Shown here one piece after another: positions 1 through 64,000 of a stretch of 64,000 nt of DNA; the stretch's first letter is position 1, and the number at the start of each line of letters is the position of its first letter. The position numbers and the translations under genes are program-made. Origin of the DNA: Rhizobium sp. C4 (lineage in GTDB: Bacteria; Pseudomonadota; Alphaproteobacteria; Rhizobiales; Rhizobiaceae); assembly GCF_021026315.1 (NCBI RefSeq), contig NZ_JAJNCX010000002.1, forward strand, positions 310,001-374,000. The letters are read 5' to 3'. Below the pieces are notes generated by a model that saw only the letters and a list, made by a program, of their open reading frames with translations, was not told the origin of the DNA and did not search any database.

Positions 1-23
1 CACTTTGAAAAATTGGTTCTGGC

Positions 24-1181
24 TCAGAGCGCTTCGCGCAGGGCTGCGAGAAGCCGCCACAGGCGTGTATGCGGGCTCGGCTCATGATTGAGGCGATTGC
101 CGACATAGGCAAAGGCGATACCCGATTCCGGATCGGCAAATGCCAGCGAACCGCCACGGCCATTATGGCCGAAGGAGTTCAGCGACAGCATGGGATCACG
201 CGGGCAGGGAAGCATGAAGCCGGCCCCGAAACGGGTCGGCTGTTCGGTCAGAACGAGGTCGTCTCCGAACACGCATTCGCGCCGGAAGTCGTTGACCGTC
301 TCCGCCGAGATCTGCCGCAGTGGCCCATCAATGGCGGTCGAATAAAGGGCCGCGAGGCTTATAGCCGAACCGATGCCATTCGCGCCGGGCAGTTCCATTG
401 CCCAGACGGCCGGGTCGTTGAAAATTTCAGTATCGATCGGCGGATTGGCAAACGCGCCATGTGTCAACGAGCGCGGGTTCATCGCCGCATCTGCCAGCGC
501 GCGGCCCAATGCGGGATTGGCCGGGGCATCGAACAGACGTTGAACCCTGTCATGGAGATGTGGGGGCAGGCCGATGAACAGGTCCAGCCCCATCGGTTGC
601 GCGAACACGTCCTGTAGATAGGTTCCAACCGACTTGCCCGAGATGCGGCGCACCAGTTCACCGGCGAGAAAGCCGAATGTAAGCGCGTGATAGCCATGCG
701 CTGTGCCCGGCGTCCAATAGGGGCGTTGGGCTGCCAGAAGAGACGTGACGCGGTCCCAATTGGAGAGGTCGGCCATGGTGACCGGTTCGGCAATGGAGCA
801 AAGGCCCGCCTGATGCGAGAGCATCTGGCGAACGGTGACGGCATCCTTGCCGGCCTCGCCGAAGTCCGGCCAATAGCGGGTGACCAGCGCGTCAAGCTCG
901 AGCTTGCCCTGCGTGGCAAGATGCATGAGGCAGAAGGTGGTGACCCCCTTTGTCACGGAATAGAAAAGCTGCAGGGCGTCATGCGGGTAGGGCGCGCCCT
1001 TCGCAGTCTCGCCGCCGGTCAGATCGACAACGCATCGGCCGTGCTGAAACACGGCGACGGAGGCTCCGAGATCGTCGCCGACCGCCAGATTTGTGGCAAA
1101 CGCGTCCCGCACACGTGCAAAAACCGGATCCACGGATCCATGGACGTTCGCCACCAAGGCTGCCGGAGCCCGTTCATTCAT
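24..1181 (-). CDS. Serine hydrolase, class C beta-lactamase/EstB esterase family
   Basis: A 385-residue protein of the beta-lactamase-fold serine hydrolases, the group that includes EstB-type esterases and class C beta-lactamases. The nucleophile/base motif S75-V-T-K78 is visible, followed by a Tyr motif at Y164-H-A (as in EstB rather than the YSN of true lactamases) and a C-terminal HNGRGGS block standing for the HxG motif. No clear signal peptide is present, so it is probably cytoplasmic. It is transcribed away from the ROK regulator and shares its promoter region, so the two are probably co-regulated. An esterase or lactonase releasing a sugar or acyl group is more likely than antibiotic resistance. 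The family is clear; the substrate is unknown. Confidence 0.85.
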   Translation of the reverse strand: MNERAPAALVANVHGSVDPVFARVRDAFATNLAVGDDLGASVAVFQHGRCVVDLTGGETAKGAPYPHDALQLFYSVTKGVTTFCLMHLATQGKLELDALVTRYWPDFGEAGKDAVTVRQMLSHQAGLCSIAEPVTMADLSNWDRVTSLLAAQRPYWTPGTAHGYHALTFGFLAGELVRRISGKSVGTYLQDVFAQPMGLDLFIGLPPHLHDRVQRLFDAPANPALGRALADAAMNPRSLTHGAFANPPIDTEIFNDPAVWAMELPGANGIGSAISLAALYSTAIDGPLRQISAETVNDFRRECVFGDDLVLTEQPTRFGAGFMLPCPRDPMLSLNSFGHNGRGGSLAFADPESGIAFAYVGNRLNHEPSPHTRLWRLLAALREAL

Positions 1182-1264
1182 GCTGATAATCCTCCCGGAA
1201 CGCCATCGCGATCATGATCGACGATTTTGTTCAATTTCCTCGATTTTGAGGCTATCGAAGCTTT

Positions 1265-1284
1265 ATTTTGTTCGTCAACAAAAT
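1265..1284. promoter_or_regulatory. Perfect palindrome, probable ROK operator
   Basis: ATTTTGTT, four bases (CGTC), then AACAAAAT: an exact 8-bp inverted repeat in the A/T-rich gap between the divergent hydrolase and ROK genes. A separate ATTTTGTT half-site lies at 1224-1231. ROK repressors of the NagC/Mlc/XylR type bind A/T-rich palindromes of this kind, so it is a good candidate autoregulatory site controlling both directions. Binding is inferred. Confidence 0.5.
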
Positions 1285-1369
1285 TAAATTGCATTCGAGC
1301 CGTTCCCGGAATTGGCGGCAATCGCCTTCCAAATGATTGAAGCTGAAAGCCTTTCAGCGAGAGAGCACC

Positions 1370-2515
1370 ATGCAGCCATCCTATCGCAGCAGGAATATCA
1401 GGCACGAGATCATCACGCTGCTTCAGCAGTCGGGACCGCTCAGCCGCGCCGATCTGGCGCGCCGGATTGGCATCGCCCGCTCAACGATCACGGGCGCGGT
1501 GGGCGCCCTGATCGATGAGGGGCTGGTCGAAGAGATGGAGACGGTTCCTGTCGCCGGGCGCGGCCGGCCGGCCACCACGATCGCGCTGGCGCAAGGGGCC
1601 GGGGCTGCCGTCGGCATCGATTTCGGCTTTCGGCATGTGCGCGGGGTCGTCGCCGACCTGCAGCACAATATCCTTGCCATCGAGGAGCGGGAACTCGGGG
1701 CCGACTATGAATTCGACGCCGGTATCGAGGCCGCCTTTGACATTATCGACCGTCTCTCTCAGCGCGCCAACATGTCGACGGAGCGCCTGCTGGGTGTCGG
1801 CATCGGGCTTCCTTGTCCGACCAGCAATGAGGGCGTGACGACGCGCTCCGCGATGATCCCCAAATGGAGCGGCCGCAATGTGCTGCAACTCTTCTCCGAG
1901 CGCCTGCCGATGCCCTTCGTCGTGGAAAACGAGTCGCGACTGGCCGCGCGCGGCGAATCCGTCTGGGGGGCGGCCAAGGGCGTCGAGAATTTCATCTATC
2001 TAAAGCTCCACTCGGGCGTCGGCGGTGCGGTGGTCGCGGGCGGTCACTTCATCAGCGGGCAGAATGGCGGGGCGGGTGAACTGGGCCACATCAGTCTCGA
2101 CCCGCAGGGGCCGATCTGTCGCTGCGGCAATCGCGGTTGCCTGGAAGTCTATGCCGGCATTCCCGCCGTCCTTGCCCAGGCGCGACCCGTGCATGCGGAT
2201 ATCACACTGGCGCGGCTGATGACGCTATATGGCCAGGGCGATCCAGCGGTAACGCGGATCATGGCCGATACGGCGAGACGCGTCGCTCAGGCGTTGAGCA
2301 TGCTGTGCAACACGCTGAACCCGGAACTGGTGCTGATCGGGGGCAGCCTTGCCGGAGCCGGCGAGCGGTTTATCGGCATCGTCCAGGACGAAATGAAGAC
2401 GATGGCGCTCGAACTGAACCGCGCGCCCCGGATGGAACGCGGCGCGCTCGGCCGCAACGCTTCCGCGCTGGGCGGGGTTGCGCGGGTATTCGAACTCTTC
2501 GCCGGCCGTTCGTGA
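1370..2515 (+). CDS. ROK-family transcriptional regulator
   Basis: A 381-residue ROK repressor. An N-terminal winged helix-turn-helix covers roughly residues 8-65 (RNIRHEIITLL, LSRADLARRIGIARSTIT). It is followed by the ASKHA sugar-kinase-like fold with the DFG-type phosphate loop (GIDFGFRHVRG), the ExGH region (GELGHISLD) and the zinc-binding CRCGNRGCLE motif typical of ROK proteins. An in-frame TTG at 1337 would add 11 residues; ATG 1370 is preferred because it begins just before the HTH. It probably senses a sugar or sugar phosphate and acts on the 1265-1284 palindrome. It lies upstream of the large sugar operon in the same orientation, so it could also affect that operon. Confidence 0.88.
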   Translation: MQPSYRSRNIRHEIITLLQQSGPLSRADLARRIGIARSTITGAVGALIDEGLVEEMETVPVAGRGRPATTIALAQGAGAAVGIDFGFRHVRGVVADLQHNILAIEERELGADYEFDAGIEAAFDIIDRLSQRANMSTERLLGVGIGLPCPTSNEGVTTRSAMIPKWSGRNVLQLFSERLPMPFVVENESRLAARGESVWGAAKGVENFIYLKLHSGVGGAVVAGGHFISGQNGGAGELGHISLDPQGPICRCGNRGCLEVYAGIPAVLAQARPVHADITLARLMTLYGQGDPAVTRIMADTARRVAQALSMLCNTLNPELVLIGGSLAGAGERFIGIVQDEMKTMALELNRAPRMERGALGRNASALGGVARVFELFAGRS

Positions 2516-2712
2516 ACGCACCGCCGGTTTTGGTGCTTCCTGCCGTATTTTGATTTGCCGATGACGACCCCACGCGCGATCGTCCTTTGAACGCTTTGCT
2601 GATCGGGATGAGCCCCCGCCGCCCACCTGGGCATCATCTGGGATGAGATGATGCCCGTAGCCCGAAGCCCGACACGCTGACGCCCCTGTTGAAAAATCCT
2701 CGAAATTCTCGG

Positions 2713-2762
2713 TTGACATTATTTGGATCGTTCCATATCCATATTGGAACGATCCAAATAAT
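2713..2762 (+). promoter_or_regulatory. Promoter with embedded 18-bp inverted repeat (LacI-type tandem operators)
   Basis: TTGACA at 2713-2718 is a consensus -35 element; 17 bp further TATCCA (2736-2741) is a weak -10. Overlapping it, ATTATTTGGATCGTTCCA (2718-2735) is repeated exactly inverted at 2745-2762, with a 9-bp spacer. Each arm is itself an imperfect palindrome centred on CG (TGGATCGTTCCA and TGGAACGATCCA), which is the usual form of LacI-family operators. Two repressor dimers could therefore sit side by side across the promoter. The LacI gene at 17328, inside the downstream operon, is the natural candidate ligand-responsive repressor. Confidence 0.7.
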
Positions 2763-2782
2763 AAGCATTTCGGGAGGAAAGC

Positions 2783-3787
2783 ATGCGGTGGGCGTTGGTG
2801 GGCGCGAGTACGATCGCGTCACAGCACATGATCCGGGCCATCCGCGCACAGGCGGGCAGCGCCGTCGCGCGTGTCGTCAGCGGCTCTCCGGATCGCGCCG
2901 AGGCCTATGCCCGCGAGCATGGTATCCCGGCCTTCGGCACTGACCTCAACGAGGCGCTGGCCGATCCGGCGATCGATGCGGTCTACATTTCCACCACGAA
3001 CGAGAAGCATCTCATGCAGGCGGTTGCGGCCATTGCCGCCGGCAAGCATGTGCTCTGCGAAAAGCCGCTGGCCATGACCGTTCATGATGCGGCCGCCATG
3101 GTGCGTGCGGCAGATGAGGCGGGCGTCACCTTTGCCACCAACCATCATCTGCGCTGCTCGGGTAGTCACCGCACGGTCAGGGCGCTGATCCGTGACGGGC
3201 GTGTGGGTAAGGTTCTGTCGGTGCGCGTCTTCCATGCGGTGCATCTGCCGGAAAGCCTGCAAGGCTGGCGCATCAATTCGGCGGCGGAAGGTGGTGGCGT
3301 CATTCCGGATATCACCGTCCATGATGCCGATGTCGTCCGCTTCCTGCTGGACGAAGACCCGGTCTCCGTCGTCGCGCAGGCGACGAGTTCGGGCATGGGG
3401 CAGGGCGTTGAGGATTCCGCGATGTCGGTCTGGGCCATGCCCTCCGGCGCGATGGTGATGAGCCATGAAAGCTTCACCCATCCCTTTGCCGGCAGCGGGC
3501 TTGAAGTTCACGGCACTGAGGGCTCGATCTTCGCGCGCGGCGTGATGACCCAGAAGCCGGTCGGCGAGATCGAACTGGTCGATGCCGCGGGCCGCCATGC
3601 GATCCCCTTCGATGCGCATGATCTCTACGTCACCGGCGTGGCCGAGTTCGAAGCCGCCGTGCGTGGCGAAGGTTCGCCTGCCGCAACCGGCATCGATGGC
3701 GTCAAGTCGCTCGCTGTCGCCGCAGCCGTACACGAGGCCGCCGAGACCGGCGCGCGCGTGACAATCAATTATGGAGGCATGAAGTGA
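2783..3787 (+). CDS. Gfo/Idh/MocA family NAD(P)-dependent oxidoreductase
   Basis: A 334-residue oxidoreductase. The N-terminal Rossmann fold begins at residue 1 (WALVGASTIAS) and carries the family signature CEKPLAMTV near residue 95. The C-terminal alpha/beta substrate domain follows (PDITVHDADVVRF, where the His is a usual catalytic position). Relatives oxidise or reduce a hydroxyl of sugars, inositols and sugar acids. It starts at ATG with the ribosome site GGGAGGAA and is the first gene after the palindrome-bearing promoter. Its TGA overlaps the next start. In this operon it probably performs one of the redox steps on the imported sugar; position and substrate are unknown. Confidence 0.88.
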   Translation: MRWALVGASTIASQHMIRAIRAQAGSAVARVVSGSPDRAEAYAREHGIPAFGTDLNEALADPAIDAVYISTTNEKHLMQAVAAIAAGKHVLCEKPLAMTVHDAAAMVRAADEAGVTFATNHHLRCSGSHRTVRALIRDGRVGKVLSVRVFHAVHLPESLQGWRINSAAEGGGVIPDITVHDADVVRFLLDEDPVSVVAQATSSGMGQGVEDSAMSVWAMPSGAMVMSHESFTHPFAGSGLEVHGTEGSIFARGVMTQKPVGEIELVDAAGRHAIPFDAHDLYVTGVAEFEAAVRGEGSPAATGIDGVKSLAVAAAVHEAAETGARVTINYGGMK

Positions 3788-5355
3788 GCAAGGTCGTCAG
3801 CGCTGCAGAAGCGGTTGCGCGCATTCCCGATGGCGCGGTGGTCACCGTCTCATCCTCCTCCGCACTCGGCTGTCCCGATTGGGTGCTGAAGGCGCTCGGC
3901 GAACGCTTCGATGCCGAAGGCCATCCGCGCAATCTCACGACGCTGCATCCGATTGCCGCTGGCGACATGTATGGCGTCAAGGGCATGGATCATATTGCCA
4001 AGGACGGTTTGCTTTCCCGTGTGCTCGCCGGCTCCTACCCCTCCGGCCCTTCGAACCTGCCGATGCCGAAGATCTGGAAGATGATCGTCGAGGATCGCGT
4101 TGCGGCCTATAATGTGCCGTCCGGCGTGATGTTCGACATGCATCGCGAAGCCGCCGCCCGCCGTCCTGGCGTGCTGACCCGCGTCGGCCTCGAAACCTTT
4201 GTCGATCCAATCCGCGAAGGCTGCGCGATGAATGCCAAGGGCGCGGCGCAGCCCATCGTGTCGCGTGTCGAATTTGCAGGCGAAACCTGGCTGCATTTCC
4301 CCAATATCATTCCGAATGTCTGCATTCTCCGCGCCACCACGGCGGACGAGCGCGGCAACCTGACCTATGAGCACGAAGGCGCCTATCTCGGCGGGCTGGA
4401 ACAGGCGATCACCGTGCGCAACCATGGCGGCCTCGTCATCGCGCAGGTCAGCCGGACGACGGCGGCCGGCAGCCTGCGCCCGCATGATGTGCGTGTGCCT
4501 GGCCATCTGGTCGATCTCGTCGTTGTCGATCCACACCAGAAACAGACCTGCGAAACGCCCTACGATCCGGCGATTTCCGGGCAGATCATGCAGCCCTGGT
4601 CGAGCTTCAAACTCGCCGAACATGGCGTCGAAAAGGTCATTGCGCGGCGTGCCGCCATGGAGCTGAAGGGCGGGATGACGGCCAATCTCGGCTTCGGCAT
4701 CAGCGCGCAGGTGCCGCGCATCCTGCTTGAGGAAGGCCATCCCGACGCTGTCACATGGGCGATCGAGCAAGGCGCGGTCGGCGGCATGCCGCTCACCGAT
4801 TTCGCCTTCGGATGCGCCTCTAATGCGGATGCCTATGTGCCGTCGCCGCAACAGTTCATCTACTTCCAGGGCGCCGGCTTCGATGTCTCGTTCCTCTCCT
4901 TCCTCGAGGTCGATATCGAGGGCAATGTGAATGTCTCCAAGCTCGGCAAGAAGCCGTACCTCACGGCCGGCTGCGGCGGGTTCGTGGATATCACGGCGCA
5001 TGCGAAGAAGATCGTCTTCTCCGGCTGGTTCGAGGCGGGTGCGGATATCGCATTGAGCGACAGCGGCATCCGCGTTGCCAAGCCCGGCAAGTTCACCAAG
5101 ATGGTGGAGCGCGTCGAGCATGTGACCTTCTCCGGCAACCGGGCGCGGGCGCAGGGGCAGGACGTGCTCTACATCACCGAGCGCTGCGTCATGCGGCTGG
5201 GTGAGGGCGGGCTGGTCGCAACAGAGATCATGCCGGGCATCGATGCGCAGGCCGATATCATCGGCGCATCGCAGGGCCGGGTTCGGGTTGCCGAAAATGC
5301 CACGACCATGCCGGCGAGCCTCTTTGCTGCCCAGCCGATGGGGTGGACGCCATGA
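3784..5355 (+). CDS. Family I CoA-transferase (fused alpha and beta domains)
   Basis: A 523-residue single-chain CoA-transferase of the YdiF/acetoacetate-type family I. The N-terminal half carries the alpha-type domain. The C-terminal half carries the active-site segment EQGAVGG with the expected catalytic glutamate at E328, followed by the FQGAGFD glycine-rich segment. These enzymes move CoA from a donor such as acetyl- or succinyl-CoA onto a carboxylic acid through a glutamyl-CoA intermediate. GTG start, overlapping the TGA of the previous gene (GTGA), so translation is coupled. A CoA-transferase is unusual in a sugar-import operon and points to activation of a sugar-derived acid. Confidence 0.88.
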   Translation: MSKVVSAAEAVARIPDGAVVTVSSSSALGCPDWVLKALGERFDAEGHPRNLTTLHPIAAGDMYGVKGMDHIAKDGLLSRVLAGSYPSGPSNLPMPKIWKMIVEDRVAAYNVPSGVMFDMHREAAARRPGVLTRVGLETFVDPIREGCAMNAKGAAQPIVSRVEFAGETWLHFPNIIPNVCILRATTADERGNLTYEHEGAYLGGLEQAITVRNHGGLVIAQVSRTTAAGSLRPHDVRVPGHLVDLVVVDPHQKQTCETPYDPAISGQIMQPWSSFKLAEHGVEKVIARRAAMELKGGMTANLGFGISAQVPRILLEEGHPDAVTWAIEQGAVGGMPLTDFAFGCASNADAYVPSPQQFIYFQGAGFDVSFLSFLEVDIEGNVNVSKLGKKPYLTAGCGGFVDITAHAKKIVFSGWFEAGADIALSDSGIRVAKPGKFTKMVERVEHVTFSGNRARAQGQDVLYITERCVMRLGEGGLVATEIMPGIDAQADIIGASQGRVRVAENATTMPASLFAAQPMGWTP

Positions 5356-6119
5356 GCGACGTTCATCTCGACATCCGTGGCCGCATCGCCGAAATCCGCC
5401 TCGACAATCCGACCAAGCTCAACGCCTTCACGGTGGATATGCTGGCGCGCCTTGCCGCCCATCTCGACGTGATCGAGCGGGATACGCAGATTGCCTGCGT
5501 TCTCGTCACCGCCGAGGGCGAGAAGGCCTTTTGCTCGGGCGCGGACATCAATGGCTGGGGCGACCTGACGCCGGCGGAATTCGCCCGCCACTGGGTTCGC
5601 GGCGGCCACCGCATTTTCGACCGGCTGGCGCGGCTTTCCAAGCCGACGATTGCCGTTCTCAACGGCCACGCCTTCGGCGGCGGGCTGGAACTGGCTTCGG
5701 CCTGCGACATTCGCGTAATGACGCCACGGGCGACGATCGCGCTGCCTGAGGCTGCCGTCGGCATCGTGCCGGGCTGGTCTGGCACGCAGCGCCTCGCGCG
5801 CCTGCTGCCTGAGCCGGTGCTGAAGGAAATGGCGCTGTTCGGCCGCCGTATCAGCGCCGAGCGGGCGCTGCAATTCGGCTTCGCGGCCGAGGTTGGCGAG
5901 GATGTTCGCGCGCTGGCCGAAACGATTGCCGCGCGCGTCACCGAGCTTTCGCCTCGCGCCGTCGAGATCGCCAAATCCATGATCCATGCTGCCCGCGGCG
6001 AAGATGCCGGCGCGATGATCGAAGCGCTGGGCAGTGCCGCCATTTCCGCCAGCGCCGACCGCAATGAAGGCGTTTCCGCCTTCAGGGAAAAGCGCAAACC
6101 CACATTTTCCGGACAATGA
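5352..6119 (+). CDS. Enoyl-CoA hydratase/isomerase family protein
   Basis: A 255-residue crotonase-fold protein. Visible are the two oxyanion-hole segments: the first around AFCSGADINGWGD and the second around AFGGGLELASACDIRV. The acidic position expected for a hydratase is retained in the LPEAAVGIVPGWSGTQRL segment. These proteins add water to, eliminate from, or isomerise CoA thioesters. ATG at 5352 overlaps the preceding TGA (ATGA). An upstream in-frame start at 5343 is less likely. Directly after a CoA-transferase, its substrate is presumably the CoA ester made by that enzyme, for example a hydroxyacyl-CoA derived from a sugar acid. Confidence 0.87.
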   Translation: MSDVHLDIRGRIAEIRLDNPTKLNAFTVDMLARLAAHLDVIERDTQIACVLVTAEGEKAFCSGADINGWGDLTPAEFARHWVRGGHRIFDRLARLSKPTIAVLNGHAFGGGLELASACDIRVMTPRATIALPEAAVGIVPGWSGTQRLARLLPEPVLKEMALFGRRISAERALQFGFAAEVGEDVRALAETIAARVTELSPRAVEIAKSMIHAARGEDAGAMIEALGSAAISASADRNEGVSAFREKRKPTFSGQ

Positions 6120-7645
6120 CCATGAATGACCTGACCGTGATCACCACCGCCGCTATCGCACTTCCGCAGGCCCCGTTTGAAGGCCGCCATTTCATCGACG
6201 GCGTATGGTGCGACAGTGCCAATGCCGAAACCTTCGAGCGCGTCTCCCCCTCGCATGGCGTCGTCGTCAGCCGCTCGGCCAAGGGTGGCCGCGACGATGC
6301 GGAACGCGCCATTGCCGCCGCCCGCAAGGCTTTTGACGCCGGCATCTGGAGCCGCATTTCCGGCAAGGAACGCGCCACCGTGCTGCTCAAGGTCGCGGAC
6401 CTGATCGAGGCCAATGCCGAGCGCATGGCGATCCTCGAAACGCTGGAAAGCGGCAAGCCGATCAGCCAGGCACGCGGCGAGGTCTCAGGTGCTGCCGATC
6501 TCTGGCGCTATGCCGCGTCGCTTGCCCGGACGCTCCATGGCGACAGCCACAATTCGCTCGGCGAACAGATGCTTGGCGTTGTGCTGAAGGAGCCGATTGG
6601 CGTCGTCTCGATCATCACGCCGTGGAATTTCCCCTTCTGGATCTTGAGCCAGAAGCTGCCCTTCGCGCTGGCCGCCGGCTGCACCTGCGTCGTCAAGCCG
6701 TCGGAAATGACGCCCTCGACAACCGTCATGCTGGCCGATCTCCTCACCGAGGCGGGCCTTCCCGCCGGCGTCGTCAACATCGTGCTTGGCTTCGGCCAGC
6801 CGGTCGGTCAGGTCATGTCTGAACATGCGGATGTTGACATGGTGACGTTCACCGGCTCGACGGCGGTCGGCAAGGCGATCATGGCGGCGGCCTCCGGCAC
6901 GCTGAAGAAAGTGGCGCTGGAGCTCGGTGGCAAGAACCCGCAGGTGATTTTCCCGGATGCCGATCTCGATTCCGCCGCCGATGCCGTCACCTTCGGCGTC
7001 TATTTCAATGCCGGCGAATGCTGCAATTCCGGCAGCCGCATCATCGTCCATGAGGATATTGCCGAGGCCTTCGTGTCCCGCGTCGTCGCACTTTCGAAGA
7101 AGGTCGCCTTTGGCGATCCGCTGAACCCGGAAACGCAGGTCGGGGCGATCATCTCGACGGCGCATCAGGACAAGATCGACGGCTATGTCCGCGCTGCCGT
7201 CGCAGCAGGCGCCAAGGTCGAGCTCGGCGGCGCGACGCTGCCGATCGCCGAACTGCCGGGCCGCTTCTACCAGCCGACCGTCGTCACGGGTGTGACGCCC
7301 GACATGCCGATTGCGCGTGAGGAGGTCTTCGGCCCGGTTCTCTCCGTGCTCACCTTCCGCACGCTCGATGAGGCCATCGATGTCGTCAACGACGCATCTT
7401 ACGGCCTCTCGGCCGGCGTCTGGAGCGAGAATGTCCACACATGTCTCGAATTTTCCCGCCGCGTGCAGGCCGGAACCGTCTGGACCAATACCTGGATGGA
7501 CGGTTTCCCGGAACTCACCTTCGGCGGGTTCAAGCAAAGCGGCCAGGGCCGCGAAATCGGCCCCTATGGCCTCGACGAATTCCTGGAAGTCAAAACCGTC
7601 GTCATGCGGGTTGGCCGGACACGGCCGAACTGGGTGAGGAGCTGA
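6116..7645 (+). CDS. NAD(P)-dependent aldehyde dehydrogenase
   Basis: A 509-residue aldehyde dehydrogenase of the betaine/aldehyde superfamily. Key residues: N171 in PWNFPFW, general base E269 in LELGGKNP, nucleophile C303 in FNAGECCNSGSR, and the FGGFKQSG segment near the C terminus. ATG 6116 overlaps the preceding TGA; ATG 6122 is an alternative start two codons later. It oxidises an aldehyde to an acid in the cytoplasm. In this operon it may make the acid that the CoA-transferase activates, or oxidise glyceraldehyde to the glycerate used by the terminal kinase. Confidence 0.9.
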   Translation: MTMNDLTVITTAAIALPQAPFEGRHFIDGVWCDSANAETFERVSPSHGVVVSRSAKGGRDDAERAIAAARKAFDAGIWSRISGKERATVLLKVADLIEANAERMAILETLESGKPISQARGEVSGAADLWRYAASLARTLHGDSHNSLGEQMLGVVLKEPIGVVSIITPWNFPFWILSQKLPFALAAGCTCVVKPSEMTPSTTVMLADLLTEAGLPAGVVNIVLGFGQPVGQVMSEHADVDMVTFTGSTAVGKAIMAAASGTLKKVALELGGKNPQVIFPDADLDSAADAVTFGVYFNAGECCNSGSRIIVHEDIAEAFVSRVVALSKKVAFGDPLNPETQVGAIISTAHQDKIDGYVRAAVAAGAKVELGGATLPIAELPGRFYQPTVVTGVTPDMPIAREEVFGPVLSVLTFRTLDEAIDVVNDASYGLSAGVWSENVHTCLEFSRRVQAGTVWTNTWMDGFPELTFGGFKQSGQGREIGPYGLDEFLEVKTVVMRVGRTRPNWVRS

Positions 7646-7697
7646 CGGACGTTCAGGACGCATCAAGTCACGCAAACGCTAAATCTAGGAGGAGTAC

Positions 7698-8951
7698 ATG
7701 CGTAGCTTTATCAAGACGGCATTGGCCACTGCGGCCGTGCTCGCAGCCACCACCACGCTTTCTCACGCAACCGACGTCGAAGTCCTGCATTGGTGGACGT
7801 CCGGCGGCGAGGCGGCAGCGCTCAACGTTCTGAAGGACGACCTCAAGGCCAAGGGCATCGGCTGGGTCGACATGCCGGTTGCCGGCGGCGGCGGCGAGGC
7901 CGCCATGACGGCGCTGCGCGCCCGCGTGACGGCCGGCAATCCGCCGACCGCCGTGCAGATGCTCGGTTTCGACATTCTCGACTGGGCCCAGCAGGGCGCA
8001 CTCGGCAATCTCGATCCCGTTGCCACCAAGGAAGGCTGGGACAAGGTCATTCCGGCAGCACTGCAGAAGTTCTCCAAATATGACGGTCACTGGATTGCAG
8101 CCCCCGTCAACGTGCATTCGACCAACTGGATCTGGATCAGCAAGGCAGCTCTCGACAAGACCGGCCTGAAGGCGCCCGAAAACTGGGATCAGCTGATCGC
8201 GGTTCTCGACAAGATGAAGGCCGATGGCATCACGCCGCTGGCGCATGGCGGCCAGCCCTGGCAGGAAGCCACGATCTTCGACGGCGTCGTGCTCTCCGAA
8301 GGCACGGATTTCTACAAGAAGGCCTTCATCGATCTCGACCCGGCCACGCTCGGCGGCGATAAGATGGCCGATGCCTTCACCCGCCTGATGAAGCTGCGCA
8401 CCTATGTGGACGACAACTTCTCCGGCCGCGACTGGAACCTCGCCTCAGCCATGGTCATCAACGGCAAGGCCGGCATGCAGATCATGGGCGACTGGGCCAA
8501 GGGCGAATTCCTGAAGGCCGGCCAGAAGCCGGGCAAGGACTTTGTCTGCATCCGCTTCCCCGGCACGCAAGGGTCCGTCACCTTCAACTCCGACCAGTTC
8601 GCGATGTTCAACGTGAAGGGCGACGACAAGATCAAGGCGCAGACGGAAATGGCGTCCTCCATCGAAAGCCCGAAGTTCCAGTCGGCCTTCAACGTGGTCA
8701 AGGGCTCCGTTCCGGCCCGCACCGACGTTCCGGACACCGCCTTTGACGATTGCGGCAAGAAGGGCATCAAGGATCTGGCCGAAGCCAGCGCGAAGGGCAC
8801 GCTGTTCGGCTCCATGGCGCACGGCCATGCGGCGCCGGCCTCCGTCAAGAGCGCCGTCTATGACGTCGTGACCAAGGCCTTCAACGGTGGCTTCAAGACC
8901 GGTGCCGAAGCCGCCAAGGCGCTCGCCGCCGCGGTTGCCGCCGCCAAGTAA
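7698..8951 (+). CDS. Sugar ABC transporter substrate-binding protein (CUT1 type)
   Basis: A 417-residue periplasmic binding protein of solute-binding family 1. It has a Sec signal peptide of about 24 residues (basic MRSFIK start, alanine-rich core, cleavage after THA-type SHA) before [18 protein letters not shown], the usual opening of glucose/oligosaccharide binding proteins. It has the strong ribosome site AGGAGGAG and the 52-bp gap expected of the most highly expressed gene of an importer. It is followed by a hairpin and then two permeases and an ATPase. The resemblance to glucose/mannose-type binding proteins suggests a mono- or disaccharide ligand; the exact ligand is not readable. Confidence 0.92.
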
Positions 8952-8967
8952 GCCCCTGAGCACAGGT

Positions 8968-8990
8968 GAGGGCGGCACCCTGCCGCCCTC
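8968..8990 (+). terminator. GC-rich hairpin after binding-protein gene
   Basis: GAGGGCGGCA, loop CCC, TGCCGCCCTC: a perfect 10-bp stem 17 bases after the binding-protein stop. It has no T tract, so it is more likely an mRNA-stabilising or partial-stop element that keeps binding-protein transcript above permease transcript than a full terminator. Confidence 0.6.
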
Positions 8991-9059
8991 CATCTCCGCC
9001 GCTTGCCGCGGAGAATTCCGGCTTTGCCCGGCACAATGACAATCGATGGGAGAAACGAC

Positions 9060-9953
9060 ATGGCCAGCTCAGCAGAGGCCGATTTCCGCACGCGCATACA
9101 GGACTGGCTGCCCAAGATCGTGCTGGCGCCGTCCTTCGCGGTGACGCTGCTTTTCGTCTACGGCTTCATTCTCTTCACCGTCTTCCTGTCGTTCACCGGC
9201 TCCAAGATGCTGCCGAACTATACGCTCGTCGGCTGGGAGAATTACAGCAAGCTCTGGGCGCTGGAAAACTGGCACATCGCCATCGTCAATATCGGCATCT
9301 TTGCCAGCCTCTATATCGTCATCTGCACGGTTCTCGGCCTGATGCTGGCGATCTTTCTCGACCAGAAGATACGGGGCGAGGGGGTGTTGCGGCCGATCTA
9401 TCTCTACCCGATGGCGCTGTCCTTCATCGTGACGGGGACGGCCTGGAAATGGTTCCTCGATCCGGGCATCGGGCTTGAACATGTCATGCATCTGTGGGGC
9501 TGGGAGAGCTTTTCCTTCACCTGGATCAAGGACAACAACATGGCGATCTACACGATCGTGCTCGCCGCCGTCTGGCAGACCAGCGGCTTCGTCATGGCCA
9601 TGTTTCTTGCCGGGCTGCGCGGCATCGACAACGAAATCCTCAAAGCCGCGCAGATCGATGGCGCATCGAGCTTCCAGCTCTATCGCCGCATCGTCATCCC
9701 GATGCTGCGTCCGGCATTCCTGTCGTCCTTCGTCATCCTCAGCCACCTCGCCATCAAGTCCTACGACCTCGTGATCGCGCTGACGGGCGGTGGGCCGGGG
9801 CGCGCAACCGAAATGCCGGCGACCTTCATGTATTCCTACACATTCACCCGCAACCAGATGGGCATCGGGGCAGCATCCGCCGTGATCATGCTGATGACGA
9901 TTGCCGCCATCATGGTTCCCTATCTCTATGCAGAGCTGAAGGAGAAGCAATAA
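9060..9953 (+). CDS. Sugar ABC transporter permease (MalF type)
   Basis: A 297-residue inner-membrane permease with about six membrane segments, the first at roughly residues 22-45. The cytoplasmic EAA loop appears as EILKAAQIDGASSFQLYRRI, which docks onto the ATPase. ATG 9060 is chosen because GGGAGA lies 6 bases upstream; longer in-frame starts at 9003 and 9036 lack a good ribosome site. Together with the next two genes it forms the CUT1 importer fed by the binding protein at 7698. Its stop overlaps the next start (TAATG). Confidence 0.9.
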   Translation: MASSAEADFRTRIQDWLPKIVLAPSFAVTLLFVYGFILFTVFLSFTGSKMLPNYTLVGWENYSKLWALENWHIAIVNIGIFASLYIVICTVLGLMLAIFLDQKIRGEGVLRPIYLYPMALSFIVTGTAWKWFLDPGIGLEHVMHLWGWESFSFTWIKDNNMAIYTIVLAAVWQTSGFVMAMFLAGLRGIDNEILKAAQIDGASSFQLYRRIVIPMLRPAFLSSFVILSHLAIKSYDLVIALTGGGPGRATEMPATFMYSYTFTRNQMGIGAASAVIMLMTIAAIMVPYLYAELKEKQ

Positions 9954-10831
9954 TGTCCGCCGTCAGCCAGGATACCGCCGTCAATACCGGCCGGATCACC
10001 CGCGCCTTCATCTATCTCCTGCTTCTGCTCTTCGCACTGTTCTACCTCCTGCCGCTTTACGTCATGGTGGTGAACTCGCTGAAGCCGCTTTCCGAAGTCA
10101 CCGGCGGCAACATGATGGCGTTGCCGCAGACCTGGACGCTGGAGGCCTGGAAATCGGCCTGGTCCACCGCCCAGATCGGTGTCTCGCCGACGGGTCTTGA
10201 GCCTTACTTCCTCAACTCCATCCTCATGGTCGTCCCGGCCGTGGCGCTCTCGACCGTCATTGGCGCGCTGAATGGCTATGTGCTGACCAAATGGCGCTTC
10301 CGCTTCGACACGATAGTCTTCGGGCTGATGCTGTTTTCCTGCTTCATCCCGTTCCAGATCGTGCTGATCCCGATGGCCATGGTTCTCGGCAAGCTCGGGC
10401 TTGCCGGCACCGTGCCGGGCCTCGTGCTTGTCCACGTCGTCTACGGCATCGGGTTTACGACGCTCTACTATCGCAACTACTACGCCACGTTCCCGACCGA
10501 ACTGGTGCGGGCGGCCCAGATCGATGGCGCCGGTTTCTTCCGCATCTTCTGGCGCATTCTGCTGCCGATTTCCGGGCCGATCACCGTCGTCTCCGTCATC
10601 TGGCAGTTCACCAATATCTGGAACGACTTCCTGTTCGGCGTCTCCTTCGGCGGCACCAGCCAGCCGATGACGGCGGCGCTCAACAATCTCGTTCAGTCCT
10701 CCACGGGCGTGAAGGAATATAATGTCCACTTCGCGGGCGCGATCATCGCCGCCCTTCCCACTCTCTTCGTCTACATCGTCGCCGGGCGCTATTTCGTACG
10801 CGGCCTGATGGCGGGCTCTGTCAAAGGATAA
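9953..10831 (+). CDS. Sugar ABC transporter permease (MalG type)
   Basis: A 292-residue permease with six predicted membrane segments. The first is the leucine-rich AFIYLLLLLFALFYLLPLYV region at residues 17-36. The conserved EAA loop is ELVRAAQIDGAGFFRIFWRI. The ATG overlaps the stop of the first permease and is preceded by AAGGAGA. It is the second half of the transmembrane channel of the importer. Confidence 0.92.
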   Translation: MSAVSQDTAVNTGRITRAFIYLLLLLFALFYLLPLYVMVVNSLKPLSEVTGGNMMALPQTWTLEAWKSAWSTAQIGVSPTGLEPYFLNSILMVVPAVALSTVIGALNGYVLTKWRFRFDTIVFGLMLFSCFIPFQIVLIPMAMVLGKLGLAGTVPGLVLVHVVYGIGFTTLYYRNYYATFPTELVRAAQIDGAGFFRIFWRILLPISGPITVVSVIWQFTNIWNDFLFGVSFGGTSQPMTAALNNLVQSSTGVKEYNVHFAGAIIAALPTLFVYIVAGRYFVRGLMAGSVKG

Positions 10832-10835
10832 GATC

Positions 10836-11948
10836 ATGGGCTTTCTCGACATCGCAAACGTCACCAAGTCCTACGGCAAGCTGGAAGTGCTCCATCGAGT
10901 CGACATTTCCATCGAGGAGGGCGAATTCCTCGTTCTGGTCGGCCCGTCCGGCTGCGGGAAATCGACGCTGCTCGGCATGATCGCCGGCCTTGAGGGGATT
11001 TCCTCCGGCGACATCTCGATCAAGGGCCGCGTCATCAATGGCGTGCATCCCTCCAAGCGCAACATTGCCATGGTGTTCCAGAGCTATGCGCTCTATCCCA
11101 ACATGACAGTGGCGCAAAACATCACCTTCGGGCTCGAAATGCATGGCGTGCCGAAGCCGGAGCGGGACAAGTCGCTCGCCGACGTCGCCAAGCTCCTGCA
11201 GATCGACCATCTGCTCGACCGCAAGCCCGGCCAGCTTTCCGGCGGCCAGCGCCAGCGCGTCGCCATGGGCCGGGCGCTGGTGCGCGATCCCGACGTCTTC
11301 CTCTTCGACGAGCCGCTGTCGAACCTCGATGCGAAGCTGCGCGTCGACATGCGCACCGAGATCAAGAAGCTGCATGAAAAGCTGAAGACGACCATCGTCT
11401 ATGTGACGCATGACCAGATCGAGGCGATGACGCTCTCGACCCGGATTGCCGTCATGTACAAGGGCTATATCCAGCAGCTCGGCACGCCGAAGGAAATCTA
11501 CGACACGCCGGCCAATGTCTTCGTCGCCACCTTCATGGGCAGCCCGGCGATGAATGTCATCTCGGCGAAAGTCGTCGTGAAGGACGGCATGCCTTATGCC
11601 GAGGTGAAGGATGCCAAGGGCGCGGCGCAGCATCTGCGTTTCAGCCAGCAGAACCTCACCGCCTGGGACGGCCGCGAGATCCTGCTCGGCATCCGCCCCG
11701 AGGCGATCACCGATCCCGAAGGGGCGGACCGCAAGTCCAACAATATCGTGCCGCTGACCAACGATGTCATCGTGACCGAGCCGGCGGGCTCCGATACGTT
11801 CGTCACAATGTCGCTCTCCGGCAAGGATGTGATCTCGCGCATGCGCGCCGATACCGATGTCCGTGCCGGCCAGCGTTTCGATTTCGCCGTCAACATGGAC
11901 AAGGCAGTGGCCTTCGATCCCGCATCCGAGGAACGGATCAAGCCGTGA
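10836..11948 (+). CDS. Sugar ABC transporter ATP-binding protein (MalK/UgpC type)
   Basis: A 370-residue ATPase. Walker A is GPSGCGKST, the Q-loop is VFQSYALYP, the ABC signature is [14 protein letters not shown], Walker B is [12 protein letters not shown] and the switch histidine is in YVTHDQIEAMT. A C-terminal TOBE domain (about residues 235-370) matches the MalK subfamily that serves CUT1 sugar importers. The gene sits 4 bp after the second permease and overlaps the next gene by GTGA. Confidence 0.94.
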   Translation: MGFLDIANVTKSYGKLEVLHRVDISIEEGEFLVLVGPSGCGKSTLLGMIAGLEGISSGDISIKGRVINGVHPSKRNIAMVFQSYALYPNMTVAQNITFGLEMHGVPKPERDKSLADVAKLLQIDHLLDRKPGQLSGGQRQRVAMGRALVRDPDVFLFDEPLSNLDAKLRVDMRTEIKKLHEKLKTTIVYVTHDQIEAMTLSTRIAVMYKGYIQQLGTPKEIYDTPANVFVATFMGSPAMNVISAKVVVKDGMPYAEVKDAKGAAQHLRFSQQNLTAWDGREILLGIRPEAITDPEGADRKSNNIVPLTNDVIVTEPAGSDTFVTMSLSGKDVISRMRADTDVRAGQRFDFAVNMDKAVAFDPASEERIKP

Positions 11949-13456
11949 GCGAGCACGACATCATCATTATCGGTTCCGGAATGGGGGGCGCGACGCTGGC
12001 CGCAGCGCTTGCCCCTTCCTTGGCTTCCTCCCGGCGCCGCATCCTGATCCTCGAAAAGGGAGAGCGGCTGCAACCCTCTCCCGCCGATCGGGATGCGGCT
12101 TCGATTTTCGCCCGCGGCCATTTCCGCCCCAAGGAGGAATGGCTGGACGGCGAGGGCAGGGCCTTCAATCCCGGCAACTACTACAATGTCGGCGGCAATT
12201 CGAAATTCTATGGCGCGGTGCTCATCCGCTACCGCAAGGAAGATTTCAGCCCCATGCGCCACATGGGCGGCACGACGCCCGGCTGGCCGCTTTCCTATGA
12301 CGAGATCGAGCCCTTCTACCAGCAGGCGGAAACGCTTTATCGCGTGCGCGGTGAACTCGGCGATGATCTGACCGAGCCGCGCCATTCCGGCAGCTATCCC
12401 TATTCGCCAGTCCGTGACGAAGCCCCGATTGCCGACCTGCGCCAGCGCTTGAAGCGCGTCGGCCTGCATCCGGCTTCGCTTCCGCTCGGCGTCGATATCG
12501 ACCGCTGGCTGAAGGGCGGCCAGACGACCTGGGATGCCTATCCCAATACCTGCGGCGGCAAGATGGATGCCGAGACGGTGGGGCTTGAAGAGGCCTTGAA
12601 ACATCCGAACGTGACGCTTCGGACCGGTTGCGAAGTGACGCGGCTGATTGCCGGCGCGGATGGCCGCATCACCGGCGTTGAGGTCACGGAAGCGGGGCAG
12701 CGGCAAGTTCTGGAAGCACCCGTGATCGTGCTGGCGGCAGGTGCCGTCCGCTCGGCCTCGATCCTGCTCGCCTCGGCCAATGAGCGTCACCCGAACGGGC
12801 TTGCCAACAGCTCCGATCAGGTGGGTCGCAATTTCATGAACCACAATTGCTCGGCCGTTCTGGCGCTGCATCCGTTCCGCAAGAACAATTCGGTCTATCA
12901 GAAGACCTTGATGGTCAACGACTTCTACCTGACCGGCGGGCCGAATGGCGAGCCGCTGGGCAATATCCAGTTGCTGGGCAAGATCACCGGCAGGATCCTG
13001 AAGGCGAATTCACCGCTGCCGGGGCCGCTCGCCGACTGGATCGCCGCGCGCGCGGTCGATCTCTATGCGATGTCGGAAGACCTGCCGAACCCGCAAAGCC
13101 GCGTGACGCTGCGCAGCGGGCAGATCATGCTCGACTGGAAGCGCTCCAACTGGGAGGCGCATCTGCGACTGGTCGAGAAGTTGAAGGCATTGCTGCGCAA
13201 GGCGGGCTATCCCGTCGTCCTATCGCGCCCCTTCGATCGCCGCACGCCGTCGCATCAATGCGGCACGGCGCGAATGGGCCGCGACCCGGCATCAAGCGTC
13301 GTCAATTCCTTTGGCCGCAGCCATGACCACCGCAATCTCTTCATCGCGGATGCTTCCGTCCTGCCGACCTCGGCGGCGGTCAATCCGGCGCTGACGATTG
13401 CAGCACTCTCGCTGCGCATGGCGAAACATATTCTCGAAACGGAGGCGATGCCATGA
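11945..13456 (+). CDS. GMC-family FAD-dependent oxidoreductase (sugar dehydrogenase-like)
   Basis: A 503-residue flavoprotein. The FAD-binding motif GSGMGGATLAAAL starts at residue 11, and the GMC C-terminal catalytic segment HQCGTARMG with the later NPALT region is present. Family members oxidise alcohols and sugars, often at C1 or C3. There is no signal peptide or twin-arginine motif, and no small helper subunit is encoded beside it, so it is probably a cytosolic enzyme acting after import. GTG start coupled to the ATPase gene. It differs clearly from the second GMC protein at 14227, so the operon encodes two distinct flavin oxidation steps. Confidence 0.85.
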   Translation: MSEHDIIIIGSGMGGATLAAALAPSLASSRRRILILEKGERLQPSPADRDAASIFARGHFRPKEEWLDGEGRAFNPGNYYNVGGNSKFYGAVLIRYRKEDFSPMRHMGGTTPGWPLSYDEIEPFYQQAETLYRVRGELGDDLTEPRHSGSYPYSPVRDEAPIADLRQRLKRVGLHPASLPLGVDIDRWLKGGQTTWDAYPNTCGGKMDAETVGLEEALKHPNVTLRTGCEVTRLIAGADGRITGVEVTEAGQRQVLEAPVIVLAAGAVRSASILLASANERHPNGLANSSDQVGRNFMNHNCSAVLALHPFRKNNSVYQKTLMVNDFYLTGGPNGEPLGNIQLLGKITGRILKANSPLPGPLADWIAARAVDLYAMSEDLPNPQSRVTLRSGQIMLDWKRSNWEAHLRLVEKLKALLRKAGYPVVLSRPFDRRTPSHQCGTARMGRDPASSVVNSFGRSHDHRNLFIADASVLPTSAAVNPALTIAALSLRMAKHILETEAMP

Positions 13457-14211
13457 GCCCGCTTGCTCTCATCACCGGCGGCCAGCAGGGCATCGGCTTC
13501 GGCATCGCGCAGGCGCTTGTCGCGGCCGGCTTCCGAGTGGCGCTCGTCGCCGAGATGTCGCCGGAGGCCGATGTCGTCGGCGAGGCGTTGTCCACGCTTG
13601 GGCCGGCCGCCCGCTATTTCCAGCATGATCTGCGCGACATTGCGCATGCGGAATCCTGCATTGCCGATGTCGAGCGCGCGCTGGGGCCGATCGACACCTT
13701 CGTGTCCAATGCAGGCGTACCGGCGAAAGTGCGCGGCGACATGCTGGATATGCTGCCCGAGAGCTTCGATTTCGTCTTCGACATCAACCTGCGCGGGGCC
13801 TTTTTCCTCGCTCAGGCGGCCGCCAGGCGGATGCTCTCAACGACCAGCGAACACTATCGCTCCATGCTCTTCGTCACCTCCGTCAGCGCCGACATGATCT
13901 CCATCGAGCGCGCCGAATATTGCATGTCGAAATCGGCGGCCTCGATGATGGCGCAGCTGTTTGCGGTGCGCATGGCACCGCACGGCATCGGCGTCTTCGA
14001 GCTTCGCCCCGGCATTATCGAAACCGGCATGACGGCGGGCGTGAAGGACAAATATACCGCCCGGATCGAGGGCGGCCTCGTGCCGGCCGCGCGCTGGGGG
14101 CAGCCGGGCGATATCGGCGCGGCGGTCGTGCCACTTGCCACCGGGAAATTCAGTTTTTCGACCGGTGCCGTGATCCCGGTCGATGGTGGCCTCTCGCTGC
14201 CGCGCTTGTAG
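13453..14211 (+). CDS. Short-chain dehydrogenase/reductase (SDR)
   Basis: A 252-residue classical SDR. The cofactor motif is TGGQQGIGFGIA from residue 8, the structural NAG is at residues 87-89, and the catalytic set is S143, Y156 and K160 (YCMSK). The C terminus ends in the usual PVDGG segment. It likely interconverts a keto and hydroxyl group on a sugar derivative with NAD(P). It overlaps the GMC gene by ATGA. Confidence 0.9.
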   Translation: MSPLALITGGQQGIGFGIAQALVAAGFRVALVAEMSPEADVVGEALSTLGPAARYFQHDLRDIAHAESCIADVERALGPIDTFVSNAGVPAKVRGDMLDMLPESFDFVFDINLRGAFFLAQAAARRMLSTTSEHYRSMLFVTSVSADMISIERAEYCMSKSAASMMAQLFAVRMAPHGIGVFELRPGIIETGMTAGVKDKYTARIEGGLVPAARWGQPGDIGAAVVPLATGKFSFSTGAVIPVDGGLSLPRL

Positions 14212-14226
14212 GAGCTAAAGACAAAA

Positions 14227-15813
14227 ATGCAGACGTCTTACGATTTCATCATCTGCGGTGGCGGCTCGGCCGGTTCGGTTCTGGCGGCGCGGCTTTCGGA
14301 AAACCCGAAGGCGCGCGTGCTGCTGCTGGAGGCTGGCGGGCGCGACTGGCATCCGTTCTACCACATGCCGGCAGGCTTTGCGAAAATGACCAAGGGCATT
14401 GGCAGCTGGGGCTGGCACAGCGTGCCGCAAAAGCACATGAACAACATGGTCATCCGCTACACCCAGGCCAAGGTTCTGGGCGGCGGCTCGACCATCAATG
14501 CGCAGATCTACACGCGCGGCAATGCGCTCGACTATGACGACTGGCGGCAGATGGGCTGCGAGGGCTGGTCCTACGAGGACGTCCTGCCCTATTTCCGCAA
14601 GGCGGAAGACAACGATACCTATGACAACCGCTATCACGGCAAGGGCGGCCCGCTCGGCGTCAGCAAGCCGGCAGCCCCGCTGCCGATCTGCGAGGCCTAT
14701 TTCAAGGCTGCCGGCCAGCTCGGCATTCCGACCAACCACGACATGACCGGCGAAAAGCAGGATGGCGTCGGTTATTACCAGCTGACCCAGCGCAACGTGC
14801 GCCGCTCGTCTGCCTCCGTCGCCTATCTGAACCCGGCGCGCAACCGGCCGAACCTGACGATCAAGACCGGCGCGCAGATCCTGCGTGTCATCGTCGAGAA
14901 CGGCAAGGCGGTCGGTGTCGAGGTGGCGGGCGAGGGGATCATCCGCGCGGATGTCGAGGTCATCATGTCGTCGGGCGCCATCGGCAGTCCGCGCCTGTTG
15001 ATGCTGTCCGGCATCGGACCGGCCGATCATCTGCGCTCCGTTGGCCTGCCGGTTGTCCACGACCAGCCGGGCATTGGCTCGAACTTGCAGGACCATGTCG
15101 ATCTTTTCGTCATTGCCGAATGCACCGGCCCGCATACCTATGACCGCTATGCCAAGCCGCATCTCTCGGTCCTCGCCGGCCTGCAATATCTCATCCAGAA
15201 AAAGGGGCCTGTCGCCTCCAGCCTCTTCGAGACGGGCGGCTTCTGGTATGCCGATCCGGAGGCCCGCTCGCCGGACATCCAGTTCCATCTCGGCCTCGGC
15301 TCCGGCATCGAGGCCGGCGTGACCGCGATGGAAAATGGCGGCGTGACGCTGAATTCGGCCTATCTGCGCCCACGCTCGCGCGGCACCGTTCGGCTTGCCT
15401 CATCCGATCCGCTGGCCGCACCCCTGATCGATCCGAATTACTGGGCCGACCCCTATGACCGCGAAATGTCGATCAAGGGCCTGAAGCTCGCGCAGGAGAT
15501 CATGCGGCAGGATGCACTGAAGCCCTATGTGAAGGCCGAGCGGCTACCGGGGCCGGATGTGCGCACCGAAGACGATTACTTCAACTACGCCTGCCGCCAC
15601 GCCAAGACCGACCACCACCCCGCCGGCACCTGCCGCATGGGGGCCGATCCAGCCGCCGTCGTCGATCCGCAATTGCGCTTCAACGGGATCGAACGCCTCC
15701 GCGTCGTCGATGCCTCGATCATGCCGACGCTGGTCTCTTCCAACACGAATGCGCCGACGATCATGATTGCGGAAAAAGCCGCCGACATGATCCGCGCCGC
15801 CCATGGCCTCTGA
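14227..15813 (+). CDS. GMC-family oxidoreductase (choline/alcohol dehydrogenase-like)
   Basis: A 528-residue GMC flavoprotein of the choline-dehydrogenase-like branch. The FAD motif is CGGGSAGSVLAARLSE near residue 10, the GMC signature GGGSTINAQIYTRG is near residue 90, the substrate-side motif SSGAIGSPRLLMLSGIG is central, and HPAGTCRMG with the active-site histidine is near the C terminus. It oxidises a primary or secondary alcohol to aldehyde or ketone and could deliver the substrate of the aldehyde dehydrogenase at 6116. It starts 15 bp after the SDR gene. Confidence 0.9.
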   Translation: MQTSYDFIICGGGSAGSVLAARLSENPKARVLLLEAGGRDWHPFYHMPAGFAKMTKGIGSWGWHSVPQKHMNNMVIRYTQAKVLGGGSTINAQIYTRGNALDYDDWRQMGCEGWSYEDVLPYFRKAEDNDTYDNRYHGKGGPLGVSKPAAPLPICEAYFKAAGQLGIPTNHDMTGEKQDGVGYYQLTQRNVRRSSASVAYLNPARNRPNLTIKTGAQILRVIVENGKAVGVEVAGEGIIRADVEVIMSSGAIGSPRLLMLSGIGPADHLRSVGLPVVHDQPGIGSNLQDHVDLFVIAECTGPHTYDRYAKPHLSVLAGLQYLIQKKGPVASSLFETGGFWYADPEARSPDIQFHLGLGSGIEAGVTAMENGGVTLNSAYLRPRSRGTVRLASSDPLAAPLIDPNYWADPYDREMSIKGLKLAQEIMRQDALKPYVKAERLPGPDVRTEDDYFNYACRHAKTDHHPAGTCRMGADPAAVVDPQLRFNGIERLRVVDASIMPTLVSSNTNAPTIMIAEKAADMIRAAHGL

Positions 15814-15826
15814 GAGGAATATGCCC

Positions 15827-16144
15827 ATGATGATCCGCCATATCGTTCTCATCCGCTTTCGCGCTGACGTCACCGAGGCTCAGGTCGCGGCCATGTTCGA
15901 AGAACTGGAAGCCATCCGCTCGAAAATCTCCGGCGTGCTCTCCATCACCTCGGGCCGCAGCGAAAGCCCCGAAAAGATCGAACGCGGCTACATGCACGGT
16001 TTCGTCGTCGATTTCGATGGCTGGGACGCGCTGGACGCCTATCAGACCCATCCCGATCACAAGGCGCTCGGCGCGAAGCTCGTCGCCCATGCTGAAGGCG
16101 GGCTCGACGGCATCCTCGTCTTCGATCTGCCGGTTCATGAATAG
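15827..16144 (+). CDS. Dabb (stress-responsive alpha-beta barrel) domain protein
   Basis: A 105-residue protein with the Dabb fold: MMIRHIVLIRFRADVTEAQ opening, GRSESPEKIERGYMHGFVVDF middle and HPDHKALGAKLV end, all usual for the family. GAGAGGA lies 8 bases before ATG 15827; starts at 15803, 15821 and 15830 are also in frame. Dabb proteins are small dimeric barrels found in stress responses and as accessory or catalytic proteins in some degradation pathways (for example olivetolic acid cyclase). Its job here is unknown. The position between catabolic genes suggests a pathway role. Confidence 0.82.
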   Translation: MMIRHIVLIRFRADVTEAQVAAMFEELEAIRSKISGVLSITSGRSESPEKIERGYMHGFVVDFDGWDALDAYQTHPDHKALGAKLVAHAEGGLDGILVFDLPVHE

Positions 16145-16154
16145 GAGACCTGCC

Positions 16155-17318
16155 ATGCTGAAACTGCCGAAGGCCGATCACACGCTCGAAGCCTATTCGC
16201 TCACCGGAACGCCGCTGATCCCGCGCGCCCCGCGCATACCGCTCACCCGCACCGCCTTCGCGGCAGCTCATGTCGTCTCCGATCCCTTGCGTGAGCGCAG
16301 TCCCTGGGACACGCGTCCGGCGGTCGATTGGGACGCGACGCTCGCCTTTCGCCAAGGTCTCTGGGACCAGGGCTTGGGCCTTGCCGAGGCGATGGACACG
16401 GCGCAACGCGGCATGGGTGTCGACTGGCTGACGGCGAAGGAACTGATCGAGCGGACCATGATTGCCGCCAAGGCGCATGCGCTGAAGCCGCGCGTGGCCT
16501 GCGGGGCGGGGACCGATCATGTCGCGCTTGCCGATCTAAAGGATGCCGACGCGATTCTCGCGGCTTACGAGACTCAGGCCTCGGCCATCGAGGCGGCCGG
16601 CGGGCAGCTCATCCTCATGGCCTCGCGCGCCTTCACGGCCATCGGCGCAGGCCGCGACACTTATCGCAAGGTCTATCGCCGGCTGATCGACGGCGCGGCC
16701 GAGCCTGTGATCCTGCATTGGCTGGGCGACATGTTCGATCCAGCACTGGCTGGCTATTGGGGCACGAGTGATGTTGCGGAAGCGAGCGATTTCGTGCTGG
16801 CACTGATTGCGGAAAATCCGGCAAAGGTCGATGGCATCAAGATCTCGCTGCTCGATCAGGCGCATGAAGAGGCTTTCCGCAGGGGTCTGCCGGCCGGTGT
16901 CCGGCTCTATACGGGTGATGACTTCAACTATGCGGAGCTGATTGCCGGCGACGGCGAGCACTATTCGCATGCGCTGCTTGGCATTTTCGCGGCGATTGCG
17001 CCGGTAGCCGCCCAAGCGCTGGAAGCGCTGGCTGAGGGCGACATGGCGACCTATCACCGGCTGTTTGCCCCGACCGTGCCGCTCAGCCGCGAGATTTTCC
17101 GCGCGCCGACGCGCTTCTACAAGGCGGGCATTGCGTTTCTCGCCTGGGTTAACGGATATCAGACGCATTTCATCATGCCGGCCGGTTTCCAGTCGAGCCG
17201 CGACATCACGCATTATTCGGAGGTTTTCCGGCTGGCGGATCAGGCAGGGCTTCTGGCCAAGCCCGATCTTGCCGTCCACAGGATGCGAACCTTGCTTGCG
17301 CTCCACGGAATCGAATAG
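16155..17318 (+). CDS. DUF993 family TIM-barrel protein (dihydrodipicolinate synthase-like)
   Basis: A 387-residue protein recognised as DUF993, a branch distantly related to the dihydrodipicolinate synthase/N-acetylneuraminate lyase aldolases. ATG 16155 follows AGGAGA. Visible blocks are RKVYRRLIDGAAEPVILHWLGDMFDPALAGYWG split across residues 170-205, and KVDGIKISLLDQ, where the lysine in DGIKIS is a candidate Schiff-base residue by analogy with the family lysine. If it is an aldolase, it could cleave a keto acid to pyruvate plus another fragment. No function is established that I know of. Confidence 0.75.
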   Translation: MLKLPKADHTLEAYSLTGTPLIPRAPRIPLTRTAFAAAHVVSDPLRERSPWDTRPAVDWDATLAFRQGLWDQGLGLAEAMDTAQRGMGVDWLTAKELIERTMIAAKAHALKPRVACGAGTDHVALADLKDADAILAAYETQASAIEAAGGQLILMASRAFTAIGAGRDTYRKVYRRLIDGAAEPVILHWLGDMFDPALAGYWGTSDVAEASDFVLALIAENPAKVDGIKISLLDQAHEEAFRRGLPAGVRLYTGDDFNYAELIAGDGEHYSHALLGIFAAIAPVAAQALEALAEGDMATYHRLFAPTVPLSREIFRAPTRFYKAGIAFLAWVNGYQTHFIMPAGFQSSRDITHYSEVFRLADQAGLLAKPDLAVHRMRTLLALHGIE

Positions 17319-17327
17319 GTTCCGCTG

Positions 17328-18341
17328 ATGGAGCGCAGACCGACCATTGTCGACGTGGCGCGCGAGGCAGGGGTGTCGAAATCCACCGTCAGCCTCGTGT
17401 TGCAGCAAAGCCCGCTGGTGCGGGAGGAAAAGCGCGTTCTGGTCCGCGAGGCGATGGACAAGCTCGGCTATGTCTACAATCGCTCGGCGGCCAATCTGCG
17501 CTCGGCCAATGTCGGTCTCATCGGTCTCGTCATCAACGACTTAAGAAACCCGTTCTTCACGGAATTCGCAACCTCGGTGCAAATGGCGCTCTCGGCGCGC
17601 GGCTATGCGACCGTGGTCGCCAATACTGATGAAGACTCCGCCATTCAGGCGCAGGTCGTCTCGGCGATCATCGAGCATGGCGTTTCGGCGCTCATCATTT
17701 CGCCGGCCTATGGCGAGGAGGCGGCGACCTTCGACGCGATTGCGCGCGCGAACATTCCGACCATGCAGGTGCTGCGCAAGGTCGATCCGCGCGTCGAACT
17801 CTTTCCCTTCGCAGCACCCGATTATCTCTCTGGCAGCCGGCTTGCAGCGGAACATCTGGTCAAGGGCGGCGCACGGCGCGTTGCCTTTGTCGGCGGCCTT
17901 GAGGGACGGGCGGTGGCGCAGGAGCGCATGTCCGGCTATTTCGAGGTGATGGCGGAAGCCGGCATCGAGCCCTTCGTTCTGCCCGGCCGCGCCAGCCGTG
18001 CTTTTGGCCACGAGGCGGCGGCGATCCTGACGCGTGACCATCCCGATATCGATGCGGCCATCTGTTTCTCCGACCTTGTGGCGTTGGGCCTCTTGTCCGG
18101 CTGCGCCCGCATCGGCCGCAAGGTGGGGGAGGATTTCCGCATCGTCGGCTTCGACGATATCGAGGAATGTGCGCAGGTCTATCCGCCGCTCACCTCGGTG
18201 CGCTGCGACATCGCCGGCTTCGGCAAGGACGTCGCCTCGACCGTGCTCAACTGGCTGGAAGACAGCCAGGCACCGATCACCGAACACAGGACACCGGTGG
18301 AACTGATCGTCCGGGACTCCAGCAGCGGCTTGCACTCATGA
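17328..18341 (+). CDS. LacI-family transcriptional regulator
   Basis: A 337-residue repressor. The LacI helix-turn-helix covers residues 4-24 (TIVDVAREAGVSKSTVSLVL), with the hinge helix NRSAANLRS near residue 50 and a periplasmic-binding-protein-like sensor domain from about residue 62 (VGLIGLVINDLRNPFF). It lies inside the operon it probably controls, 9 bp after the DUF993 gene and overlapping the glycerate kinase gene by ATGA. The CG-centred palindromes at 2718-2762 have the form expected for its operator. Confidence 0.9.
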   Translation: MERRPTIVDVAREAGVSKSTVSLVLQQSPLVREEKRVLVREAMDKLGYVYNRSAANLRSANVGLIGLVINDLRNPFFTEFATSVQMALSARGYATVVANTDEDSAIQAQVVSAIIEHGVSALIISPAYGEEAATFDAIARANIPTMQVLRKVDPRVELFPFAAPDYLSGSRLAAEHLVKGGARRVAFVGGLEGRAVAQERMSGYFEVMAEAGIEPFVLPGRASRAFGHEAAAILTRDHPDIDAAICFSDLVALGLLSGCARIGRKVGEDFRIVGFDDIEECAQVYPPLTSVRCDIAGFGKDVASTVLNWLEDSQAPITEHRTPVELIVRDSSSGLHS

Positions 18342-19591
18342 CCTCGACCGAAACCTTTCTGCGGGAGCTCTTCGACAAGGCGGTGGAGGTGGCCGACCCC
18401 ATGCGTTCGCTCGCCCGCTTCCTGCCCGAGCGGCCGGCGGGTCGGGTCATCGTTGTGGGTGCCGGCAAGGCCAGTGCGCGGATGGCTGAGGCCGTCGAGG
18501 CCGAATGGGGGCCTTGCGAAGGCCTCGTCATCACGCGCTACGGCTATGGCCGGCCCTGCCGGGGCATCGAGATTGTCGAGGCCGCCCATCCCGTGCCGGA
18601 TGAAAAAGGCCTAGCGGCAACGGCGCGCATGCTCGACCTGCTGAGGACTGCCGGCGAAGACGATTTCGTTCTGGCGCTGATCTCCGGTGGCGCGTCCGCC
18701 CTGCTCGTCGCACCCGCCGAAGGCGTCAGCCTTACCGAGAAGCAGGCGGTCAATGCGGCCCTTCTCGCCTCCGGTGCGCCGATCGACAAGATGAATACGG
18801 TACGCAAGCATCTCAGCCGCGTGAAGGGCGCGCAGCTTGCCGCAGCCGCCGATCCGGCGCGCATGCTCTCGCTTCTGATTTCCGATGTGCCGGGCGACGA
18901 TCCGGCCTTTATCGGCTCGGGACCGACCGTGGGCGATGCCTCGACGCCTGAGGATGCGCTGGCGATCCTGAAGCATTGGAAGATCGAAATTCCGCCAAGT
19001 GTGCGGGCGGCACTGTCTCGCCCGACCGGCGTGCTGGCGCCCGGTGACGCGCGCCTTTCGCGCGTCGAGAATGTCATCTATGCCGCACCCAAACAGTCGC
19101 TCGCGGCCGCTGCCGAACTGGCGGAGAGGGCGGGCTACGACGCGCGGCTGCTTGGCGATGCGCTGGAGGGGGAGGCGCGAGATGTGGCGAGAGCGCAGGC
19201 CGAGCAGGCCTTGAACATCCGCGCATCGCTCGGCCCGGGAGATCGTCCCGTCCTCCTGCTGTCTGGCGGCGAGCTTACCGTCACGCGGCGCGGCAATGGC
19301 GTTGGCGGCCCGAATGCGGAATTCTGCCTGGCGCTCGCCCTTGCGCTAAAGGGAGCGCCGGGCATCCATGCGATTGCCTGCGACACCGACGGGGTCGATG
19401 GTGCCGCGGAAGTCGCCGGCGCCGTCATCGGACCGGAGACGCTTCAGGCGGCAGCCACTGCCGGCGTCGATCCGCAGGCAGCCCTGGAGACCAATGATGC
19501 GCATCGCTTCTTCGGGGCAATCGGCGCCCAGGTCGTGACCGGCCCGACGCTGACCAATGTCAACGACTTCCGCGCCATCGCGATCGGTTGA
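18338..19591 (+). CDS. Glycerate 2-kinase, MOFRL family
   Basis: A 417-residue kinase of the GckA/TtuD (MOFRL) family that turns D-glycerate into 2-phosphoglycerate with ATP. Visible are the GAGKASARMAEAVE loop near residue 37, VLALISGGASALLVAP, NTVRKHLSRVKGAQLA, and the C-terminal MOFRL domain with LLSGGELTVT and GRGG-like GNGVGGPNAEF. It is the last gene of the unit and couples to the LacI gene by ATGA. It identifies glycerate as a probable end product entering lower glycolysis. Confidence 0.88.
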   Translation: MTSTETFLRELFDKAVEVADPMRSLARFLPERPAGRVIVVGAGKASARMAEAVEAEWGPCEGLVITRYGYGRPCRGIEIVEAAHPVPDEKGLAATARMLDLLRTAGEDDFVLALISGGASALLVAPAEGVSLTEKQAVNAALLASGAPIDKMNTVRKHLSRVKGAQLAAAADPARMLSLLISDVPGDDPAFIGSGPTVGDASTPEDALAILKHWKIEIPPSVRAALSRPTGVLAPGDARLSRVENVIYAAPKQSLAAAAELAERAGYDARLLGDALEGEARDVARAQAEQALNIRASLGPGDRPVLLLSGGELTVTRRGNGVGGPNAEFCLALALALKGAPGIHAIACDTDGVDGAAEVAGAVIGPETLQAAATAGVDPQAALETNDAHRFFGAIGAQVVTGPTLTNVNDFRAIAIG

Positions 19592-19800
19592 TGCCCCGCG
19601 CTTTTGCCAAGACGCATTCGCGCCAGTTGAAAGGTTGCTTGCAGGGCGTGCTGTGCTGGCTCCGGCGATCAAGGCGCAGATTCACGAGTTGCTGTCTTGA
19701 GGCAGTGTGATATGCAAAATTTCCAATGGCGCTGTTCCAGCTCAGCGGGATGGCAGGCCGGATATTCAAGACGCTTCCTCAAATTTCGGGATAACAACCT

Positions 19801-20040
19801 TTGACCAAGACCCCGCGCAGACCTTTGAACGCGATGGACGCCGCCGAGGCTCTGTTCAAGCCCGCAAAGAAAGAAGCCGCTCCGGCGGTGGAACGACCCG
19901 CGATTCCGAACAGCAAGGAAACGGTTTCGATCCGGCTCGACAGCGAGGTTCTCGCCTTTTTTCAGGAGGATGGCCCCGGCTGGCAGGATCGGATCAACGA
20001 TGCGTTGCGGCAGGTCATGACGAGCAGCCGGTCGCTCTAG
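19801..20040 (+). CDS. BrnA-like antitoxin domain protein, orphan
   Basis: A small protein of 79 residues from TTG 19801, or 68 from ATG 19834. The C-terminal half (VSIRLDSEVLAFFQEDGPGW then DRINDALRQVM) matches the BrnA antitoxin / ribbon-helix-helix-like family. The N-terminal half is lysine-, proline- and alanine-rich linker. The usual partner BrnT would lie just upstream, but 19592-19800 contains no plausible toxin gene, so it appears to be solitary. It may act as a small DNA-binding regulator. The family call is good; the function is inferred. Confidence 0.7.
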   Translation: MTKTPRRPLNAMDAAEALFKPAKKEAAPAVERPAIPNSKETVSIRLDSEVLAFFQEDGPGWQDRINDALRQVMTSSRSL

Positions 20041-20082
20041 CGACACCCCTGACATTCGCGACTGTCGGAAGATTTTGGTGAT

Positions 20083-20100
20083 CGCATTCTTCCGAATGCG
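20083..20100. terminator. Hairpin between convergent genes
   Basis: CGCATTC, TTCC, GAATGCG: a perfect 7-bp stem, with an overlapping longer-range pair CGGAAGA (20066-20072) and TCTTCCG (20088-20094). It lies between the BrnA-like gene and the response regulator, which converge here. It has no strong T tract, so it is only a probable bidirectional stop. Confidence 0.4.
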
Positions 20101-20104
20101 AGGC

Positions 20105-20746
20105 CTAGCCGTCGCGCCGGGTCGGTGAAACGCCTGCGGCCTTCAGGGCTCCGGCCAGTTCGACAGCGTTGCGCGCGCCCATCTTTTCAAGCACCCGGGC
20201 GCGGTGGACTTCGACGGTGCGCATGGAAATCGACAGGTCGTCGGCGATCTGCTTGTTGAGGCGCCCCTCCAGCATTCGGTTCATGACGTCGATCTCGCGC
20301 GCCGAGAGGCCTTTCAGCCGGCCGGAAAGTTCGTCGCGCACGGCTGCCTCGCGCTGTTCGACGCTGCAGCGTTCCAGGCAATCGAGCACGGTGTCGACAA
20401 GCTGGTTGTCGTTGAAGGGTTTTTCGACAAAATCGGCCGCTCCCTTCTTCAGGGCCTCGACGGCGACCGGCACGTCGCCGTGGCCTGTCAGGAATATCAC
20501 CGGCAGCGCAGTTCCGGCCGCCTTCAGGCGGTCGAAGGTTTCGAGGCCGGAGAGGCCGTCCATTCGCATGTCCATGACGATGCAGCCCAGCGGCTGCAGG
20601 GGCAGGGCCGCCAGAAGAGCCTCGCCGCTGTCGAACTCTTTCACCGCAAGCCTGCGCGAGCGAAACAGGAAGCCGAGCGAATCGCGGATGGCTTCGTCGT
20701 CATCGACCAGATAGACCAGTGCGTTTGGTTGCGCCGCCTCTGTCAT
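20105..20746 (-). CDS. Two-component response regulator, FixJ/DctR-like
   Basis: A 213-residue regulator. The receiver domain opens with VYLVDDDEAIRDSL and has the phosphoacceptor aspartate in CIVMDMRMDG, the conserved Thr in FLTGHGD and Lys in FVEKPF. The C-terminal LuxR-type HTH contains LSAREIDVMNRMLEGRLNKQ and MRTVEVHRARVLEKMGA. The start codon overlaps the end of the kinase gene (ATGA). With the neighbouring kinase it probably activates the divergent TRAP transporter in response to its substrate, as DctSR does for C4-dicarboxylates. Confidence 0.9.
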   Translation of the reverse strand: MTEAAQPNALVYLVDDDEAIRDSLGFLFRSRRLAVKEFDSGEALLAALPLQPLGCIVMDMRMDGLSGLETFDRLKAAGTALPVIFLTGHGDVPVAVEALKKGAADFVEKPFNDNQLVDTVLDCLERCSVEQREAAVRDELSGRLKGLSAREIDVMNRMLEGRLNKQIADDLSISMRTVEVHRARVLEKMGARNAVELAGALKAAGVSPTRRDG

Positions 20747-22704
20747 GCTGCGCGCTCCGTGGCTGCCTGGCCAATGGGCAGCCGCAGCGAGAAGACCGCA
20801 CCGCCATCCTCGTGATGCCTGTGCGAGAGGTGACCCTGATGCAGCTCGACGATCGTGCGGCAGATGTTGAGCCCCATGCCCATGCCATCACCTTTGCTGG
20901 TGACGAAGGGCTCGAAGATCCGGTACGCGATGTCTTCTTGAATGCCCGGACCGTGATCCTTCACCTCGATGACCTCCCAGCCGTCGCGCCCGGTGACGCT
21001 GATATGCAGGGTCTTCTTCTCCGGCGCCACGGACTGCATCGCCTCGATGCCGTTGCGCATCAGGTTGAGCAGGACCTGTTCCAGAAGAATGCGGTCGGCG
21101 CGGATCGAGGGTAGGCCGGTCTCGATTTCGGTTTCGATCGTTGCGTGATGGCTGCGCGCATCGGCCGCCAGGAACTGCGTGGTGTCGCGCACCACCGAGG
21201 CGAGATCGACAGTTTCGAACTTGGGATCGCGCTTGCGAACGAAATCCTGGATGCGGCGGATGATCTCGCCGGCTCTCGCCGCCTGGACCGCAAGCTTCTC
21301 CAGCGCGCCTACGACCATTTCCTTCGGCGCATTGGCATCCTTCAGGATGTTGAGCGAGCCGGCGGCATAGCTTGCGATGGCCGCGAGCGGCTGGTTCAGT
21401 TCATGGGCAAGCGAGGAGGCCATTTCGCCGAGAGCCACGAGCCGGCCGGTTCTCTGCAGGCTTTCCTCCTGCAGGCGGGCGTTCTGCGCCGCCTTCTTCT
21501 GCTCGGTGATATCGATGATGGAGCCCATCCAGCCCTGATGCTTGCCGGCGGCGTCGATCAGCGGCGCCTCGAAGACCTGGATGTCCAATTCCGTCCCGTC
21601 CTTCCGGCAGAAGCGGGTCTCGAAGCTCTGGTTCCTGGGGCCACCGGCATTCAGCGCAGCGTGCCGGCTCAGTGTTTCTTCCACCCGGTCCCTGGGCCAG
21701 TAAGGCATTGGCGGCAGGCGGCCGATCAGCTCGTCGGGAGCAAACCCTGTCATCCGGCAAAACGCATTGTTGACATAGAGCACGCGCCCCTCATGGTCGC
21801 GGGCCCGCAGGCCCACGGTCAGGCTTTCTTCCATTGATCGCCGAAAGGCCATTTCGGCGCTCAGGCGGGCCTCTGCCAGCCGCCTGCGGCGCGCATGGCG
21901 ATAGAGGATCAGCAGGGAAAGCATGACGAAGATCGAGAGTGCGAGAATGGCACCGATCAGCAGCCGGTAGGTGAATTCGCTGCCGACCCGGTAGCTCGCG
22001 ATGGAAAGCCATGTTCCGGCAAGCGGCGGATCGAAGGCCACCTTGTAGACGAGATCCTCATCGACCGGTTCAACCCGGGTCTTTTCAGACAGGACGGTGT
22101 TGCCGGCATCGACCAGCTGCACGGCATATTTCTGCGTGATCCACCAGGGGATCTGACGGGCGATCAGCGTCTTGACCGAGATGGTGGCGACGAGCGTGCC
22201 GCGCGTTCCGGCATGGATCGACATGTCAGTCAAAAGCTCGCCACTGATGGTGTAGAGGGGGCTGTAGACCGGCTTCAGCGTGCGCGCCGCGATCTTCGGC
22301 AGCATGGCCGGCACGCTCTCCGATCCGCTGGGGACGGAAACGACCTGCGAACCGTCCTGGGCAACGAAGGTCATGCGCAGGACTTCCGGGTTGTTCTGCA
22401 GGTGGATGCGCATGCGTTGCCGCAGACTTTCGTCGGTCACGTCGGTCTGTTCGGCTTCCAGCGCGAGCCGCTGAACAGCGTCTTCATCGGTAGAAAGCTG
22501 GAAGCGCAGCGTCTGCTCCACCCAAAGCGCGTCCGAGATCAACGTCGAACGTGTGCTCTCCGTTGCATTGCGGTTGATGAACCACAGCAGCGCCGTCACC
22601 AGGGCGACAAGAATGAACATGGTTATGAGCGGCACGACCTGTAGCAGGTCATAGCCTCCAGCCTCGTTCGAATTGTCAGTTGTCCCAAATCCCCGGTTCA
22701 ACAC
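20743..22704 (-). CDS. Sensor histidine kinase, DctS-like
   Basis: About 653 residues from a GTG at 22704, which has AGGG upstream; the frame stays open further, but that part looks non-coding. Two membrane segments flank a periplasmic sensor of about 250 residues (first LLQVVPLITMFILVALVTAL, second LLIGAILALSIFVMLSLLIL). These are followed by a PAS domain (GRVLYVNNAFCRMTGFAPDE), the phosphoacceptor histidine in SLAHELNQPLAAI and an HATPase domain with DHGPGIQ and GMGLNICRTI. The architecture matches DctS, and it is paired with the adjacent response regulator. The exact ligand cannot be read. Confidence 0.87.
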   Translation of the reverse strand: MLNRGFGTTDNSNEAGGYDLLQVVPLITMFILVALVTALLWFINRNATESTRSTLISDALWVEQTLRFQLSTDEDAVQRLALEAEQTDVTDESLRQRMRIHLQNNPEVLRMTFVAQDGSQVVSVPSGSESVPAMLPKIAARTLKPVYSPLYTISGELLTDMSIHAGTRGTLVATISVKTLIARQIPWWITQKYAVQLVDAGNTVLSEKTRVEPVDEDLVYKVAFDPPLAGTWLSIASYRVGSEFTYRLLIGAILALSIFVMLSLLILYRHARRRRLAEARLSAEMAFRRSMEESLTVGLRARDHEGRVLYVNNAFCRMTGFAPDELIGRLPPMPYWPRDRVEETLSRHAALNAGGPRNQSFETRFCRKDGTELDIQVFEAPLIDAAGKHQGWMGSIIDITEQKKAAQNARLQEESLQRTGRLVALGEMASSLAHELNQPLAAIASYAAGSLNILKDANAPKEMVVGALEKLAVQAARAGEIIRRIQDFVRKRDPKFETVDLASVVRDTTQFLAADARSHHATIETEIETGLPSIRADRILLEQVLLNLMRNGIEAMQSVAPEKKTLHISVTGRDGWEVIEVKDHGPGIQEDIAYRIFEPFVTSKGDGMGMGLNICRTIVELHQGHLSHRHHEDGGAVFSLRLPIGQAATERAA

Positions 22705-22780
22705 TTTTCCCTCGCCCCGCACCAAAAGTGACGTGATCGGGCAGCAAAGGCAAGCCCGGGAGACGGGTCTGGCAAGGCCA

Positions 22781-22794
22781 TGTGGAAATCCACA
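22781..22794. promoter_or_regulatory. Palindrome upstream of TRAP operon
   Basis: TGTGGA, AA, TCCACA: a perfect 6-bp inverted repeat about 100 bp before the dctP-like gene and 77 bp before the kinase gene. It is a candidate binding site for the response regulator in this divergent promoter region; no consensus could be checked. Confidence 0.35.
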
Positions 22795-22895
22795 ATGGAA
22801 AATCAGAAGGGGGCGCCGTATCAAACCAGCATACCGGAGCAGCGAGGGAGAGGACCTGGATCGCTGCGCCGGACTGATTGAAGGAGGACAAATCA

Positions 22896-23912
22896 ATGAT
22901 CAATCGCCGCAATCTCATGAAGTCCACGACCATCGCCGCGGGCATTCTTGCTTTTGGCCTTTCGGCCGGCATGGCGCTCGCCGCCGATCCGATCGTCATC
23001 AAGTTCAGCCACGTCGTGGCTCCCAACACGCCGAAGGGCAAGGGCGCGGACAAGTTCAAGGAACTGGCCGAAAAATACACGAACGGCGCCGTAAAGGTCG
23101 AAATCTACCCGAACTCGCAGCTGCTGAAAGACAAGGAAGAGCTGGAGGCCCTGCAGCTTGGCGCCGTCCAGATGCTCGCGCCGTCGCTCGCCAAGTTCGG
23201 CCCGCTCGGCATCAAGGAATTCGAAGTCTTCGATCTTCCCTACATCTTCCCGGACTATGACGCTCTCCACAAGGTGACGAAGGGCGCAGTCGGCAAGGAA
23301 CTCCTCGACAAGCTCGCCGACAAGGGCATCCAGGGCCTGGCCTATTGGGACAACGGCTTCAAGATCATGAGCGCCAATTCCAAGATCAACAAGCCCGAAG
23401 ACTTCCTTGGCCTGAAGATGCGCATCCAGTCGTCCAAGGTTCTCGAAGCCGAGATGAATGCGCTCGGTGCCGTTCCGCAGGTCATGGCCTTCTCGGAAGT
23501 CTACCAGGCGCTGCAGACCGGCGTTGTCGATGGCACGGAAAACCCGCCGTCGAACATGTATACCCAGAAGATGCATGAAGTGCAGAAGTTCGCCACGAAC
23601 TCCAACCACGGCTATCTCGGCTATGCGGTGATCGTGAACAAGAAGTTCTGGGACGGACTGCCGCAGGATGTCCGCACCTCGCTCGACAAGGCGATGGACG
23701 AGTCGACCGACTATGCCAACGGCATCGCGAAGGAAGAAAACGAAAAGGCGATGACCGCCATGAAGGCCGCCGGCACGACCCAGTTCCACGATCTGACTGA
23801 GGACGAGCTGAAACTCTGGCGCACCACGCTTGCCCCGGTTCGCAAGCAGATGGCGGATCGCATCGGCGCAGACCTCGTCAAGCGCACCGAGGCGGCAGCG
23901 GGAACGAAGTAA
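22896..23912 (+). CDS. dctP: TRAP transporter substrate-binding protein, DctP family
   Basis: A 338-residue periplasmic binding protein. A signal peptide of about 30 residues ends at ALAADPIVI, and the mature protein opens with VIKFSHVVAPNTPKGKGADK, the usual DctP opening. It contains the PEDFLGLKMRIQSSKV region, with the arginine that normally salt-bridges the carboxylate of the ligand, and FSEVYQALQTGVVDGTENP. ATG 22896 is chosen for AAGGAGG 9 bases upstream. It delivers an organic acid to the DctQM membrane complex. A C4-dicarboxylate ligand is likely from the DctSR-like neighbours, but related carboxylates are possible. Confidence 0.92.
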   Translation: MINRRNLMKSTTIAAGILAFGLSAGMALAADPIVIKFSHVVAPNTPKGKGADKFKELAEKYTNGAVKVEIYPNSQLLKDKEELEALQLGAVQMLAPSLAKFGPLGIKEFEVFDLPYIFPDYDALHKVTKGAVGKELLDKLADKGIQGLAYWDNGFKIMSANSKINKPEDFLGLKMRIQSSKVLEAEMNALGAVPQVMAFSEVYQALQTGVVDGTENPPSNMYTQKMHEVQKFATNSNHGYLGYAVIVNKKFWDGLPQDVRTSLDKAMDESTDYANGIAKEENEKAMTAMKAAGTTQFHDLTEDELKLWRTTLAPVRKQMADRIGADLVKRTEAAAGTK

Positions 23913-23927
23913 CCCGCAAGACCTGAC

Positions 23928-23953
23928 CGGGCCTGTCGGAAACGGCGGGCCCG
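23928..23953 (+). terminator. Intercistronic hairpin dctP-dctQ
   Basis: CGGGCCTGTC, loop GGAAAC, GGCGGGCCCG: a 10-bp stem including two G-U pairs, 16 bases after the dctP stop, without a T tract. It probably limits read-through or protects dctP mRNA, which must be made in excess over the membrane subunits. Confidence 0.5.
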
Positions 23954-23991
23954 ATTGCCAGTTTCAACGTCAGTTTCCGGGACAACGTATC

Positions 23992-24633
23992 ATGCTGCGC
24001 CTATTGGACCGGCTTGAGGAAATCCTCATCGCCTCGTTGATTGCGGCTGCCACCGTGATCATTTTCGCCTCTGTCACGCATCGCTATGCGCTGAGCGGGC
24101 TCGCATCGCTCATCACCTACGCACGCGTGCACGACTACACCCTGCTGTTCGGCATCGCCAAGAGCTCCTATTTCGGGCTGAAGGCGGTCAATCTCATCTG
24201 GGCGCAGGAACTCTGCATCATCATGTTCGTCTGGATGGCGAAGTTCGGCGCCGCCTATGGCGTGCGCACGGGCATCCATGTCGGCATCGATGTCGTGATC
24301 AACCGGCTGAGCCCGGAGCGACGCTTTGCCTTCATCCTCTTCGGCCTTTGTGCAGGTGCCTTCTTCACCGGCACGATCGCGGCGCTGGGCGCCAATTTCG
24401 TCTGGCACATGTATAGCGTCTCGTCGATCTCGCCCGATCTCGAACTGCCGATGTGGATTGTCTATCTCGCCATCCCGCTCGGGTCATCGCTGATGTGCTT
24501 CCGCTTCCTGCAGGTGGCCTATGGCTATCTGCGCACCGGCGAACTGCCGCATCACGACCACGGCCATGTCGACGGCATGGACGAGATCGAAGATGCCATT
24601 GCTCACAGCCCGCTGACACCAAAGGATCGCTGA
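23992..24633 (+). CDS. dctQ: TRAP transporter small permease, DctQ family
   Basis: A 213-residue membrane protein with four predicted helices (first LIASLIAAATVIIFASV, residues 12-28) and the central segment AQELCIIMFVWMAKFGAAYGVRTGIHVGIDVV, split around residues 64-98, typical of DctQ. The C terminus is an acidic, histidine-rich cytoplasmic tail (HHDHGHVDGMDE). ATG 23992 follows the intercistronic hairpin. It bridges the binding protein and the large DctM subunit. It is rather long for the family because of an enlarged first loop (about residues 30-60). Confidence 0.88.
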   Translation: MLRLLDRLEEILIASLIAAATVIIFASVTHRYALSGLASLITYARVHDYTLLFGIAKSSYFGLKAVNLIWAQELCIIMFVWMAKFGAAYGVRTGIHVGIDVVINRLSPERRFAFILFGLCAGAFFTGTIAALGANFVWHMYSVSSISPDLELPMWIVYLAIPLGSSLMCFRFLQVAYGYLRTGELPHHDHGHVDGMDEIEDAIAHSPLTPKDR

Positions 24634-24634
24634 C

Positions 24635-25960
24635 ATGACCGCAGCCATTATTTTCGGCGGTCTGATCGCCCTCATGCTCACCGGCATGCCGATCTCGATC
24701 GCACTCGGCCTCACCGTTCTGGCCTTCATGTATCTCATGACCTCCGTGCCGGTGGACACGGTGGCGCTGAAACTCTTCACCGGCATCGAGAAGTTCGAGA
24801 TCATGGCGATCCCGTTCTTTATTCTCGCCGGCAACTTCCTGACCCATGGCGGGGTCGCAAGGCGCATGATCAACTTCGCCTCGTCCATGGTCGGGCACTG
24901 GCATGGCGGTCTGGGCCTTGCCGGCGTCATGGCCTGCGCGCTCTTTGCCGCCGTCTCCGGCTCCTCGCCGGCAACGGTCGTCGCCATCGGTTCGGTCATC
25001 CTGCCAGCCATGGTGAAGCAGGGCTTCCCGACACGCTTCGGGGCCGGCGTCATCACCACGTCGGGTGCGCTTGGCATCCTGATCCCGCCGTCCATTGTCA
25101 TGGTCATGTATTCGGTGGCGACATCGGGCATCACGGCGACCGGGCCGGATGGCAAGGTCGTATCCGCTGCCTCCGTGGGCCAGCTCTTCATCGCGGGTGT
25201 CATTCCGGGCCTCATCCTCGCAGGCGTCCTGGCCGCCGTGACGTGGTGGATCGCCTGGCGCAATGACTATCCGCGCCTGCCGAAGGCAAGCTGGACCCAG
25301 CGTCTCGGAACGTTCCGCAAGGCGGCCTGGGGGCTGCTGCTGATCGTCATCGTCATCGGTGGCATCTATACCGGCGCCTTCACGCCGACCGAAGCCGCCG
25401 CCATGAGCGCCGTCTATGCCTTCGTCATCTCGGTCTTCGTCTACAAGGACCTGAAGCTCTCGGATGTGCCGCGCGTGCTTCTTTCGTCCGCCAACATGTC
25501 GGCGATGCTGCTCTACATCATCACCAATGCCGTGCTCTTCTCCTACCTCATGACCAGCGAGAACATCCCGCAGGCGCTGGGCGAATGGATGGTGAATTCC
25601 GGCCTGAACTGGTGGATGTTCCTCATCGCCGTCAACCTGCTGCTGCTGGCCGCCGGCAACTTCATGGAACCGTCCTCCATCGTCCTCATCATGGCGCCGA
25701 TCCTCTTCCCGGTGGCGATCAAGCTCGGCATCGACCCGGTCCATTTCGGCATTATGATCGTGGTCAACATGGAAGTCGGCATGTGCCACCCTCCGGTGGG
25801 GCTGAACCTCTACGTTGCCTCCGGCATCACCCGAATGGGGATCACGGAACTGACGGTCGCGGTCATGCCATGGCTACTCGCCATGCTCGTCTTCCTGCTG
25901 TTCATCACCTACGTCCCGGCGATCTCGACCTTCCTGCCGCGCATGCTCGGCATGATGTAG
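24635..25960 (+). CDS. dctM: TRAP transporter large permease, DctM family
   Basis: A 441-residue protein with about 12 membrane segments. Family blocks are visible: TGMPISIALGLTVLAFMY at the start, FFILAGNFLTHGG, FAAVSGSSPATVVAIGSVI, GALGILIPPSIVMVMYSV and MEPSSIVLIMAPILFPVA. It couples solute entry to a sodium or proton gradient. It begins one base after the dctQ stop and ends the operon, followed by a strong terminator. Confidence 0.94.
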   Translation: MTAAIIFGGLIALMLTGMPISIALGLTVLAFMYLMTSVPVDTVALKLFTGIEKFEIMAIPFFILAGNFLTHGGVARRMINFASSMVGHWHGGLGLAGVMACALFAAVSGSSPATVVAIGSVILPAMVKQGFPTRFGAGVITTSGALGILIPPSIVMVMYSVATSGITATGPDGKVVSAASVGQLFIAGVIPGLILAGVLAAVTWWIAWRNDYPRLPKASWTQRLGTFRKAAWGLLLIVIVIGGIYTGAFTPTEAAAMSAVYAFVISVFVYKDLKLSDVPRVLLSSANMSAMLLYIITNAVLFSYLMTSENIPQALGEWMVNSGLNWWMFLIAVNLLLLAAGNFMEPSSIVLIMAPILFPVAIKLGIDPVHFGIMIVVNMEVGMCHPPVGLNLYVASGITRMGITELTVAVMPWLLAMLVFLLFITYVPAISTFLPRMLGMM

Positions 25961-25986
25961 CCGGACACGGGTGAACCAAGAAAAAT

Positions 25987-26022
25987 GGACCGGCACCGGG
26001 GCTGCCACCCCGGTGCCGGTCC
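25987..26022 (+). terminator. Rho-independent terminator of the TRAP operon
   Basis: GGACCGGCACCGGGG, loop CTGCCA, CCCCGGTGCCGGTCC: a perfect 15-bp stem followed by TTGTTT. It closes the dctPQM unit and may also stop the convergent aldolase-like operon. Confidence 0.9.
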
Positions 26023-26133
26023 TTGTTTATGCACCATTTGGCGGAGTGGCTACCCTGTCCCGGTAAAGAACCTCTACGTCATCGCCAACGTGACCGGCGA
26101 GGGGACTGGCAGAGTGGCCCTGACCTTGGCCGT

Positions 26134-26793
26134 TCAATAGCCCGCCTTCAGGATCGAGCGTTCGCCGCGCAGGTGCCGTTCGGCGGCGTCCTTCTGGTCC
26201 TTTTTCAGGCGGCCATTGGCGATGAACTTGATGAGCCACGGGATGCGCCGCACCTTGAGGCCGGCGCCGGCGGCGAGAACGAAGCTTTCTGCGGATTTCT
26301 CAAGGATTTCGATGTTCAGCAGCAACCGTTCCAGCCCCATGCCCAGACAGATCGAAATGTCATCGAGGCAATAGGCGTTCGCGCCGTTCTGCAGGGCCGG
26401 AAAGGCGCTGCGGTCGGCGGCCCGCCGGGCAACCCGGCGTCCTTCGACGCCCAGCTGGCGGATCTGCTCGTCGAAGATCGGCGGCAGCGAGAGGTCGAGG
26501 CGAGACAGCATGCTCGTCCAGGTGAACTGGCCAGCCGCAATTGCCCCGACATCGGGGCGGGCGCCGTAGATCATGTGGTGCAGATCCATGGGCGTCCCGC
26601 CGAGGTCAGACCACACGAAAGCTTCCGGCACGTCCTGACCTGCCGTGACATGGGTCAGGACCACGGCATTCTGTTCCGGGATGCGCTGCGAGAGCGTATC
26701 GCCGGGCTTGAGGAGCCCCTTGCCGGCAAGGCGTGCGGCGGCGAGGCCGAGGGTTTCCTCTATGGCGGTGCGGGATGCGTCCATGTCCGTCAC
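26134..26793 (-). CDS. Class II aldolase/adducin-like protein lacking metal ligands
   Basis: A 219-residue protein (GTG start overlapping the upstream TGA; ATG 26784 is an alternative). It follows the class II aldolase layout: DLHHMIYGARPDVGAI then LSRLDLSLPPIFDEQI, as in L-fuculose-phosphate aldolases. However, the H-x-H metal motif expected after DVGAI reads AAGQF, and the later N-H-G position reads QNGANA. It therefore probably cannot bind zinc. A catalytically intact paralogue is encoded two genes upstream in the same operon, so this may be a regulatory or structural partner. The family is fairly clear from layout; activity is doubtful. Confidence 0.7.
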   Translation of the reverse strand: MTDMDASRTAIEETLGLAAARLAGKGLLKPGDTLSQRIPEQNAVVLTHVTAGQDVPEAFVWSDLGGTPMDLHHMIYGARPDVGAIAAGQFTWTSMLSRLDLSLPPIFDEQIRQLGVEGRRVARRAADRSAFPALQNGANAYCLDDISICLGMGLERLLLNIEILEKSAESFVLAAGAGLKVRRIPWLIKFIANGRLKKDQKDAAERHLRGERSILKAGY

Positions 26794-28253
26794 ACCAGCT
26801 TGAAGACGTCTTCGAAACGGTTGAGCGCGTCATCGATCACCTCATCCGTATCGGCCATGCTCGTATAGATGCGGCTGCCGGCAAGCGTCAGGATGCCGCG
26901 CGAGAGATAGGCCGCCCCCATTTCCTCCATCAGATGCTTGCGGGCATCCGCCTCGCGCATCAGCTTGATCGGATTGCGCATGCTCATCAGCAGCACGGCC
27001 GAGGTCTGGAGATGGACGATGGAGCCCATGTTGTAGACGACGTAAGGAAGGTCGAGGCGGTTCATGATCTCCTTGAGGCCGGCAGTCAGTCGGTCGCCCG
27101 CGCGGCCGGCGAGAACCGGTGCACCGGTGCGGGCCATTTCCTCGATCGCGTAGTAGCCGGCCACACAAGAGAGCGGGTTGGCCGAGAGCGTGCCGCCGAC
27201 AAAGGCGCGCTTGCCGCCCTTGCCGCCGATGCCGCCGGCAAGCGTCATCATGATGTCTTTCGGCCCACCGATGCCGCCGGCCATCGGATAGCCGCCGGTG
27301 ATCGCCTTGCCGAAGACGGTGATATCGGGCTTGACGTTGAAATAGCCCTGACCGCCGCCCATGCCGACGCGGAAGCCGGTGACGACTTCATCGAAGATCA
27401 GCAGCGCGCCGAACTCGTCGCAGAGCTTGCGGACTTCGCGGTTATATTCGGGCGTGACGGGACGCGTGCCGCTTTCCGGGCCAAGCGGCTCGACGATGAC
27501 GGCAGCGGTGCCGCCCCGGATCTTGTTGAGCATCAGCTTGCGGCGGAGCGAGCCAAGTTCGTTGGGGAAGACTTCCTGCGTGTAGGCGGTAGAGCCCTTC
27601 GGGATGCCGACAGCCTCGCGGCGGCCGGTGCCCGGAACGCGCATGCCATAGACCATCTGATCCGACCAGCCATGATAATCGCCGCCGACCTTGATGACCC
27701 ATTTCTTGCCCGTATGGGCGCGGGCGAGGCGGATTGCGCCCATCACGGCTTCCGTGCCGGAGCCCAGCATGCGGAACATTTCGATGTTCGGCATGTATTT
27801 GCGGATGATCTCGGCGAGCTTGATCTCATATTCGTGCAGCAGCCCGGTCACAGGGCCGCAGCTTTCGATGATCTCGTTCACCTTCTCGCGCACCGGCTGA
27901 TAGTTGGAACCGAGGATGGTCGGACCGCCGGCCTGGAGGAAGTCGATATAGCGGTTGCCGTCCTCATCCCACATATAGGCGCCGTCCACCTTGGCGGCGG
28001 CAATGGCGAAGGGATAGTTGAAGGCGAGGTTGTGCTGCACGCCGCCGGGAATGACCTCCTTGGCGCGCTCGGCGAGCGCCTTCGAAGTCTTGCACTTCTG
28101 TTCGAAGTAATCGAGTACCTGCGGCATGTTCTGCCGCGCAATGCCGCGCACCGGCTGCTTCAGCAGGGCATTGAGACGGTCCATCAGGTCCGGGTAATCC
28201 GGCCAGGCGCTGATCGAATAGGCGTTGGTGGAAATATCTGCGCTCATGTTCAT
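26790..28253 (-). CDS. Class III PLP-dependent aminotransferase (glutamate-1-semialdehyde aminomutase-like)
   Basis: A 487-residue aminotransferase. Visible are the cofactor-phosphate region MLGSGTEAVMGAIRLARAHT, the HGW motif in GGDYHGWSD, the aspartate that pairs with the pyridine nitrogen in LLIFDEVVTGFR, and the PLP lysine in VFGKAITGGYPMAG. These features match the GSA-aminomutase-like branch of class III. The gene is clearly not hemL, given its place in a carbohydrate operon beside a kinase and aldolases. It may act on an amino-sugar acid or an omega-amino compound. It overlaps the next gene by GTGA and is separated by 1 bp from the aldolase gene. Confidence 0.88.
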   Translation of the reverse strand: MNMSADISTNAYSISAWPDYPDLMDRLNALLKQPVRGIARQNMPQVLDYFEQKCKTSKALAERAKEVIPGGVQHNLAFNYPFAIAAAKVDGAYMWDEDGNRYIDFLQAGGPTILGSNYQPVREKVNEIIESCGPVTGLLHEYEIKLAEIIRKYMPNIEMFRMLGSGTEAVMGAIRLARAHTGKKWVIKVGGDYHGWSDQMVYGMRVPGTGRREAVGIPKGSTAYTQEVFPNELGSLRRKLMLNKIRGGTAAVIVEPLGPESGTRPVTPEYNREVRKLCDEFGALLIFDEVVTGFRVGMGGGQGYFNVKPDITVFGKAITGGYPMAGGIGGPKDIMMTLAGGIGGKGGKRAFVGGTLSANPLSCVAGYYAIEEMARTGAPVLAGRAGDRLTAGLKEIMNRLDLPYVVYNMGSIVHLQTSAVLLMSMRNPIKLMREADARKHLMEEMGAAYLSRGILTLAGSRIYTSMADTDEVIDDALNRFEDVFKLV

Positions 28254-28254
28254 C

Positions 28255-28908
28255 TCAAGCTCCCATCAGTTCAATTTTGTTCAGCGTCTTCAGGAGGCTC
28301 GCCTGAAGCGGTTTGTCGAGGTTGGCGCGTTTCTGGATGCGCTCGCGGAGAAAGGCGGCGGCGGCGGCATCGATCTTGCGGATCACGGCAAGCCCCGCCT
28401 GCAGGTCAGGGGCCGAGCAGATCACGCCATGGCTTGCCATCAGGTAGGCGTGGATGTCGGGCCGAAGGTTCTTCCGGAAGGTCTTGGCCAGCATCCCGGT
28501 ACCGGACGGGCGATAGGGGATGACGGCGATATGGGGCCCGAGCCCGGCGCTGTCGATCCCGGCGGGCCAGGGCAGGACCTCGTGGGCGAGCGCGACGGCA
28601 CTCGCGACCGGCTGGTGCGTGTGCAGGCTCGCCTTGTGTTGCGGATGCATCTTCAGCATGGCCGCGTGGAGGCTCTTTTCCACGGTCGGCACCTTCTCGC
28701 CTTCGACCACTGCCAGCGTGTCGATATCGAGGATGACAACGTCTTCGGCGCGGACGAGATAGTAATCGGTCGCAGACGGCGTCACCGCCATCAGCTTGTC
28801 CGTGAGACGAAGGCCGAGATTGCCGCCGGTGCCGGCGAAATAGCCGGCATCCGCCAGTGTCCGGCACATGTCGGCGACGTCCTGTCTCTCCCTGGCGAAG
28901 TTGATCAT
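28255..28908 (-). CDS. Class II aldolase/adducin family protein, metal site intact
   Basis: A 217-residue class II aldolase/epimerase-type protein. Conserved blocks are FAGTGGNLGLRL, the VTPSATDY phosphate loop, the catalytic Glu region TVEKSLHAAM, the metal pair in HTHQP and the third ligand in ASHGVI. The start is ATG 28908 with AAAGGA upstream; the frame is open further but without a good start. Relatives cleave sugar-1-phosphates to DHAP plus an aldehyde, or epimerise pentulose phosphates. The preceding FGGY kinase would supply the phosphorylated substrate. Confidence 0.88.
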   Translation of the reverse strand: MINFARERQDVADMCRTLADAGYFAGTGGNLGLRLTDKLMAVTPSATDYYLVRAEDVVILDIDTLAVVEGEKVPTVEKSLHAAMLKMHPQHKASLHTHQPVASAVALAHEVLPWPAGIDSAGLGPHIAVIPYRPSGTGMLAKTFRKNLRPDIHAYLMASHGVICSAPDLQAGLAVIRKIDAAAAAFLRERIQKRANLDKPLQASLLKTLNKIELMGA

Positions 28909-28912
28909 CGCA

Positions 28913-30499
28913 TCATCCTTTCGAGCCGTTGAGGCGGCGGTAAAGCGGCGCGAGGCGCTTGTGCAACTCGGTGAAAATCCCGAAGCGCTCGTCGTAAAGC
29001 TGGCGGTTGGCCGCCTGCGGTTCATAGACGCGCTCGATGACGACCGATTTGGTGGATTGTGCCATGTCCATGATGTTCAGCCCGTGAAGCGCAATGAAAC
29101 TCGCTCCGCGCGCGTTGGCCTTGACCGGGTCGAGCGGCTTGCGGATGCGGACATTGAGGACATCGGCAAAGATCTGGCACCAGGAATTCGACATCGCGCC
29201 TCCGCCGATAATGGCCAGTTCTTCGATCTTGCGGCCGAGAAACTTGTTGACGGGACGCATCATCCAGCGCGTGTTGAGTGCAACGCCCTCGAAGACGGCC
29301 CTAACCAGCGTCTCGCGGTTATGCTCGATGCTCATGTTGAAGATGCCGGCGCGAAGCGAGGCGTCGTCGACCGGGCTGCGCTCCCCAAAAAGCCATGGCA
29401 GATAGACCATGCCTTGTGCGCCGGCGGGGGTTCTCGCCGAGATTTCGTCAAGCACGGCGTAAACATCCGGCGTCGGCTCGCCCTTGTAGAGCCCGTCGTC
29501 GTGATAGACGATGCGGTCCTTGAGAAACGCGATGTTCGCGGCACCGCTCGATTGCATTGCCATCATCAGATATTTCGACGGCGCCGGGCAGGGGACGGAG
29601 GCGATCTGGTCGAAGACGCTCGTCTTCTTGAAGGGTACATGGGCGCCCACCCAGGAGGACGAGCCCATATAGAGATGCGCCTCGTAATCCTCATAGGCTC
29701 CGGCACCGATGGCCGCGGCCGAATTGTCGATCGCACCGGCGACGACGGGGGTCCTGGGAGACAGGCCCAACTGATCGGCGACCTCAGGCCGCAGCGTGCC
29801 GATCACATCGGTGCAGCGCACGAGATCGGGGAACTTCGACCTGTCGATCCCGCTTGCCGCGATCAGGCCGTCGTCATAGCGAATGGCGTTGGCATTGCGA
29901 TTGTCGGTGACCCAGGAGGTCAGGATCGAATCCTGCGTCGCACAGAACCGGCCGGTGAGCCGCAGGTTGAAGAAGTCGAGAACGTTGAGGAACTTGTAGG
30001 TCTTCTCGTAGATCTCCGGCTGCTCCTTGCGGATGAACAGCATATGTGCGGCCGGGTCCTTGCCGGACAGCGCCGGCGCGCCGCCACAGAGCCGCAGCCA
30101 TTTCTGCAGCTTGATGGCGTCATAGCCCGCAACCTTCAGCGCGCCGCGCATGCTGTTCTTCAGATGCCTGGCGCCGCGCATGTCGAGCCAGGTAATGCCG
30201 TTGGTGAGGGGTCGTCCGTCCCGGTCCACCGCAATCGTGCCTTCGCCCTGCGTGGACGCGCAGATGCCAACAACCTGGTCGCGGGAGACCGCGCCCTTGG
30301 ACAGAACCTCGCGGCTCGCCTCAAGAAATGCGTTCCACCAGTCTTCCGGTCGCTGTTCCGCGCCAATGCGATCGACGACCAGCAGTTCGACCGAGCGGAA
30401 GGCCCACGCGGCAACGTGACCCGTGCTCGAAACCAGGCCGACCTTGCAGCCGCTGGTCCCCAGATCGATCGCCAGAATATGTGGATCGGACTTTTCCAT
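28913..30499 (-). CDS. FGGY-family carbohydrate kinase (xylulokinase-like)
   Basis: A 528-residue kinase of the FGGY family. The phosphate-1 motif ILAIDLGTSGCK is at residues 8-19, followed by QGEGTIAVDRDGRPL and ITWLDMRGA, the TPVVAGAIDNSAAAIG substrate/ATP region, and IEELAIIGGGAMSN in the C-terminal ATPase domain. It phosphorylates a ketose, polyol or related sugar on import. ATG 30499 is preferred to a longer start at 30544 because the P-loop normally lies within about 10 residues of the N terminus. It is first in the operon after the AraC regulator gene. Confidence 0.88.
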   Translation of the reverse strand: MEKSDPHILAIDLGTSGCKVGLVSSTGHVAAWAFRSVELLVVDRIGAEQRPEDWWNAFLEASREVLSKGAVSRDQVVGICASTQGEGTIAVDRDGRPLTNGITWLDMRGARHLKNSMRGALKVAGYDAIKLQKWLRLCGGAPALSGKDPAAHMLFIRKEQPEIYEKTYKFLNVLDFFNLRLTGRFCATQDSILTSWVTDNRNANAIRYDDGLIAASGIDRSKFPDLVRCTDVIGTLRPEVADQLGLSPRTPVVAGAIDNSAAAIGAGAYEDYEAHLYMGSSSWVGAHVPFKKTSVFDQIASVPCPAPSKYLMMAMQSSGAANIAFLKDRIVYHDDGLYKGEPTPDVYAVLDEISARTPAGAQGMVYLPWLFGERSPVDDASLRAGIFNMSIEHNRETLVRAVFEGVALNTRWMMRPVNKFLGRKIEELAIIGGGAMSNSWCQIFADVLNVRIRKPLDPVKANARGASFIALHGLNIMDMAQSTKSVVIERVYEPQAANRQLYDERFGIFTELHKRLAPLYRRLNGSKG

Positions 30500-30606
30500 T
30501 GCTCGTTCCCGCGGGTCAGCACTTGGCCGTGCCATTTCACCCATTTGTCATGAAACTAGCGGCAAAGGCCCGGGTCATGAAGCGGCGGATATGTCCGATA
30601 TGGGGT

Positions 30607-31647
30607 CTATTTCGGCCAAATCTTGGCGACGTCGGCCCGCATGGCGCCGGGCGTGGCCCCTGTCCAGCGGCGGAAGGCGCGGCGAAAGTTATGGGGGTCG
30701 GTGAAGCCGACCGCATGCGCGATCTGTTCGACCGTCATGGCCGGATTGGCCAGAAGCTCCAGAGCGCGGGCCTTGCGGATCCCGTCGAGCAGCTCCTGGA
30801 ATGACACCGAGCTTTCGGCAAGCCGGCGTCGCAGCGAGCGCTCGCTCATGCCTAGTTCCCTTGCCACATCGGTGATGTGATTGCGCTCACTCAGCTTGTG
30901 TCTCAGCACGCGCTCGACGGCCTCGATGATTTCGACCGCGACGCGGCTGCGCTGGCGGCTATAGGCCAGAAACTCCAGCAATTGCCGGTGACTGAACGGG
31001 TCGGCGGTTGGAAGCGGCATGCGGTAGAAGCTGCGCTCGCAGACGAAGGCGTTTTCCAGTTGCCCGAAGCGGATCTCGCAGCCGAAGATGCGCCGATAGT
31101 CCGCGGCATGGGGCGGCGGCGGATAGGCGAGATCGACCCGCAGGGGCCTGAAGCCCTCGCCGGCAAGCTCGCGGCCGATGCCCATGAAACTCGCGAACGC
31201 CTCCTCCACCAGAAAGGCGTAGATCTCCGGATCATGAAAACGGCTTGCGGCTGTGTAGGCCAGGCCGTCGGCCATGTCCTTCGTATCGAATTCGAGCATG
31301 CTGCCCGTGTCCTTCTGAAGGTCGAGGCCGATCCGGACCGCATCTTCCACCGTCGCCGCCGTCAGCATCGCATAGCCGACGAGACCGACCGAGGTGATCT
31401 TCTCGCGAATTCCCGTCTCCAGCCCGAGTGCGCGGCCCTTCGCCATCGCAAGCGCCCTGACGACGATTTCGCGGCCCTGGCGGAAGGAAATGCGGCAGGC
31501 GGGATCGGCCAGATCCTCCATCGTCACCCCGAGACCAACCGTGAGCCGCGACGGGTTGAGGCCGAGGTCTTGGAGCGTGGCGATCAGGCTGCGGATGAGG
31601 AAGGCCGGAATATTTGCGGTAACATAGCGCGCATCCACCGATTTCAT
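30607..31647 (-). CDS. AraC-family transcriptional regulator
   Basis: A 346-residue regulator. The long N-terminal domain (about 1-230) matches the arabinose-binding-type sensor domain of the OruR/ArgR-like AraC group (RQGREIVVRALAMAKGRALGL). The C-terminal AraC DNA-binding domain contains ITDVARELGMSERSLRRRL and VEQIAHAVGFTDPHNFRRAF. GGAGGGG lies 5 bases before ATG 31647. It is upstream of and parallel to the kinase/aldolase operon, and divergent from the aldehyde dehydrogenase at 31864, so it could regulate either. Confidence 0.9.
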   Translation of the reverse strand: MKSVDARYVTANIPAFLIRSLIATLQDLGLNPSRLTVGLGVTMEDLADPACRISFRQGREIVVRALAMAKGRALGLETGIREKITSVGLVGYAMLTAATVEDAVRIGLDLQKDTGSMLEFDTKDMADGLAYTAASRFHDPEIYAFLVEEAFASFMGIGRELAGEGFRPLRVDLAYPPPPHAADYRRIFGCEIRFGQLENAFVCERSFYRMPLPTADPFSHRQLLEFLAYSRQRSRVAVEIIEAVERVLRHKLSERNHITDVARELGMSERSLRRRLAESSVSFQELLDGIRKARALELLANPAMTVEQIAHAVGFTDPHNFRRAFRRWTGATPGAMRADVAKIWPK

Positions 31648-31863
31648 CTGACCCCTCCGTATCCTGCTTGAGATTCCCCAATCTTAGTTGGTGCGCAGCC
31701 GGGCTGCAAACGGGAAGCTTATCAAGATAAATGGCCGAATATGATCCCTCGCTGTCCCCTCCGGTCCCTTGCGAAGATTGTCCATGCTCCTCATCTAAAT
31801 AAGATAGTCTAGACGCAGTTTTGCTGCAGCATCCGGCGGGACAATCAATCGGGGGGCACGATC

Positions 31864-33270
31864 TTGGACAATGTCTTGGATGACAGTTTGAAGGCGGCAC
31901 TTGAGCGCCAGCGTTCCGCGTTCCAGGCCGAGCCATTCCCGTCTGCAGCCATACGGCGCGACCGGATCGATCGGTTGCGGCGCCTCGTCAAGGAACAGGC
32001 CGATGCGTTCTGCGATGCGGTGGCCGCAGATTTCGGCAACCGCTCGCGGCATGAGACGACGCTTCTCGAAATTGCACCGCTTCTGGCGGAGCTGCGCCAC
32101 GCCCGCTCGCACCTCGCCCGCTGGATGCGGCCACGCCGGCGCGGCAGTTCGCTGGAATTCCTGCAGCTTTCCAACTGGGTTCAGTATCAGCCCCTTGGCG
32201 TTGTCGGCATCATGGTGCCGTGGAACTATCCGATCCTGCTGGCGCTCGGGCCCTTGGTCGACGTGCTCGCGGCGGGCAACCGCGCGATGATCAAGCCGTC
32301 GGAACTGTTGCCGAAGACCTCTGCACTGCTGGCGGAGGTCGTTCCAAACTATTTCAGCCCGGCGGAAGTGACCGTCGTCCAGGGCGGCGTCGAGGTGGCG
32401 CAGGCTTTCTCAGGCCTTCCTTTCGACCATCTGATCTTCACCGGCTCGACGGCCGTCGGCAAGCGCGTTATGGCGGCGGCGGCGCAACATCTGACACCGC
32501 TGACGCTGGAGCTTGGCGGCAAGTCGCCATGCGTGATTGCGCCGGATTATCCGATCGACGCGGCCGCCCGCGACATCGCCTTCGGCAAGATGATGAATGC
32601 CGGCCAGACCTGTATCGCGCCCGATTATGTGCTGGTTCCGCGGGAAAAGGTGCAACAGCTGACCGAGGCGCTGACCGCGCGGATCAGGTCCCTTTATCCG
32701 GCGGGCGCGCAGGCCGGCGACTATTCCAGTATCATTGCCGAGCGTTTCCAGGTTCGTCTGGAGAACGCGGTCGAAGAGGCGCGCAGCCGGGGCGCGAAGA
32801 TCGTGACCTGCGAGATCGATCTTTCCGGCGGTGGCTTCCGGTTCCCGCCGACGCTGGTCATCGATCCGCCGGACGATTGCCTTCTGATGCAGGACGAGAT
32901 TTTCGGGCCGGTCCTGCCGATCGTTCCCTATGACGACATTGCCCAGGCCGTCGATTTGATCAACCGGAAAGACCGTCCGCTGGCGCTCTACCTCTTCACC
33001 CATGACAACACGCTGGAGAAGCGGCTGCTTGCCGGCACGATTTCCGGCAATGTCACGATCAACGGGACGCTTCTGCATATCGTCCAGACCGATCTGCCAT
33101 TCGGTGGGGTCGGGCCTTCGGGACAGGGCGCCTATCACGGGTTCGACGGCTTTGTCCGCTTTTCGCATGCCCGCGGCATTGCCAAGGTCAGGTTGTTCAA
33201 CCCGACCATTTTTGCCACGCCGCCCTTTGGCACTATGGCAAAGTGGCTGGCGCGCTTCATGACCCGATAG
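31864..33270 (+). CDS. Aldehyde dehydrogenase (coniferyl-aldehyde dehydrogenase-like)
   Basis: A 468-residue aldehyde dehydrogenase of the short CalB-like branch, which resembles eukaryotic class 3 enzymes. Key residues are N121 in PWNYPILL, E216 in LELGGKSP and C250 in NAGQTCIAPDY; the C terminus carries a hydrophobic tail (FATPPFGTMAKWL). It starts at TTG 31864 after GGGGGG; no ATG near the start is in frame. The substrate is probably an aromatic or medium-chain aldehyde. It converges on a TetR regulator and diverges from the AraC regulator. Confidence 0.88.
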   Translation: MDNVLDDSLKAALERQRSAFQAEPFPSAAIRRDRIDRLRRLVKEQADAFCDAVAADFGNRSRHETTLLEIAPLLAELRHARSHLARWMRPRRRGSSLEFLQLSNWVQYQPLGVVGIMVPWNYPILLALGPLVDVLAAGNRAMIKPSELLPKTSALLAEVVPNYFSPAEVTVVQGGVEVAQAFSGLPFDHLIFTGSTAVGKRVMAAAAQHLTPLTLELGGKSPCVIAPDYPIDAAARDIAFGKMMNAGQTCIAPDYVLVPREKVQQLTEALTARIRSLYPAGAQAGDYSSIIAERFQVRLENAVEEARSRGAKIVTCEIDLSGGGFRFPPTLVIDPPDDCLLMQDEIFGPVLPIVPYDDIAQAVDLINRKDRPLALYLFTHDNTLEKRLLAGTISGNVTINGTLLHIVQTDLPFGGVGPSGQGAYHGFDGFVRFSHARGIAKVRLFNPTIFATPPFGTMAKWLARFMTR

Positions 33271-33285
33271 GTGTGCGGCGCCCGG

Positions 33286-33945
33286 TCAGGCGTCCGGGAT
33301 CACGAGCCGGTCGAGGATACCTCCGAAAAGCTGCCCGACCTGTTTGAAAAGCATGTCCTGCGGAATCCGGTCTTCCTCGATGGCCAGTTCGCCGACGATA
33401 TAGGCGAACTCGACGACGATCCGCACCCGCATCCACAAGGTCTCGGCGGCCACTTCGGGTGCCAGCTGCCTTGCGGCCTCGAACACCTGATCGGCATAGA
33501 CCCTTTGCCATTTGAGCCTCAGATGCGTGAGATTGGGGAGCGCGCGCAGCGCCCGGATCGTCCAGAGGCCGCTCGGTTCCTGCGCCGAAATCTGCACGGC
33601 CGCCTCGAACAGCTTTTCCAGCGCTTCGGCGGAGGGAAGGCGAAGCCCGTTTTCCGAGAATTCGGCAAGCCAGGCTGAGAAGCTCTCGTTCTGCTTGCGC
33701 ATCAGACGGTCGGCGAGTTCTTCGAGAACTTCGTATTTGTTGTTGAAGTAGTGATAGAAGGCCGGCGGCGTGAGGCCGGCGCGGGCGCAGATCTCGTTCG
33801 ATGTCAGCTTTTCGAAACCCGTATCGGCCAGCACGTCTGCCGCAGCCTGCAACAGCTTCTCAAAGCTGACGGCCGCGCGCGCATTGGTCGGGCGGCGGGT
33901 CTTGGTCGGGCGTTTGGACGTCTTGCCGTCTGTCGTCTTTGCCAT
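33286..33945 (-). CDS. TetR-family transcriptional regulator
   Basis: A 219-residue repressor. A basic, threonine-rich N-terminal extension (KTSKRPTKTRRPTNAR) precedes the TetR helix-turn-helix (LLQAAADVLADTGFEKLTSN, ICARAGLTPPAFYHYFNNKY). The sensor domain follows and is not recognisable by sequence. ATG 33945 is chosen; a longer in-frame start at 34002 is possible. A palindrome 86 bp upstream (34031-34051) is a likely autoregulatory operator. It converges on the aldehyde dehydrogenase gene and might control it or the methyltransferase at 34247. Confidence 0.88.
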   Translation of the reverse strand: MAKTTDGKTSKRPTKTRRPTNARAAVSFEKLLQAAADVLADTGFEKLTSNEICARAGLTPPAFYHYFNNKYEVLEELADRLMRKQNESFSAWLAEFSENGLRLPSAEALEKLFEAAVQISAQEPSGLWTIRALRALPNLTHLRLKWQRVYADQVFEAARQLAPEVAAETLWMRVRIVVEFAYIVGELAIEEDRIPQDMLFKQVGQLFGGILDRLVIPDA

Positions 33946-34030
33946 GGCAAAAGGTTCCGAGACCCGGGCGGGGCGCCCGCGCAGAGTTGACGAATGAATC
34001 ACCGGTGCGAGTCGAAATACTCAGATTATT

Positions 34031-34051
34031 CCTGATACTTATAGTGTCAGG
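34031..34051. promoter_or_regulatory. Near-perfect palindrome, candidate TetR operator
   Basis: CCTGATACT, TAT, AGTGTCAGG: 9-bp arms with one mismatch, lying in the gap between the divergent tetR-type and methyltransferase genes. Its size and symmetry suit a TetR dimer. The rest of 33946-34246 is A/T-richer non-coding DNA, with a TATAAT at 34218-34223 just before the methyltransferase gene. Confidence 0.5.
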
Positions 34052-34246
34052 CCTATATGGTCAAAATTTGCCAACGACATGGCCGGTTCCAGATGCGCCA
34101 ATGACTGCCTTTTCCAGGCCTCACGTTTCGGCGCCTGCACCAATGGCCGTTGAGAAGCCTCAAAATGGAAACTGAACGGTGGAAAGGGTGATCGACTTGG
34201 GCTATCTAAAACATGAGTATAATAATCATGAAAAGGCATGGCTTCG

Positions 34247-34939
34247 ATGAATCAACCCCGGCAAACTCCATCTGAAACGATCTCAACCTGGTATATCGAC
34301 CCCAATGCGGAGGATGCGATGGCGGACGGTCATGCCCCGATCTGGCGGCATCTGATCGATCTGGTGCCGGAGAAGGACCTGTCGCGTTCGGCGGTGCTGG
34401 ATTTCGGCTGCAATCAGGGTGGCTTCCTGCGCCATCTCCATGCCCTTCGCCCGTTTCACAAGGCGCTGGGGGTCGACATTGCCCGGCAATCCGTCGACAA
34501 GGCCAATGCGCTCAAGGGCAATCTGCCGATCCAGTATCAGACGGATACGCAGCTTCCCGGCTGGGACGGCGAATTCGACATCGCCTTCAGCCATGAGGTC
34601 ATCTATCTCTTGGAAGATATCGCCGGCCATGCGGCCGACATGATGCGCGTGCTGAAGTCCGGTGGCGTCTATTATGCGGTGACGGGTTGCCACACCGACA
34701 ATCCGCTCTGGCCGGCCTGGCGCAAGCTGGTCGCCGAGAGGACGAACACGGTGGTTCAGGACCGTTCGGTGACAGATTATGCCCGCATCTTTGCCGAGGC
34801 AGGCTTCCAGGTTTCTGCCCGCAAGCTCGAATTCGACGGGTTCATTCCCTATCATCCGGGCGGCTGGACGCCGGACTATGCCACCGCGCTCGACTATTAC
34901 ACCCAGACCAAGATCGTTTTCCGACTGGTCAAGGCGTGA
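34247..34939 (+). CDS. SAM-dependent class I methyltransferase
   Basis: A 230-residue methyltransferase (233 if started at ATG 34238; the AAAAGG at 34231-34236 suits ATG 34247 better). The SAM motif I is VLDFGCNQGGFLRHL near residue 45, the acidic loop is ALGVDIARQSVD, and motif post-I/IV is FDIAFSHEVIYLLEDIAGHA. It has the general small-molecule methylase fold. The acceptor is unknown. It is divergent from the TetR gene and converges on the siderophore importer; no functional link to either is shown. Confidence 0.82.
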   Translation: MNQPRQTPSETISTWYIDPNAEDAMADGHAPIWRHLIDLVPEKDLSRSAVLDFGCNQGGFLRHLHALRPFHKALGVDIARQSVDKANALKGNLPIQYQTDTQLPGWDGEFDIAFSHEVIYLLEDIAGHAADMMRVLKSGGVYYAVTGCHTDNPLWPAWRKLVAERTNTVVQDRSVTDYARIFAEAGFQVSARKLEFDGFIPYHPGGWTPDYATALDYYTQTKIVFRLVKA

Positions 34940-34941
34940 CA

Positions 34942-34996
34942 GAATTCCAGCGGAACCGGAGTGCGGTTTCGCCGGATTTGCAGATGACAGGAATTC
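34942..34996. terminator. Nested inverted repeats between convergent genes
   Basis: GAATTCC (34942-34948) pairs with GGAATTC (34990-34996). Inside, CGGAACCG (34951-34958) pairs with CGGTTTCG (34964-34971) with one G-U pair around a 5-base loop. There is no T tract. It is probably a bidirectional stop between the methyltransferase and the importer ATPase genes. Confidence 0.4.
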
Positions 34997-35002
34997 AGGC
35001 GT

Positions 35003-35806
35003 TCAGGCGGAGAGGGCGACCGGCTCCGCCCAGCGCTTCAAATGCACGTCGAAATGCGGCGGGCCGTCGGGTGAAATCTGCACGAACCGCCCTTCGACGC
35101 GAAACACCCGCTCGATCAGGCCGCTGGCAGCGAGATCGGCAGCTGATCCGTCAAAGACCAGGCGGCCTTTCTCCAGAAGCGAAATGCGGTCTGCGATGGA
35201 CATGGCCTGATTGAGGTCGTGGATTGCCATGACCACGGTGACGCCGCGCTCGCGGCTCAGGCGATGGACGAGATCCAGCACCTCGATCTGGTAGCCGATA
35301 TCGAGAAACGATGTCGGCTCGTCGAGAAGCAGGATCTTTGCCTCCTGTGCCAGCGCGGCCGAAATCCAGGCGCGCTGGCGTTCGCCGCCGGAAAGCGCGC
35401 TGAGGCTACGCTGCGCCAATTCCGCCAGGCCTGTGCTTTCCAGCGCCCAGCCGATCGCATCCTCGTCCTGCTGGCGATAGCGGCGGAAGAGGCCGACATG
35501 GGCAAAGCGACCCTGTCGCACCAGCTGCTCCACGGTCATTTCGTCCGGCGCTGTTGGCTGTTGCGGCAGGAAGGAGAGGCGATGGGCGATCTCGCGGCGC
35601 GTCATCGCGGCAATCGATGCCCCGTCGATCAGCACCGTTCCCGCCTCCGGTTTGGCAAGGCCTGCCAGGGCCTGCAGCGCGGTGCTCTTGCCGGAGCCGT
35701 TCGGGCCGATGAGGGCGCGGATCTCGCCGGCGGCGAGCGCAATCTCGAAGCCGTCTAGCGCCTTGCGCTGCCCGTAGCAGATCGAAAGGTGGGAGGCGGA
35801 AAGCAT
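35003..35806 (-). CDS. Iron-siderophore ABC transporter ATP-binding protein (FecE/FhuC type)
   Basis: A 267-residue ATPase. Walker A is GPNGSGKST, the Q-loop FLPQQP, the signature ALSGGERQRAWISAAL, Walker B ILLLDEPTSFLD and the switch His in MAIHDLNQAM; these are the exact forms usual in ferric-siderophore and cobalamin importers. GAGG lies 6 bases before ATG 35806; ATG 35818 overlaps the permease stop and is an alternative. Final gene of a four-gene importer operon. Confidence 0.93.
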   Translation of the reverse strand: MLSASHLSICYGQRKALDGFEIALAAGEIRALIGPNGSGKSTALQALAGLAKPEAGTVLIDGASIAAMTRREIAHRLSFLPQQPTAPDEMTVEQLVRQGRFAHVGLFRRYRQQDEDAIGWALESTGLAELAQRSLSALSGGERQRAWISAALAQEAKILLLDEPTSFLDIGYQIEVLDLVHRLSRERGVTVVMAIHDLNQAMSIADRISLLEKGRLVFDGSAADLAASGLIERVFRVEGRFVQISPDGPPHFDVHLKRWAEPVALSA

Positions 35807-35814
35807 GGCGGACC

Positions 35815-36852
35815 TCATGGGGTTTTGCGCAGCAGCGCGACGAGAAGCGGCACGCCGCAGATGGCGGTGACGACGCCAATGGGAATTTCTTCCGTGCCGC
35901 CAGCCAGCCGGCCGGCAAGGTCGGCAAGCGTCATGGTGATCGCCCCGAGCGCCACGGTCAGCGGCAGGACGATGCGGCTTTGCTGGCCGGCGAGAAACCG
36001 AGCCATATGCGGGACAATCAGCCCGACGAAGACGACGGGACCGACGACGCCGACCGCACTTGCGGCGAGCGCACAGGCAATCAGCAGCACGATCGAGAAT
36101 TGCGCCCGATAGGCGAGCCCGAAGGAGCGGGCGACTGTTGCATCGAAGCGCAGTAGCTCCAGAGGCCGGCGGATGACGGGCAGAACCAGAAGCCCTGCGA
36201 CCGTAAAGGGCAGGAGGAAAAGCGCATGCTGCCAGCCCCTCGCATAGAGGCTTCCCGAAAACCATTCCAGCAGCACTTCCAGACGTCCCGAGCCCCAGCC
36301 GGCCATGAGGCCGATGCCGATGGCATGCAGCACGGCGCCGACCGCAATGCCGCAGAGCGTGATGCGCAAGGGGCCGAGATCGCGGCGGAAGGCGATCAGG
36401 TAGATGAAGCCGCCGGCCGCCAGTCCGCCAAGCGTGCCGATCAGCGGGAGCCACTGGACAGGCAGTTCCTGCAAGGTGGTCGAGCCGGTGTCGTGGCTGT
36501 AGACGGCAAAGACCAGAAAGCCGCTGACGGCGAGCATCGCCCCCTGCGAGACGCCCATGAGCGAGGGATCGGCGAGCGGATTGCGGGTGATCGACTGCAG
36601 AAGCAGGCCCGCCAGCGCAAAATGGATGCCGGCCAGAATGCCGGTCAGGATGCGCGGCAGGCGGATATCGAGGATGATGGCGCGCGCTTCCGGCGAGCCA
36701 TGGCCGGTGAGGGCTGCAAGTGTGTCAGCGGGGTCTAGATCGACGACGCCAAGCAGGATGGCGAGCGCCAGTGCGGCGAGCGCAAGGACCGCGAGCAGCG
36801 GCAGGAGATAGGCATGATGGCGGCGCCGGGCGGCAGGAGCGATGGTGTTCAT
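35815..36852 (-). CDS. Iron-siderophore ABC transporter permease (FecD/FhuG type)
   Basis: A 345-residue FecCD-family permease with about nine to ten membrane helices. Family blocks seen are IRLPRILTGILAGIHFALAG, QSITRNPLADPSLMGVSQGA, VGVVGPVVFVGLIVPHMARF and GGTEEIPIGVVTAICGVP. It starts at ATG 36852, overlapping the upstream permease gene by ATGA, and pairs with it as a heterodimer. Confidence 0.92.
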   Translation of the reverse strand: MNTIAPAARRRHHAYLLPLLAVLALAALALAILLGVVDLDPADTLAALTGHGSPEARAIILDIRLPRILTGILAGIHFALAGLLLQSITRNPLADPSLMGVSQGAMLAVSGFLVFAVYSHDTGSTTLQELPVQWLPLIGTLGGLAAGGFIYLIAFRRDLGPLRITLCGIAVGAVLHAIGIGLMAGWGSGRLEVLLEWFSGSLYARGWQHALFLLPFTVAGLLVLPVIRRPLELLRFDATVARSFGLAYRAQFSIVLLIACALAASAVGVVGPVVFVGLIVPHMARFLAGQQSRIVLPLTVALGAITMTLADLAGRLAGGTEEIPIGVVTAICGVPLLVALLRKTP

Positions 36853-37883
36853 GGGTCCCCCGCAATGTGCATCGTGCGGCGCTGCACGAGATAGACGAAG
36901 ATCGGCCCGCCAATCAGGGCCGTGACAATGCCGACCGGGATTTCCTTCGGCAGGGCGATGCTGCGGGCGACAAGATCTGCGCTCACCGTCATCAGCCCGC
37001 CCATGGCGACATTCAGCAGGATCGACCAGGCGGGGCCTTCGGGCCGCAGGAGGCGGACGATATGCGGGGTCGCGAGGCCGACAAAGGCGACCGGGCCGGC
37101 CACCGGCGCGACGCCCGCCACGGGCAGGGCGGCGATGAGCAGCAGCAGCGGCTTCCAGAGCGCGAGGTTGAGACCCATGCCGGCGGCGGCCTGATCGCTG
37201 AGCGACAGGATCTGCAGGATGCGATGGCAGCAAAGTGCCAGCGCCGTGCCGCCGATCACCCAGGGCAGCATCTGGAGGAGTTGCGGCCAGCTGCGGCCCT
37301 GAAAGCCGCCGGATAGCCAGAAGAGAAGGGACGGGACCTGCGGGCCGCTCAGCAGCAGAATGTAGGTCGTGATTGCGCCGAGAAACAGCGACACGCTGAT
37401 GCCGGCCAGCGCAAGATGCAGCGGCCGCGCATTGCCGCCACGGGCAATCCAGAAAGTGACGGCGGCAGCACCCAGTCCGCCAACAAGGCCAATCGGCGGA
37501 TAGTAGACGGAGGACAGCGCGGGCAGGAAGACGAAACAGGCAACGATGGGTGCAACGGCCCCGGCGCTAACGCCGGTGAGGCCCGGCCCGGCAAGCGGAT
37601 TGCGCGTCAGCGCCTGCAGGAGATAGCCGGAGACGGCCAGCCCGGCACCGCCGGCAAAGGCGGCGAGGCTGCGCGGCAGCCGCAGCGACCAGACGAGAAT
37701 GGAATCAAGCTTGCCATCCGGGCGAAACAGCGCGGTGAGCGCCGCCGCCGGCGACAGCGGTTTCGTGCCGACCATGAGGCCGGCTGCGATCACGACGGCC
37801 GAAACGGCAAGGAGGACGAGAACCGTCCCTGCCGCGCGGCCGCTGCCGGCCCTGACAGGGCCGACGCTTGCCAGGGCTGTCAT
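36849..37883 (-). CDS. Iron-siderophore ABC transporter permease (FecC/FhuB type)
   Basis: A 344-residue FecCD-family permease. Visible are LRLPRSLAAFAGGAGLAVSG, QALTRNPLAGPGLTGVSAGA, VAPVAGPVAFVGLATPHIVR and PKEIPVGIVTALIGGPIF, in the expected order. ATG 37883 overlaps the end of the binding-protein gene by ATGA; the frame is open further upstream, but that part is only a shadow of the binding-protein gene. Confidence 0.92.
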   Translation of the reverse strand: MTALASVGPVRAGSGRAAGTVLVLLAVSAVVIAAGLMVGTKPLSPAAALTALFRPDGKLDSILVWSLRLPRSLAAFAGGAGLAVSGYLLQALTRNPLAGPGLTGVSAGAVAPIVACFVFLPALSSVYYPPIGLVGGLGAAAVTFWIARGGNARPLHLALAGISVSLFLGAITTYILLLSGPQVPSLLFWLSGGFQGRSWPQLLQMLPWVIGGTALALCCHRILQILSLSDQAAAGMGLNLALWKPLLLLIAALPVAGVAPVAGPVAFVGLATPHIVRLLRPEGPAWSILLNVAMGGLMTVSADLVARSIALPKEIPVGIVTALIGGPIFVYLVQRRTMHIAGDP

Positions 37884-38848
37884 TTCTGCAGGCTGGCCGG
37901 AATGATCTTCGCCGCCTCGGCCTTGATGTCGACGGCCGGGAACGTGTCGGGATAGAGATAATGCGCGGCCTCGCGCAGCACGAGTTCGCGGGCGATCGGG
38001 CCGTTGGTTTCCACCCATTCGTCGCCGACATAGAACACGCGCTTGTTCTTCACCGCCGAGAGCTGGCTCCAGATCGGGTTGTTCTCATGTGGGCGGTCCG
38101 GGCCGCTATCCATGACGAAGATGACTTCCGGATCCTTTGTCAGCATGGTCTCGAGGCTGATTTCCTGACCGAACTTGCCGCCGGGCGTCATCGGCCCGGC
38201 AATGTTGTCGCCGCCGAGCGCCGCGACGATCGAAGCGGCGGTGTTTTCGGTGTGGAAGGAGAAGGGCGTGTCGCCGCCCCACATGATCTGGAAGCGGGGA
38301 TGCTTGCCCTTCGGTGCCTTGGCTGCGAACTCCTCAAGATGCATCTTGAAGTCGGCGTTGAGTGCTGCGCCGCGCTCCGGCTTGCCGAGCATGTCGGAAA
38401 GCTGCGCGACTTCCGTGTAGCTCTCGCTCAGCAGTTCCATGTTGTAGGCGACATAAGGGGCGATCTTCTGCAGCGCATCGGCATTGCTGGCAGTGTAGCG
38501 CTTCATCGCGACGATCAGGTCAGGCTTGGCTTCCGAGAGGAGCTCCAGATTGGGCTTCGCGCGCTGGCCGATCTGCTTCACGTCCTTCGTCAGGCCGAGG
38601 AGATAATCCGGATAACGATTGGCGACCATGTAGGTGGTTGCGACCGGCTTGATGCCAAGCGCGAGCGCAACATCGGTGGCAAAAAAGGAAATCGAAGCAA
38701 TGCGTTCCGGGTGTGCCGGGACCTGGACGGTGACGCCGCGCTCATCGGTAAATGTGCGGTTCTTGGCATCTTCGGCGTGGCCCATCGCTGCGCCTGTGAG
38801 GCAAAGCGTGAGGGTTAAACCGAGGGCAAGTTTGGAAAGTCCAGGCAT
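37880..38848 (-). CDS. Iron-siderophore ABC transporter substrate-binding protein (FecB/FhuD type)
   Basis: A 322-residue periplasmic binding protein. The signal peptide is about 24 residues (LALGLTLTLCLTGAAMGHA), followed by a metal-chelate-binding fold with HPERIASISFFATDVALALG, KPNLELLSEAKPDLIVAM and a C-terminal GDEWVETNGPIARELVL segment. ATG 38848 has GGAG upstream. It is first in the operon. No TonB-dependent outer-membrane receptor is encoded in the window, so a receptor elsewhere is needed or the ligand is small. Confidence 0.88.
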   Translation of the reverse strand: MPGLSKLALGLTLTLCLTGAAMGHAEDAKNRTFTDERGVTVQVPAHPERIASISFFATDVALALGIKPVATTYMVANRYPDYLLGLTKDVKQIGQRAKPNLELLSEAKPDLIVAMKRYTASNADALQKIAPYVAYNMELLSESYTEVAQLSDMLGKPERGAALNADFKMHLEEFAAKAPKGKHPRFQIMWGGDTPFSFHTENTAASIVAALGGDNIAGPMTPGGKFGQEISLETMLTKDPEVIFVMDSGPDRPHENNPIWSQLSAVKNKRVFYVGDEWVETNGPIARELVLREAAHYLYPDTFPAVDIKAEAAKIIPASLQK

Positions 38849-38988
38849 GTGCAACGCTCCGTTGGTGTTCGTTGCGCGATGATTAGACAATAAACTTGAG
38901 TCTTTCAATCATGTATTTTTCCGAACGCGCATACGGCTTCGTCCGCCGCTTCCGGGGAAGCCGCGGGCCGCGCCGTTGGCGCTTCCGG

Positions 38989-40152
38989 TCACACGGTTCT
39001 GGTCTGCTGCTTGCCGTCGATCCAGGTTGCGATGTGGTCGAGGTCCGGGGAGAGCGCGACAAAGTCGGCCACGAATCCGGCTTTGATTCGCCCGTGCGAG
39101 CCGCTGATGCGGACCGCCTCGGCCGGATAGAGCGAGGCCATGCGCAGCACGTCTTCGATCGGCAGGCCGAGGAGGCGGTGGGCGGTGCGCACGCAGCCCA
39201 GCATGTCGATGTCGGCACCCGCGAGCGTTCCGTCCGCGAGCGTCAGCCGGCCGTCGCGGCGGAAGATCTGTCGCCCGTTGAGCATGAAGCCCGTCATGTC
39301 CGTCCCCAGCGGCGACATCGCGTCGGTCACGAGGAAGATCCGCCCGGGGGCTTTCTTGGCGCGCAGGGCAATACCCATGGCGATCGGGTCGACATGGTAG
39401 CCATCGGCAATCAATCCGGCAAAGACCTGCGGCGCATCAAGTGCTGCACCCACCAGGCCCGGCTCGCGGTGGGTCAGCGGGCTCATGGCGTTGAAGAGAT
39501 GCGTGACCATGGCAGCGCCGGCGCCGAAATAGGCCTGCGCCGTCTTCGCATCCGTATCCGTATGGCCGAGGCTGATGAGGATGCCGGCGTCCGTGAGCGT
39601 GCTCACCTGCTGCAGCGACACGTTTTCCGGTGCGAGCGTCGTCAGCAGCACGCCGACTTCCGAGCGGAAACGCATCAGGCGCTCGACATCGCTCGTCTCC
39701 ATCGGGCGGATCAGCGCCGGATCATGTGCGCCCTTGCGGGCGATCGACAGGTGCGGACCTTCCAGATGCAGGCCGAGATAGCCGGGAACCCGCGCCGCAT
39801 GCGCGTCGCGTCCGGCTTCGAGCGCCAGTTCCGTCGTCTGAGGCGTGTCGGTAATCAGCGTCGGCAGCAGTTTTGTCGTGCCGAAGCGGGCATGGGCCGA
39901 GGTGATCGTGCGAATGGCCTCCACAGAGGTGGCATCGCCGAACTGGGCGCCACCACCGCCATTGACCTGTAAATCGATGAACCCCGGGACGATCCACTGG
40001 CCGTCGTAATCGACGTTTTGCGCCTCGGACGGCACGTCGCTCTCGGCGACGATGCCGGCGAAACGGTCGCCTTCGACAAGGAGCACCTTGCCTTCATGCC
40101 ACTGGCCGCCATCGAAAATGCGGGCGCCACGGATCGCCGTTGTGGATGTCAT
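38989..40152 (-). CDS. nagA: N-acetylglucosamine-6-phosphate deacetylase
   Basis: A 387-residue amidohydrolase. Metal and substrate blocks are visible: PGFIDLQVNGGGGAQF, GLHLEGPHLSIARKGAHDPA, ISLGHTDTDAKTAQAYFGAG, THLFNAMSPLTHREPGLVGA and the catalytic aspartate in FLVTDAMSPLG. It removes the acetyl group from GlcNAc-6-phosphate to give glucosamine-6-phosphate in the cytoplasm. It overlaps the SIS-domain gene by ATGA and is last in a four-gene amino-sugar operon (kinase, GntR, deaminase, NagA). Confidence 0.93.
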   Translation of the reverse strand: MTSTTAIRGARIFDGGQWHEGKVLLVEGDRFAGIVAESDVPSEAQNVDYDGQWIVPGFIDLQVNGGGGAQFGDATSVEAIRTITSAHARFGTTKLLPTLITDTPQTTELALEAGRDAHAARVPGYLGLHLEGPHLSIARKGAHDPALIRPMETSDVERLMRFRSEVGVLLTTLAPENVSLQQVSTLTDAGILISLGHTDTDAKTAQAYFGAGAAMVTHLFNAMSPLTHREPGLVGAALDAPQVFAGLIADGYHVDPIAMGIALRAKKAPGRIFLVTDAMSPLGTDMTGFMLNGRQIFRRDGRLTLADGTLAGADIDMLGCVRTAHRLLGLPIEDVLRMASLYPAEAVRISGSHGRIKAGFVADFVALSPDLDHIATWIDGKQQTRTV

Positions 40153-41174
40153 TGTGTTTCCGTCACTTTCTTGAGGGCTACGGGCTGGTCCGGATTGAAC
40201 CCCCGCCGCCGCGACAGTGCTTCCGCAAAGCCGTAGAAGGGAACGATGAGGGCAAGCGCATCGGTCAGCGGATGGCCGGTCTCGATGAAGGGCAGGCGAT
40301 GGGCGCGCTGCGCCAGCGAGGACGTGACGAACACGCTTGCGCCCTTGGCCGCGAGCGCATCTGCCGCATCGACGACCGAGCGTTCGGCGGCATCGCGCGC
40401 GGCCAGAACCAGAACGGGGAAACCGGGGCTGACCAGCGCCACCGGACCATGCATCACTTCGGCCGAGGAATAGGCCTCGGCATGCATGTCGGAGGTCTCC
40501 TTGAACTTCAGCGCGGCCTCCGAGGCGATGGCAAGCGAAGGCCCGCGACCCAGCACGTAGAGAGACCCCGCCTGTTCCAGAACCGGCACCATGACATCCC
40601 AGTCGAGGGCGAGCGCCTTGCTCAGATGTTCGGGGAGCCCATTGACGGCGGCGAGCAGTGATGCGTCTTCCGCCCAGTGGGCCAGAACCGCAAGCCCCGC
40701 CACGGCGGAACTGACATAGGACTTGGTCGCGGCAACGGCGAGTTCCGGACCGGCGGCGATATCGATCTTGATGTCGGCGGCGTTCCAGAGCGGCGAGCCG
40801 GCCGCATTTGTCAGCGTGAGCGTCAGCGCACCGCCTTGAGTTGCGCCTTCCAGCATCGAGACGATATCCGGGCTGCGGCCGGACTGCGATACGGCGAAGA
40901 CTGCCGCATGGTCGAGTCTCAGCCGTTTACCATAGATGGAGGCAAGCGACGGGCCAAGCGAAGCGACGGCGCGGCCGGCGACAAGTTCGGTCGCATATTT
41001 GAGAAACAGCGAGGCATGGTCCGAAGAACCGCGCGCAATCGTTGCCACAAAGGCGGGATCGGCCTTCGCAAGCGCCTTGCCGGCCTCAGCCAGAACGGCA
41101 GCGGAGCCCTGCAGCAGGCGTGCGATGGCTTCGGGGATTTCGTTGATTTCCTGGCGCATGTGCGTGGTGGTCAT
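40149..41174 (-). CDS. SIS-domain glucosamine-6-phosphate deaminase-like protein (NagB-II/AgaS type)
   Basis: A 341-residue protein of two SIS sugar-isomerase domains: IARGSSDHASLFLKYATE and VFAVSQSGRSPDIVSMLEGA in the first, YVLGRGPSLAIASEAALKFK in the second. There is no glutaminase domain, so it is not GlmS. Next to NagA it is best read as the deaminase that turns glucosamine-6-phosphate into fructose-6-phosphate and ammonia. ATG 41174 has AAGGA 8 bases upstream. A galactosamine-type substrate is the main alternative. Confidence 0.87.
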   Translation of the reverse strand: MTTTHMRQEINEIPEAIARLLQGSAAVLAEAGKALAKADPAFVATIARGSSDHASLFLKYATELVAGRAVASLGPSLASIYGKRLRLDHAAVFAVSQSGRSPDIVSMLEGATQGGALTLTLTNAAGSPLWNAADIKIDIAAGPELAVAATKSYVSSAVAGLAVLAHWAEDASLLAAVNGLPEHLSKALALDWDVMVPVLEQAGSLYVLGRGPSLAIASEAALKFKETSDMHAEAYSSAEVMHGPVALVSPGFPVLVLAARDAAERSVVDAADALAAKGASVFVTSSLAQRAHRLPFIETGHPLTDALALIVPFYGFAEALSRRRGFNPDQPVALKKVTETQ

Positions 41175-41211
41175 GCAGTCGTCCTTCTTGTCTGATTTCA
41201 CCATCCGCCCA

Positions 41212-41967
41212 TCAACCCAATGTCAGTTCTGCAACGAAGTCATAGGCATCGCCGCGATAAAGCGATCGCGTCAGTTCCACCACCTTGCCCGACGGCAGGT
41301 AGGAGATGCGCTGGATGGAAAGTCCGGCCGAGCCTTCCGAAACGCCCAGCAGCTCGGCATCCTGGCTCTTGATGTTGCAGGCCGATATGCGCTGGATGGC
41401 GCGCACAGGCCGGGCGCCGTGCTTTTCAAGCGCGGCATAGAGCGACGTCGTCACGGCATTCGGATCCGGCATGTATTCGGCGAGCACGCTCGCGCGTTCG
41501 ATCGCCAGCGGATTGTCGTCGCCGAGGCGCAGACGCGAGAAGCGGGCGACGAGCGCGCCGGGGCCGAGGCCCAGCATCATCATCTCGTCGGGAGAGGGGG
41601 CAAAGAGGCCGCGCTCCAGCCATTCGGAGCGCGTGGAAAGGCCGCGCCGCGCCATGTCTTCCGTAAACGAGGTGAGCCGCGACAGAGGCTGTTCGACCTT
41701 GGAGACCGGCTTTGAGACGAATGTTCCAGACCCGTGGCGGCGCACAAGCAAACCGTCCTGAACCAGTTCATCCACGGCCTTGCGCACGGTCACGCGGCTG
41801 ATGCTGGCGTAATCGGCAATGTCGCGTTCCGCCGGCAAGGCCTCGCCCTGCTGGAGCGCGCCGCTGCGAATCGCCTTCTCCAGCGACTGGCGGAGCTTCA
41901 CGTAGAGAGGACCCGTGCCATTGCCCTGCAAGCCATCGAGCGGAAGAATTGTCGACAGGACTGCCAT
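41212..41967 (-). CDS. GntR-family (HutC/UTRA) transcriptional regulator
   Basis: A 251-residue repressor. The GntR winged helix is at about residues 18-80 (GPLYVKLRQSLEKAIRSGAL, LPAERDIADYASISRVTVRK, LVRRHGSGTFV), followed by a UTRA effector-binding domain as in NagR and PhnF. The start overlaps the kinase stop (TGATG). NagR-type relatives respond to GlcN-6-P or GlcNAc-6-P, which fits this operon. GGTATT/AATACC repeats in the divergent promoter region 42859-43028 are candidate operators. Confidence 0.92.
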   Translation of the reverse strand: MAVLSTILPLDGLQGNGTGPLYVKLRQSLEKAIRSGALQQGEALPAERDIADYASISRVTVRKAVDELVQDGLLVRRHGSGTFVSKPVSKVEQPLSRLTSFTEDMARRGLSTRSEWLERGLFAPSPDEMMMLGLGPGALVARFSRLRLGDDNPLAIERASVLAEYMPDPNAVTTSLYAALEKHGARPVRAIQRISACNIKSQDAELLGVSEGSAGLSIQRISYLPSGKVVELTRSLYRGDAYDFVAELTLG

Positions 41968-42839
41968 CACTGCGCCCCCTTGCTGAAGGACGATATGGCC
42001 AGCGACACGGCCCCGCCGAGCGCATCTTTTTGCGGTTCTATCAGTCTTTCTTGATGCCGTTTGGCAATCCAATTCGGATAAAGAGCCGAAAGGCCACCTA
42101 GAAGGCAGATTCCACAGTGGCTTTCGCGCGCCGCGGCATCCAGCGCCTCGTCGACCGCGCCGACGGCGCCCTTGACCAGCGCCATTCCCGCAACGTCTCC
42201 CTGGCCCGCTGCCTCGAAGATCGAGGGGGCAAAACGGCCGAAATCGCTGGGGCTCGCTTCATGGGCAAAGGTGACAAGACGGATCGGTTCGTTGTCGAAG
42301 CTCTTCATCGTCGCCTCGATCAGCGGCGAGTTCCGGCGCACGCCATCGTGAACCAGCAGGCATTCCTGCAGAAGTGCTCGTCCAATGCGGGCGCCGCCAC
42401 CGAGATCGCCGAGCATGAACCCCCAGCCGCCGGTGTAGGACACCTTGCCCGAATGGCGCGTGATATAGACCGAGCCGGTCCCCAGGATCGCTACCACCCC
42501 GTCGTCGTTGCCAAAGGCGCCCTGCAGCGCAATCAGTCCGTCAGTGTCGATCTGCGCGGCCTTGAACGGCAGGCGCGCGGCAAGTTCGTGGACCTGTTCG
42601 GCAACATTGGCGCCCGCGAGGCCGAGAAAGGCTGGAATTTCGCCCAGATCGAGGTCGAGGCCGGCTGCGCGCACCGCGTCGCCTGCTGTCGAGGTGATGT
42701 TGGCGAGTGCGCCGTCGAGATTGGTGAGAATGTTGGCTGCGCCCCCGCGAGCGCGCCCGAGAATATTGCCGGATGCGTCCGCGATAGCGGCGCGGCAGCT
42801 GGTTCCTCCCCCGTCAATTCCGATGAAGTAATCTGGCAT
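41967..42839 (-). CDS. BadF/BadG/BcrA-type N-acetylhexosamine kinase
   Basis: A 290-residue ASKHA kinase. The phosphate-1 loop GIDGGGTSCRAAIAD begins at residue 6; FLGLAGANVAEQV, VVAILGTGSVYI and GWGFMLGDLGGGARIGRALL follow, all typical of the group that contains N-acetylglucosamine kinase and clostridial MurK. It would phosphorylate imported MurNAc and/or GlcNAc at C6. ATG 42839 has GGAGAT upstream; it is first in the leftward operon and divergent from murQ. Confidence 0.87.
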   Translation of the reverse strand: MPDYFIGIDGGGTSCRAAIADASGNILGRARGGAANILTNLDGALANITSTAGDAVRAAGLDLDLGEIPAFLGLAGANVAEQVHELAARLPFKAAQIDTDGLIALQGAFGNDDGVVAILGTGSVYITRHSGKVSYTGGWGFMLGDLGGGARIGRALLQECLLVHDGVRRNSPLIEATMKSFDNEPIRLVTFAHEASPSDFGRFAPSIFEAAGQGDVAGMALVKGAVGAVDEALDAAARESHCGICLLGGLSALYPNWIAKRHQERLIEPQKDALGGAVSLAISSFSKGAQ

Positions 42840-42858
42840 CTCGATCTCCTGCCAATAC

Positions 42859-43028
42859 AATACCAAAAAAATACCATTTACCAAGGCCAATTTGTGCGCG
42901 GCTTCGAATATTCCGCTAAATGGCTGAGAAAAATGGAATTTTTGGAATGTATGTACCGAATGAGAGACGCGATTGCGGCAAATGGTAAATTTCTTCTGGA
43001 CAATTGGTATTTTAATGGCATTAATACC
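42859..43028. promoter_or_regulatory. Divergent promoter region with GGTATT/AATACC repeats (candidate GntR operators)
   Basis: AATACC occurs at 42859-42864 and 42870-42875, and an inverted pair GGTATT (43006-43011) and AATACC (43023-43028) lies near murQ. Related GGTAAAT/ATTTACC elements occur at 42984 and 42877. One cluster lies before the kinase gene and the other before murQ, as expected for a GntR/HutC repressor controlling both directions. This 210-bp gap is otherwise A/T-rich and non-coding. Confidence 0.5.
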
Positions 43029-43049
43029 TCAAAACAAGGGGAGCACGGC

Positions 43050-43949
43050 ATGCCGGGCGCAACGGAAGCAAGGCACGGACACGCGGAGGGTCTCGACGGT
43101 CTGCCGTCGGAGGCGATTCTGGGCGTGATTCAGGATACGCAGCTGAAGGCTGCCGAAGCCGTGCGCGCCGCCATTCCCGCCATTTCCCGCGCTGGAGAGC
43201 TGGCTGCCGAACGCCTCAAGGCCGGCGGTCGCCTGATTTATGTCGGAGCGGGCAGTTCGGGCCTGATGGCGCTTGCCGATGGACTGGAGCTTCCTGGAAC
43301 CTTTGGTCTTTCACGTGCAGATGTGAAAATCCTGCTTGCCGGAGGCGTTGCGAGCCTTTCCGACCTCGCGGGCGGCTACGAGGATGACGAGGCTCTGGCT
43401 CTCTCGGATCTCGATGCTGCGGGCGTTGCTGACGGCGATTGCGTTGTCTGCATTACCGCCAGCGGCTCCACGCCCTATACGCTTGCCATCGCTCGTGCGG
43501 CGCGTGATCGCGGCGCTGCCGTCATCGGCATCGCCAACAACCGCGACGCGGCGCTTCACGCGCTGAGCGACGTGGCCGTGCTTCTCGAAACGCCTGCGGA
43601 GGTCGTCGCGGGCTCCACGCGGATGGGGGCGGGGACCGCGCAGAAAATTGCGCTCAATATGCTTTCCACCCTCATGGCGATCCGGCTTGGCCACGTTCAT
43701 GATGGCTATATGATCAATTTAAAGGCAGATAATGCCAAATTGCAGCGCAGAGCCTGCGGTATCGTATCCGAAATAGCCGGCGTGGACGTCGACCAGGCGG
43801 CCGGCTGCCTTCAGCGCGCCAGCGGTTCGGTGAAGGTCGCGACGCTGCTGGCGTCGGGTGCCGAGACGCCGGAAAGCGCCATCCGCCTGCTGGCAAGCTG
43901 CAACCAGAATTTCCGACAGGCGCTTGAGATGGCGCGGGCCGGACTGTGA
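43050..43949 (+). CDS. murQ: N-acetylmuramic acid 6-phosphate etherase
   Basis: A 299-residue SIS-domain lyase. YVGAGSSGLMALADGLELPG contains the sugar-phosphate loop and the glutamate (in GLELPG) that aligns with the catalytic acid of E. coli MurQ. ITASGSTPYTLAIARAARDR, STRMGAGTAQKIALNMLSTL and VNLKADNAKL-like MINLKADNAKLQRRA complete the family pattern. It splits MurNAc-6-P into GlcNAc-6-P and D-lactate. ATG 43050 has AAGGGGAG upstream. It heads the rightward operon with an ABC importer. Confidence 0.92.
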   Translation: MPGATEARHGHAEGLDGLPSEAILGVIQDTQLKAAEAVRAAIPAISRAGELAAERLKAGGRLIYVGAGSSGLMALADGLELPGTFGLSRADVKILLAGGVASLSDLAGGYEDDEALALSDLDAAGVADGDCVVCITASGSTPYTLAIARAARDRGAAVIGIANNRDAALHALSDVAVLLETPAEVVAGSTRMGAGTAQKIALNMLSTLMAIRLGHVHDGYMINLKADNAKLQRRACGIVSEIAGVDVDQAAGCLQRASGSVKVATLLASGAETPESAIRLLASCNQNFRQALEMARAGL

Positions 43950-44002
43950 GACTGCAACAATCCGATGCCGCAGTTGGCATTCGGCAAAGAGGGAGAACGA
44001 GA

Positions 44003-45262
44003 ATGAACCGTCTCATCAAATCAAGTCTTCTCGCGGCGACGGTGCTTTCGGGCCTCGCGTCCGTCGTGCATGCCGAAGACGCGACCTTGACCATCGAAAG
44101 CTGGCGTAACGACGACCTCGCCATCTGGAAGGACAAGATCATCCCGGCATTCGAGGCCAAGCATCCGGGCATCAAGATCAACTTCACGCCGATGGCGCCG
44201 ACGGAATACAATGCCGCGCTCAACGCCAAGCTGGCTTCCGGCACGGCAGGCGACCTGATTTCGTGCCGTCCGTTCGATGCCTCGCTGGAACTCTACAACA
44301 AGGGCTTCCTGACCGATCTCACGAGCCTCGACGGCATGGGCAATTTCTCGCCCGTCGCCAAGTCCGCCTGGCAGACCGACGATGCCAAGGCCACCTTCTG
44401 CGTGCCGATGGCCTCCGTTATCCATGGCTTCATCTACAACAAGGATGCCTTCGACAAGCTCGGCCTGAAGGCGCCGAAGACGCAGGACGAGTTCTACAAG
44501 GTTCTCGACGCGATCAAGAAGGACGGCACCTATATCCCGATGGCCATGGGCACGAAGGATCTCTGGGAAGCCGCCACCATGGGCTACCAGAATATCGGCC
44601 CGAACTACTGGCATGGCGAAGATGGCCGCAAGGCGCTGATCGCCGGCAAGGAAAAGCTGACCGACGCGCAGTGGGTTGCGCCGTTCAAGGAAATCGCCAA
44701 GTGGAAACCCTATCTGGGTGACGGTTTCGAGGCACAGTCCTATCCGGACAGCCAGAACCTCTTCACGCTCGGCCGCGCTGCTATCTATCCGGCCGGTTCG
44801 TGGGAAATCTCCGGCTTCAACACGCAGGCGCAGTTCAAGATGGGCGCGTTCCGTCCGCCGGTCGCCAAGGATGGCGATGCCTGCTACATTTCCGACCATA
44901 CCGATATCGGCATGGGCATGAATGCCAAGACCAAGCATCCGGAAGCCGCCAAGGCCTTCCTGGCCTGGGTTGCCTCGCCGGAATTCGCCTCGATCTACGC
45001 CAACGCGCTGCCCGGCTTCTTCAGCCTGAACTCGACTGCGGTCGAGATGAAGGACCCGCTCGCCCAGGAATTCGTCTCCTGGCGCAAGGACTGCAAGTCG
45101 ACGATCCGCTCGACCTACCAGATCCTGTCGCGTGGCACGCCGAACCTCGAAAACGAGACCTGGACGGAATCGGCCAACGTCATCAACGGGACTGATACGC
45201 CTGAAAAGGCAGCCGAAAAGCTGCAGAAGGGCCTCGACGGCTGGTATAAGCCGGCAAAGTGA
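44003..45262 (+). CDS. ABC transporter substrate-binding protein (CUT1 sugar family)
   Basis: A 419-residue periplasmic protein. The signal peptide is about 24 residues (basic MNRLIKSS, then LLAATVLSGLASVVHA), followed by ATLTIESWRNDDLAIWKDKI and the MalE-like fold (ISCRPFDASLELYNKGFLTD, LFTLGRAAIYPAGSWEI). ATG 44003 is used, with GGGAGAACGAG upstream. It lies 53 bp after murQ, so its ligand is probably MurNAc, GlcNAc or a small muropeptide-derived or amino sugar. A terminator-like hairpin follows. Confidence 0.9.
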   Translation: MNRLIKSSLLAATVLSGLASVVHAEDATLTIESWRNDDLAIWKDKIIPAFEAKHPGIKINFTPMAPTEYNAALNAKLASGTAGDLISCRPFDASLELYNKGFLTDLTSLDGMGNFSPVAKSAWQTDDAKATFCVPMASVIHGFIYNKDAFDKLGLKAPKTQDEFYKVLDAIKKDGTYIPMAMGTKDLWEAATMGYQNIGPNYWHGEDGRKALIAGKEKLTDAQWVAPFKEIAKWKPYLGDGFEAQSYPDSQNLFTLGRAAIYPAGSWEISGFNTQAQFKMGAFRPPVAKDGDACYISDHTDIGMGMNAKTKHPEAAKAFLAWVASPEFASIYANALPGFFSLNSTAVEMKDPLAQEFVSWRKDCKSTIRSTYQILSRGTPNLENETWTESANVINGTDTPEKAAEKLQKGLDGWYKPAK

Positions 45263-45269
45263 CACAATC

Positions 45270-45305
45270 GGGCTCCGCTCTCTCCTGAGGGTGGAGCCCT
45301 TTTTC
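45270..45305 (+). terminator. Terminator/attenuator after binding-protein gene
   Basis: GGGCTCC (45270-45276) pairs with GGAGCCC (45293-45299), with extra CTC/GAG pairing inside, followed by TTTTTC. It has the form of a Rho-independent terminator within an operon, so it probably trims transcription into the permease genes and keeps the binding protein in excess. Confidence 0.75.
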
Positions 45306-45373
45306 TGATCATCTTGATTATCCGGCAAACGAATGGCGCCGGAGTTTGAGCAACCGTTTCGGGCGAGGATGTC

Positions 45374-46324
45374 ATGCAGGTCGAGCAGATGGAGAGTGAG
45401 GTCGCGATCCCGCGCCGCCAGCCGATCCGCTGGCATATCGCGGTGTTTCTGGCGCCCGCCGTGCTCGTCTACACGGCCATCATGATCCTGCCGCTCGGCG
45501 GCACGCTGTTCCTTTCGTTCTACAAGGAAGTGCAGGGGACGGAGATCTTCGTCGGTTTCGACAATTTCCGCACGCTGTTCGGCAACGAACGCTGGGCTGC
45601 CGATTTCTGGAACGCGCTGAAGAATAACGTCATCTTCTTCATCATCCACATGCTGGTGCAGAACCCGATCGGCGTTGCGCTGGCGGCGCTGCTGTCTATC
45701 CCGAAGCTTCGTTTTGCCGGCTTCTACCGCACGGCCATCTTCCTGCCGACGCTGCTCTCCTTCGTCATCGTCGGCTTCATCTGGAAGCTGATCCTGTCGC
45801 CGATCTGGGGCGTCACGCCTTACCTGCTCAGCCTGGTGGATCTGAAATTCCTGTTCGCGCCCTGGCTCGGCAAGCCCGGCAGCGCGCTGATCGCGGTCTC
45901 TCTGATCTCCGTCTGGCAATATGTCGGCATTCCGATGATGCTGATCTATGCAGCACTTCTGAACATTCCCGACGAAGTGCTGGAGGCCGCCGAATGCGAC
46001 GGCATTACCGGCTGGAGCCAGTTCTGGAAGATCAAGCTGCCGCTCATCCTGCCGTCGATCGGCATCATATCGATCCTGACCTTTGTCGGCAATTTCAACG
46101 CCTTCGATCTGGTCTACACCGTTCAGGGCGCGCTTGCCGGGCCCGACGGATCGACGGATATCCTGGGCACGCTGCTCTATCGCACCTTCTTCGGTTTCCA
46201 GCTGCAGCTGGGCGACCGGACGATGGGGGCGACGATCGCAACGGTCATGTTCCTGATCATTCTCGCCGGCGTCTCGCTCTATCTCTTTGGCATCCAGCGG
46301 CGGATGCGCCGCTATCAGTTCTGA
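45374..46324 (+). CDS. ABC sugar transporter permease (MalF type)
   Basis: A 316-residue permease with six predicted helices, the first at about residues 22-46 (IAVFLAPAVLVYTAIMILPL). The EAA loop is EVLEAAECDGITGWSQFWKI. ATG 45374 has GAGGA upstream. It forms the channel with the next gene for the solute bound by the 44003 protein. Confidence 0.92.
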   Translation: MQVEQMESEVAIPRRQPIRWHIAVFLAPAVLVYTAIMILPLGGTLFLSFYKEVQGTEIFVGFDNFRTLFGNERWAADFWNALKNNVIFFIIHMLVQNPIGVALAALLSIPKLRFAGFYRTAIFLPTLLSFVIVGFIWKLILSPIWGVTPYLLSLVDLKFLFAPWLGKPGSALIAVSLISVWQYVGIPMMLIYAALLNIPDEVLEAAECDGITGWSQFWKIKLPLILPSIGIISILTFVGNFNAFDLVYTVQGALAGPDGSTDILGTLLYRTFFGFQLQLGDRTMGATIATVMFLIILAGVSLYLFGIQRRMRRYQF

Positions 46325-46334
46325 AGGTGTCGCC

Positions 46335-47174
46335 ATGGCCAATGCCCGCATCTCACGGACCCGTCTTGCCTTCGTTCACGTGGCGCTGATCGTTTACACG
46401 ATCATCGCGCTGTTCCCGGTCGTCCTGACGATCATGAACTCGTTCAAGACGCGCAACGACATTTTCCGCTCGCCGCTGACCCCGCCGCTGCCGTCGACCT
46501 TCTCGCTGACCGGCTATTACACCGTGCTCGGGCAGGGCGACTTCTTCGGCTATTTCCAGAACTCGCTGATCGTCACCGTCGCCTCGATCTTCTGCGTACT
46601 CCTCTTCGGCGCCATGGCCGCCTTTGCGCTCTCCGAATATCGCTTCCGCGGCAACCTGCTGATGGGGCTCTATCTGGCGCTCGGCATCATGATCCCGATC
46701 CGCCTCGGCACGATCGGCATCCTGCAGGAAATGGTGGCGCTGCATCTCGTCAACACGCTGGTTTCGCTGGTCCTCGTCTACACGGCGCAAGGCCTGCCGC
46801 TTGCCGTCTTCATCCTCTCGGAATTCATGCGCACGGTGTCGGATGACCTGAAGAGCGCCGGGCGCATCGACGGCCTGTCGGAATACGCGATCTTCTTCCG
46901 CCTTGTCCTGCCGCTCGTCCGCCCCGCGATGGCGACGGTTGCCGTCTTCACGATGATCCCGATCTGGAACGATCTCTGGTTCCCGCTGATCCTGGCGCCG
47001 GGCGAGAAGACGAAGACGGTGACACTCGGCGCGCAGACCTTCATCGGCCAGTTCGTGACCGACTGGAACGCGGTTCTGTCCGCGCTCTCGCTCGCGATCT
47101 TCCCCGTGCTTGTTCTCTATGTCCTCTTCTCGCGCCAGCTGATCAGGGGCATCACCGCAGGAGCCGTGAAATGA
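46335..47174 (+). CDS. ABC sugar transporter permease (MalG type)
   Basis: A 279-residue permease with six predicted helices (first FVHVALIVYTIIALFPVVL). The EAA loop is DLKSAGRIDGLSEYAIFFRL. ATG 46335 has GAAGGTG upstream; the stop overlaps the oxidoreductase start (ATGA). It is the second channel subunit. Confidence 0.92.
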   Translation: MANARISRTRLAFVHVALIVYTIIALFPVVLTIMNSFKTRNDIFRSPLTPPLPSTFSLTGYYTVLGQGDFFGYFQNSLIVTVASIFCVLLFGAMAAFALSEYRFRGNLLMGLYLALGIMIPIRLGTIGILQEMVALHLVNTLVSLVLVYTAQGLPLAVFILSEFMRTVSDDLKSAGRIDGLSEYAIFFRLVLPLVRPAMATVAVFTMIPIWNDLWFPLILAPGEKTKTVTLGAQTFIGQFVTDWNAVLSALSLAIFPVLVLYVLFSRQLIRGITAGAVK

Positions 47175-48229
47175 CCGCCGAACCGATCCGCGTCCTCGTC
47201 GCCGGCCTCGGGAACATGGGTCTGTCCCATGCGCTGGCCTATGTCGCCAATCCGGGCTTCGAGATTGCCGGTCTCGTCAATCGTTCTGCGGTGCCGCTGC
47301 CGGAGGCGCTTGCCGGCCACGCGATCCTGCCGTCCTTCCCGGACGCGCTGAAAGAGCTGAAGCCGGAGCTTTGCTCGATCAACACCTATTCCGACAGCCA
47401 CGCGGATTTCGCCGTGATGGCCATGGAGGCGGGCGCGCATGTCTTTGTCGAAAAGCCGCTTGCCACGACGGTGGCGGATGCCGAACGCGTGGTCGCCTGT
47501 GCGCGTGCCAACGGCCGCAAGCTCGTCATCGGCTATATCCTCCGCCATCATCCGAGCTGGCAGAAGCTGATCGCCCTGTCGCGCGATCTCGGCGGGCCTT
47601 ACGTCTTCCGCATGAACCTCAACCAGCAATCCTCCGGCAAGACCTGGGAGACACACAAGGCTCTGATGAACACGACCTCGCCGATCGTCGACTGCGGCGT
47701 GCATTATGTCGATGTCATGTGCCAGATCACGGATGCCAAGCCGGTTTCCGTGCGGGGCATGGGCCTGAGGTTGTCGGACGAAATCGCGCCGGACATGTAC
47801 AATTACGGCCATCTGCAGGTGATGTTCGAGGATGGTTCGGTCGGCTGGTATGAGGCGGGCTGGGGGCCGATGATGTCGGAAACGGCCTTCTTCGTGAAGG
47901 ACGTCATCTCGCCCAAGGGCTGCGTCTCGATCGTCATGGACCCGAATGCCAAGTCGGACGATATCGACACCCATACGAAGACCTCCGTCATCCGCCTGCA
48001 CAAGGCGGCGACGGGTGCGAATGGCGCCTTCGCCACGCCGGACGAGCTGCTGCGCATGGATGACGAGCCGGGTCACCAGCAGCTCTGCGATCTGGAGCAG
48101 GCCTATGTGCTGAAGGCCATCCGCGAGGATATCGACCTCAATCGCCACATGGACGATGCCGTCCAGTCGCTTCGCATCTGCCTGGCCGCCGACGAAAGCG
48201 TGCGGACCGGCAGAATGATCCAACTTTGA
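47171..48229 (+). CDS. Gfo/Idh/MocA family oxidoreductase
   Basis: A 352-residue oxidoreductase. The Rossmann motif is VLVAGLGNMGLSHALAY, the family signature is VEKPLATTVADAERVV and the substrate-domain motif is CGVHYVDVMCQI. It lies within the importer operon, between the permeases and the ATPase. It suggests that the imported sugar, or part of it, is oxidised or reduced before entering the amino-sugar route. Relatives in peptidoglycan-sugar contexts are not well characterised. Confidence 0.88.
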   Translation: MTAEPIRVLVAGLGNMGLSHALAYVANPGFEIAGLVNRSAVPLPEALAGHAILPSFPDALKELKPELCSINTYSDSHADFAVMAMEAGAHVFVEKPLATTVADAERVVACARANGRKLVIGYILRHHPSWQKLIALSRDLGGPYVFRMNLNQQSSGKTWETHKALMNTTSPIVDCGVHYVDVMCQITDAKPVSVRGMGLRLSDEIAPDMYNYGHLQVMFEDGSVGWYEAGWGPMMSETAFFVKDVISPKGCVSIVMDPNAKSDDIDTHTKTSVIRLHKAATGANGAFATPDELLRMDDEPGHQQLCDLEQAYVLKAIREDIDLNRHMDDAVQSLRICLAADESVRTGRMIQL

Positions 48230-48244
48230 CGCCCGGAGAACACC

Positions 48245-49255
48245 GTGGGAAATCTCCAACTGAAATCGATCCGCAAGGCTTACGGCACCCATGAAGTGCT
48301 GAAGGGCATCGACCTCGACGTCAAGGACGGCGAGTTCGTAATTTTCGTCGGGCCGTCGGGCTGCGGAAAATCGACGCTGCTGCGCACCATTGCCGGCCTT
48401 GAGGACATCACCTCCGGCGCCGTCGTCATCGACGGGCAGGATGTCTCGGTGACGCCGCCGGCCAAGCGCGGCATTGCCATGGTCTTCCAGTCCTATGCGC
48501 TTTATCCGCACCTGACGGTGCGCGACAATATGGGCCTTGGACTGAAACAGGCGGGCAACCCAAAGTCGCTGATCGACGAACGCGTCAAGGTCGCCTCCGG
48601 CCTGCTTTCCCTCGATCCCTATCTGGAACGTCGCCCGGCCGAGCTTTCCGGTGGTCAGCGCCAGCGTGTTGCGATCGGGCGCGCCATCGTGCGTGAGCCG
48701 AAGCTCTTCCTCTTCGACGAGCCGTTGTCGAACCTCGATGCGGCGCTGCGCGTACAGACCCGTCTGGAGATTGCCGCCCTCCATCGCCGTCTCAAGGCGA
48801 CGATGATCTATGTGACGCATGACCAGGTCGAGGCGATGACATTGGCCGACAAGATCGTCGTGCTGAATGCCGGCCAGATCGAGCAGGTCGGCTCGCCGAT
48901 GGAGCTCTACAACAAGCCCGCCAACCTCTTCGTTGCCGGCTTCATCGGTTCGCCGCAGATGAACCTGATTGATGCGGACAGACTGGGGCTCTCCGGGGCC
49001 AAGACGATTGGCATCCGGCCTGAACATGTGGGCCTGTCACGCACTGAAGGCGAATGGCGCGGTGTCATCACCCATGTCGAACATCTGGGTGCGGACACGA
49101 TCGTCTATCTCGATACCGAGAAGGCAGGTTTCATCACCGTCCGCCTCTTCGGCGAGCATGACTTCAAGCCGGACGAAGCCGTTTTCGCGACGCCCGACCA
49201 CGGCCGCGAGCATCGCTTTTCCAGCGACGGAAAGGCTCTGTCAGTGACGCCTTGA
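48245..49255 (+). CDS. ABC sugar transporter ATP-binding protein (UgpC/MalK type)
   Basis: A 336-residue ATPase with GTG start. Walker A is GPSGCGKST, the signature [15 protein letters not shown], Walker [13 protein letters not shown] and the switch His in [11 protein letters not shown]; a shortened TOBE domain with [12 protein letters not shown] follows. It energises the importer 44003-47174 and is the last gene of this unit. Confidence 0.94.
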
Positions 49256-49280
49256 CCTGAAGCGCTCGCTTGCAGATGGC

Positions 49281-49296
49281 GACCGCCCAGGCGGTC
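49281..49296. terminator. Short inverted repeat between convergent genes
   Basis: GACCGCC, CA, GGCGGTC: a perfect repeat 25 bp after the ATPase stop and just before the epimerase stop, without a T tract. It is a probable weak bidirectional terminator. Confidence 0.35.
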
Positions 49297-49300
49297 ACTA

Positions 49301-50215
49301 TCACGTCGAAAGGGCAGCGCTTGCGAGCGCTTTGAGATCGTGGTCGGCCGCGAAGCCGAGCGAGAGAGCCTGGCCCGCATCGAGCGGCGGCATGCTGCCG
49401 AAGATTTTCCGCAGACCTTCATCGTTACCCCAGCTGATCTGCGCGGGACGACCCGTGACGTCGGCCGTTGCCGCAGCGACTTCCTTCAGGCTCGCATGCA
49501 GCACGGGCGGCTGGATGATGGTTGCGTTCGGCTGTTCGAGCGCGGCGGCCGTCAGCAGCGTCTCGACGGCGGCCTGTCGCGACATCCACCAGCAGCTGCT
49601 TTCTGCCGGAACCGGGCAGGCATAGGGCGTCCCGGCCGCGATGGCGTGGAAGATCTGGCTCATGAAGGCTGACCCATGCCCGCTTTCGCTCGGCGGACGC
49701 GCGACAATGCCGGGGAAGCGCAGACTGATCGCAGAAAGAGCGCCGCGCCGGGTCATGTCGGCCAGCAGCATTTCGGTCATGCGCTTGTGCGCGCCATAGG
49801 TAATGTCGGGGTGTGTCGCGGTCTCCGCGGTGACGACGCTGTCGCTCAATGTGCCATAGACGGCGATGGAGGAGGCGAAGACGAAGCGTGCGCCCGGTTG
49901 GCGGGCAGCCACCTCGTCGGCCAGCGCAATCGGGGCCAGAAGGTTGACCCGCAGGCCTGCCTCCTGCTGCCGCTCGGCAAGGCCGCCCGGCATGCTCGCG
50001 AGGTGGAAGACGAGGTCGAAGCCGGGTTCGAGCAGGTCGGCTCTGAACTCGGCATCAGCGAGGTCGCCCGGCAGGACCTGCGTTCCCGGAGCGGCGAGAC
50101 CGTCCACCGACCTGTCCGTCAGGACGACGCGTGCATTGGCGGGCGCCCAGGTGGAGAGCCGTGCAACAAGTCCGCGACCGAGAAAACCGTTTGCTCCGGT
50201 GACCAGAACGCGCAT
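49301..50215 (-). CDS. NAD-dependent epimerase/dehydratase family protein (DenD-like)
   Basis: A 304-residue extended SDR. The cofactor motif is VLVTGANGFLGRGLVARL at the N terminus, the catalytic Ser/Tyr/Lys are in FASSIAVYG and YGAHKRMTEM, and the layout resembles D-erythronate 2-dehydrogenase DenD. It is last in the leftward ring-cleavage operon, 1 bp overlapping the cupin gene. In that context it may oxidise a hydroxy acid fragment. Substrate unknown. Confidence 0.82.
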   Translation of the reverse strand: MRVLVTGANGFLGRGLVARLSTWAPANARVVLTDRSVDGLAAPGTQVLPGDLADAEFRADLLEPGFDLVFHLASMPGGLAERQQEAGLRVNLLAPIALADEVAARQPGARFVFASSIAVYGTLSDSVVTAETATHPDITYGAHKRMTEMLLADMTRRGALSAISLRFPGIVARPPSESGHGSAFMSQIFHAIAAGTPYACPVPAESSCWWMSRQAAVETLLTAAALEQPNATIIQPPVLHASLKEVAAATADVTGRPAQISWGNDEGLRKIFGSMPPLDAGQALSLGFAADHDLKALASAALST

Positions 50216-50835
50216 CAGGCCTTCTCCGCCGCTGCGCTCGTCGACGGATGTGACGGCTCCAGTTTGAGGCTTGCGGCGATTGCCGGATCATAGACGCCCG
50301 AAACGAGAATGAAGAGCATGCGGCAGGGCCTGCCCGAACGGTTCGCCCAGGCATGGTTGGTGCCGCGCTGGATGACGACGGAGCCCGGTTTCAGCAGCAC
50401 TTCGCCATCGTCGACGACCAGCGTCATCTCGCCGTCGATGACGATGCCGTAGTCGACCGATTCCGTGCGGTGCATGAGCGGATGCGGCGAGGTTTCGCGC
50501 ACGGTGGAGGCGGCGGCGTCGCCGATCTCGGTAAAGGCCTCGTCCATGCGGCTGGCGCCGTCCTTGAGGAAGTCTTCGGTGTCCGGCGGAATATCGACGA
50601 AGCGGATGCGTGTGCCGCCGGGCGGCGGCGGCAGGGTGAGCGGCCCGAGCGTCGGATCGACGCCGTTGTCAACCGGAGCCGGGCTCTGCGATGTCGCCCA
50701 TACCTCGTGAAAGACGGTGCCCGGAATGGCGGCGATATCCACCACGGTCGGAAGCGGGCCGACCTCGGTCAGGATGGCTGTGCCGTCGGGGCGGTGGCCG
50801 GTAACAATGCGGGTGATGGGCGGGAATGATGTCAT
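50215..50835 (-). CDS. Cupin-domain protein
   Basis: A 206-residue protein whose C-terminal half is a conserved cupin barrel: DYGIVIDGEMTLVVDDGEVL then PGSVVIQRGTNHAWANRSG, with a His ligand in the second motif (the first motif has lost the usual HxH). The N-terminal half has an unrecognised proline-rich domain (TLPPPPGGTRIRFVDIPP). Proteins of this form are often annotated near aromatic-degradation genes. A catalytic role is uncertain. ATG 50835 overlaps the MFS gene stop. Confidence 0.78.
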   Translation of the reverse strand: MTSFPPITRIVTGHRPDGTAILTEVGPLPTVVDIAAIPGTVFHEVWATSQSPAPVDNGVDPTLGPLTLPPPPGGTRIRFVDIPPDTEDFLKDGASRMDEAFTEIGDAAASTVRETSPHPLMHRTESVDYGIVIDGEMTLVVDDGEVLLKPGSVVIQRGTNHAWANRSGRPCRMLFILVSGVYDPAIAASLKLEPSHPSTSAAAEKA

Positions 50836-51950
50836 GCGGTTTTTGCCTTGGTAAAGAAGCCGATGGAGACGGCGGCCACGAAGATGGCCGCGATGCCGAG
50901 GGCGCCGAAGCCGAAATTCTCGCCCAGTGCACCGCCGACGATCGGGCCGAGTGCTGCGCCGATCATCAGCGTCGCCGGCGTCGCCGCGACCGCGCGCCCC
51001 GAAGGATCGAGCCTCGCCAGAAGGCCGAAGGCGAAGGTGTGGGTGAAGATCTGGACGGCGACGAAGATGGCCGCAGCGGGTGCCCAGACGACGAAGGTCG
51101 TTGCTCCCGTGACGATCAGCGCGAGCAGGGCCTGCACGGCCGGGCCGATCTGCACCACCACATTTGCCCGCACCCGGTTCTGGAGCAGGGCGGCAAGCGG
51201 CGAGGGAAACAGGAAGTTGACGATGCCGAGTGCAATCAGCACGGCGAGCACATGTGAAGGCTCGAACCCGCGCGACTTGCCGATCACCTCGACGAAGGAA
51301 AAGACCATGGCCTGGTTGAAGGTCATGATGCTGACGCCGAAAATGGTGAACCATGTCGCCCGGCTGAACGGGGTGACCGTGTCGGGCTCGATCGAGGACG
51401 GATTGCGGAAGAGCAGTGCGCATGCCAATGCTGCGAGCGCCATGACGGCACCGAAGACCTGAAACATGGCCGCGCCGCCATGGCTGATCAGCAATTGCGG
51501 AATGGCGCCCAGCATGACGATCCCGAACAGGCCGATCGCGATGCCGGCCGTGGCAAAGAGGCGATGCGGATTGGCGGCATGCCCCATGGTTCCGTGCACC
51601 ATGGAGAGCGCCACGCCCACCGACACGCCGGCCAGAAGATGCAGAGCCGCAAGCGGTGCGAAGGCGGTCTGTGTCGATGCGATCAGAAAGGACAGTGCCG
51701 CAACCGCAAACCCGGACGCCGCAATGACGCGCTGGTTGACCCGGTTGAAGCGGTGGGCGGCAAAGGCGCTCGCGACCACGGCGCCCAGCAGGAAGAGCGT
51801 GGCAAGTCCGCCCGCCTGTTGCGGGCTGAAGCCGAAACGCTCGACCAGAGCGCCGACCCAGACGGGCAGCGCGATGAGATCGAGCATCCCCGCACAATGG
51901 GCAATCACGAGGGCGACGACGGCGCCCTTCCCGAAAGTCTGTCCTGACAT
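50832..51950 (-). CDS. MFS transporter
   Basis: A 372-residue major-facilitator protein with about 11-12 predicted helices, starting with VVALVIAHCAGMLDLIALPV. The loop-2 motif after helix 2 appears as FAAHRFNRVNQRVI. It is short for a 12-helix carrier but continuous, with no sign of truncation. As part of the ring-cleavage operon it probably imports the aromatic or heterocyclic acid substrate. Confidence 0.85.
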   Translation of the reverse strand: MSGQTFGKGAVVALVIAHCAGMLDLIALPVWVGALVERFGFSPQQAGGLATLFLLGAVVASAFAAHRFNRVNQRVIAASGFAVAALSFLIASTQTAFAPLAALHLLAGVSVGVALSMVHGTMGHAANPHRLFATAGIAIGLFGIVMLGAIPQLLISHGGAAMFQVFGAVMALAALACALLFRNPSSIEPDTVTPFSRATWFTIFGVSIMTFNQAMVFSFVEVIGKSRGFEPSHVLAVLIALGIVNFLFPSPLAALLQNRVRANVVVQIGPAVQALLALIVTGATTFVVWAPAAAIFVAVQIFTHTFAFGLLARLDPSGRAVAATPATLMIGAALGPIVGGALGENFGFGALGIAAIFVAAVSIGFFTKAKTA

Positions 51951-52057
51951 GATCTCTCCTCTGCTCTGTCAGCGCGCCCGGATGCGCGCGACCTCCTCAA
52001 TCGCAGCGCAAGCGCTTTTTATCTTTTTGTTTGTACTTATGTTTTGGTGGAAGGGCC

Positions 52058-53188
52058 CTAGATGGCCCCTGCCAGTGTCCGCATGGAATCCTGCATGATC
52101 GAGGCGTGCTCCTCGCGGCTGCCGCCATGGATTTCGATATCGGCGAGCCGGCCGGAATTTTCGACAACCATCCGACAGCGGTCGTAGCGGCGTTCCTCGA
52201 ACGCGGCGAGCGCGGCCTTCAGATCGGTCCCGACCGCCAGTTCCTCGGCCAGAACCATCGCGTCCTCGATGCCAATGCAGGCACCGGCTGCGAGATGCGG
52301 CGTCGTGGCGTGAACGGCGTCGCCAATCAGCACGACCCGGCCGGAAGACCAGGGGCGCGGCATGAGCATCTGTTCGAGCGGGCGATAAACGATCTGGTGT
52401 TCGGATGAGAGTTCGGACGCGACCTTGCGGATGATCGGGGAGGGGAAACTCTCCAGCAGGGCGCGCAGTCTCGGCACAAAGGTCTCGGGCGCGACGAAAT
52501 CATTGGTGGCGCGGTCTTCGGTCAGGAACAGATAGACCGTATCTTCCGTGACGCGGTTCATGCCGACCTTCAGCTTCGGTCCCATCCACATCGAGACCGT
52601 ATCGACGCCTTCCGGCTTTGGCAGCACGGCGCGCCAGACGGACTGGCCGATGAAGCGCGGCTTCGGGGCGTCGGGGAAGACCTTCGCCCGGACCGCCGAA
52701 TAAAGCCCGTCGGCGCCGACGACCGCATCGTAGCGCCCTTCGCTGCCGTTGGAGAAGGTGACGGACACGCCGTCCGCATCCTCCCGGAGGTCGGTAAAGG
52801 TCAGGCCGAGGCGGACATTGGTGCTGGAGGCGCGCACGGCTTCTGAGAGGATTTTGGCGAGAGCCGGGCGCATGATCGCGCCGCCGCCCGGCAATTCCGG
52901 TCCGGCCACGCGCGGCGTCGGCAGATTGACGATGACGCTGTCGTCCGGTCCGCGCATCTGGACGCCATCGGTCGCATAGCCTTCTTCCAGGAAGCGTTCG
53001 ATGAGGCCGAGTTGCTTGAGAACCCGAAGCGTCGAGCCGTGCAGGCTGATGCCGGCACCATAGGAGCGCCATTGCGGATCGATCTCGACCAGATCGACGG
53101 AAAGGTCATTGCGGGAAAGCTGCAGGGCAGCGGTCATGCCGGCGAAGCCGCCACCGATAACCAGAACCTTCTGAATACCCGAATTCAT
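52058..53188 (-). CDS. FAD-dependent monooxygenase (aromatic hydroxylase family)
   Basis: A 376-residue class A flavin monooxygenase related to salicylate and 3-hydroxybenzoate hydroxylases. The three FAD motifs are present: GGGFAGMTAALQLS (residues 11-24), the DG motif in YDAVVGADGLYSAVR, and the GD motif in VVLIGDAVHATTPHLAAG. GGAGGAG lies upstream of ATG 53188, which overlaps the Rieske gene stop. It would hydroxylate an activated ring using NAD(P)H and oxygen, preparing it for cleavage by the dioxygenase encoded upstream. Confidence 0.9.
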   Translation of the reverse strand: MNSGIQKVLVIGGGFAGMTAALQLSRNDLSVDLVEIDPQWRSYGAGISLHGSTLRVLKQLGLIERFLEEGYATDGVQMRGPDDSVIVNLPTPRVAGPELPGGGAIMRPALAKILSEAVRASSTNVRLGLTFTDLREDADGVSVTFSNGSEGRYDAVVGADGLYSAVRAKVFPDAPKPRFIGQSVWRAVLPKPEGVDTVSMWMGPKLKVGMNRVTEDTVYLFLTEDRATNDFVAPETFVPRLRALLESFPSPIIRKVASELSSEHQIVYRPLEQMLMPRPWSSGRVVLIGDAVHATTPHLAAGACIGIEDAMVLAEELAVGTDLKAALAAFEERRYDRCRMVVENSGRLADIEIHGGSREEHASIMQDSMRTLAGAI

Positions 53189-53550
53189 GCTCGTTTCTCC
53201 TCCTGCGCTGCGGTGACGAAGATCTCCCCTTCGTCGCTCATCGTCAGCGCGATGCGTGTCAGTTGTTGTCCCAGGCACGGGCCAAGGACGCATTCGCCCG
53301 TTTCCATATCGAACAGCGCGCCATGCGAATGGCAGGCAATGTGGGTCTTCTCGCCATTGAGATAGGCGTCTGTCTTCCAGGCCATCGGTGTGCCGCCGGG
53401 ATAGTGCGGACAGGCGTCGAGCCAGGCGTGCAGCGTACCGTTGTGGCGCAGGACCACGATCTTGCGCCGGTATCCTTCAAGCGGACCGAAGCCCCGCGCT
53501 TCGCCTTCGGCGATCTCGTCGGCGTGGCAAAGCGGCTGTGCGGATGTCAT
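53185..53550 (-). CDS. Rieske-type [2Fe-2S] ferredoxin-like protein
   Basis: A 121-residue single Rieske domain. Cluster ligands are C47-P-H49 in ACPHYPGG and C73-H-S-H76 in IACHSHGALF, with a normal 23-residue spacing. It is soluble with no membrane anchor. ATG 53550 has GGAGG 8 bases upstream; ATG 53568 is an alternative. Such small proteins pass electrons to ring oxygenases. Here no oxygenase alpha subunit is present in the operon, so its partner is unclear, since class A flavin monooxygenases need no ferredoxin. Confidence 0.88.
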   Translation of the reverse strand: MTSAQPLCHADEIAEGEARGFGPLEGYRRKIVVLRHNGTLHAWLDACPHYPGGTPMAWKTDAYLNGEKTHIACHSHGALFDMETGECVLGPCLGQQLTRIALTMSDEGEIFVTAAQEEKRA

Positions 53551-53569
53551 CCTCCCAGCCTCCGCCATG

Positions 53570-54514
53570 TCAGGGCTTCGCGCCGGGCGGCGGGCCGCCG
53601 GGGGCCCATTTCTCACGCATCTCGAAGAGCACGATCTGGGAGGCTTCCGCGCCCATGGGAGCCTCGCGGGCGATCCACTCGTCGTCGTGCTTGTCCATGT
53701 CGGCGTCATATTCGAAGTGACAGCCGAGCGGGCTGTTGAAGTACCAGAACCAGTTCGAGCCGAACTTGTGGCGGCCGGGACCCCAGAAGCTCTGGTAGCC
53801 CTTCTTGACGAAGCGGGTGCCGGCCACCATCAGTTCCGTCGGGCCGCCCATGTGGAAGGCCAGATGCTCGCAACCCTTCATGTATTCCGGCGTGCGGATG
53901 AAGAAGAGCGTGTGGTGATCGTCATTGGCCTTGGGCCGCAGGAAGGGACCTGCACCCTTGAGGACGTCTGTGATGACGAAGCCGAGGCGACCGCAATAGA
54001 AATTTGTCGCGATTTCGATATCGGGAACGAAGAGAACGACATGGCTGAGCGAGCGGGGCGCTGCGGGCATTTCTTCCCAGACGCCGATCTCGTTCGGCTT
54101 GCGCTGCGCCGGGGCGCCCGGTGCATTGATCTTTTCGGCCGGCATGTTGAGTTCGCGGCGCTTGGACACCTGGAACTTCAGCTCGAAGCCGTGATCGTCC
54201 TTGGTTTCTACGGAGCCGTCCGCCAGACGCGTGACGCGGCGGTCCTTCGACAGTTCCGCCTCGATGGCGTCGAGGTCTTCATTGGCGCGCACGCCATAGA
54301 CCTGCTGGCGCAGCATGTTGGAGGTCGGGAGCGGCGGCGGCAGCGTCGGGTCGGACTTGTGGCGGATGATGATGCCGGTTCCGTCCAGCGCCTCGAAAAG
54401 CCCACCCTTGTCCGTCACGTCGACGGGCTTGAGGCCAAAGGCGGTGAGATATTCGATGGAGGCGGCGACATCGTCGACGCCGAAGACGAGATAATCAGGA
54501 CCGATAATGTTCAT
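53570..54514 (-). CDS. VOC-family extradiol-type ring-cleavage dioxygenase
   Basis: A 314-residue protein with two vicinal-oxygen-chelate domains (about 5-120 and 155-300). The three iron ligands expected for class I extradiol dioxygenases are present with the right spacing: H158 (RSLSHVVLF), H217 (CEHLAFHM) and E268 (GCHFEYD). It should open a catechol- or hydroquinone-like ring next to a hydroxyl. ATG 54514 is used. It resembles 2,3-dihydroxybiphenyl 1,2-dioxygenases; the actual substrate is unknown. Confidence 0.87.
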   Translation of the reverse strand: MNIIGPDYLVFGVDDVAASIEYLTAFGLKPVDVTDKGGLFEALDGTGIIIRHKSDPTLPPPLPTSNMLRQQVYGVRANEDLDAIEAELSKDRRVTRLADGSVETKDDHGFELKFQVSKRRELNMPAEKINAPGAPAQRKPNEIGVWEEMPAAPRSLSHVVLFVPDIEIATNFYCGRLGFVITDVLKGAGPFLRPKANDDHHTLFFIRTPEYMKGCEHLAFHMGGPTELMVAGTRFVKKGYQSFWGPGRHKFGSNWFWYFNSPLGCHFEYDADMDKHDDEWIAREAPMGAEASQIVLFEMREKWAPGGPPPGAKP

Positions 54515-54543
54515 GGTCTGCAATCCTTGAAGTCGTCGCCGGA

Positions 54544-55212
54544 TCAACCGGCGTTCAGAACGTGTTCGTTGGCGATGGCGATGGAGAAATTGTCGTGCTC
54601 CGCAGGCAGGCGATCCCGAATGGCATCGCGGCAGGCCTGGGCAAAGCCGATGCCCGCCGCCGCGTCGGCGAGAGCGAATATGTCGATGGCCTTCACCGGC
54701 GATGGCACGGCCGGCGTGCAGCGGCTGTGGCCGAGTGCTGCATCAGCGGTGACACCCAAGGCCGCGATCAGTGCGGGGATAGCTGGCGCCGTCGCATGCC
54801 AGAAGACGAAGACTTTCACGCGGGACGCGCCGGTTTCATCGGGTGCGCGGACAATCTCTTCGTTGACCGGAATGCCGACAACCTGCTCGGGATCGACCAT
54901 GCGCGGCTCGTCGGGCAGGAGATGCGTCTGATAGAACGGCGTCTCGCGCGAGGCCTTCAGCGATGCAAGGTCGGGAACCCAGATTTCGGTGACGAAATCG
55001 ACACCGCGAACGAAGGGTTCCGGCTTGCCTTCGCCACCGGGGAAAATCCCGTCGAAGACATGGTTCTGGACGTAGCGGCGCGGGGCGTTGTCTGGCTCCG
55101 CGGCGATGTAGTCCAGCACCAGCCTGCCGTGGACATCCTTCATGTGATGGCGATGTTCGGCAAGCGTCTGGCCCCGCCTGCGGCGGCCGGCCATCAGGAC
55201 CTTGAAGCTCAT
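54544..55212 (-). CDS. EthD-domain protein
   Basis: A 222-residue protein with one clear EthD/Dabb-like ferredoxin fold in the first 110 residues (KVLMAGRRRRGQTLAEHRHH, DVHGRLV) and a second, weaker repeat (VKVFVFWHATAPAIPALIAA) in the C-terminal half. EthD proteins accompany oxygenase pathways and may guide or decompose reactive intermediates. Start at ATG overlapping the hydrolase stop. Confidence 0.78.
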   Translation of the reverse strand: MSFKVLMAGRRRRGQTLAEHRHHMKDVHGRLVLDYIAAEPDNAPRRYVQNHVFDGIFPGGEGKPEPFVRGVDFVTEIWVPDLASLKASRETPFYQTHLLPDEPRMVDPEQVVGIPVNEEIVRAPDETGASRVKVFVFWHATAPAIPALIAALGVTADAALGHSRCTPAVPSPVKAIDIFALADAAAGIGFAQACRDAIRDRLPAEHDNFSIAIANEHVLNAG

Positions 55213-56381
55213 GCGACACCTTCGGGGGCAGTGTGGCCGCCCAGGTTTTCGGCCACCCAGTCGGCGATGTAGGCGCCGGCATTGGCCGAATTGTCGAAGC
55301 TGGAATGCTGGACGCCGCCGGTGCGGGCGTCGAAGATCTTCAGTTCGCGCTTCGGGCTGTTGACGAGCTGCTCATAGGTCGCATGCGCCCACTGCAGCGG
55401 GATCTGGCTGTCCTTTTCGCCATGGGTGACGAGGAACGGCACCTTGATGCGGTCGAGCACGCCGTCGAGATGAACATTTTCTGCAATGCGCATGAAATCG
55501 TCGATGTCCTTCGCGCCCCAGACCCACATGACATGGCTCCAGTAATGCGGGACGGGGAAATCGCCTTCCTTGGCGAGGCGCTTCTTCTGCACGTCGCGCC
55601 AGTCGTGGTTTGCACCCCAGACCACGCCGCAGGCAAAGCGCGGCTCGAAAGCAACGGCGCGCGGGCAGTAGTAGCCGCCGAGCGAGACGCCTTCCATGCC
55701 GATGCGCTTGGGGTCGACATCCGGTTGCGTTTCCAGCCAGTCGACGACGCGGCTTGCCCAATGTTCACTGTCGAAACGGGCCTTCAGATCGTGGAGGCGC
55801 AGCGCCTCGCCGGTGCCGGGCTGGTCGACGATCAGCGAGGCGATGCCGCGCTTGGCAAGCCAGCGGGGCAGGCCGACGAGGAATTTCATTTCCTTGGTGC
55901 TGTCGAGACCGTTCACCTGAACGAGGAGAGGCTGGGGACCGGAAACGCCTTCGGCCGGCACGTAAAGCGCCGAAAGATGCTTGCCTTCATAGGGAATTTC
56001 GACGCGGCGGCAGGTCGACCCGGAGAGCTTCAGGCCCTTTTCGAAGGTGGCGAGGACCCGGTTGTAGAGTGCCACGCGGCCATCCGAACCGTGGGCCAGC
56101 ATGCGTTCTGCTGTCAGCATGTAGTTGGCGGCGCGGATCAGCTTGTCGCCGGCAGACACCAGGCGCCCGCGCGCCGCGTCCTCGTCCGCGAGACTGACCA
56201 GCTTGTCGGCCATGTCGATCCAGGTCTGGCGGAAGGCTTGTGTGCCGGCGGCGTCCGGGGCCTTGGCGGCCTCCAGCAACGGCGCGCACATCTCCTCGAT
56301 TTCACCCATGCGAGCGCCCATCTCGATCGACAGATTGACCGAAAGGTTCCAGACATAGTTGGTGGGAAAATACTTGAACAT
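55209..56381 (-). CDS. Alpha/beta hydrolase (FrsA/pseudooxynicotine-hydrolase-like)
   Basis: A 390-residue hydrolase with a helical N-terminal domain (1-120) and an alpha/beta fold. Probable triad: S233 in GVSLGGYYCP, D324 in HGEKDSQIP and H359 in GGVQHS. The layout resembles 2,6-dihydroxypseudooxynicotine hydrolase, which breaks a C-C bond next to a ring ketone. It is first in the leftward operon and divergent from the LysR regulator. It probably cleaves the ring-fission product or a ring side chain. Confidence 0.85.
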   Translation of the reverse strand: MFKYFPTNYVWNLSVNLSIEMGARMGEIEEMCAPLLEAAKAPDAAGTQAFRQTWIDMADKLVSLADEDAARGRLVSAGDKLIRAANYMLTAERMLAHGSDGRVALYNRVLATFEKGLKLSGSTCRRVEIPYEGKHLSALYVPAEGVSGPQPLLVQVNGLDSTKEMKFLVGLPRWLAKRGIASLIVDQPGTGEALRLHDLKARFDSEHWASRVVDWLETQPDVDPKRIGMEGVSLGGYYCPRAVAFEPRFACGVVWGANHDWRDVQKKRLAKEGDFPVPHYWSHVMWVWGAKDIDDFMRIAENVHLDGVLDRIKVPFLVTHGEKDSQIPLQWAHATYEQLVNSPKRELKIFDARTGGVQHSSFDNSANAGAYIADWVAENLGGHTAPEGVA

Positions 56382-56522
56382 GGCGTCTCCTCGGGGGTCC
56401 CAGCCTTTCGGCTTTGGTCGTCGGGAGATCGCAATGCGACACGACCGCGCTGATCGCGTGCCTCAAACCTCCCGAACGCAGATTTAACGAACATCAAGCT
56501 GTTTACAAAATTGCTTCGATGA

Positions 56523-56537
56523 ATGATTTGTATTGAT
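56523..56537. promoter_or_regulatory. Candidate LysR box
   Basis: ATG-N9-GAT, one base from the ATC-N9-GAT core used by NodD-like LysR regulators, in an A/T-rich stretch (56485-56555) between the divergent hydrolase and LysR genes. Symmetry is modest; it is a candidate only. Confidence 0.35.
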
Positions 56538-56565
56538 ATCGTAAATACCAAGGCGGGCCGCGAAC

Positions 56566-57507
56566 ATGCGCTTCAAGAATCTCGATCTCAACCTGCTCGT
56601 CGCCCTCGACACGCTGATCCGGGTTCGGAATGTCAGCCGGGCGGCGGACGAAATGTTCATCACGCAATCGGCCATGAGCAATGCGCTGGGGCGGCTCCGC
56701 GACTATTTCGACGATCCGCTGCTGATCCAGGTCGGGCGGACGATGGAACTGTCGCCGCTGGCGGCATCGCTGGAGCCGTCGCTGCGCGAGATCATCGTCC
56801 GCATCGAGGCTGCGATTGTCTCGACGCCCTCCTTTGTCCCGGAAGAGGCGACACGCACGATCAGCCTGATCGTCTCCGACTACACGCTGCACACCATCAT
56901 GCCGACGTTCCTCGACATGGTGACGAGGCAGGCGCCACGGCTGCAGATCGACTTCAAGCCGCAGCAGAACCTGCCGCATCTGCTCCTGGAGCGTGGCGAG
57001 GCGGATCTTCTGATTGCGCCGACGGTCTTCTCGTCGCCCAATCATCCCTCGGAGGTCCTGTTTCACGACCCGATCTGCTGCGTCGTGGCCGAAAACGCGC
57101 CCTTCGCCAGGACGCGTCTGACGGAACAGGAGTTTCTGTCAGCCGGGCACATCGTCATGCAGCCGCCCAATGGCGGCGAGAGTTTCGCCCAGCGGATCTG
57201 CGATCAGCTGGGTCTCAATATCCGGGTCGAGGTCTCGACCTATTCCTTCACGTCGCTTGCGCTCTTCGTCCGCAATTCACGTCGCATTGCGCTCGTGCAG
57301 CGGAGCCTCGCAAAGAGCATGGTGGATCTCGGTGGCGTCCGCATCGTCCAGCCGCCGGTTGCCATGCCGTCGCTTGTGCAATCCATGCAATGGCACAGCT
57401 ACCGCACTCGCGACCCCGCGCTGACCTGGATCCGCGAGCAGGTTCGCGCCGCGTCAAATGTCGTTCACCAATTGAGTTCTGGTGCCGAGGAAGCCGGTTC
57501 GAGCTGA
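56566..57507 (+). CDS. LysR-family transcriptional regulator, NodD-like
   Basis: A 313-residue LysR regulator. It opens with MRFKNLDLNLLVALDTLIRV and the helix-turn-helix NVSRAADEMFITQSAMSNAL, which is the NodD-type form. The effector domain begins near residue 95 (ISLIVSDYTLHTIMPTFLDM). NodD-like regulators respond to aromatic compounds, including flavonoids, so it is a natural activator for the divergent ring-cleavage operon. It is probably not a true nodulation gene, as no nod genes are present. Confidence 0.92.
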   Translation: MRFKNLDLNLLVALDTLIRVRNVSRAADEMFITQSAMSNALGRLRDYFDDPLLIQVGRTMELSPLAASLEPSLREIIVRIEAAIVSTPSFVPEEATRTISLIVSDYTLHTIMPTFLDMVTRQAPRLQIDFKPQQNLPHLLLERGEADLLIAPTVFSSPNHPSEVLFHDPICCVVAENAPFARTRLTEQEFLSAGHIVMQPPNGGESFAQRICDQLGLNIRVEVSTYSFTSLALFVRNSRRIALVQRSLAKSMVDLGGVRIVQPPVAMPSLVQSMQWHSYRTRDPALTWIREQVRAASNVVHQLSSGAEEAGSS

Positions 57508-57558
57508 TCGGCGAGAGGGGCGGGGTCTTCAAGAGGGCCGCACCGCGCGTCGGCTCTG

Positions 57559-59205
57559 TCACAACGGCAAGCCAGCCGGCGGCATCGGCGCGCGCAGGCG
57601 GGCGATCAGCCCGTCTTCGGCAAACCGCATCTCGACCTTGCCTTCGATCTGTGAAGACAGGATGCGCTCGATCATCAGGCTGCCAAATCCGCTCTTGTCG
57701 GGCGCGGTCACTGGCGGGCCGCCCGTTTCCTGCCAGGTGAGATCCAGAATCGGATGATCGACGGTTTCTTCCAGGTGCCAGGTGATGCGAACCAGACCCG
57801 CGTCGGAACCGAGCGCGCCATACTTGACCGCATTGGTGCAAAGTTCGTGCAGCGCCATCCCGAGCGCCAGCGCTGCCCGGGAATTCAGAACCAGATCCGG
57901 GCCTTCAATGACAAAGCGCGAAGGCTTCGCAATGTCGAACGGCTTGACGGTCACGGTAACAAGCTCGGTGAGCGAGGCCGATTGCTCGACACCGCGCATG
58001 AGCAGGCCGTGTGCCTCTGCAATTGCGGCCAGGCGGCGGTTGAATGTGTCGATCACTGCCGGATCGGTGCCAGTGGAGCGGAAGGTCTGCCGGGCGACCG
58101 ACTGGACGGTTGCAAGAAGGTTCTTCACCCGATGATCCAGTTCCCCCATCAGCAGTTTCTGCCGCTCCTCGTCGCGGCGGCGTTGCCGCCGCGCGCCGAC
58201 CAGTTCGTCCATATAGGCATCAATGGCGTGCCCCAGTTGGCCGAATTCGCCGTCCTCCGCCTTCATTCCGGTGCGGGCGCTTTCCTCATTGTCGCGCCAG
58301 GCCTGCACGGTTTCCAGCAGGCGGGTGACCGGCAGCTGGATCGAGCGTCGCGCCGTGAGTGCTGCGGCGAGAAACACCGAGAGGCAGGTGAACAGAATGA
58401 CGGCAACGCCCACATAGGTCGCGCGATTGACCGCACGGAACTCTTCGTCGGTCGAAAGGCCGGCGCTGACATAGAGATCATATGTCTTGTTCCCCGGCGG
58501 GAAGAAAGCAAGGATGCGCCGCGTTCCGTCCTGGCTGGTCAGTTCCAGCGTTCCCGGCTGGCTTGCACGGACGAGATATTGATACTCGTCCGGGATGCGG
58601 GTGCCGACAAAGCGGGCGGGGTCGGGATATCGGGCGAGGATGACGCCGTTTCGATCGGCGATCGTGAGATTGCCGCCCGGCGCGAAATTGCGATTACTCA
58701 GCCTGCCCTGCAGCCAATCCAGATTGAGAGAACCCGCAACGACGCCCTGAACGGCACCCGTGGCACCGATGATCGGGACGGCGATCGGCAGGATCTTTGC
58801 ATCGCTCAGGCGACCGACGGCGTAGGTGCCGACCGCGCGCCGGCCTGCGAGCGCCTCCCGGATATAGGGACGGTCCCCGAGCGACATGCCTTCCGCCCCC
58901 GGCTTCTGCCGGCACCGCACATTTCCCTGGGTGTCGAGAACCGCGATCCCGGCAAATTGCGGCATCTGGCGGCTCAACCGCGAAAGATAATCGCCGCAGA
59001 GCGAGAGATTGTCGCTGTCCAATGCAGACGCGGCGGAGATCGCCGCGAGCGTATCCTCAAGGCCGATCATGAGGCGGCTGATCTCAAGGGCGGCAAGCTC
59101 GCCGGTGCGAAAGGCCTCCGCATGGATCTGCTTGATCCGCGCCGTCTTCATTGAGATGGGGACGACAACCAGTGCGCCTGCAAGCGGTATGATCGCCACG
59201 AGCAA
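57559..59205 (-). CDS. HWE-family sensor histidine kinase
   Basis: At least 548 residues. One membrane helix is at the extreme N terminus, followed by a large periplasmic Cache/CHASE-like sensor (about 25-265), a second helix (YVGVAVILFTCLSVFLAAAL), HAMP-like linker, and the HWE dimerisation domain with phosphoacceptor His in GELDHRVKNLLATVQSVARQ. The ATPase domain has LVLNSRAALALGMALHELCT and GFGSLMIERILS. The start is uncertain: the reading frame upstream encodes ISRSSLKLRLFLLLL, a good membrane-anchor start, but has no ATG, GTG or TTG before a stop. No response regulator is adjacent. Confidence 0.85.
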   Translation of the reverse strand: MLVAIIPLAGALVVVPISMKTARIKQIHAEAFRTGELAALEISRLMIGLEDTLAAISAASALDSDNLSLCGDYLSRLSRQMPQFAGIAVLDTQGNVRCRQKPGAEGMSLGDRPYIREALAGRRAVGTYAVGRLSDAKILPIAVPIIGATGAVQGVVAGSLNLDWLQGRLSNRNFAPGGNLTIADRNGVILARYPDPARFVGTRIPDEYQYLVRASQPGTLELTSQDGTRRILAFFPPGNKTYDLYVSAGLSTDEEFRAVNRATYVGVAVILFTCLSVFLAAALTARRSIQLPVTRLLETVQAWRDNEESARTGMKAEDGEFGQLGHAIDAYMDELVGARRQRRRDEERQKLLMGELDHRVKNLLATVQSVARQTFRSTGTDPAVIDTFNRRLAAIAEAHGLLMRGVEQSASLTELVTVTVKPFDIAKPSRFVIEGPDLVLNSRAALALGMALHELCTNAVKYGALGSDAGLVRITWHLEETVDHPILDLTWQETGGPPVTAPDKSGFGSLMIERILSSQIEGKVEMRFAEDGLIARLRAPMPPAGLPL

Positions 59206-59368
59206 AAGCAGGAACAGGCGAAGTTTCAGAGAAGATCTTGATATGATTCATTCCCCCCGCATCGGGCGGAGATTGAAGCCTAATTCTCTAAAACACAAGG
59301 ACCTGAAATAACGACGTCCGCGACGCGCGGCGTCTATTGCTTGCGTCTGCCGTCACCGATCGTGATGG

Positions 59369-59674
59369 TCAGATCCCCGAACCGTCGAGTTCGTCCATGT
59401 CGTCGCCTTCCCACGGTGCGGGTGCAAGGCTGCGGTCGAGGCTGGCGGACGGCATGGGCATCCAGCATTTCAGCTCGGTTTCGGAATATTCGATAACTCT
59501 GCCGGGGACGGAGTCCGACGCGCGCCAGCCTTCGATCCCGAACCGGTCACCGGGGGACCAGAAGACGACATCGACTTCCGCCGATCCCTGTTCCGAGGGG
59601 CGTATGGTCACCAGGATACGGCTGCCATCCTTCGGCGCGCTGTTCATGTGCCGCCACGTGTTCGGGTCCTGCAT
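59369..59674 (-). CDS. Small PKDG-motif protein, hypothetical
   Basis: A 101-residue protein with MNSAPKDGSRILVTI near the N terminus and CWMPMP at the end. This matches a widespread family of short proteins with the pattern W-x-x-APKDG-x-x-ILV and a C-terminal tryptophan motif (DUF551-like). ATG 59674 has GAGGAA upstream. No function is known. It lies between the sensor kinase and the GlxA-type regulator in the same orientation. Confidence 0.65.
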   Translation of the reverse strand: MQDPNTWRHMNSAPKDGSRILVTIRPSEQGSAEVDVVFWSPGDRFGIEGWRASDSVPGRVIEYSETELKCWMPMPSASLDRSLAPAPWEGDDMDELDGSGI

Positions 59675-59757
59675 GACTTCCTCCCTGCCTGGGCCGGCTT
59701 TCCCGGCCATCCTCTTTTTCGTGAGCCAAAGGGACTCAAAGATCAGTCCGGGCCAGC

Positions 59758-60777
59758 CTATCCCAAATCTGCCGTTGCGGCCACGCGTCGGGAGCGCAAG
59801 GCGCCCGGCGACTGCCCGAAGACCTTCTTGAAGGTTTTCGCAAAATAGGAGGCGTCGGTGAAGCCAACTTCCACGGCGATCTCCACCAGCGGCGCCTTGG
59901 TCTTCAGCACGAGCTGTCTTGCCCGCTCCATGCGGACCTTCTGGTAGACGACAGCCGGCGTGCTTCCGGTGTTTTCGATGAAGATGCGTTCCAGTTGCCG
60001 CCGGGAGAGGCCCACGATCTTGGCGATTTCCGGAATGGAGATCTTCTTCTCGACATGGCTTTCCATGAGGATCAGGGCGGCGCGAAGACGATCGTCGCCG
60101 CTTTCGATCTCGAGCGGACGGCGGGGCTGGATGTCGAATGCGGTGCGGGCCTTGTCGATCTGCAGAACTTCGAGCGCGTTGCGCTCGGCCGCAGGTCCCA
60201 CGTGGCGGCGGACGATGGATGCCGCGAGGTCTGCTGCGCTGCTTCCGCCAGCGCAGGAGCCACGTTCGTGATCCAGATTGTAGAGCCGGTCGGCCCGGAC
60301 GGGATGATCGGGAAAACGTTCCCGAAAGGTCTGGTAATGCAGCCAGCTCACGCAGGTCTCGTGCTGCCGCATGAGCCCCGCTTCGGCGAGAATGAACGTC
60401 CCGGTGCAGATACCGATGAGCGGAACGTTGCGCGTTGCGGTCATCTTCAGGAAGGAGAGCGTCTCGTCATCCACGGCGAGATCGTTTCGCAGCAGCCCGC
60501 CGACCACCGCAACATAATCGAATTCCGATGGATCGACGAAATCCGATGTTGGCGCGACCTGAACACCGCAACTCGACGTGATCAGATGCCGGGTGCTGCC
60601 GAGCACCTTCCAGTCCGCCAGGATTCTGCCCGACTTGTCGGCCTCGTCGCTCGCAAGCCGCAGAGTGTCGACAAACAGGGCAAAGGCGGAGAGCGTGAAG
60701 GAACGCGCCAGCACGAAGCCCACCTGCAGGCGCTTGCCCGTAGCCCCTTCGCGTCCCTCTTTGCGCGGCAATTTCAA
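59758..60777 (-). CDS. GlxA-family AraC-type transcriptional regulator
   Basis: A 339-residue regulator. An N-terminal DJ-1/PfpI-like domain (LQVGFVLARSFTLSAFALFV, IGICTGTFILAEAGLM with the family cysteine) is followed by a C-terminal AraC DNA-binding domain (ISIPEIAKIVGLSRRQLERI, LVEIAVEVGFTDASYFAKTF). The TTG at 60777 is chosen because GGAGG stands 7 bases upstream; an in-frame ATG at 60882 adds 35 poorly conserved-looking residues. Relatives regulate glycine betaine, carnitine or arginine use. It is divergent from the amino-acid importer and may control it. Confidence 0.87.
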   Translation of the reverse strand: MKLPRKEGREGATGKRLQVGFVLARSFTLSAFALFVDTLRLASDEADKSGRILADWKVLGSTRHLITSSCGVQVAPTSDFVDPSEFDYVAVVGGLLRNDLAVDDETLSFLKMTATRNVPLIGICTGTFILAEAGLMRQHETCVSWLHYQTFRERFPDHPVRADRLYNLDHERGSCAGGSSAADLAASIVRRHVGPAAERNALEVLQIDKARTAFDIQPRRPLEIESGDDRLRAALILMESHVEKKISIPEIAKIVGLSRRQLERIFIENTGSTPAVVYQKVRMERARQLVLKTKAPLVEIAVEVGFTDASYFAKTFKKVFGQSPGALRSRRVAATADLG

Positions 60778-60926
60778 GATAAAGCCTCCATGCAATGATG
60801 CGACAGTCCGGCGCGCGGCCTGCGAAGTCAACTCCAAGCTCTGTCGCAGGATCGGACCGATCGCTGTTTTCAGACCGACCATCTCCGGCGCGAGCCGACG
60901 CGTCGTGGTGCGGCTGAAACGGTCAC

Positions 60927-60945
60927 TTGCCTAAATCAAAGGCAA
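60927..60945. promoter_or_regulatory. Inverted repeat in divergent promoter
   Basis: TTGCC, nine bases, GGCAA in the roughly 310-bp gap (60778-61090) between the GlxA-type regulator and the amino-acid binding-protein gene. It is a weak candidate operator; nothing else clear is seen in this gap. Confidence 0.3.
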
Positions 60946-61090
60946 ATATTCCACATCTTTCAGGGAACCACGAAAAACCTTCGCCGTTAGTGCAGTAAAT
61001 TGAAGTCCTGTACGCAGCCCTGCGCGCCCACCCATGCGATAGTTGCTCACATCGGGAAATCACCCCGCAATAACAAGTCTGGATACACTC

Positions 61091-61867
61091 ATGAAACTGA
61101 TCCGCACCCTTCTTGCCGCCGCCGCCCTTGCCCAGGTCGCCCTTGCCGGCGCTGCCTATGCAGGTTCCAACCTCGACGAGATCAAGAAGGCGAACACGCT
61201 GAAAATCGGCACGGAAGGCACCTACGCGCCCTTCACCTTCCACGATGCCTCCGGCAAGCTGGTCGGCTTCGACGTCGAAATCGGCGAGGCGATTGCCAAG
61301 AAGATCGGCGTCAAGTCCGAGTTTGTCGAAGGCAAGTGGGATGGCCTGATCGCCGGTCTCGATGCCAAGCGCTACGATACCGTGATCAACCAGGTCGGCA
61401 TCACCGAGGCGCGCAAGAAGAAGTATGACTTCTCCGAACCCTACATTGCCTCCAAGGCCGTTCTGATCGTCAAGCAGAACAACGATGCGATCAAGACCTT
61501 CGCCGACCTCAAGGGCAAGAAGGCCGCGCAGTCGCTGACCAGCAATTTCGGCAAGATCGCCGAAACCAATGGTGCCGAACTGGTGGGCACGGATGGTTTC
61601 GACCAGTCGATCCAGCTCGTGCTGACGGGTCGTGCGGATGCGACCATCAATGACAGTCTGTCCTTCCTCGACTTCAAGAAGCACAAGCCGGACGCGCCGG
61701 TGAAGGTGGTTGCCACCGAAGCCAATGCCGACTTTTCGGGCATCATCATCCGCAAGGGCGAGCCGGAACTGCTGGCCGCGATCAACAAGGCGCTGGCCGA
61801 TATCAAGGCTGACGGCACCTATGACGCGATCTCGAAGAAGTATTTCGGCGAAGACGTCTCGAAGTAA
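61091..61867 (+). CDS. Polar amino-acid ABC transporter substrate-binding protein
   Basis: A 258-residue family 3 binding protein. The signal peptide is about 24 residues (LLAAAALAQVALAGAAYA); the mature part has TLKIGTEGTYAPFTFHDASG and GFDVEIGEAIAKKIG, the standard amino-acid-binding opening, then KRYDTVINQVGITEARKKKY. The layout resembles cystine/polar amino-acid receptors such as FliY/TcyA. ATG 61091 is used although the ribosome site is weak. A terminator follows. Confidence 0.92.
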   Translation: MKLIRTLLAAAALAQVALAGAAYAGSNLDEIKKANTLKIGTEGTYAPFTFHDASGKLVGFDVEIGEAIAKKIGVKSEFVEGKWDGLIAGLDAKRYDTVINQVGITEARKKKYDFSEPYIASKAVLIVKQNNDAIKTFADLKGKKAAQSLTSNFGKIAETNGAELVGTDGFDQSIQLVLTGRADATINDSLSFLDFKKHKPDAPVKVVATEANADFSGIIIRKGEPELLAAINKALADIKADGTYDAISKKYFGEDVSK

Positions 61868-61907
61868 GCCGAGCGGTTTCGCCACAGCTGACATGTCGTT
61901 ATAGTCC

Positions 61908-61941
61908 GATCCGCTCCGGCCCGCCGGGGCGGATCGTTTTT
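61908..61941 (+). terminator. Terminator/attenuator after binding-protein gene
   Basis: GATCCGC-T-CCGG, loop CCCG, CCGG-G-GCGGATC, followed by GTTTTT: a strong stem with a single T-G wobble. It lies between the binding protein and the permease and probably sets their expression ratio. Confidence 0.85.
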
Positions 61942-61955
61942 CAGGGGTATCTGCC

Positions 61956-62636
61956 TTGCCTTCCTGGCTTCAACTCATGCTGGACTCGCTCCAGCCGCTT
62001 CTCTGGGCGGGCCTCATCTTCACGGTGCCGCTGACGCTTCTGTCCTTCGTGCTGGGCCTTTCGCTCGGGCTGGTGACGGCGATTGCCCGGCTGTTCGGTC
62101 CGAAGCCGGTGGCCGATATCGCCCGCTTTTACGTCTGGGTGATCCGCGGCACGCCGCTTCTGGTCCAGCTCTTCGTGATCTTTTACGGCCTGCCAAGCGT
62201 CGGCATCCTCTTGTCTGCGTTTCCGGCGGCCTTGATCGGTTTCACGCTCAATGTCGGCGCCTACACGTCCGAAATCATCCGCGCTGCGATCTCGTCGGTG
62301 CCGCGTGGGCAATGGGAGGCGGGCTATTCGATCGGCATGAGCTGGAGCCAGGCCATGCGCCGCACCATCTTGCCGCAGGCAACGCGTGTCGCCGTGCCGC
62401 CGCTTTCCAACACATTCATTTCGCTGGTCAAGGACACGTCGCTTGCCGCGGCCATCACCGTGCCGGAACTGTTCCAGACCGCACAGCGCATAGTCGCAAC
62501 CACCTATGAGCCGCTGATCCTCTATATCGAGGCGGCGCTGCTCTATCTGGCCCTGAGCTCCGTTCTTTCGCTGCTGCAGACGCGGCTGGAGAAGCGTTTC
62601 GCCCGCTATGGCGGCTTCCTGGAGGCGCGCACATGA
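61956..62636 (+). CDS. Polar amino-acid ABC transporter permease
   Basis: A 226-residue permease of the HisMQ family with about five helices. Conserved blocks are YVWVIRGTPLLVQLFVIFYG, and AGYSIGMSWSQAMRRTILPQ as the EAA loop that meets the ATPase. TTG 61956 has AGGGG upstream; ATG 61977 is an alternative start. It ends overlapping the ATPase gene by ATGA. A single permease implies a homodimeric channel. Confidence 0.92.
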   Translation: MPSWLQLMLDSLQPLLWAGLIFTVPLTLLSFVLGLSLGLVTAIARLFGPKPVADIARFYVWVIRGTPLLVQLFVIFYGLPSVGILLSAFPAALIGFTLNVGAYTSEIIRAAISSVPRGQWEAGYSIGMSWSQAMRRTILPQATRVAVPPLSNTFISLVKDTSLAAAITVPELFQTAQRIVATTYEPLILYIEAALLYLALSSVLSLLQTRLEKRFARYGGFLEART

Positions 62637-63394
62637 TCGAAGTTTCCCACATCGAGAAGCGCTTCGGCGACAATGTCGTGCTCAAGGATGTCAGCGTCAC
62701 GATTGCCGAGGGCACGGTGACCGCGCTGGTCGGCCCTTCGGGCGGCGGCAAGAGCACGCTGCTCCGCTGCATCAACCTGCTTGAAATTCCGACCGCCGGC
62801 ACGATCCGCATCGGCGACAAGTCGCTGCAGTTCCAGCCCGGCAAGAAGGTCGGCTGGGATGCGATCCAGCCGCTGCGCCGGCAGACGGGCATGGTGTTCC
62901 AGAACTTCCAGCTGTTTCCGCACCAGACGGCGATCGAGAACGTGATGGAAGGTCTGGTGACCGTGCTGAAGTGGCCGAAGGAGAAGGCGCGTGCGCATGC
63001 GCTCGAGCTTCTGCAGAAGGTCGGCATGGAACACAAGGCGGATGCCTGGCCGGCAACGCTATCGGGCGGCCAGCAGCAGCGCGTGGCGATTGCCCGTGCG
63101 CTGGCGCCGTCGCCGAGGGTGCTGCTGTGCGACGAGCCGACCTCCGCGCTCGATCCGGAACTGGCCGAGGAAGTGGTCGAAGTGCTCAGCCGTCTGGCAC
63201 GGGAAGGCACGACGATGATCATGGCAACGCATGATCTCAGGCTCGCCTCCCGCGTTGCCGATCAGGTGCTCTTCCTCGACGGCGGCTATATCGTGGAGCA
63301 TGGCGCGCCAAGCGCCATTTTCCAGGCGCCGGAGCGCGAGCGGACGAAGAAGTTCATCGCCTCGCTCAATGCGGGCCACAGCTACGACATCTGA
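62633..63394 (+). CDS. Polar amino-acid ABC transporter ATP-binding protein
   Basis: A 253-residue ATPase of the GlnQ/HisP group. Walker A is GPSGGGKST, the Q-loop VFQNFQLFPHQT, the signature LSGGQQQRVAIARAL, Walker B VLLCDEPTSALDPE and the switch His in MATHDLRLAS. It completes the importer with the genes at 61091 and 61956. Confidence 0.94.
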   Translation: MIEVSHIEKRFGDNVVLKDVSVTIAEGTVTALVGPSGGGKSTLLRCINLLEIPTAGTIRIGDKSLQFQPGKKVGWDAIQPLRRQTGMVFQNFQLFPHQTAIENVMEGLVTVLKWPKEKARAHALELLQKVGMEHKADAWPATLSGGQQQRVAIARALAPSPRVLLCDEPTSALDPELAEEVVEVLSRLAREGTTMIMATHDLRLASRVADQVLFLDGGYIVEHGAPSAIFQAPERERTKKFIASLNAGHSYDI

Positions 63395-63409
63395 GGCCGG
63401 AGGTGCTGA

Positions 63410-64000
63410 TCAGGCCCTCGGGGCTATCCGCGTGGAGATTTCGCCGAGGCCCTCGATCGTGACCACACAGGTATCGCCCGGGACGAGCGGCCCGACGCCG
63501 GCGGGCGTTCCTGTCATGATCAGGTCGCCGGGGGCGAGTGCAATCGAGTGCGACAGGTAGGAGATGACCTCCGGGATCGACCAGATCAGTTCGACAAGGT
63601 CGGCATCCTGCTTGACCACACCGTTGACCGTCAGGCGGATCGAGCCCTTCTCCGGATGACCGACCTCTGCGACCGTATGGACCGGACCGATAACGGCGGA
63701 GCGGTCGAAAGCCTTGCCGAAGTCCCAGGGGCGACCGAGATCCTTGGCCAACTGCTGCAGGTCGCGCCGCGTCAGGTCATTGCCCACCGCGTAGCCCCAG
63801 ACGTGGCCGAGCGCGTCGGCCTCGGTGATGTTGCTGCCGCCCACTCCGATCGCGACAACCAGTTCGGCTTCGTAATGCAGGTTTTCCGTCTGCGGCGGGT
63901 AGGGGATCGTCTCTCCTGAATCAACCACGGCATCGGCGGGCTTGCTGAAGAAGAACGGCGGCTCGCGATCCGGATCCTTGCCCATTTCGCGCGCATGGGC
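63410..64000 (-). CDS. Fumarylacetoacetate hydrolase family protein (partial, N terminus off window)
   Basis: The C-terminal 196 or so residues of an FAH-family enzyme; the frame continues past the right edge (AHAREMGKDPDREPPFFFSK is still internal). Metal ligands are visible in LHYEAELVVAIG and YAVGNDLTRRDLQ, and the LAPGDLIMTGTPAGVG segment is typical. The form is close to fumarylpyruvate hydrolases of gentisate pathways, which cleave ring-fission products. It converges on the amino-acid importer. Confidence 0.87.
   Translation of the reverse strand, partial: AHAREMGKDPDREPPFFFSKPADAVVDSGETIPYPPQTENLHYEAELVVAIGVGGSNITEADALGHVWGYAVGNDLTRRDLQQLAKDLGRPWDFGKAFDRSAVIGPVHTVAEVGHPEKGSIRLTVNGVVKQDADLVELIWSIPEVISYLSHSIALAPGDLIMTGTPAGVGPLVPGDTCVVTIEGLGEISTRIAPRA

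Follow-up and report, generated by a model that had tools for sequence, protein, structure and literature searches.

The window, a stretch of 64,000 nucleotides of Rhizobium sp. C4 DNA, harbors a 15-gene operon that we judge, with somewhat better than even confidence, to be LacI-controlled and to serve the aerobic use of 1,5-anhydro-D-glucitol (AG), 1,5-anhydro-D-fructose (AF) and/or 1,5-anhydro-D-mannitol (AM) by a CoA-thioester route to 2-keto-3-deoxygluconate (KDG). The 1,5-anhydrosugars are well supported as the substrate class. The gene families, the orthology of the first gene to 1,5-anhydro-D-fructose reductase (AFR) and its adjacency to a CoA-transferase gene, a glucose-type binding protein, exchangeable back ends and a shared operator are all observed features of this conserved cluster, with which aerobic bacteria of soil and sea can probably feed on AG and AF. 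Such a function would close a gap in the breakdown of the very stable 1,5-anhydrosugars in air, and the operon supplies candidates for almost all of the enzymes, which the tractable Sinorhizobium meliloti also possesses.

All 15 genes are co-directional on the forward strand, and their families are those first named in the earlier note. That note described most of the genes as overlapping, which slightly overstates the case; of the 14 junctions, seven are overlaps, six of them of 4 bp and one of 1 bp, and the widest intergenic gaps, of 52 and 108 bp, flank the binding protein gene. The promoter region (2713–2757) combines a TTGACA element at 2713–2718 with two LacI-type operators at 2723–2736 and 2744–2757, which are the only matches in the 5.2-Mb genome when up to one mismatch is allowed. 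A LacI-family regulator (17328–18341; PF00356) is encoded within the operon. Terminator-like sites show no excess (10 against a shuffle mean of 12.0), and a generic sigma-70 scan did not list the operon promoter, its one match lying elsewhere on the minus strand, so a single transcript for the whole operon is a prediction. Of 31 further loci, 17 also have the operator core ahead of their AFR gene, a count that left out AFR-like matches starting beyond the first seven residues (such as L113).

Gene 1 (2783–3787), of the Gfo/Idh/MocA family, matches the solved AFRs 2glx (E 2.5e-104) and 4koa (E 6.2e-103), with the next enzyme at 9.3e-31. In a tree taken only from the proteins of our own loci and the two AFRs, it falls with both of these in a 38-row clade (support 98/93). 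Residues K94, R163, D176 and H180, which we take to be the AFR active-site residues, are invariant in 34 distinct rows; for this count and those of the CoA-transferase, crotonase, SDR and Dabb protein below, rows under 40% identity or 85% coverage and duplicates were dropped. Identity to the characterised AFRs is only 53–55%. By sequence, gene 1 is an AFR orthologue and a putative NADPH-dependent reductase of AF to AM, which points to 1,5-anhydrosugars as the substrate class. The earlier note, which proposed a sugar, deoxysugar or cyclitol, missed this identity of gene 1.

The second gene (3784–5355) encodes a YdiF-like Family I CoA-transferase (PF01144; YdiF 2ahu, E 2e-93). In a search of 151 genomes of the same family, AFR directly adjoins this gene on the same strand in all 32 genomes that carry an AFR at E<=1e-75, the present one included. 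The CoA-transferase itself is present in 42 genomes of the family, 10 of which lack AFR at this cut-off. The whole gene set recurs in another family (L027/L028), at 40–75% identity and with LacI at its head, and the second GMC enzyme (GMC2) is also present in 40 of the 43 named loci found through the Dabb protein, which places the operon beyond chance. The earlier picture of one conserved regulated unit with a sugar-type importer, acid oxidation, a CoA stage, a hydratase or dehydratase, DUF993 cleavage and a glycerate exit holds. On pSymB of S. meliloti the cluster is nearly the same as in the window, with LacI, AFR, CoA-transferase, hydratase, aldehyde dehydrogenase (ALDH), ABC importer, GMC, SDR, GMC, glycerate kinase and a divergent DUF993 gene; Dabb has no match at this locus. 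The AFR there is 99.7% identical to 4koa, and the solved enzyme thereby belongs to the operon type of the window.

We infer every reaction after that of AFR, the role of CoA and the order of the steps. The CUT1 importer would take up the anhydrosugar, GMC1 (11945–13456) would oxidise AG at C2 to AF, and AFR would reduce AF to AM. GMC2 (14227–15813; choline-dehydrogenase-like, PF00732/PF05199, with matches to 9lq0 and 8b7s) would then convert the C6 alcohol of AM to an aldehyde, and ALDH (6116–7645; PF00171) would produce 1,5-anhydromannuronate. The CoA-transferase would turn this acid into its C6 thioester, in which C5-H would be acidified, and the crotonase (enoyl-CoA hydratase; 5352–6119, PF00378) could eliminate the C4 hydroxyl in a beta-elimination to form a 4,5-enol ether. 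Ring opening by water, perhaps with help from the Dabb protein (15821–16144, start corrected to 15821, alternatively 15803; PF07876), would give 2-keto-3-deoxygluconyl-CoA (KDG-CoA), from which the CoA-transferase would move CoA to the next acid and release KDG. In ending A, that of the window operon, DUF993 would split KDG into pyruvate and glyceraldehyde, the latter would be oxidised to glycerate, possibly by ALDH, and the MOFRL kinase would form 2-phosphoglycerate. In ending B, that of other bacteria, KDG kinase and KDPG aldolase would yield pyruvate and glyceraldehyde-3-phosphate. None of the usual sugar-acid dehydratase families occurs among the Pfam families of the 15 genes.

A Fischer check of this chemistry gives exactly D-erythro KDG from AM and the L-threo form from AG, which explains the need for AFR. 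The L-threo outcome also lends itself to a different order, in which C6 oxidation and CoA elimination act on AG itself, the resulting 2-keto-3-deoxy-L-galactonate is epimerised to KDG by the SDR (A) or the Gfo protein and flavoprotein (B), and AFR serves only imported AF. Agar pathways epimerise 2-keto-3-deoxy-L-galactonate by oxidation and reduction, and this order supplies roles for the SDR, the flavoprotein and the second Gfo protein. It is nevertheless unlikely, given that AFR accompanies the CoA-transferase in 32/32 genomes and that AM, the known AFR product, yields KDG without epimerisation. For the route through AM, we propose with confidence just short of even that the opening of the pyranose ring is new, with an anhydrohexuronate-CoA, C4-OH elimination by a crotonase, KDG-CoA and ATP-free CoA recycling, and that it is the missing aerobic route for AG. 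If true, CoA-thioester beta-elimination would be added to carbohydrate chemistry, along with a CoA-based counterpart to uronate lyases.

Comparison of loci reveals two exchangeable back ends. Back end A comprises the SDR dehydrogenase (13453–14211; PF13561) and DUF993, in some loci with glycerate kinase, and back end B a Gfo protein, a flavoprotein and KDG kinase, in some loci with KDPG aldolase. Among 40 related loci, 25 carry A, 14 carry B, none carries both and one carries neither; the count omits three of the 43 named loci, L093, L099 and L105, which lack GMC2. The split has a Fisher value of 4.7e-8, which ignores shared ancestry and concerns named loci chosen through Dabb. Glycerate kinase is present in only 10 of the 25 A loci and KDPG aldolase in only three of the 14 B loci, some loci being incomplete. 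All four variant B kinases scanned have the KDG kinase model as their best match, below its curated cut-off, and the Eda cut-off is passed in two of two cases. Of 16 flavoprotein (variant B) loci scanned, a set that left out locus L124/L135, 12 have the operator TGGAWCGWTCCA, the same as the LacI operator of the AFR operon, ahead of the Gfo–flavoprotein–KdgK unit. Both endings fit KDG as the predicted common intermediate. Since the SDR, DUF993 and glycerate kinase are swapped in relatives for the Gfo protein, flavoprotein, KDG kinase and KDPG aldolase, these three probably function later than the CoA stage. The B-type Thioclava loci contain an ORF without a Pfam match (L091:11459-12496), which may be antisense.

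AF catabolism in S. morelense, as presented in a 2025 review, names AFR only, followed by an assumed conversion of AM to mannose through an unidentified, P450-like hydroxylation (Kuhn 2006, as described in PMC12441222). Both systems have AFR as a dedicated enzyme in aerobic Rhizobiaceae, and both solved AFRs fall in one clade; the window operon differs from the route outlined there in having ALDH, two GMC enzymes and CoA genes and no P450. On the model of that proposal, only the head of the operon would concern an anhydrosugar. An enzyme encoded elsewhere, such as the P450 of that proposal, would turn AM into mannose or glucose, and another acid or a side chain would be the business of the CoA genes. 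Five P450 matches do lie on other contigs of the genome. However, P450 is found neither in the operon nor on its contig (C12), the immediate neighbor of AFR is the CoA-transferase in 32/32 genomes, and the KDG kinase that variant B has behind the same operator is ill-suited to mannose, so this explanation seems very improbable.

The importer consists of a CUT1 solute-binding protein of the glucose-binding group (7698–8951), two permeases (9060–9953 and 9953–10831, starts corrected to 9060 and 9953; both PF00528) and a MalK-type ATPase (10836–11948; PF00005, PF17912). The binding protein is 75% identical to the glucose-bound receptor 4r2b (target-normalised TM 0.93), and 5dvf and 8hqq also match. 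Transport of AG, AF or AM is proposed for this system, whose nearest receptor was solved with glucose. A glucose-type receptor would also suit another glucose-like compound, whether a glycoside or a deoxy, keto or branched sugar, that is oxidised to a beta-keto acid, activated with CoA and cleaved, the AFR-like enzyme acting on another 2-keto compound. Deoxyribonate use in Klebsiella is proposed to follow a similar logic, the SDR scores above the cut-off of a 3-ketoacyl reductase model, and AFR-like proteins at 50–55% identity may differ in substrate. Yet a thiolase, a beta-keto acid cleavage enzyme and a lactonase are absent from the 15 genes, back end B indicates KDG, and a solved AFR heads nearly the same gene set in S. 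meliloti, which makes another substrate distinctly unlikely. Separately, a 2-deoxyribose/deoxyribonate-type pathway was rejected for an operon without thiolase or BKACE, a glycoside with an acyl aglycone because there is no hydrolase and back end B indicates KDG, and a glucarate-type pathway ending in tartronate semialdehyde because the KDG kinase of variant B does not fit.

In the proposed route from anhydrosugar to KDG, the cleavage step falls to DUF993 (16155–17318, start corrected to 16155; PF06187, 4dnh), which appears to be a divergent class I aldolase. Residue K229 is present in 57/57 rows (48 distinct) and aligns with the Schiff-base lysine K160 of DHDPS (29 of 30 DHDPS rows); hhalign against the 30 DHDPS sequences gave 91%, with DUF993 rows of at least 400 aa dropped from the alignment. 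A fold model of only moderate confidence (pLDDT 59.6) retrieved 4dnh first in Foldseek and then almost only NAL, DHDPS and KDO aldolase entries, at E 5e-5 and weaker and with query-normalised TM mostly 0.4–0.5. DUF993 thus shows both the TIM-barrel fold of the DHDPS/NAL superfamily and the Schiff-base lysine, which led us to reject a role as a beta-keto-acid cleavage enzyme. The catalytic Tyr of DHDPS, part of the YNxP motif, has no counterpart in DUF993, where Trp189 aligns in 57/57 rows. Given the alignment with class I pyruvate aldolases and the invariant lysine, the substrate of DUF993 is more probably a 2-keto-3-deoxy acid than an acyl-CoA, and the cleavage step first suggested for it is retained. 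A literature search on DUF993 and PF06187 found no paper, and the operon suggests for this family a pyruvate-type aldolase activity that can be tested. The last gene encodes a MOFRL glycerate 2-kinase (18338–19591, start corrected to 18338; PF13660, PF05161), whose only two NCBIfam matches are both glycerate 2-kinase models, both below cut-off. The non-phosphorylated Entner-Doudoroff pathway likewise joins a KDG aldolase of the DHDPS superfamily to glyceraldehyde oxidation and a MOFRL-family glycerate 2-kinase. It differs in drawing KDG from gluconate via a dehydratase, whereas KDG in the window would come from an anhydrouronate and DUF993 is a distinct family.

Other known systems share parts of this scheme. 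The 2025 review states that no oxidative AG pathway had been described (PMC12441222). It describes an anaerobic pathway of gut bacteria for AG and AM, the same substrates as proposed here, that uses a PTS and the glycyl radical enzymes YbiW/PflD (Ma et al., as summarised in PMC12441222). That pathway, as outlined there, relies on PTS phosphorylation and O2-sensitive radical ring opening, whereas the window operon would rely on ABC import, oxidation and a CoA thioester, with neither a PTS nor a glycyl radical enzyme among its 15 genes. Deoxyribonate catabolism in Klebsiella michiganensis has proposed acyl-CoA intermediates, a CoA-transferase and a glycerate kinase, and so shares with the window a sugar acid, CoA chemistry, the transferase and the glycerate kinase exit; it has a CoA-synthetase, hydroxyacyl-CoA dehydrogenase and thiolase, and no ABC importer, GMC enzyme, AFR, crotonase or DUF993 is reported in the available part of that study (PMC6365646). 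The earlier note knew of no sugar pathway linking a sugar importer and GMC dehydrogenases to acyl-CoA chemistry; this claim needs a qualifier, although neither an importer of this type nor a GMC enzyme figures in the same part of that source. Literature on anhydroglucitol, anhydrofructose and AFR does not describe the gene set among the matches listed, in line with the first impression that it matches no fully described pathway.

Residue conservation extends to the enzymes around the CoA stage. E328 of the CoA-transferase is invariant in 42 distinct rows, as are E116 and E136 of the crotonase (numbering from 5343) in 46; we take the latter to be its two catalytic glutamates, an assignment based on conservation, since the crotonase has no PDB match at E<=1e-50. 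GMC1 matches 6a2u (E 1.2e-36), 7w2j (4.1e-30) and 8qve (6.5e-13), which suggests a distant relative of FAD-dependent glucose and fructose dehydrogenases and of pyranose oxidase. The SDR passes NCBIfam NF009386 (3-ketoacyl-ACP reductase; 319 bits against a cut-off of 250) and could, from this match, act on an acyl thioester. Its N112, S143, Y156 and K160 are invariant in 55 distinct rows, and H7, Y74 and H80 of the Dabb protein in 65.

The operon occupies 2783-19591 of the window, in a 5.2-Mb host genome. Gene calls and Pfam bear out the unit of fifteen plus-strand genes described in the earlier note, and the families named there for the fifteen genes are those given by Pfam. Among its 14 junctions, six overlap by 4 bp and one by 1 bp, and the remainder are spaced by 4-108 bp. 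Directly upstream lie a TTGACA element (2713-2718) and two LacI-type operators (2723-2736 and 2744-2757); a generic promoter scan did not return the operon promoter among its matches. Because the operators have no other match in the genome at up to one mismatch, the local LacI probably regulates this operon only. Three Pfam-identified neighbors are taken as not part of the unit: a beta-lactamase-fold protein (24-1181, minus strand) upstream, a ROK-family regulator (1337-2515, same plus strand as the operon) directly upstream, and a two-component system (20105-22896, minus strand) downstream. No clear tie between the ROK regulator and the operon was seen.

Gene 1 (2783-3787), a Gfo/Idh/MocA protein, gives only sub-threshold matches to NCBIfam. 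Its top two PDB matches are the 1,5-anhydro-D-fructose reductases (AFRs) 2glx (E = 2.5e-104) and 4koa (6.2e-103), and the next enzyme follows at 9.3e-31. According to PMC5969746, 2GLX is the AFR of Sinorhizobium morelense. A tree of 60 Gfo/Idh proteins drawn from the compared loci places gene 1, both AFRs and the Gfo/Idh genes adjoining the CoA-transferase in one 38-row clade (98/93), separate from the remaining proteins. K94, R163, D176, and H180, which we take to be the catalytic residues of AFR, are invariant in 34 distinct rows. Gene 1 thus indicates, with good confidence, that the substrate class is the 1,5-anhydrosugars. The clade also holds, as a long branch, a second divergent AFR-like gene of Rhizobium oryzicola (L116:5833-6738, 39% identical to gene 1), located just upstream of that operon's AFR.

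This reductase is tightly linked to the CoA-transferase. Across 151 Rhizobiaceae genomes, the source genome included, the CoA-transferase is present in 42 (E<=1e-180) and AFR in 32 (E<=1e-75); in every one of the 32, no more than 250 bp separates the best AFR match from that of the CoA-transferase, and both have the same orientation. Genome G330 has two further, weaker AFR-like matches away from it. The AFR nearest to 2glx (87% identity; G755) lies within the cluster (L168), where DUF993 was not seen in the stretch compared, its expected place falling outside. On pSymB of Sinorhizobium meliloti Ak57 (CP090106.1), the annotation reads LacI, 1,5-anhydro-D-fructose reductase (99.7% identical to 4koa), CoA-transferase, enoyl-CoA hydratase and ALDH (aldehyde dehydrogenase), then binding protein, two permeases, ATPase, GMC, 3-ketoacyl-ACP reductase, GMC and glycerate kinase, with a divergent gene, annotated as a DHDPS-family protein, that is DUF993. 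The converse linkage is weaker: 10 of the 42 CoA-transferase genomes lack AFR at the E<=1e-75 cut-off, and the second Gfo gene of the back end termed variant B below is present in no fewer than three of the ten (G699, G702, G322). At least part of the operon is also carried on a 49-kb plasmid (L185; NZ_CP120864.1, 1-12105) of Roseibium porphyridii, a bacterium obtained from the red alga Porphyridium. Red algae convert starch to 1,5-anhydrofructose.

A review (PMC12441222) describes an anaerobic route that uses a PTS and glycyl radical enzymes and, in aerobic Rhizobiaceae, a route in which AFR is followed by P450-like hydroxylation to mannose by an enzyme not identified. The P450 genes of the host lie on contigs other than C12, the contig of the window. 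The nearest precedent is the Klebsiella deoxyribonate route, which likewise joins sugar-acid CoA chemistry to a glycerate exit, with different enzymes (PMC6365646). The gene set was not found described among the literature matches listed, from a search with bioRxiv and most subscription journals outside its scope.

By Pfam, no usual sugar-acid dehydratase family is represented among the 15 operon genes or among the identified variant B genes, and the host's IlvD/Edd genes are found only on contigs other than C12. Loci of both variants, A and B below, share a YdiF-like CoA-transferase (E328 invariant in 42 rows) and a crotonase, in which E116 and E136 do not vary across 46 rows. The flavoprotein GMC2 and ALDH would oxidize C6 of a 1,5-anhydrohexitol to a carboxylate; the CoA thioester at C6 would acidify C5-H, and the crotonase would expel the beta C4-OH. 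Crotonases act syn, and H5 and O4 are syn in the gluco/manno series. Hydrolysis of the enol ether would yield 2-keto-3-deoxyhexonyl-CoA. With the Fischer projection turned, 1,5-anhydromannitol gives exactly D-erythro 2-keto-3-deoxygluconate (KDG), and the L-threo compound results from anhydroglucitol or anhydrogalactitol; AFR's membership of the operon is explained, since its product is anhydromannitol. This elimination is proposed tentatively, with a chance that we judge close to even at best. Dabb could help ring opening, which is perhaps also spontaneous, and the absence of a Dabb match in the S. meliloti locus fits a dispensable helper. GMC1, remotely related to glucose/fructose dehydrogenases and to pyranose oxidase, is on that basis a candidate C2 dehydrogenase. 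Elimination might alternatively come first and epimerization afterwards, which would give the SDR a role. The NCBIfam model titled 3-ketoacyl-ACP reductase is also passed by this protein, so that action on a thioester would be allowed.

The steps beyond the CoA stage appear exchangeable. One contig scan with Dabb yielded 43 named loci (among them Rhizobium, Neorhizobium, Roseibium/Labrenzia, genera of Rhodobacteraceae, and several unclassified MAGs), 40 of which have GMC2 and Dabb together. At a 38% identity threshold, variant A (SDR and/or DUF993) occurs in 25 of the 40 (SDR 24, DUF993 22, glycerate kinase 10) and variant B in 14, with one or more of a levoglucosan-dehydrogenase-like second Gfo (11), a fumarate-reductase-like flavoprotein (13), KDG kinase (9), and KDPG aldolase (3). 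No locus combines them, and one (L096) has neither. Fisher's exact test of SDR against flavoprotein gives 4.7e-8, a value that ignores relatedness; some of the contigs are also cut short. All 4 variant B kinases scanned have the KDG kinase model as their best NCBIfam match (243-265 bits, below its cut-off of 400), and both aldolases scanned exceed the Eda cut-off.

The operator core precedes AFR in 17 of 31 loci examined; of the other 14, 13 are headed by another LacI (about 40% identical), and L176 has no LacI there. For variant B, 16 flavoprotein loci were scanned, and in 12 of them (L069, L076, L078, L079, L089, L091, L092, L094, L095, L100, L102, L127) the operator TGGAWCGWTCCA heads the Gfo-flavoprotein-KdgK unit, about 480 bp off in L078 and inside the Gfo match, at its 5' end, in L100 and L102. 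It precedes GMC2 instead in L174 and was not found in L085, L103, or L182; no match arose when the bases of the 29 scanned loci (554 kb) were shuffled once. The KDG kinase hence belongs to the same regulon, making KDG or a stereoisomer the likely common intermediate of both variants; KDG itself we consider a fairly probable pathway intermediate. A beta-phosphoglucomutase-type HAD phosphatase follows in 12 of the 40 loci (L067, L071, L072, L074, and other Roseibium-type loci), nine of which gave no match for glycerate kinase, and in several of the Roseibium-type carriers a second, divergent LacI gene separates ALDH from the binding protein.

In the non-phosphorylated Entner-Doudoroff ending, KDG is split into pyruvate and glyceraldehyde, which passes via glycerate to a MOFRL glycerate 2-kinase. 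Variant A would follow this course, with DUF993 as the putative aldolase and ALDH, assigned by default, oxidizing glyceraldehyde. The pathway interpretation of the earlier note, a sugar, deoxysugar or cyclitol oxidized, activated with CoA and released as glycerate, survives in part: the CoA stage and, for variant A, the glycerate exit are kept as proposed steps, and the likely substrate is narrowed to 1,5-anhydrosugars.

No paper on DUF993 was found in the literature searched, and its only solved relative is 4dnh, for which no function is given. A moderately confident model (pLDDT 59.6) retrieves 4dnh first in Foldseek and then, at modest TM, almost only N-acetylneuraminate lyases, DHDPS, KDO aldolase, and keto-deoxy-galactarate dehydratase. 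Against 30 DHDPS-family proteins, its profile reaches 91% probability and aligns K229, present in 57/57 rows (48 distinct), with the Schiff-base lysine. Trp189 replaces the usual active-site Tyr, so that by profile and fold DUF993 is a divergent member of the DHDPS family. Within the class, 25 of the 289 genomes searched carry DUF993, and in 16 of 25 non-window loci (L002-L025, e.g., L033-L036; 1.5-kb flanks) its neighbor is a Gfo/Idh protein distinct from gene 1 (29-35% identity), so DUF993 proteins probably have a part in other pathways as well. Two loci, L029 (G117) and L030 (G272), hold a reduced relative that lacks both the importer and AFR and is probably a sister pathway: both have CoA-transferase, crotonase, SDR, DUF993, and an AP_endonuc_2 isomerase, with GMC2, FAA hydrolase, HbpS-like protein, glycerate kinase, and MFS added in L029, and acyl-CoA dehydrogenase and a 32% Dabb in L030.

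The model of the CUT1 binding protein, gene 5 (pLDDT 86.1), best matches 4r2b (75% identity, target-normalized TM 0.93), a receptor solved with bound glucose, followed by glucose/galactose receptors. As 1,5-anhydro-D-glucitol is glucose without the 1-OH, it would be a plausible ligand; glucose itself is a possible one. In L076, L082, L094, L095, L176, and L027 the cluster contains or adjoins another binding protein, 48-50% identical to gene 5 and perhaps serving a different anhydrosugar isomer.
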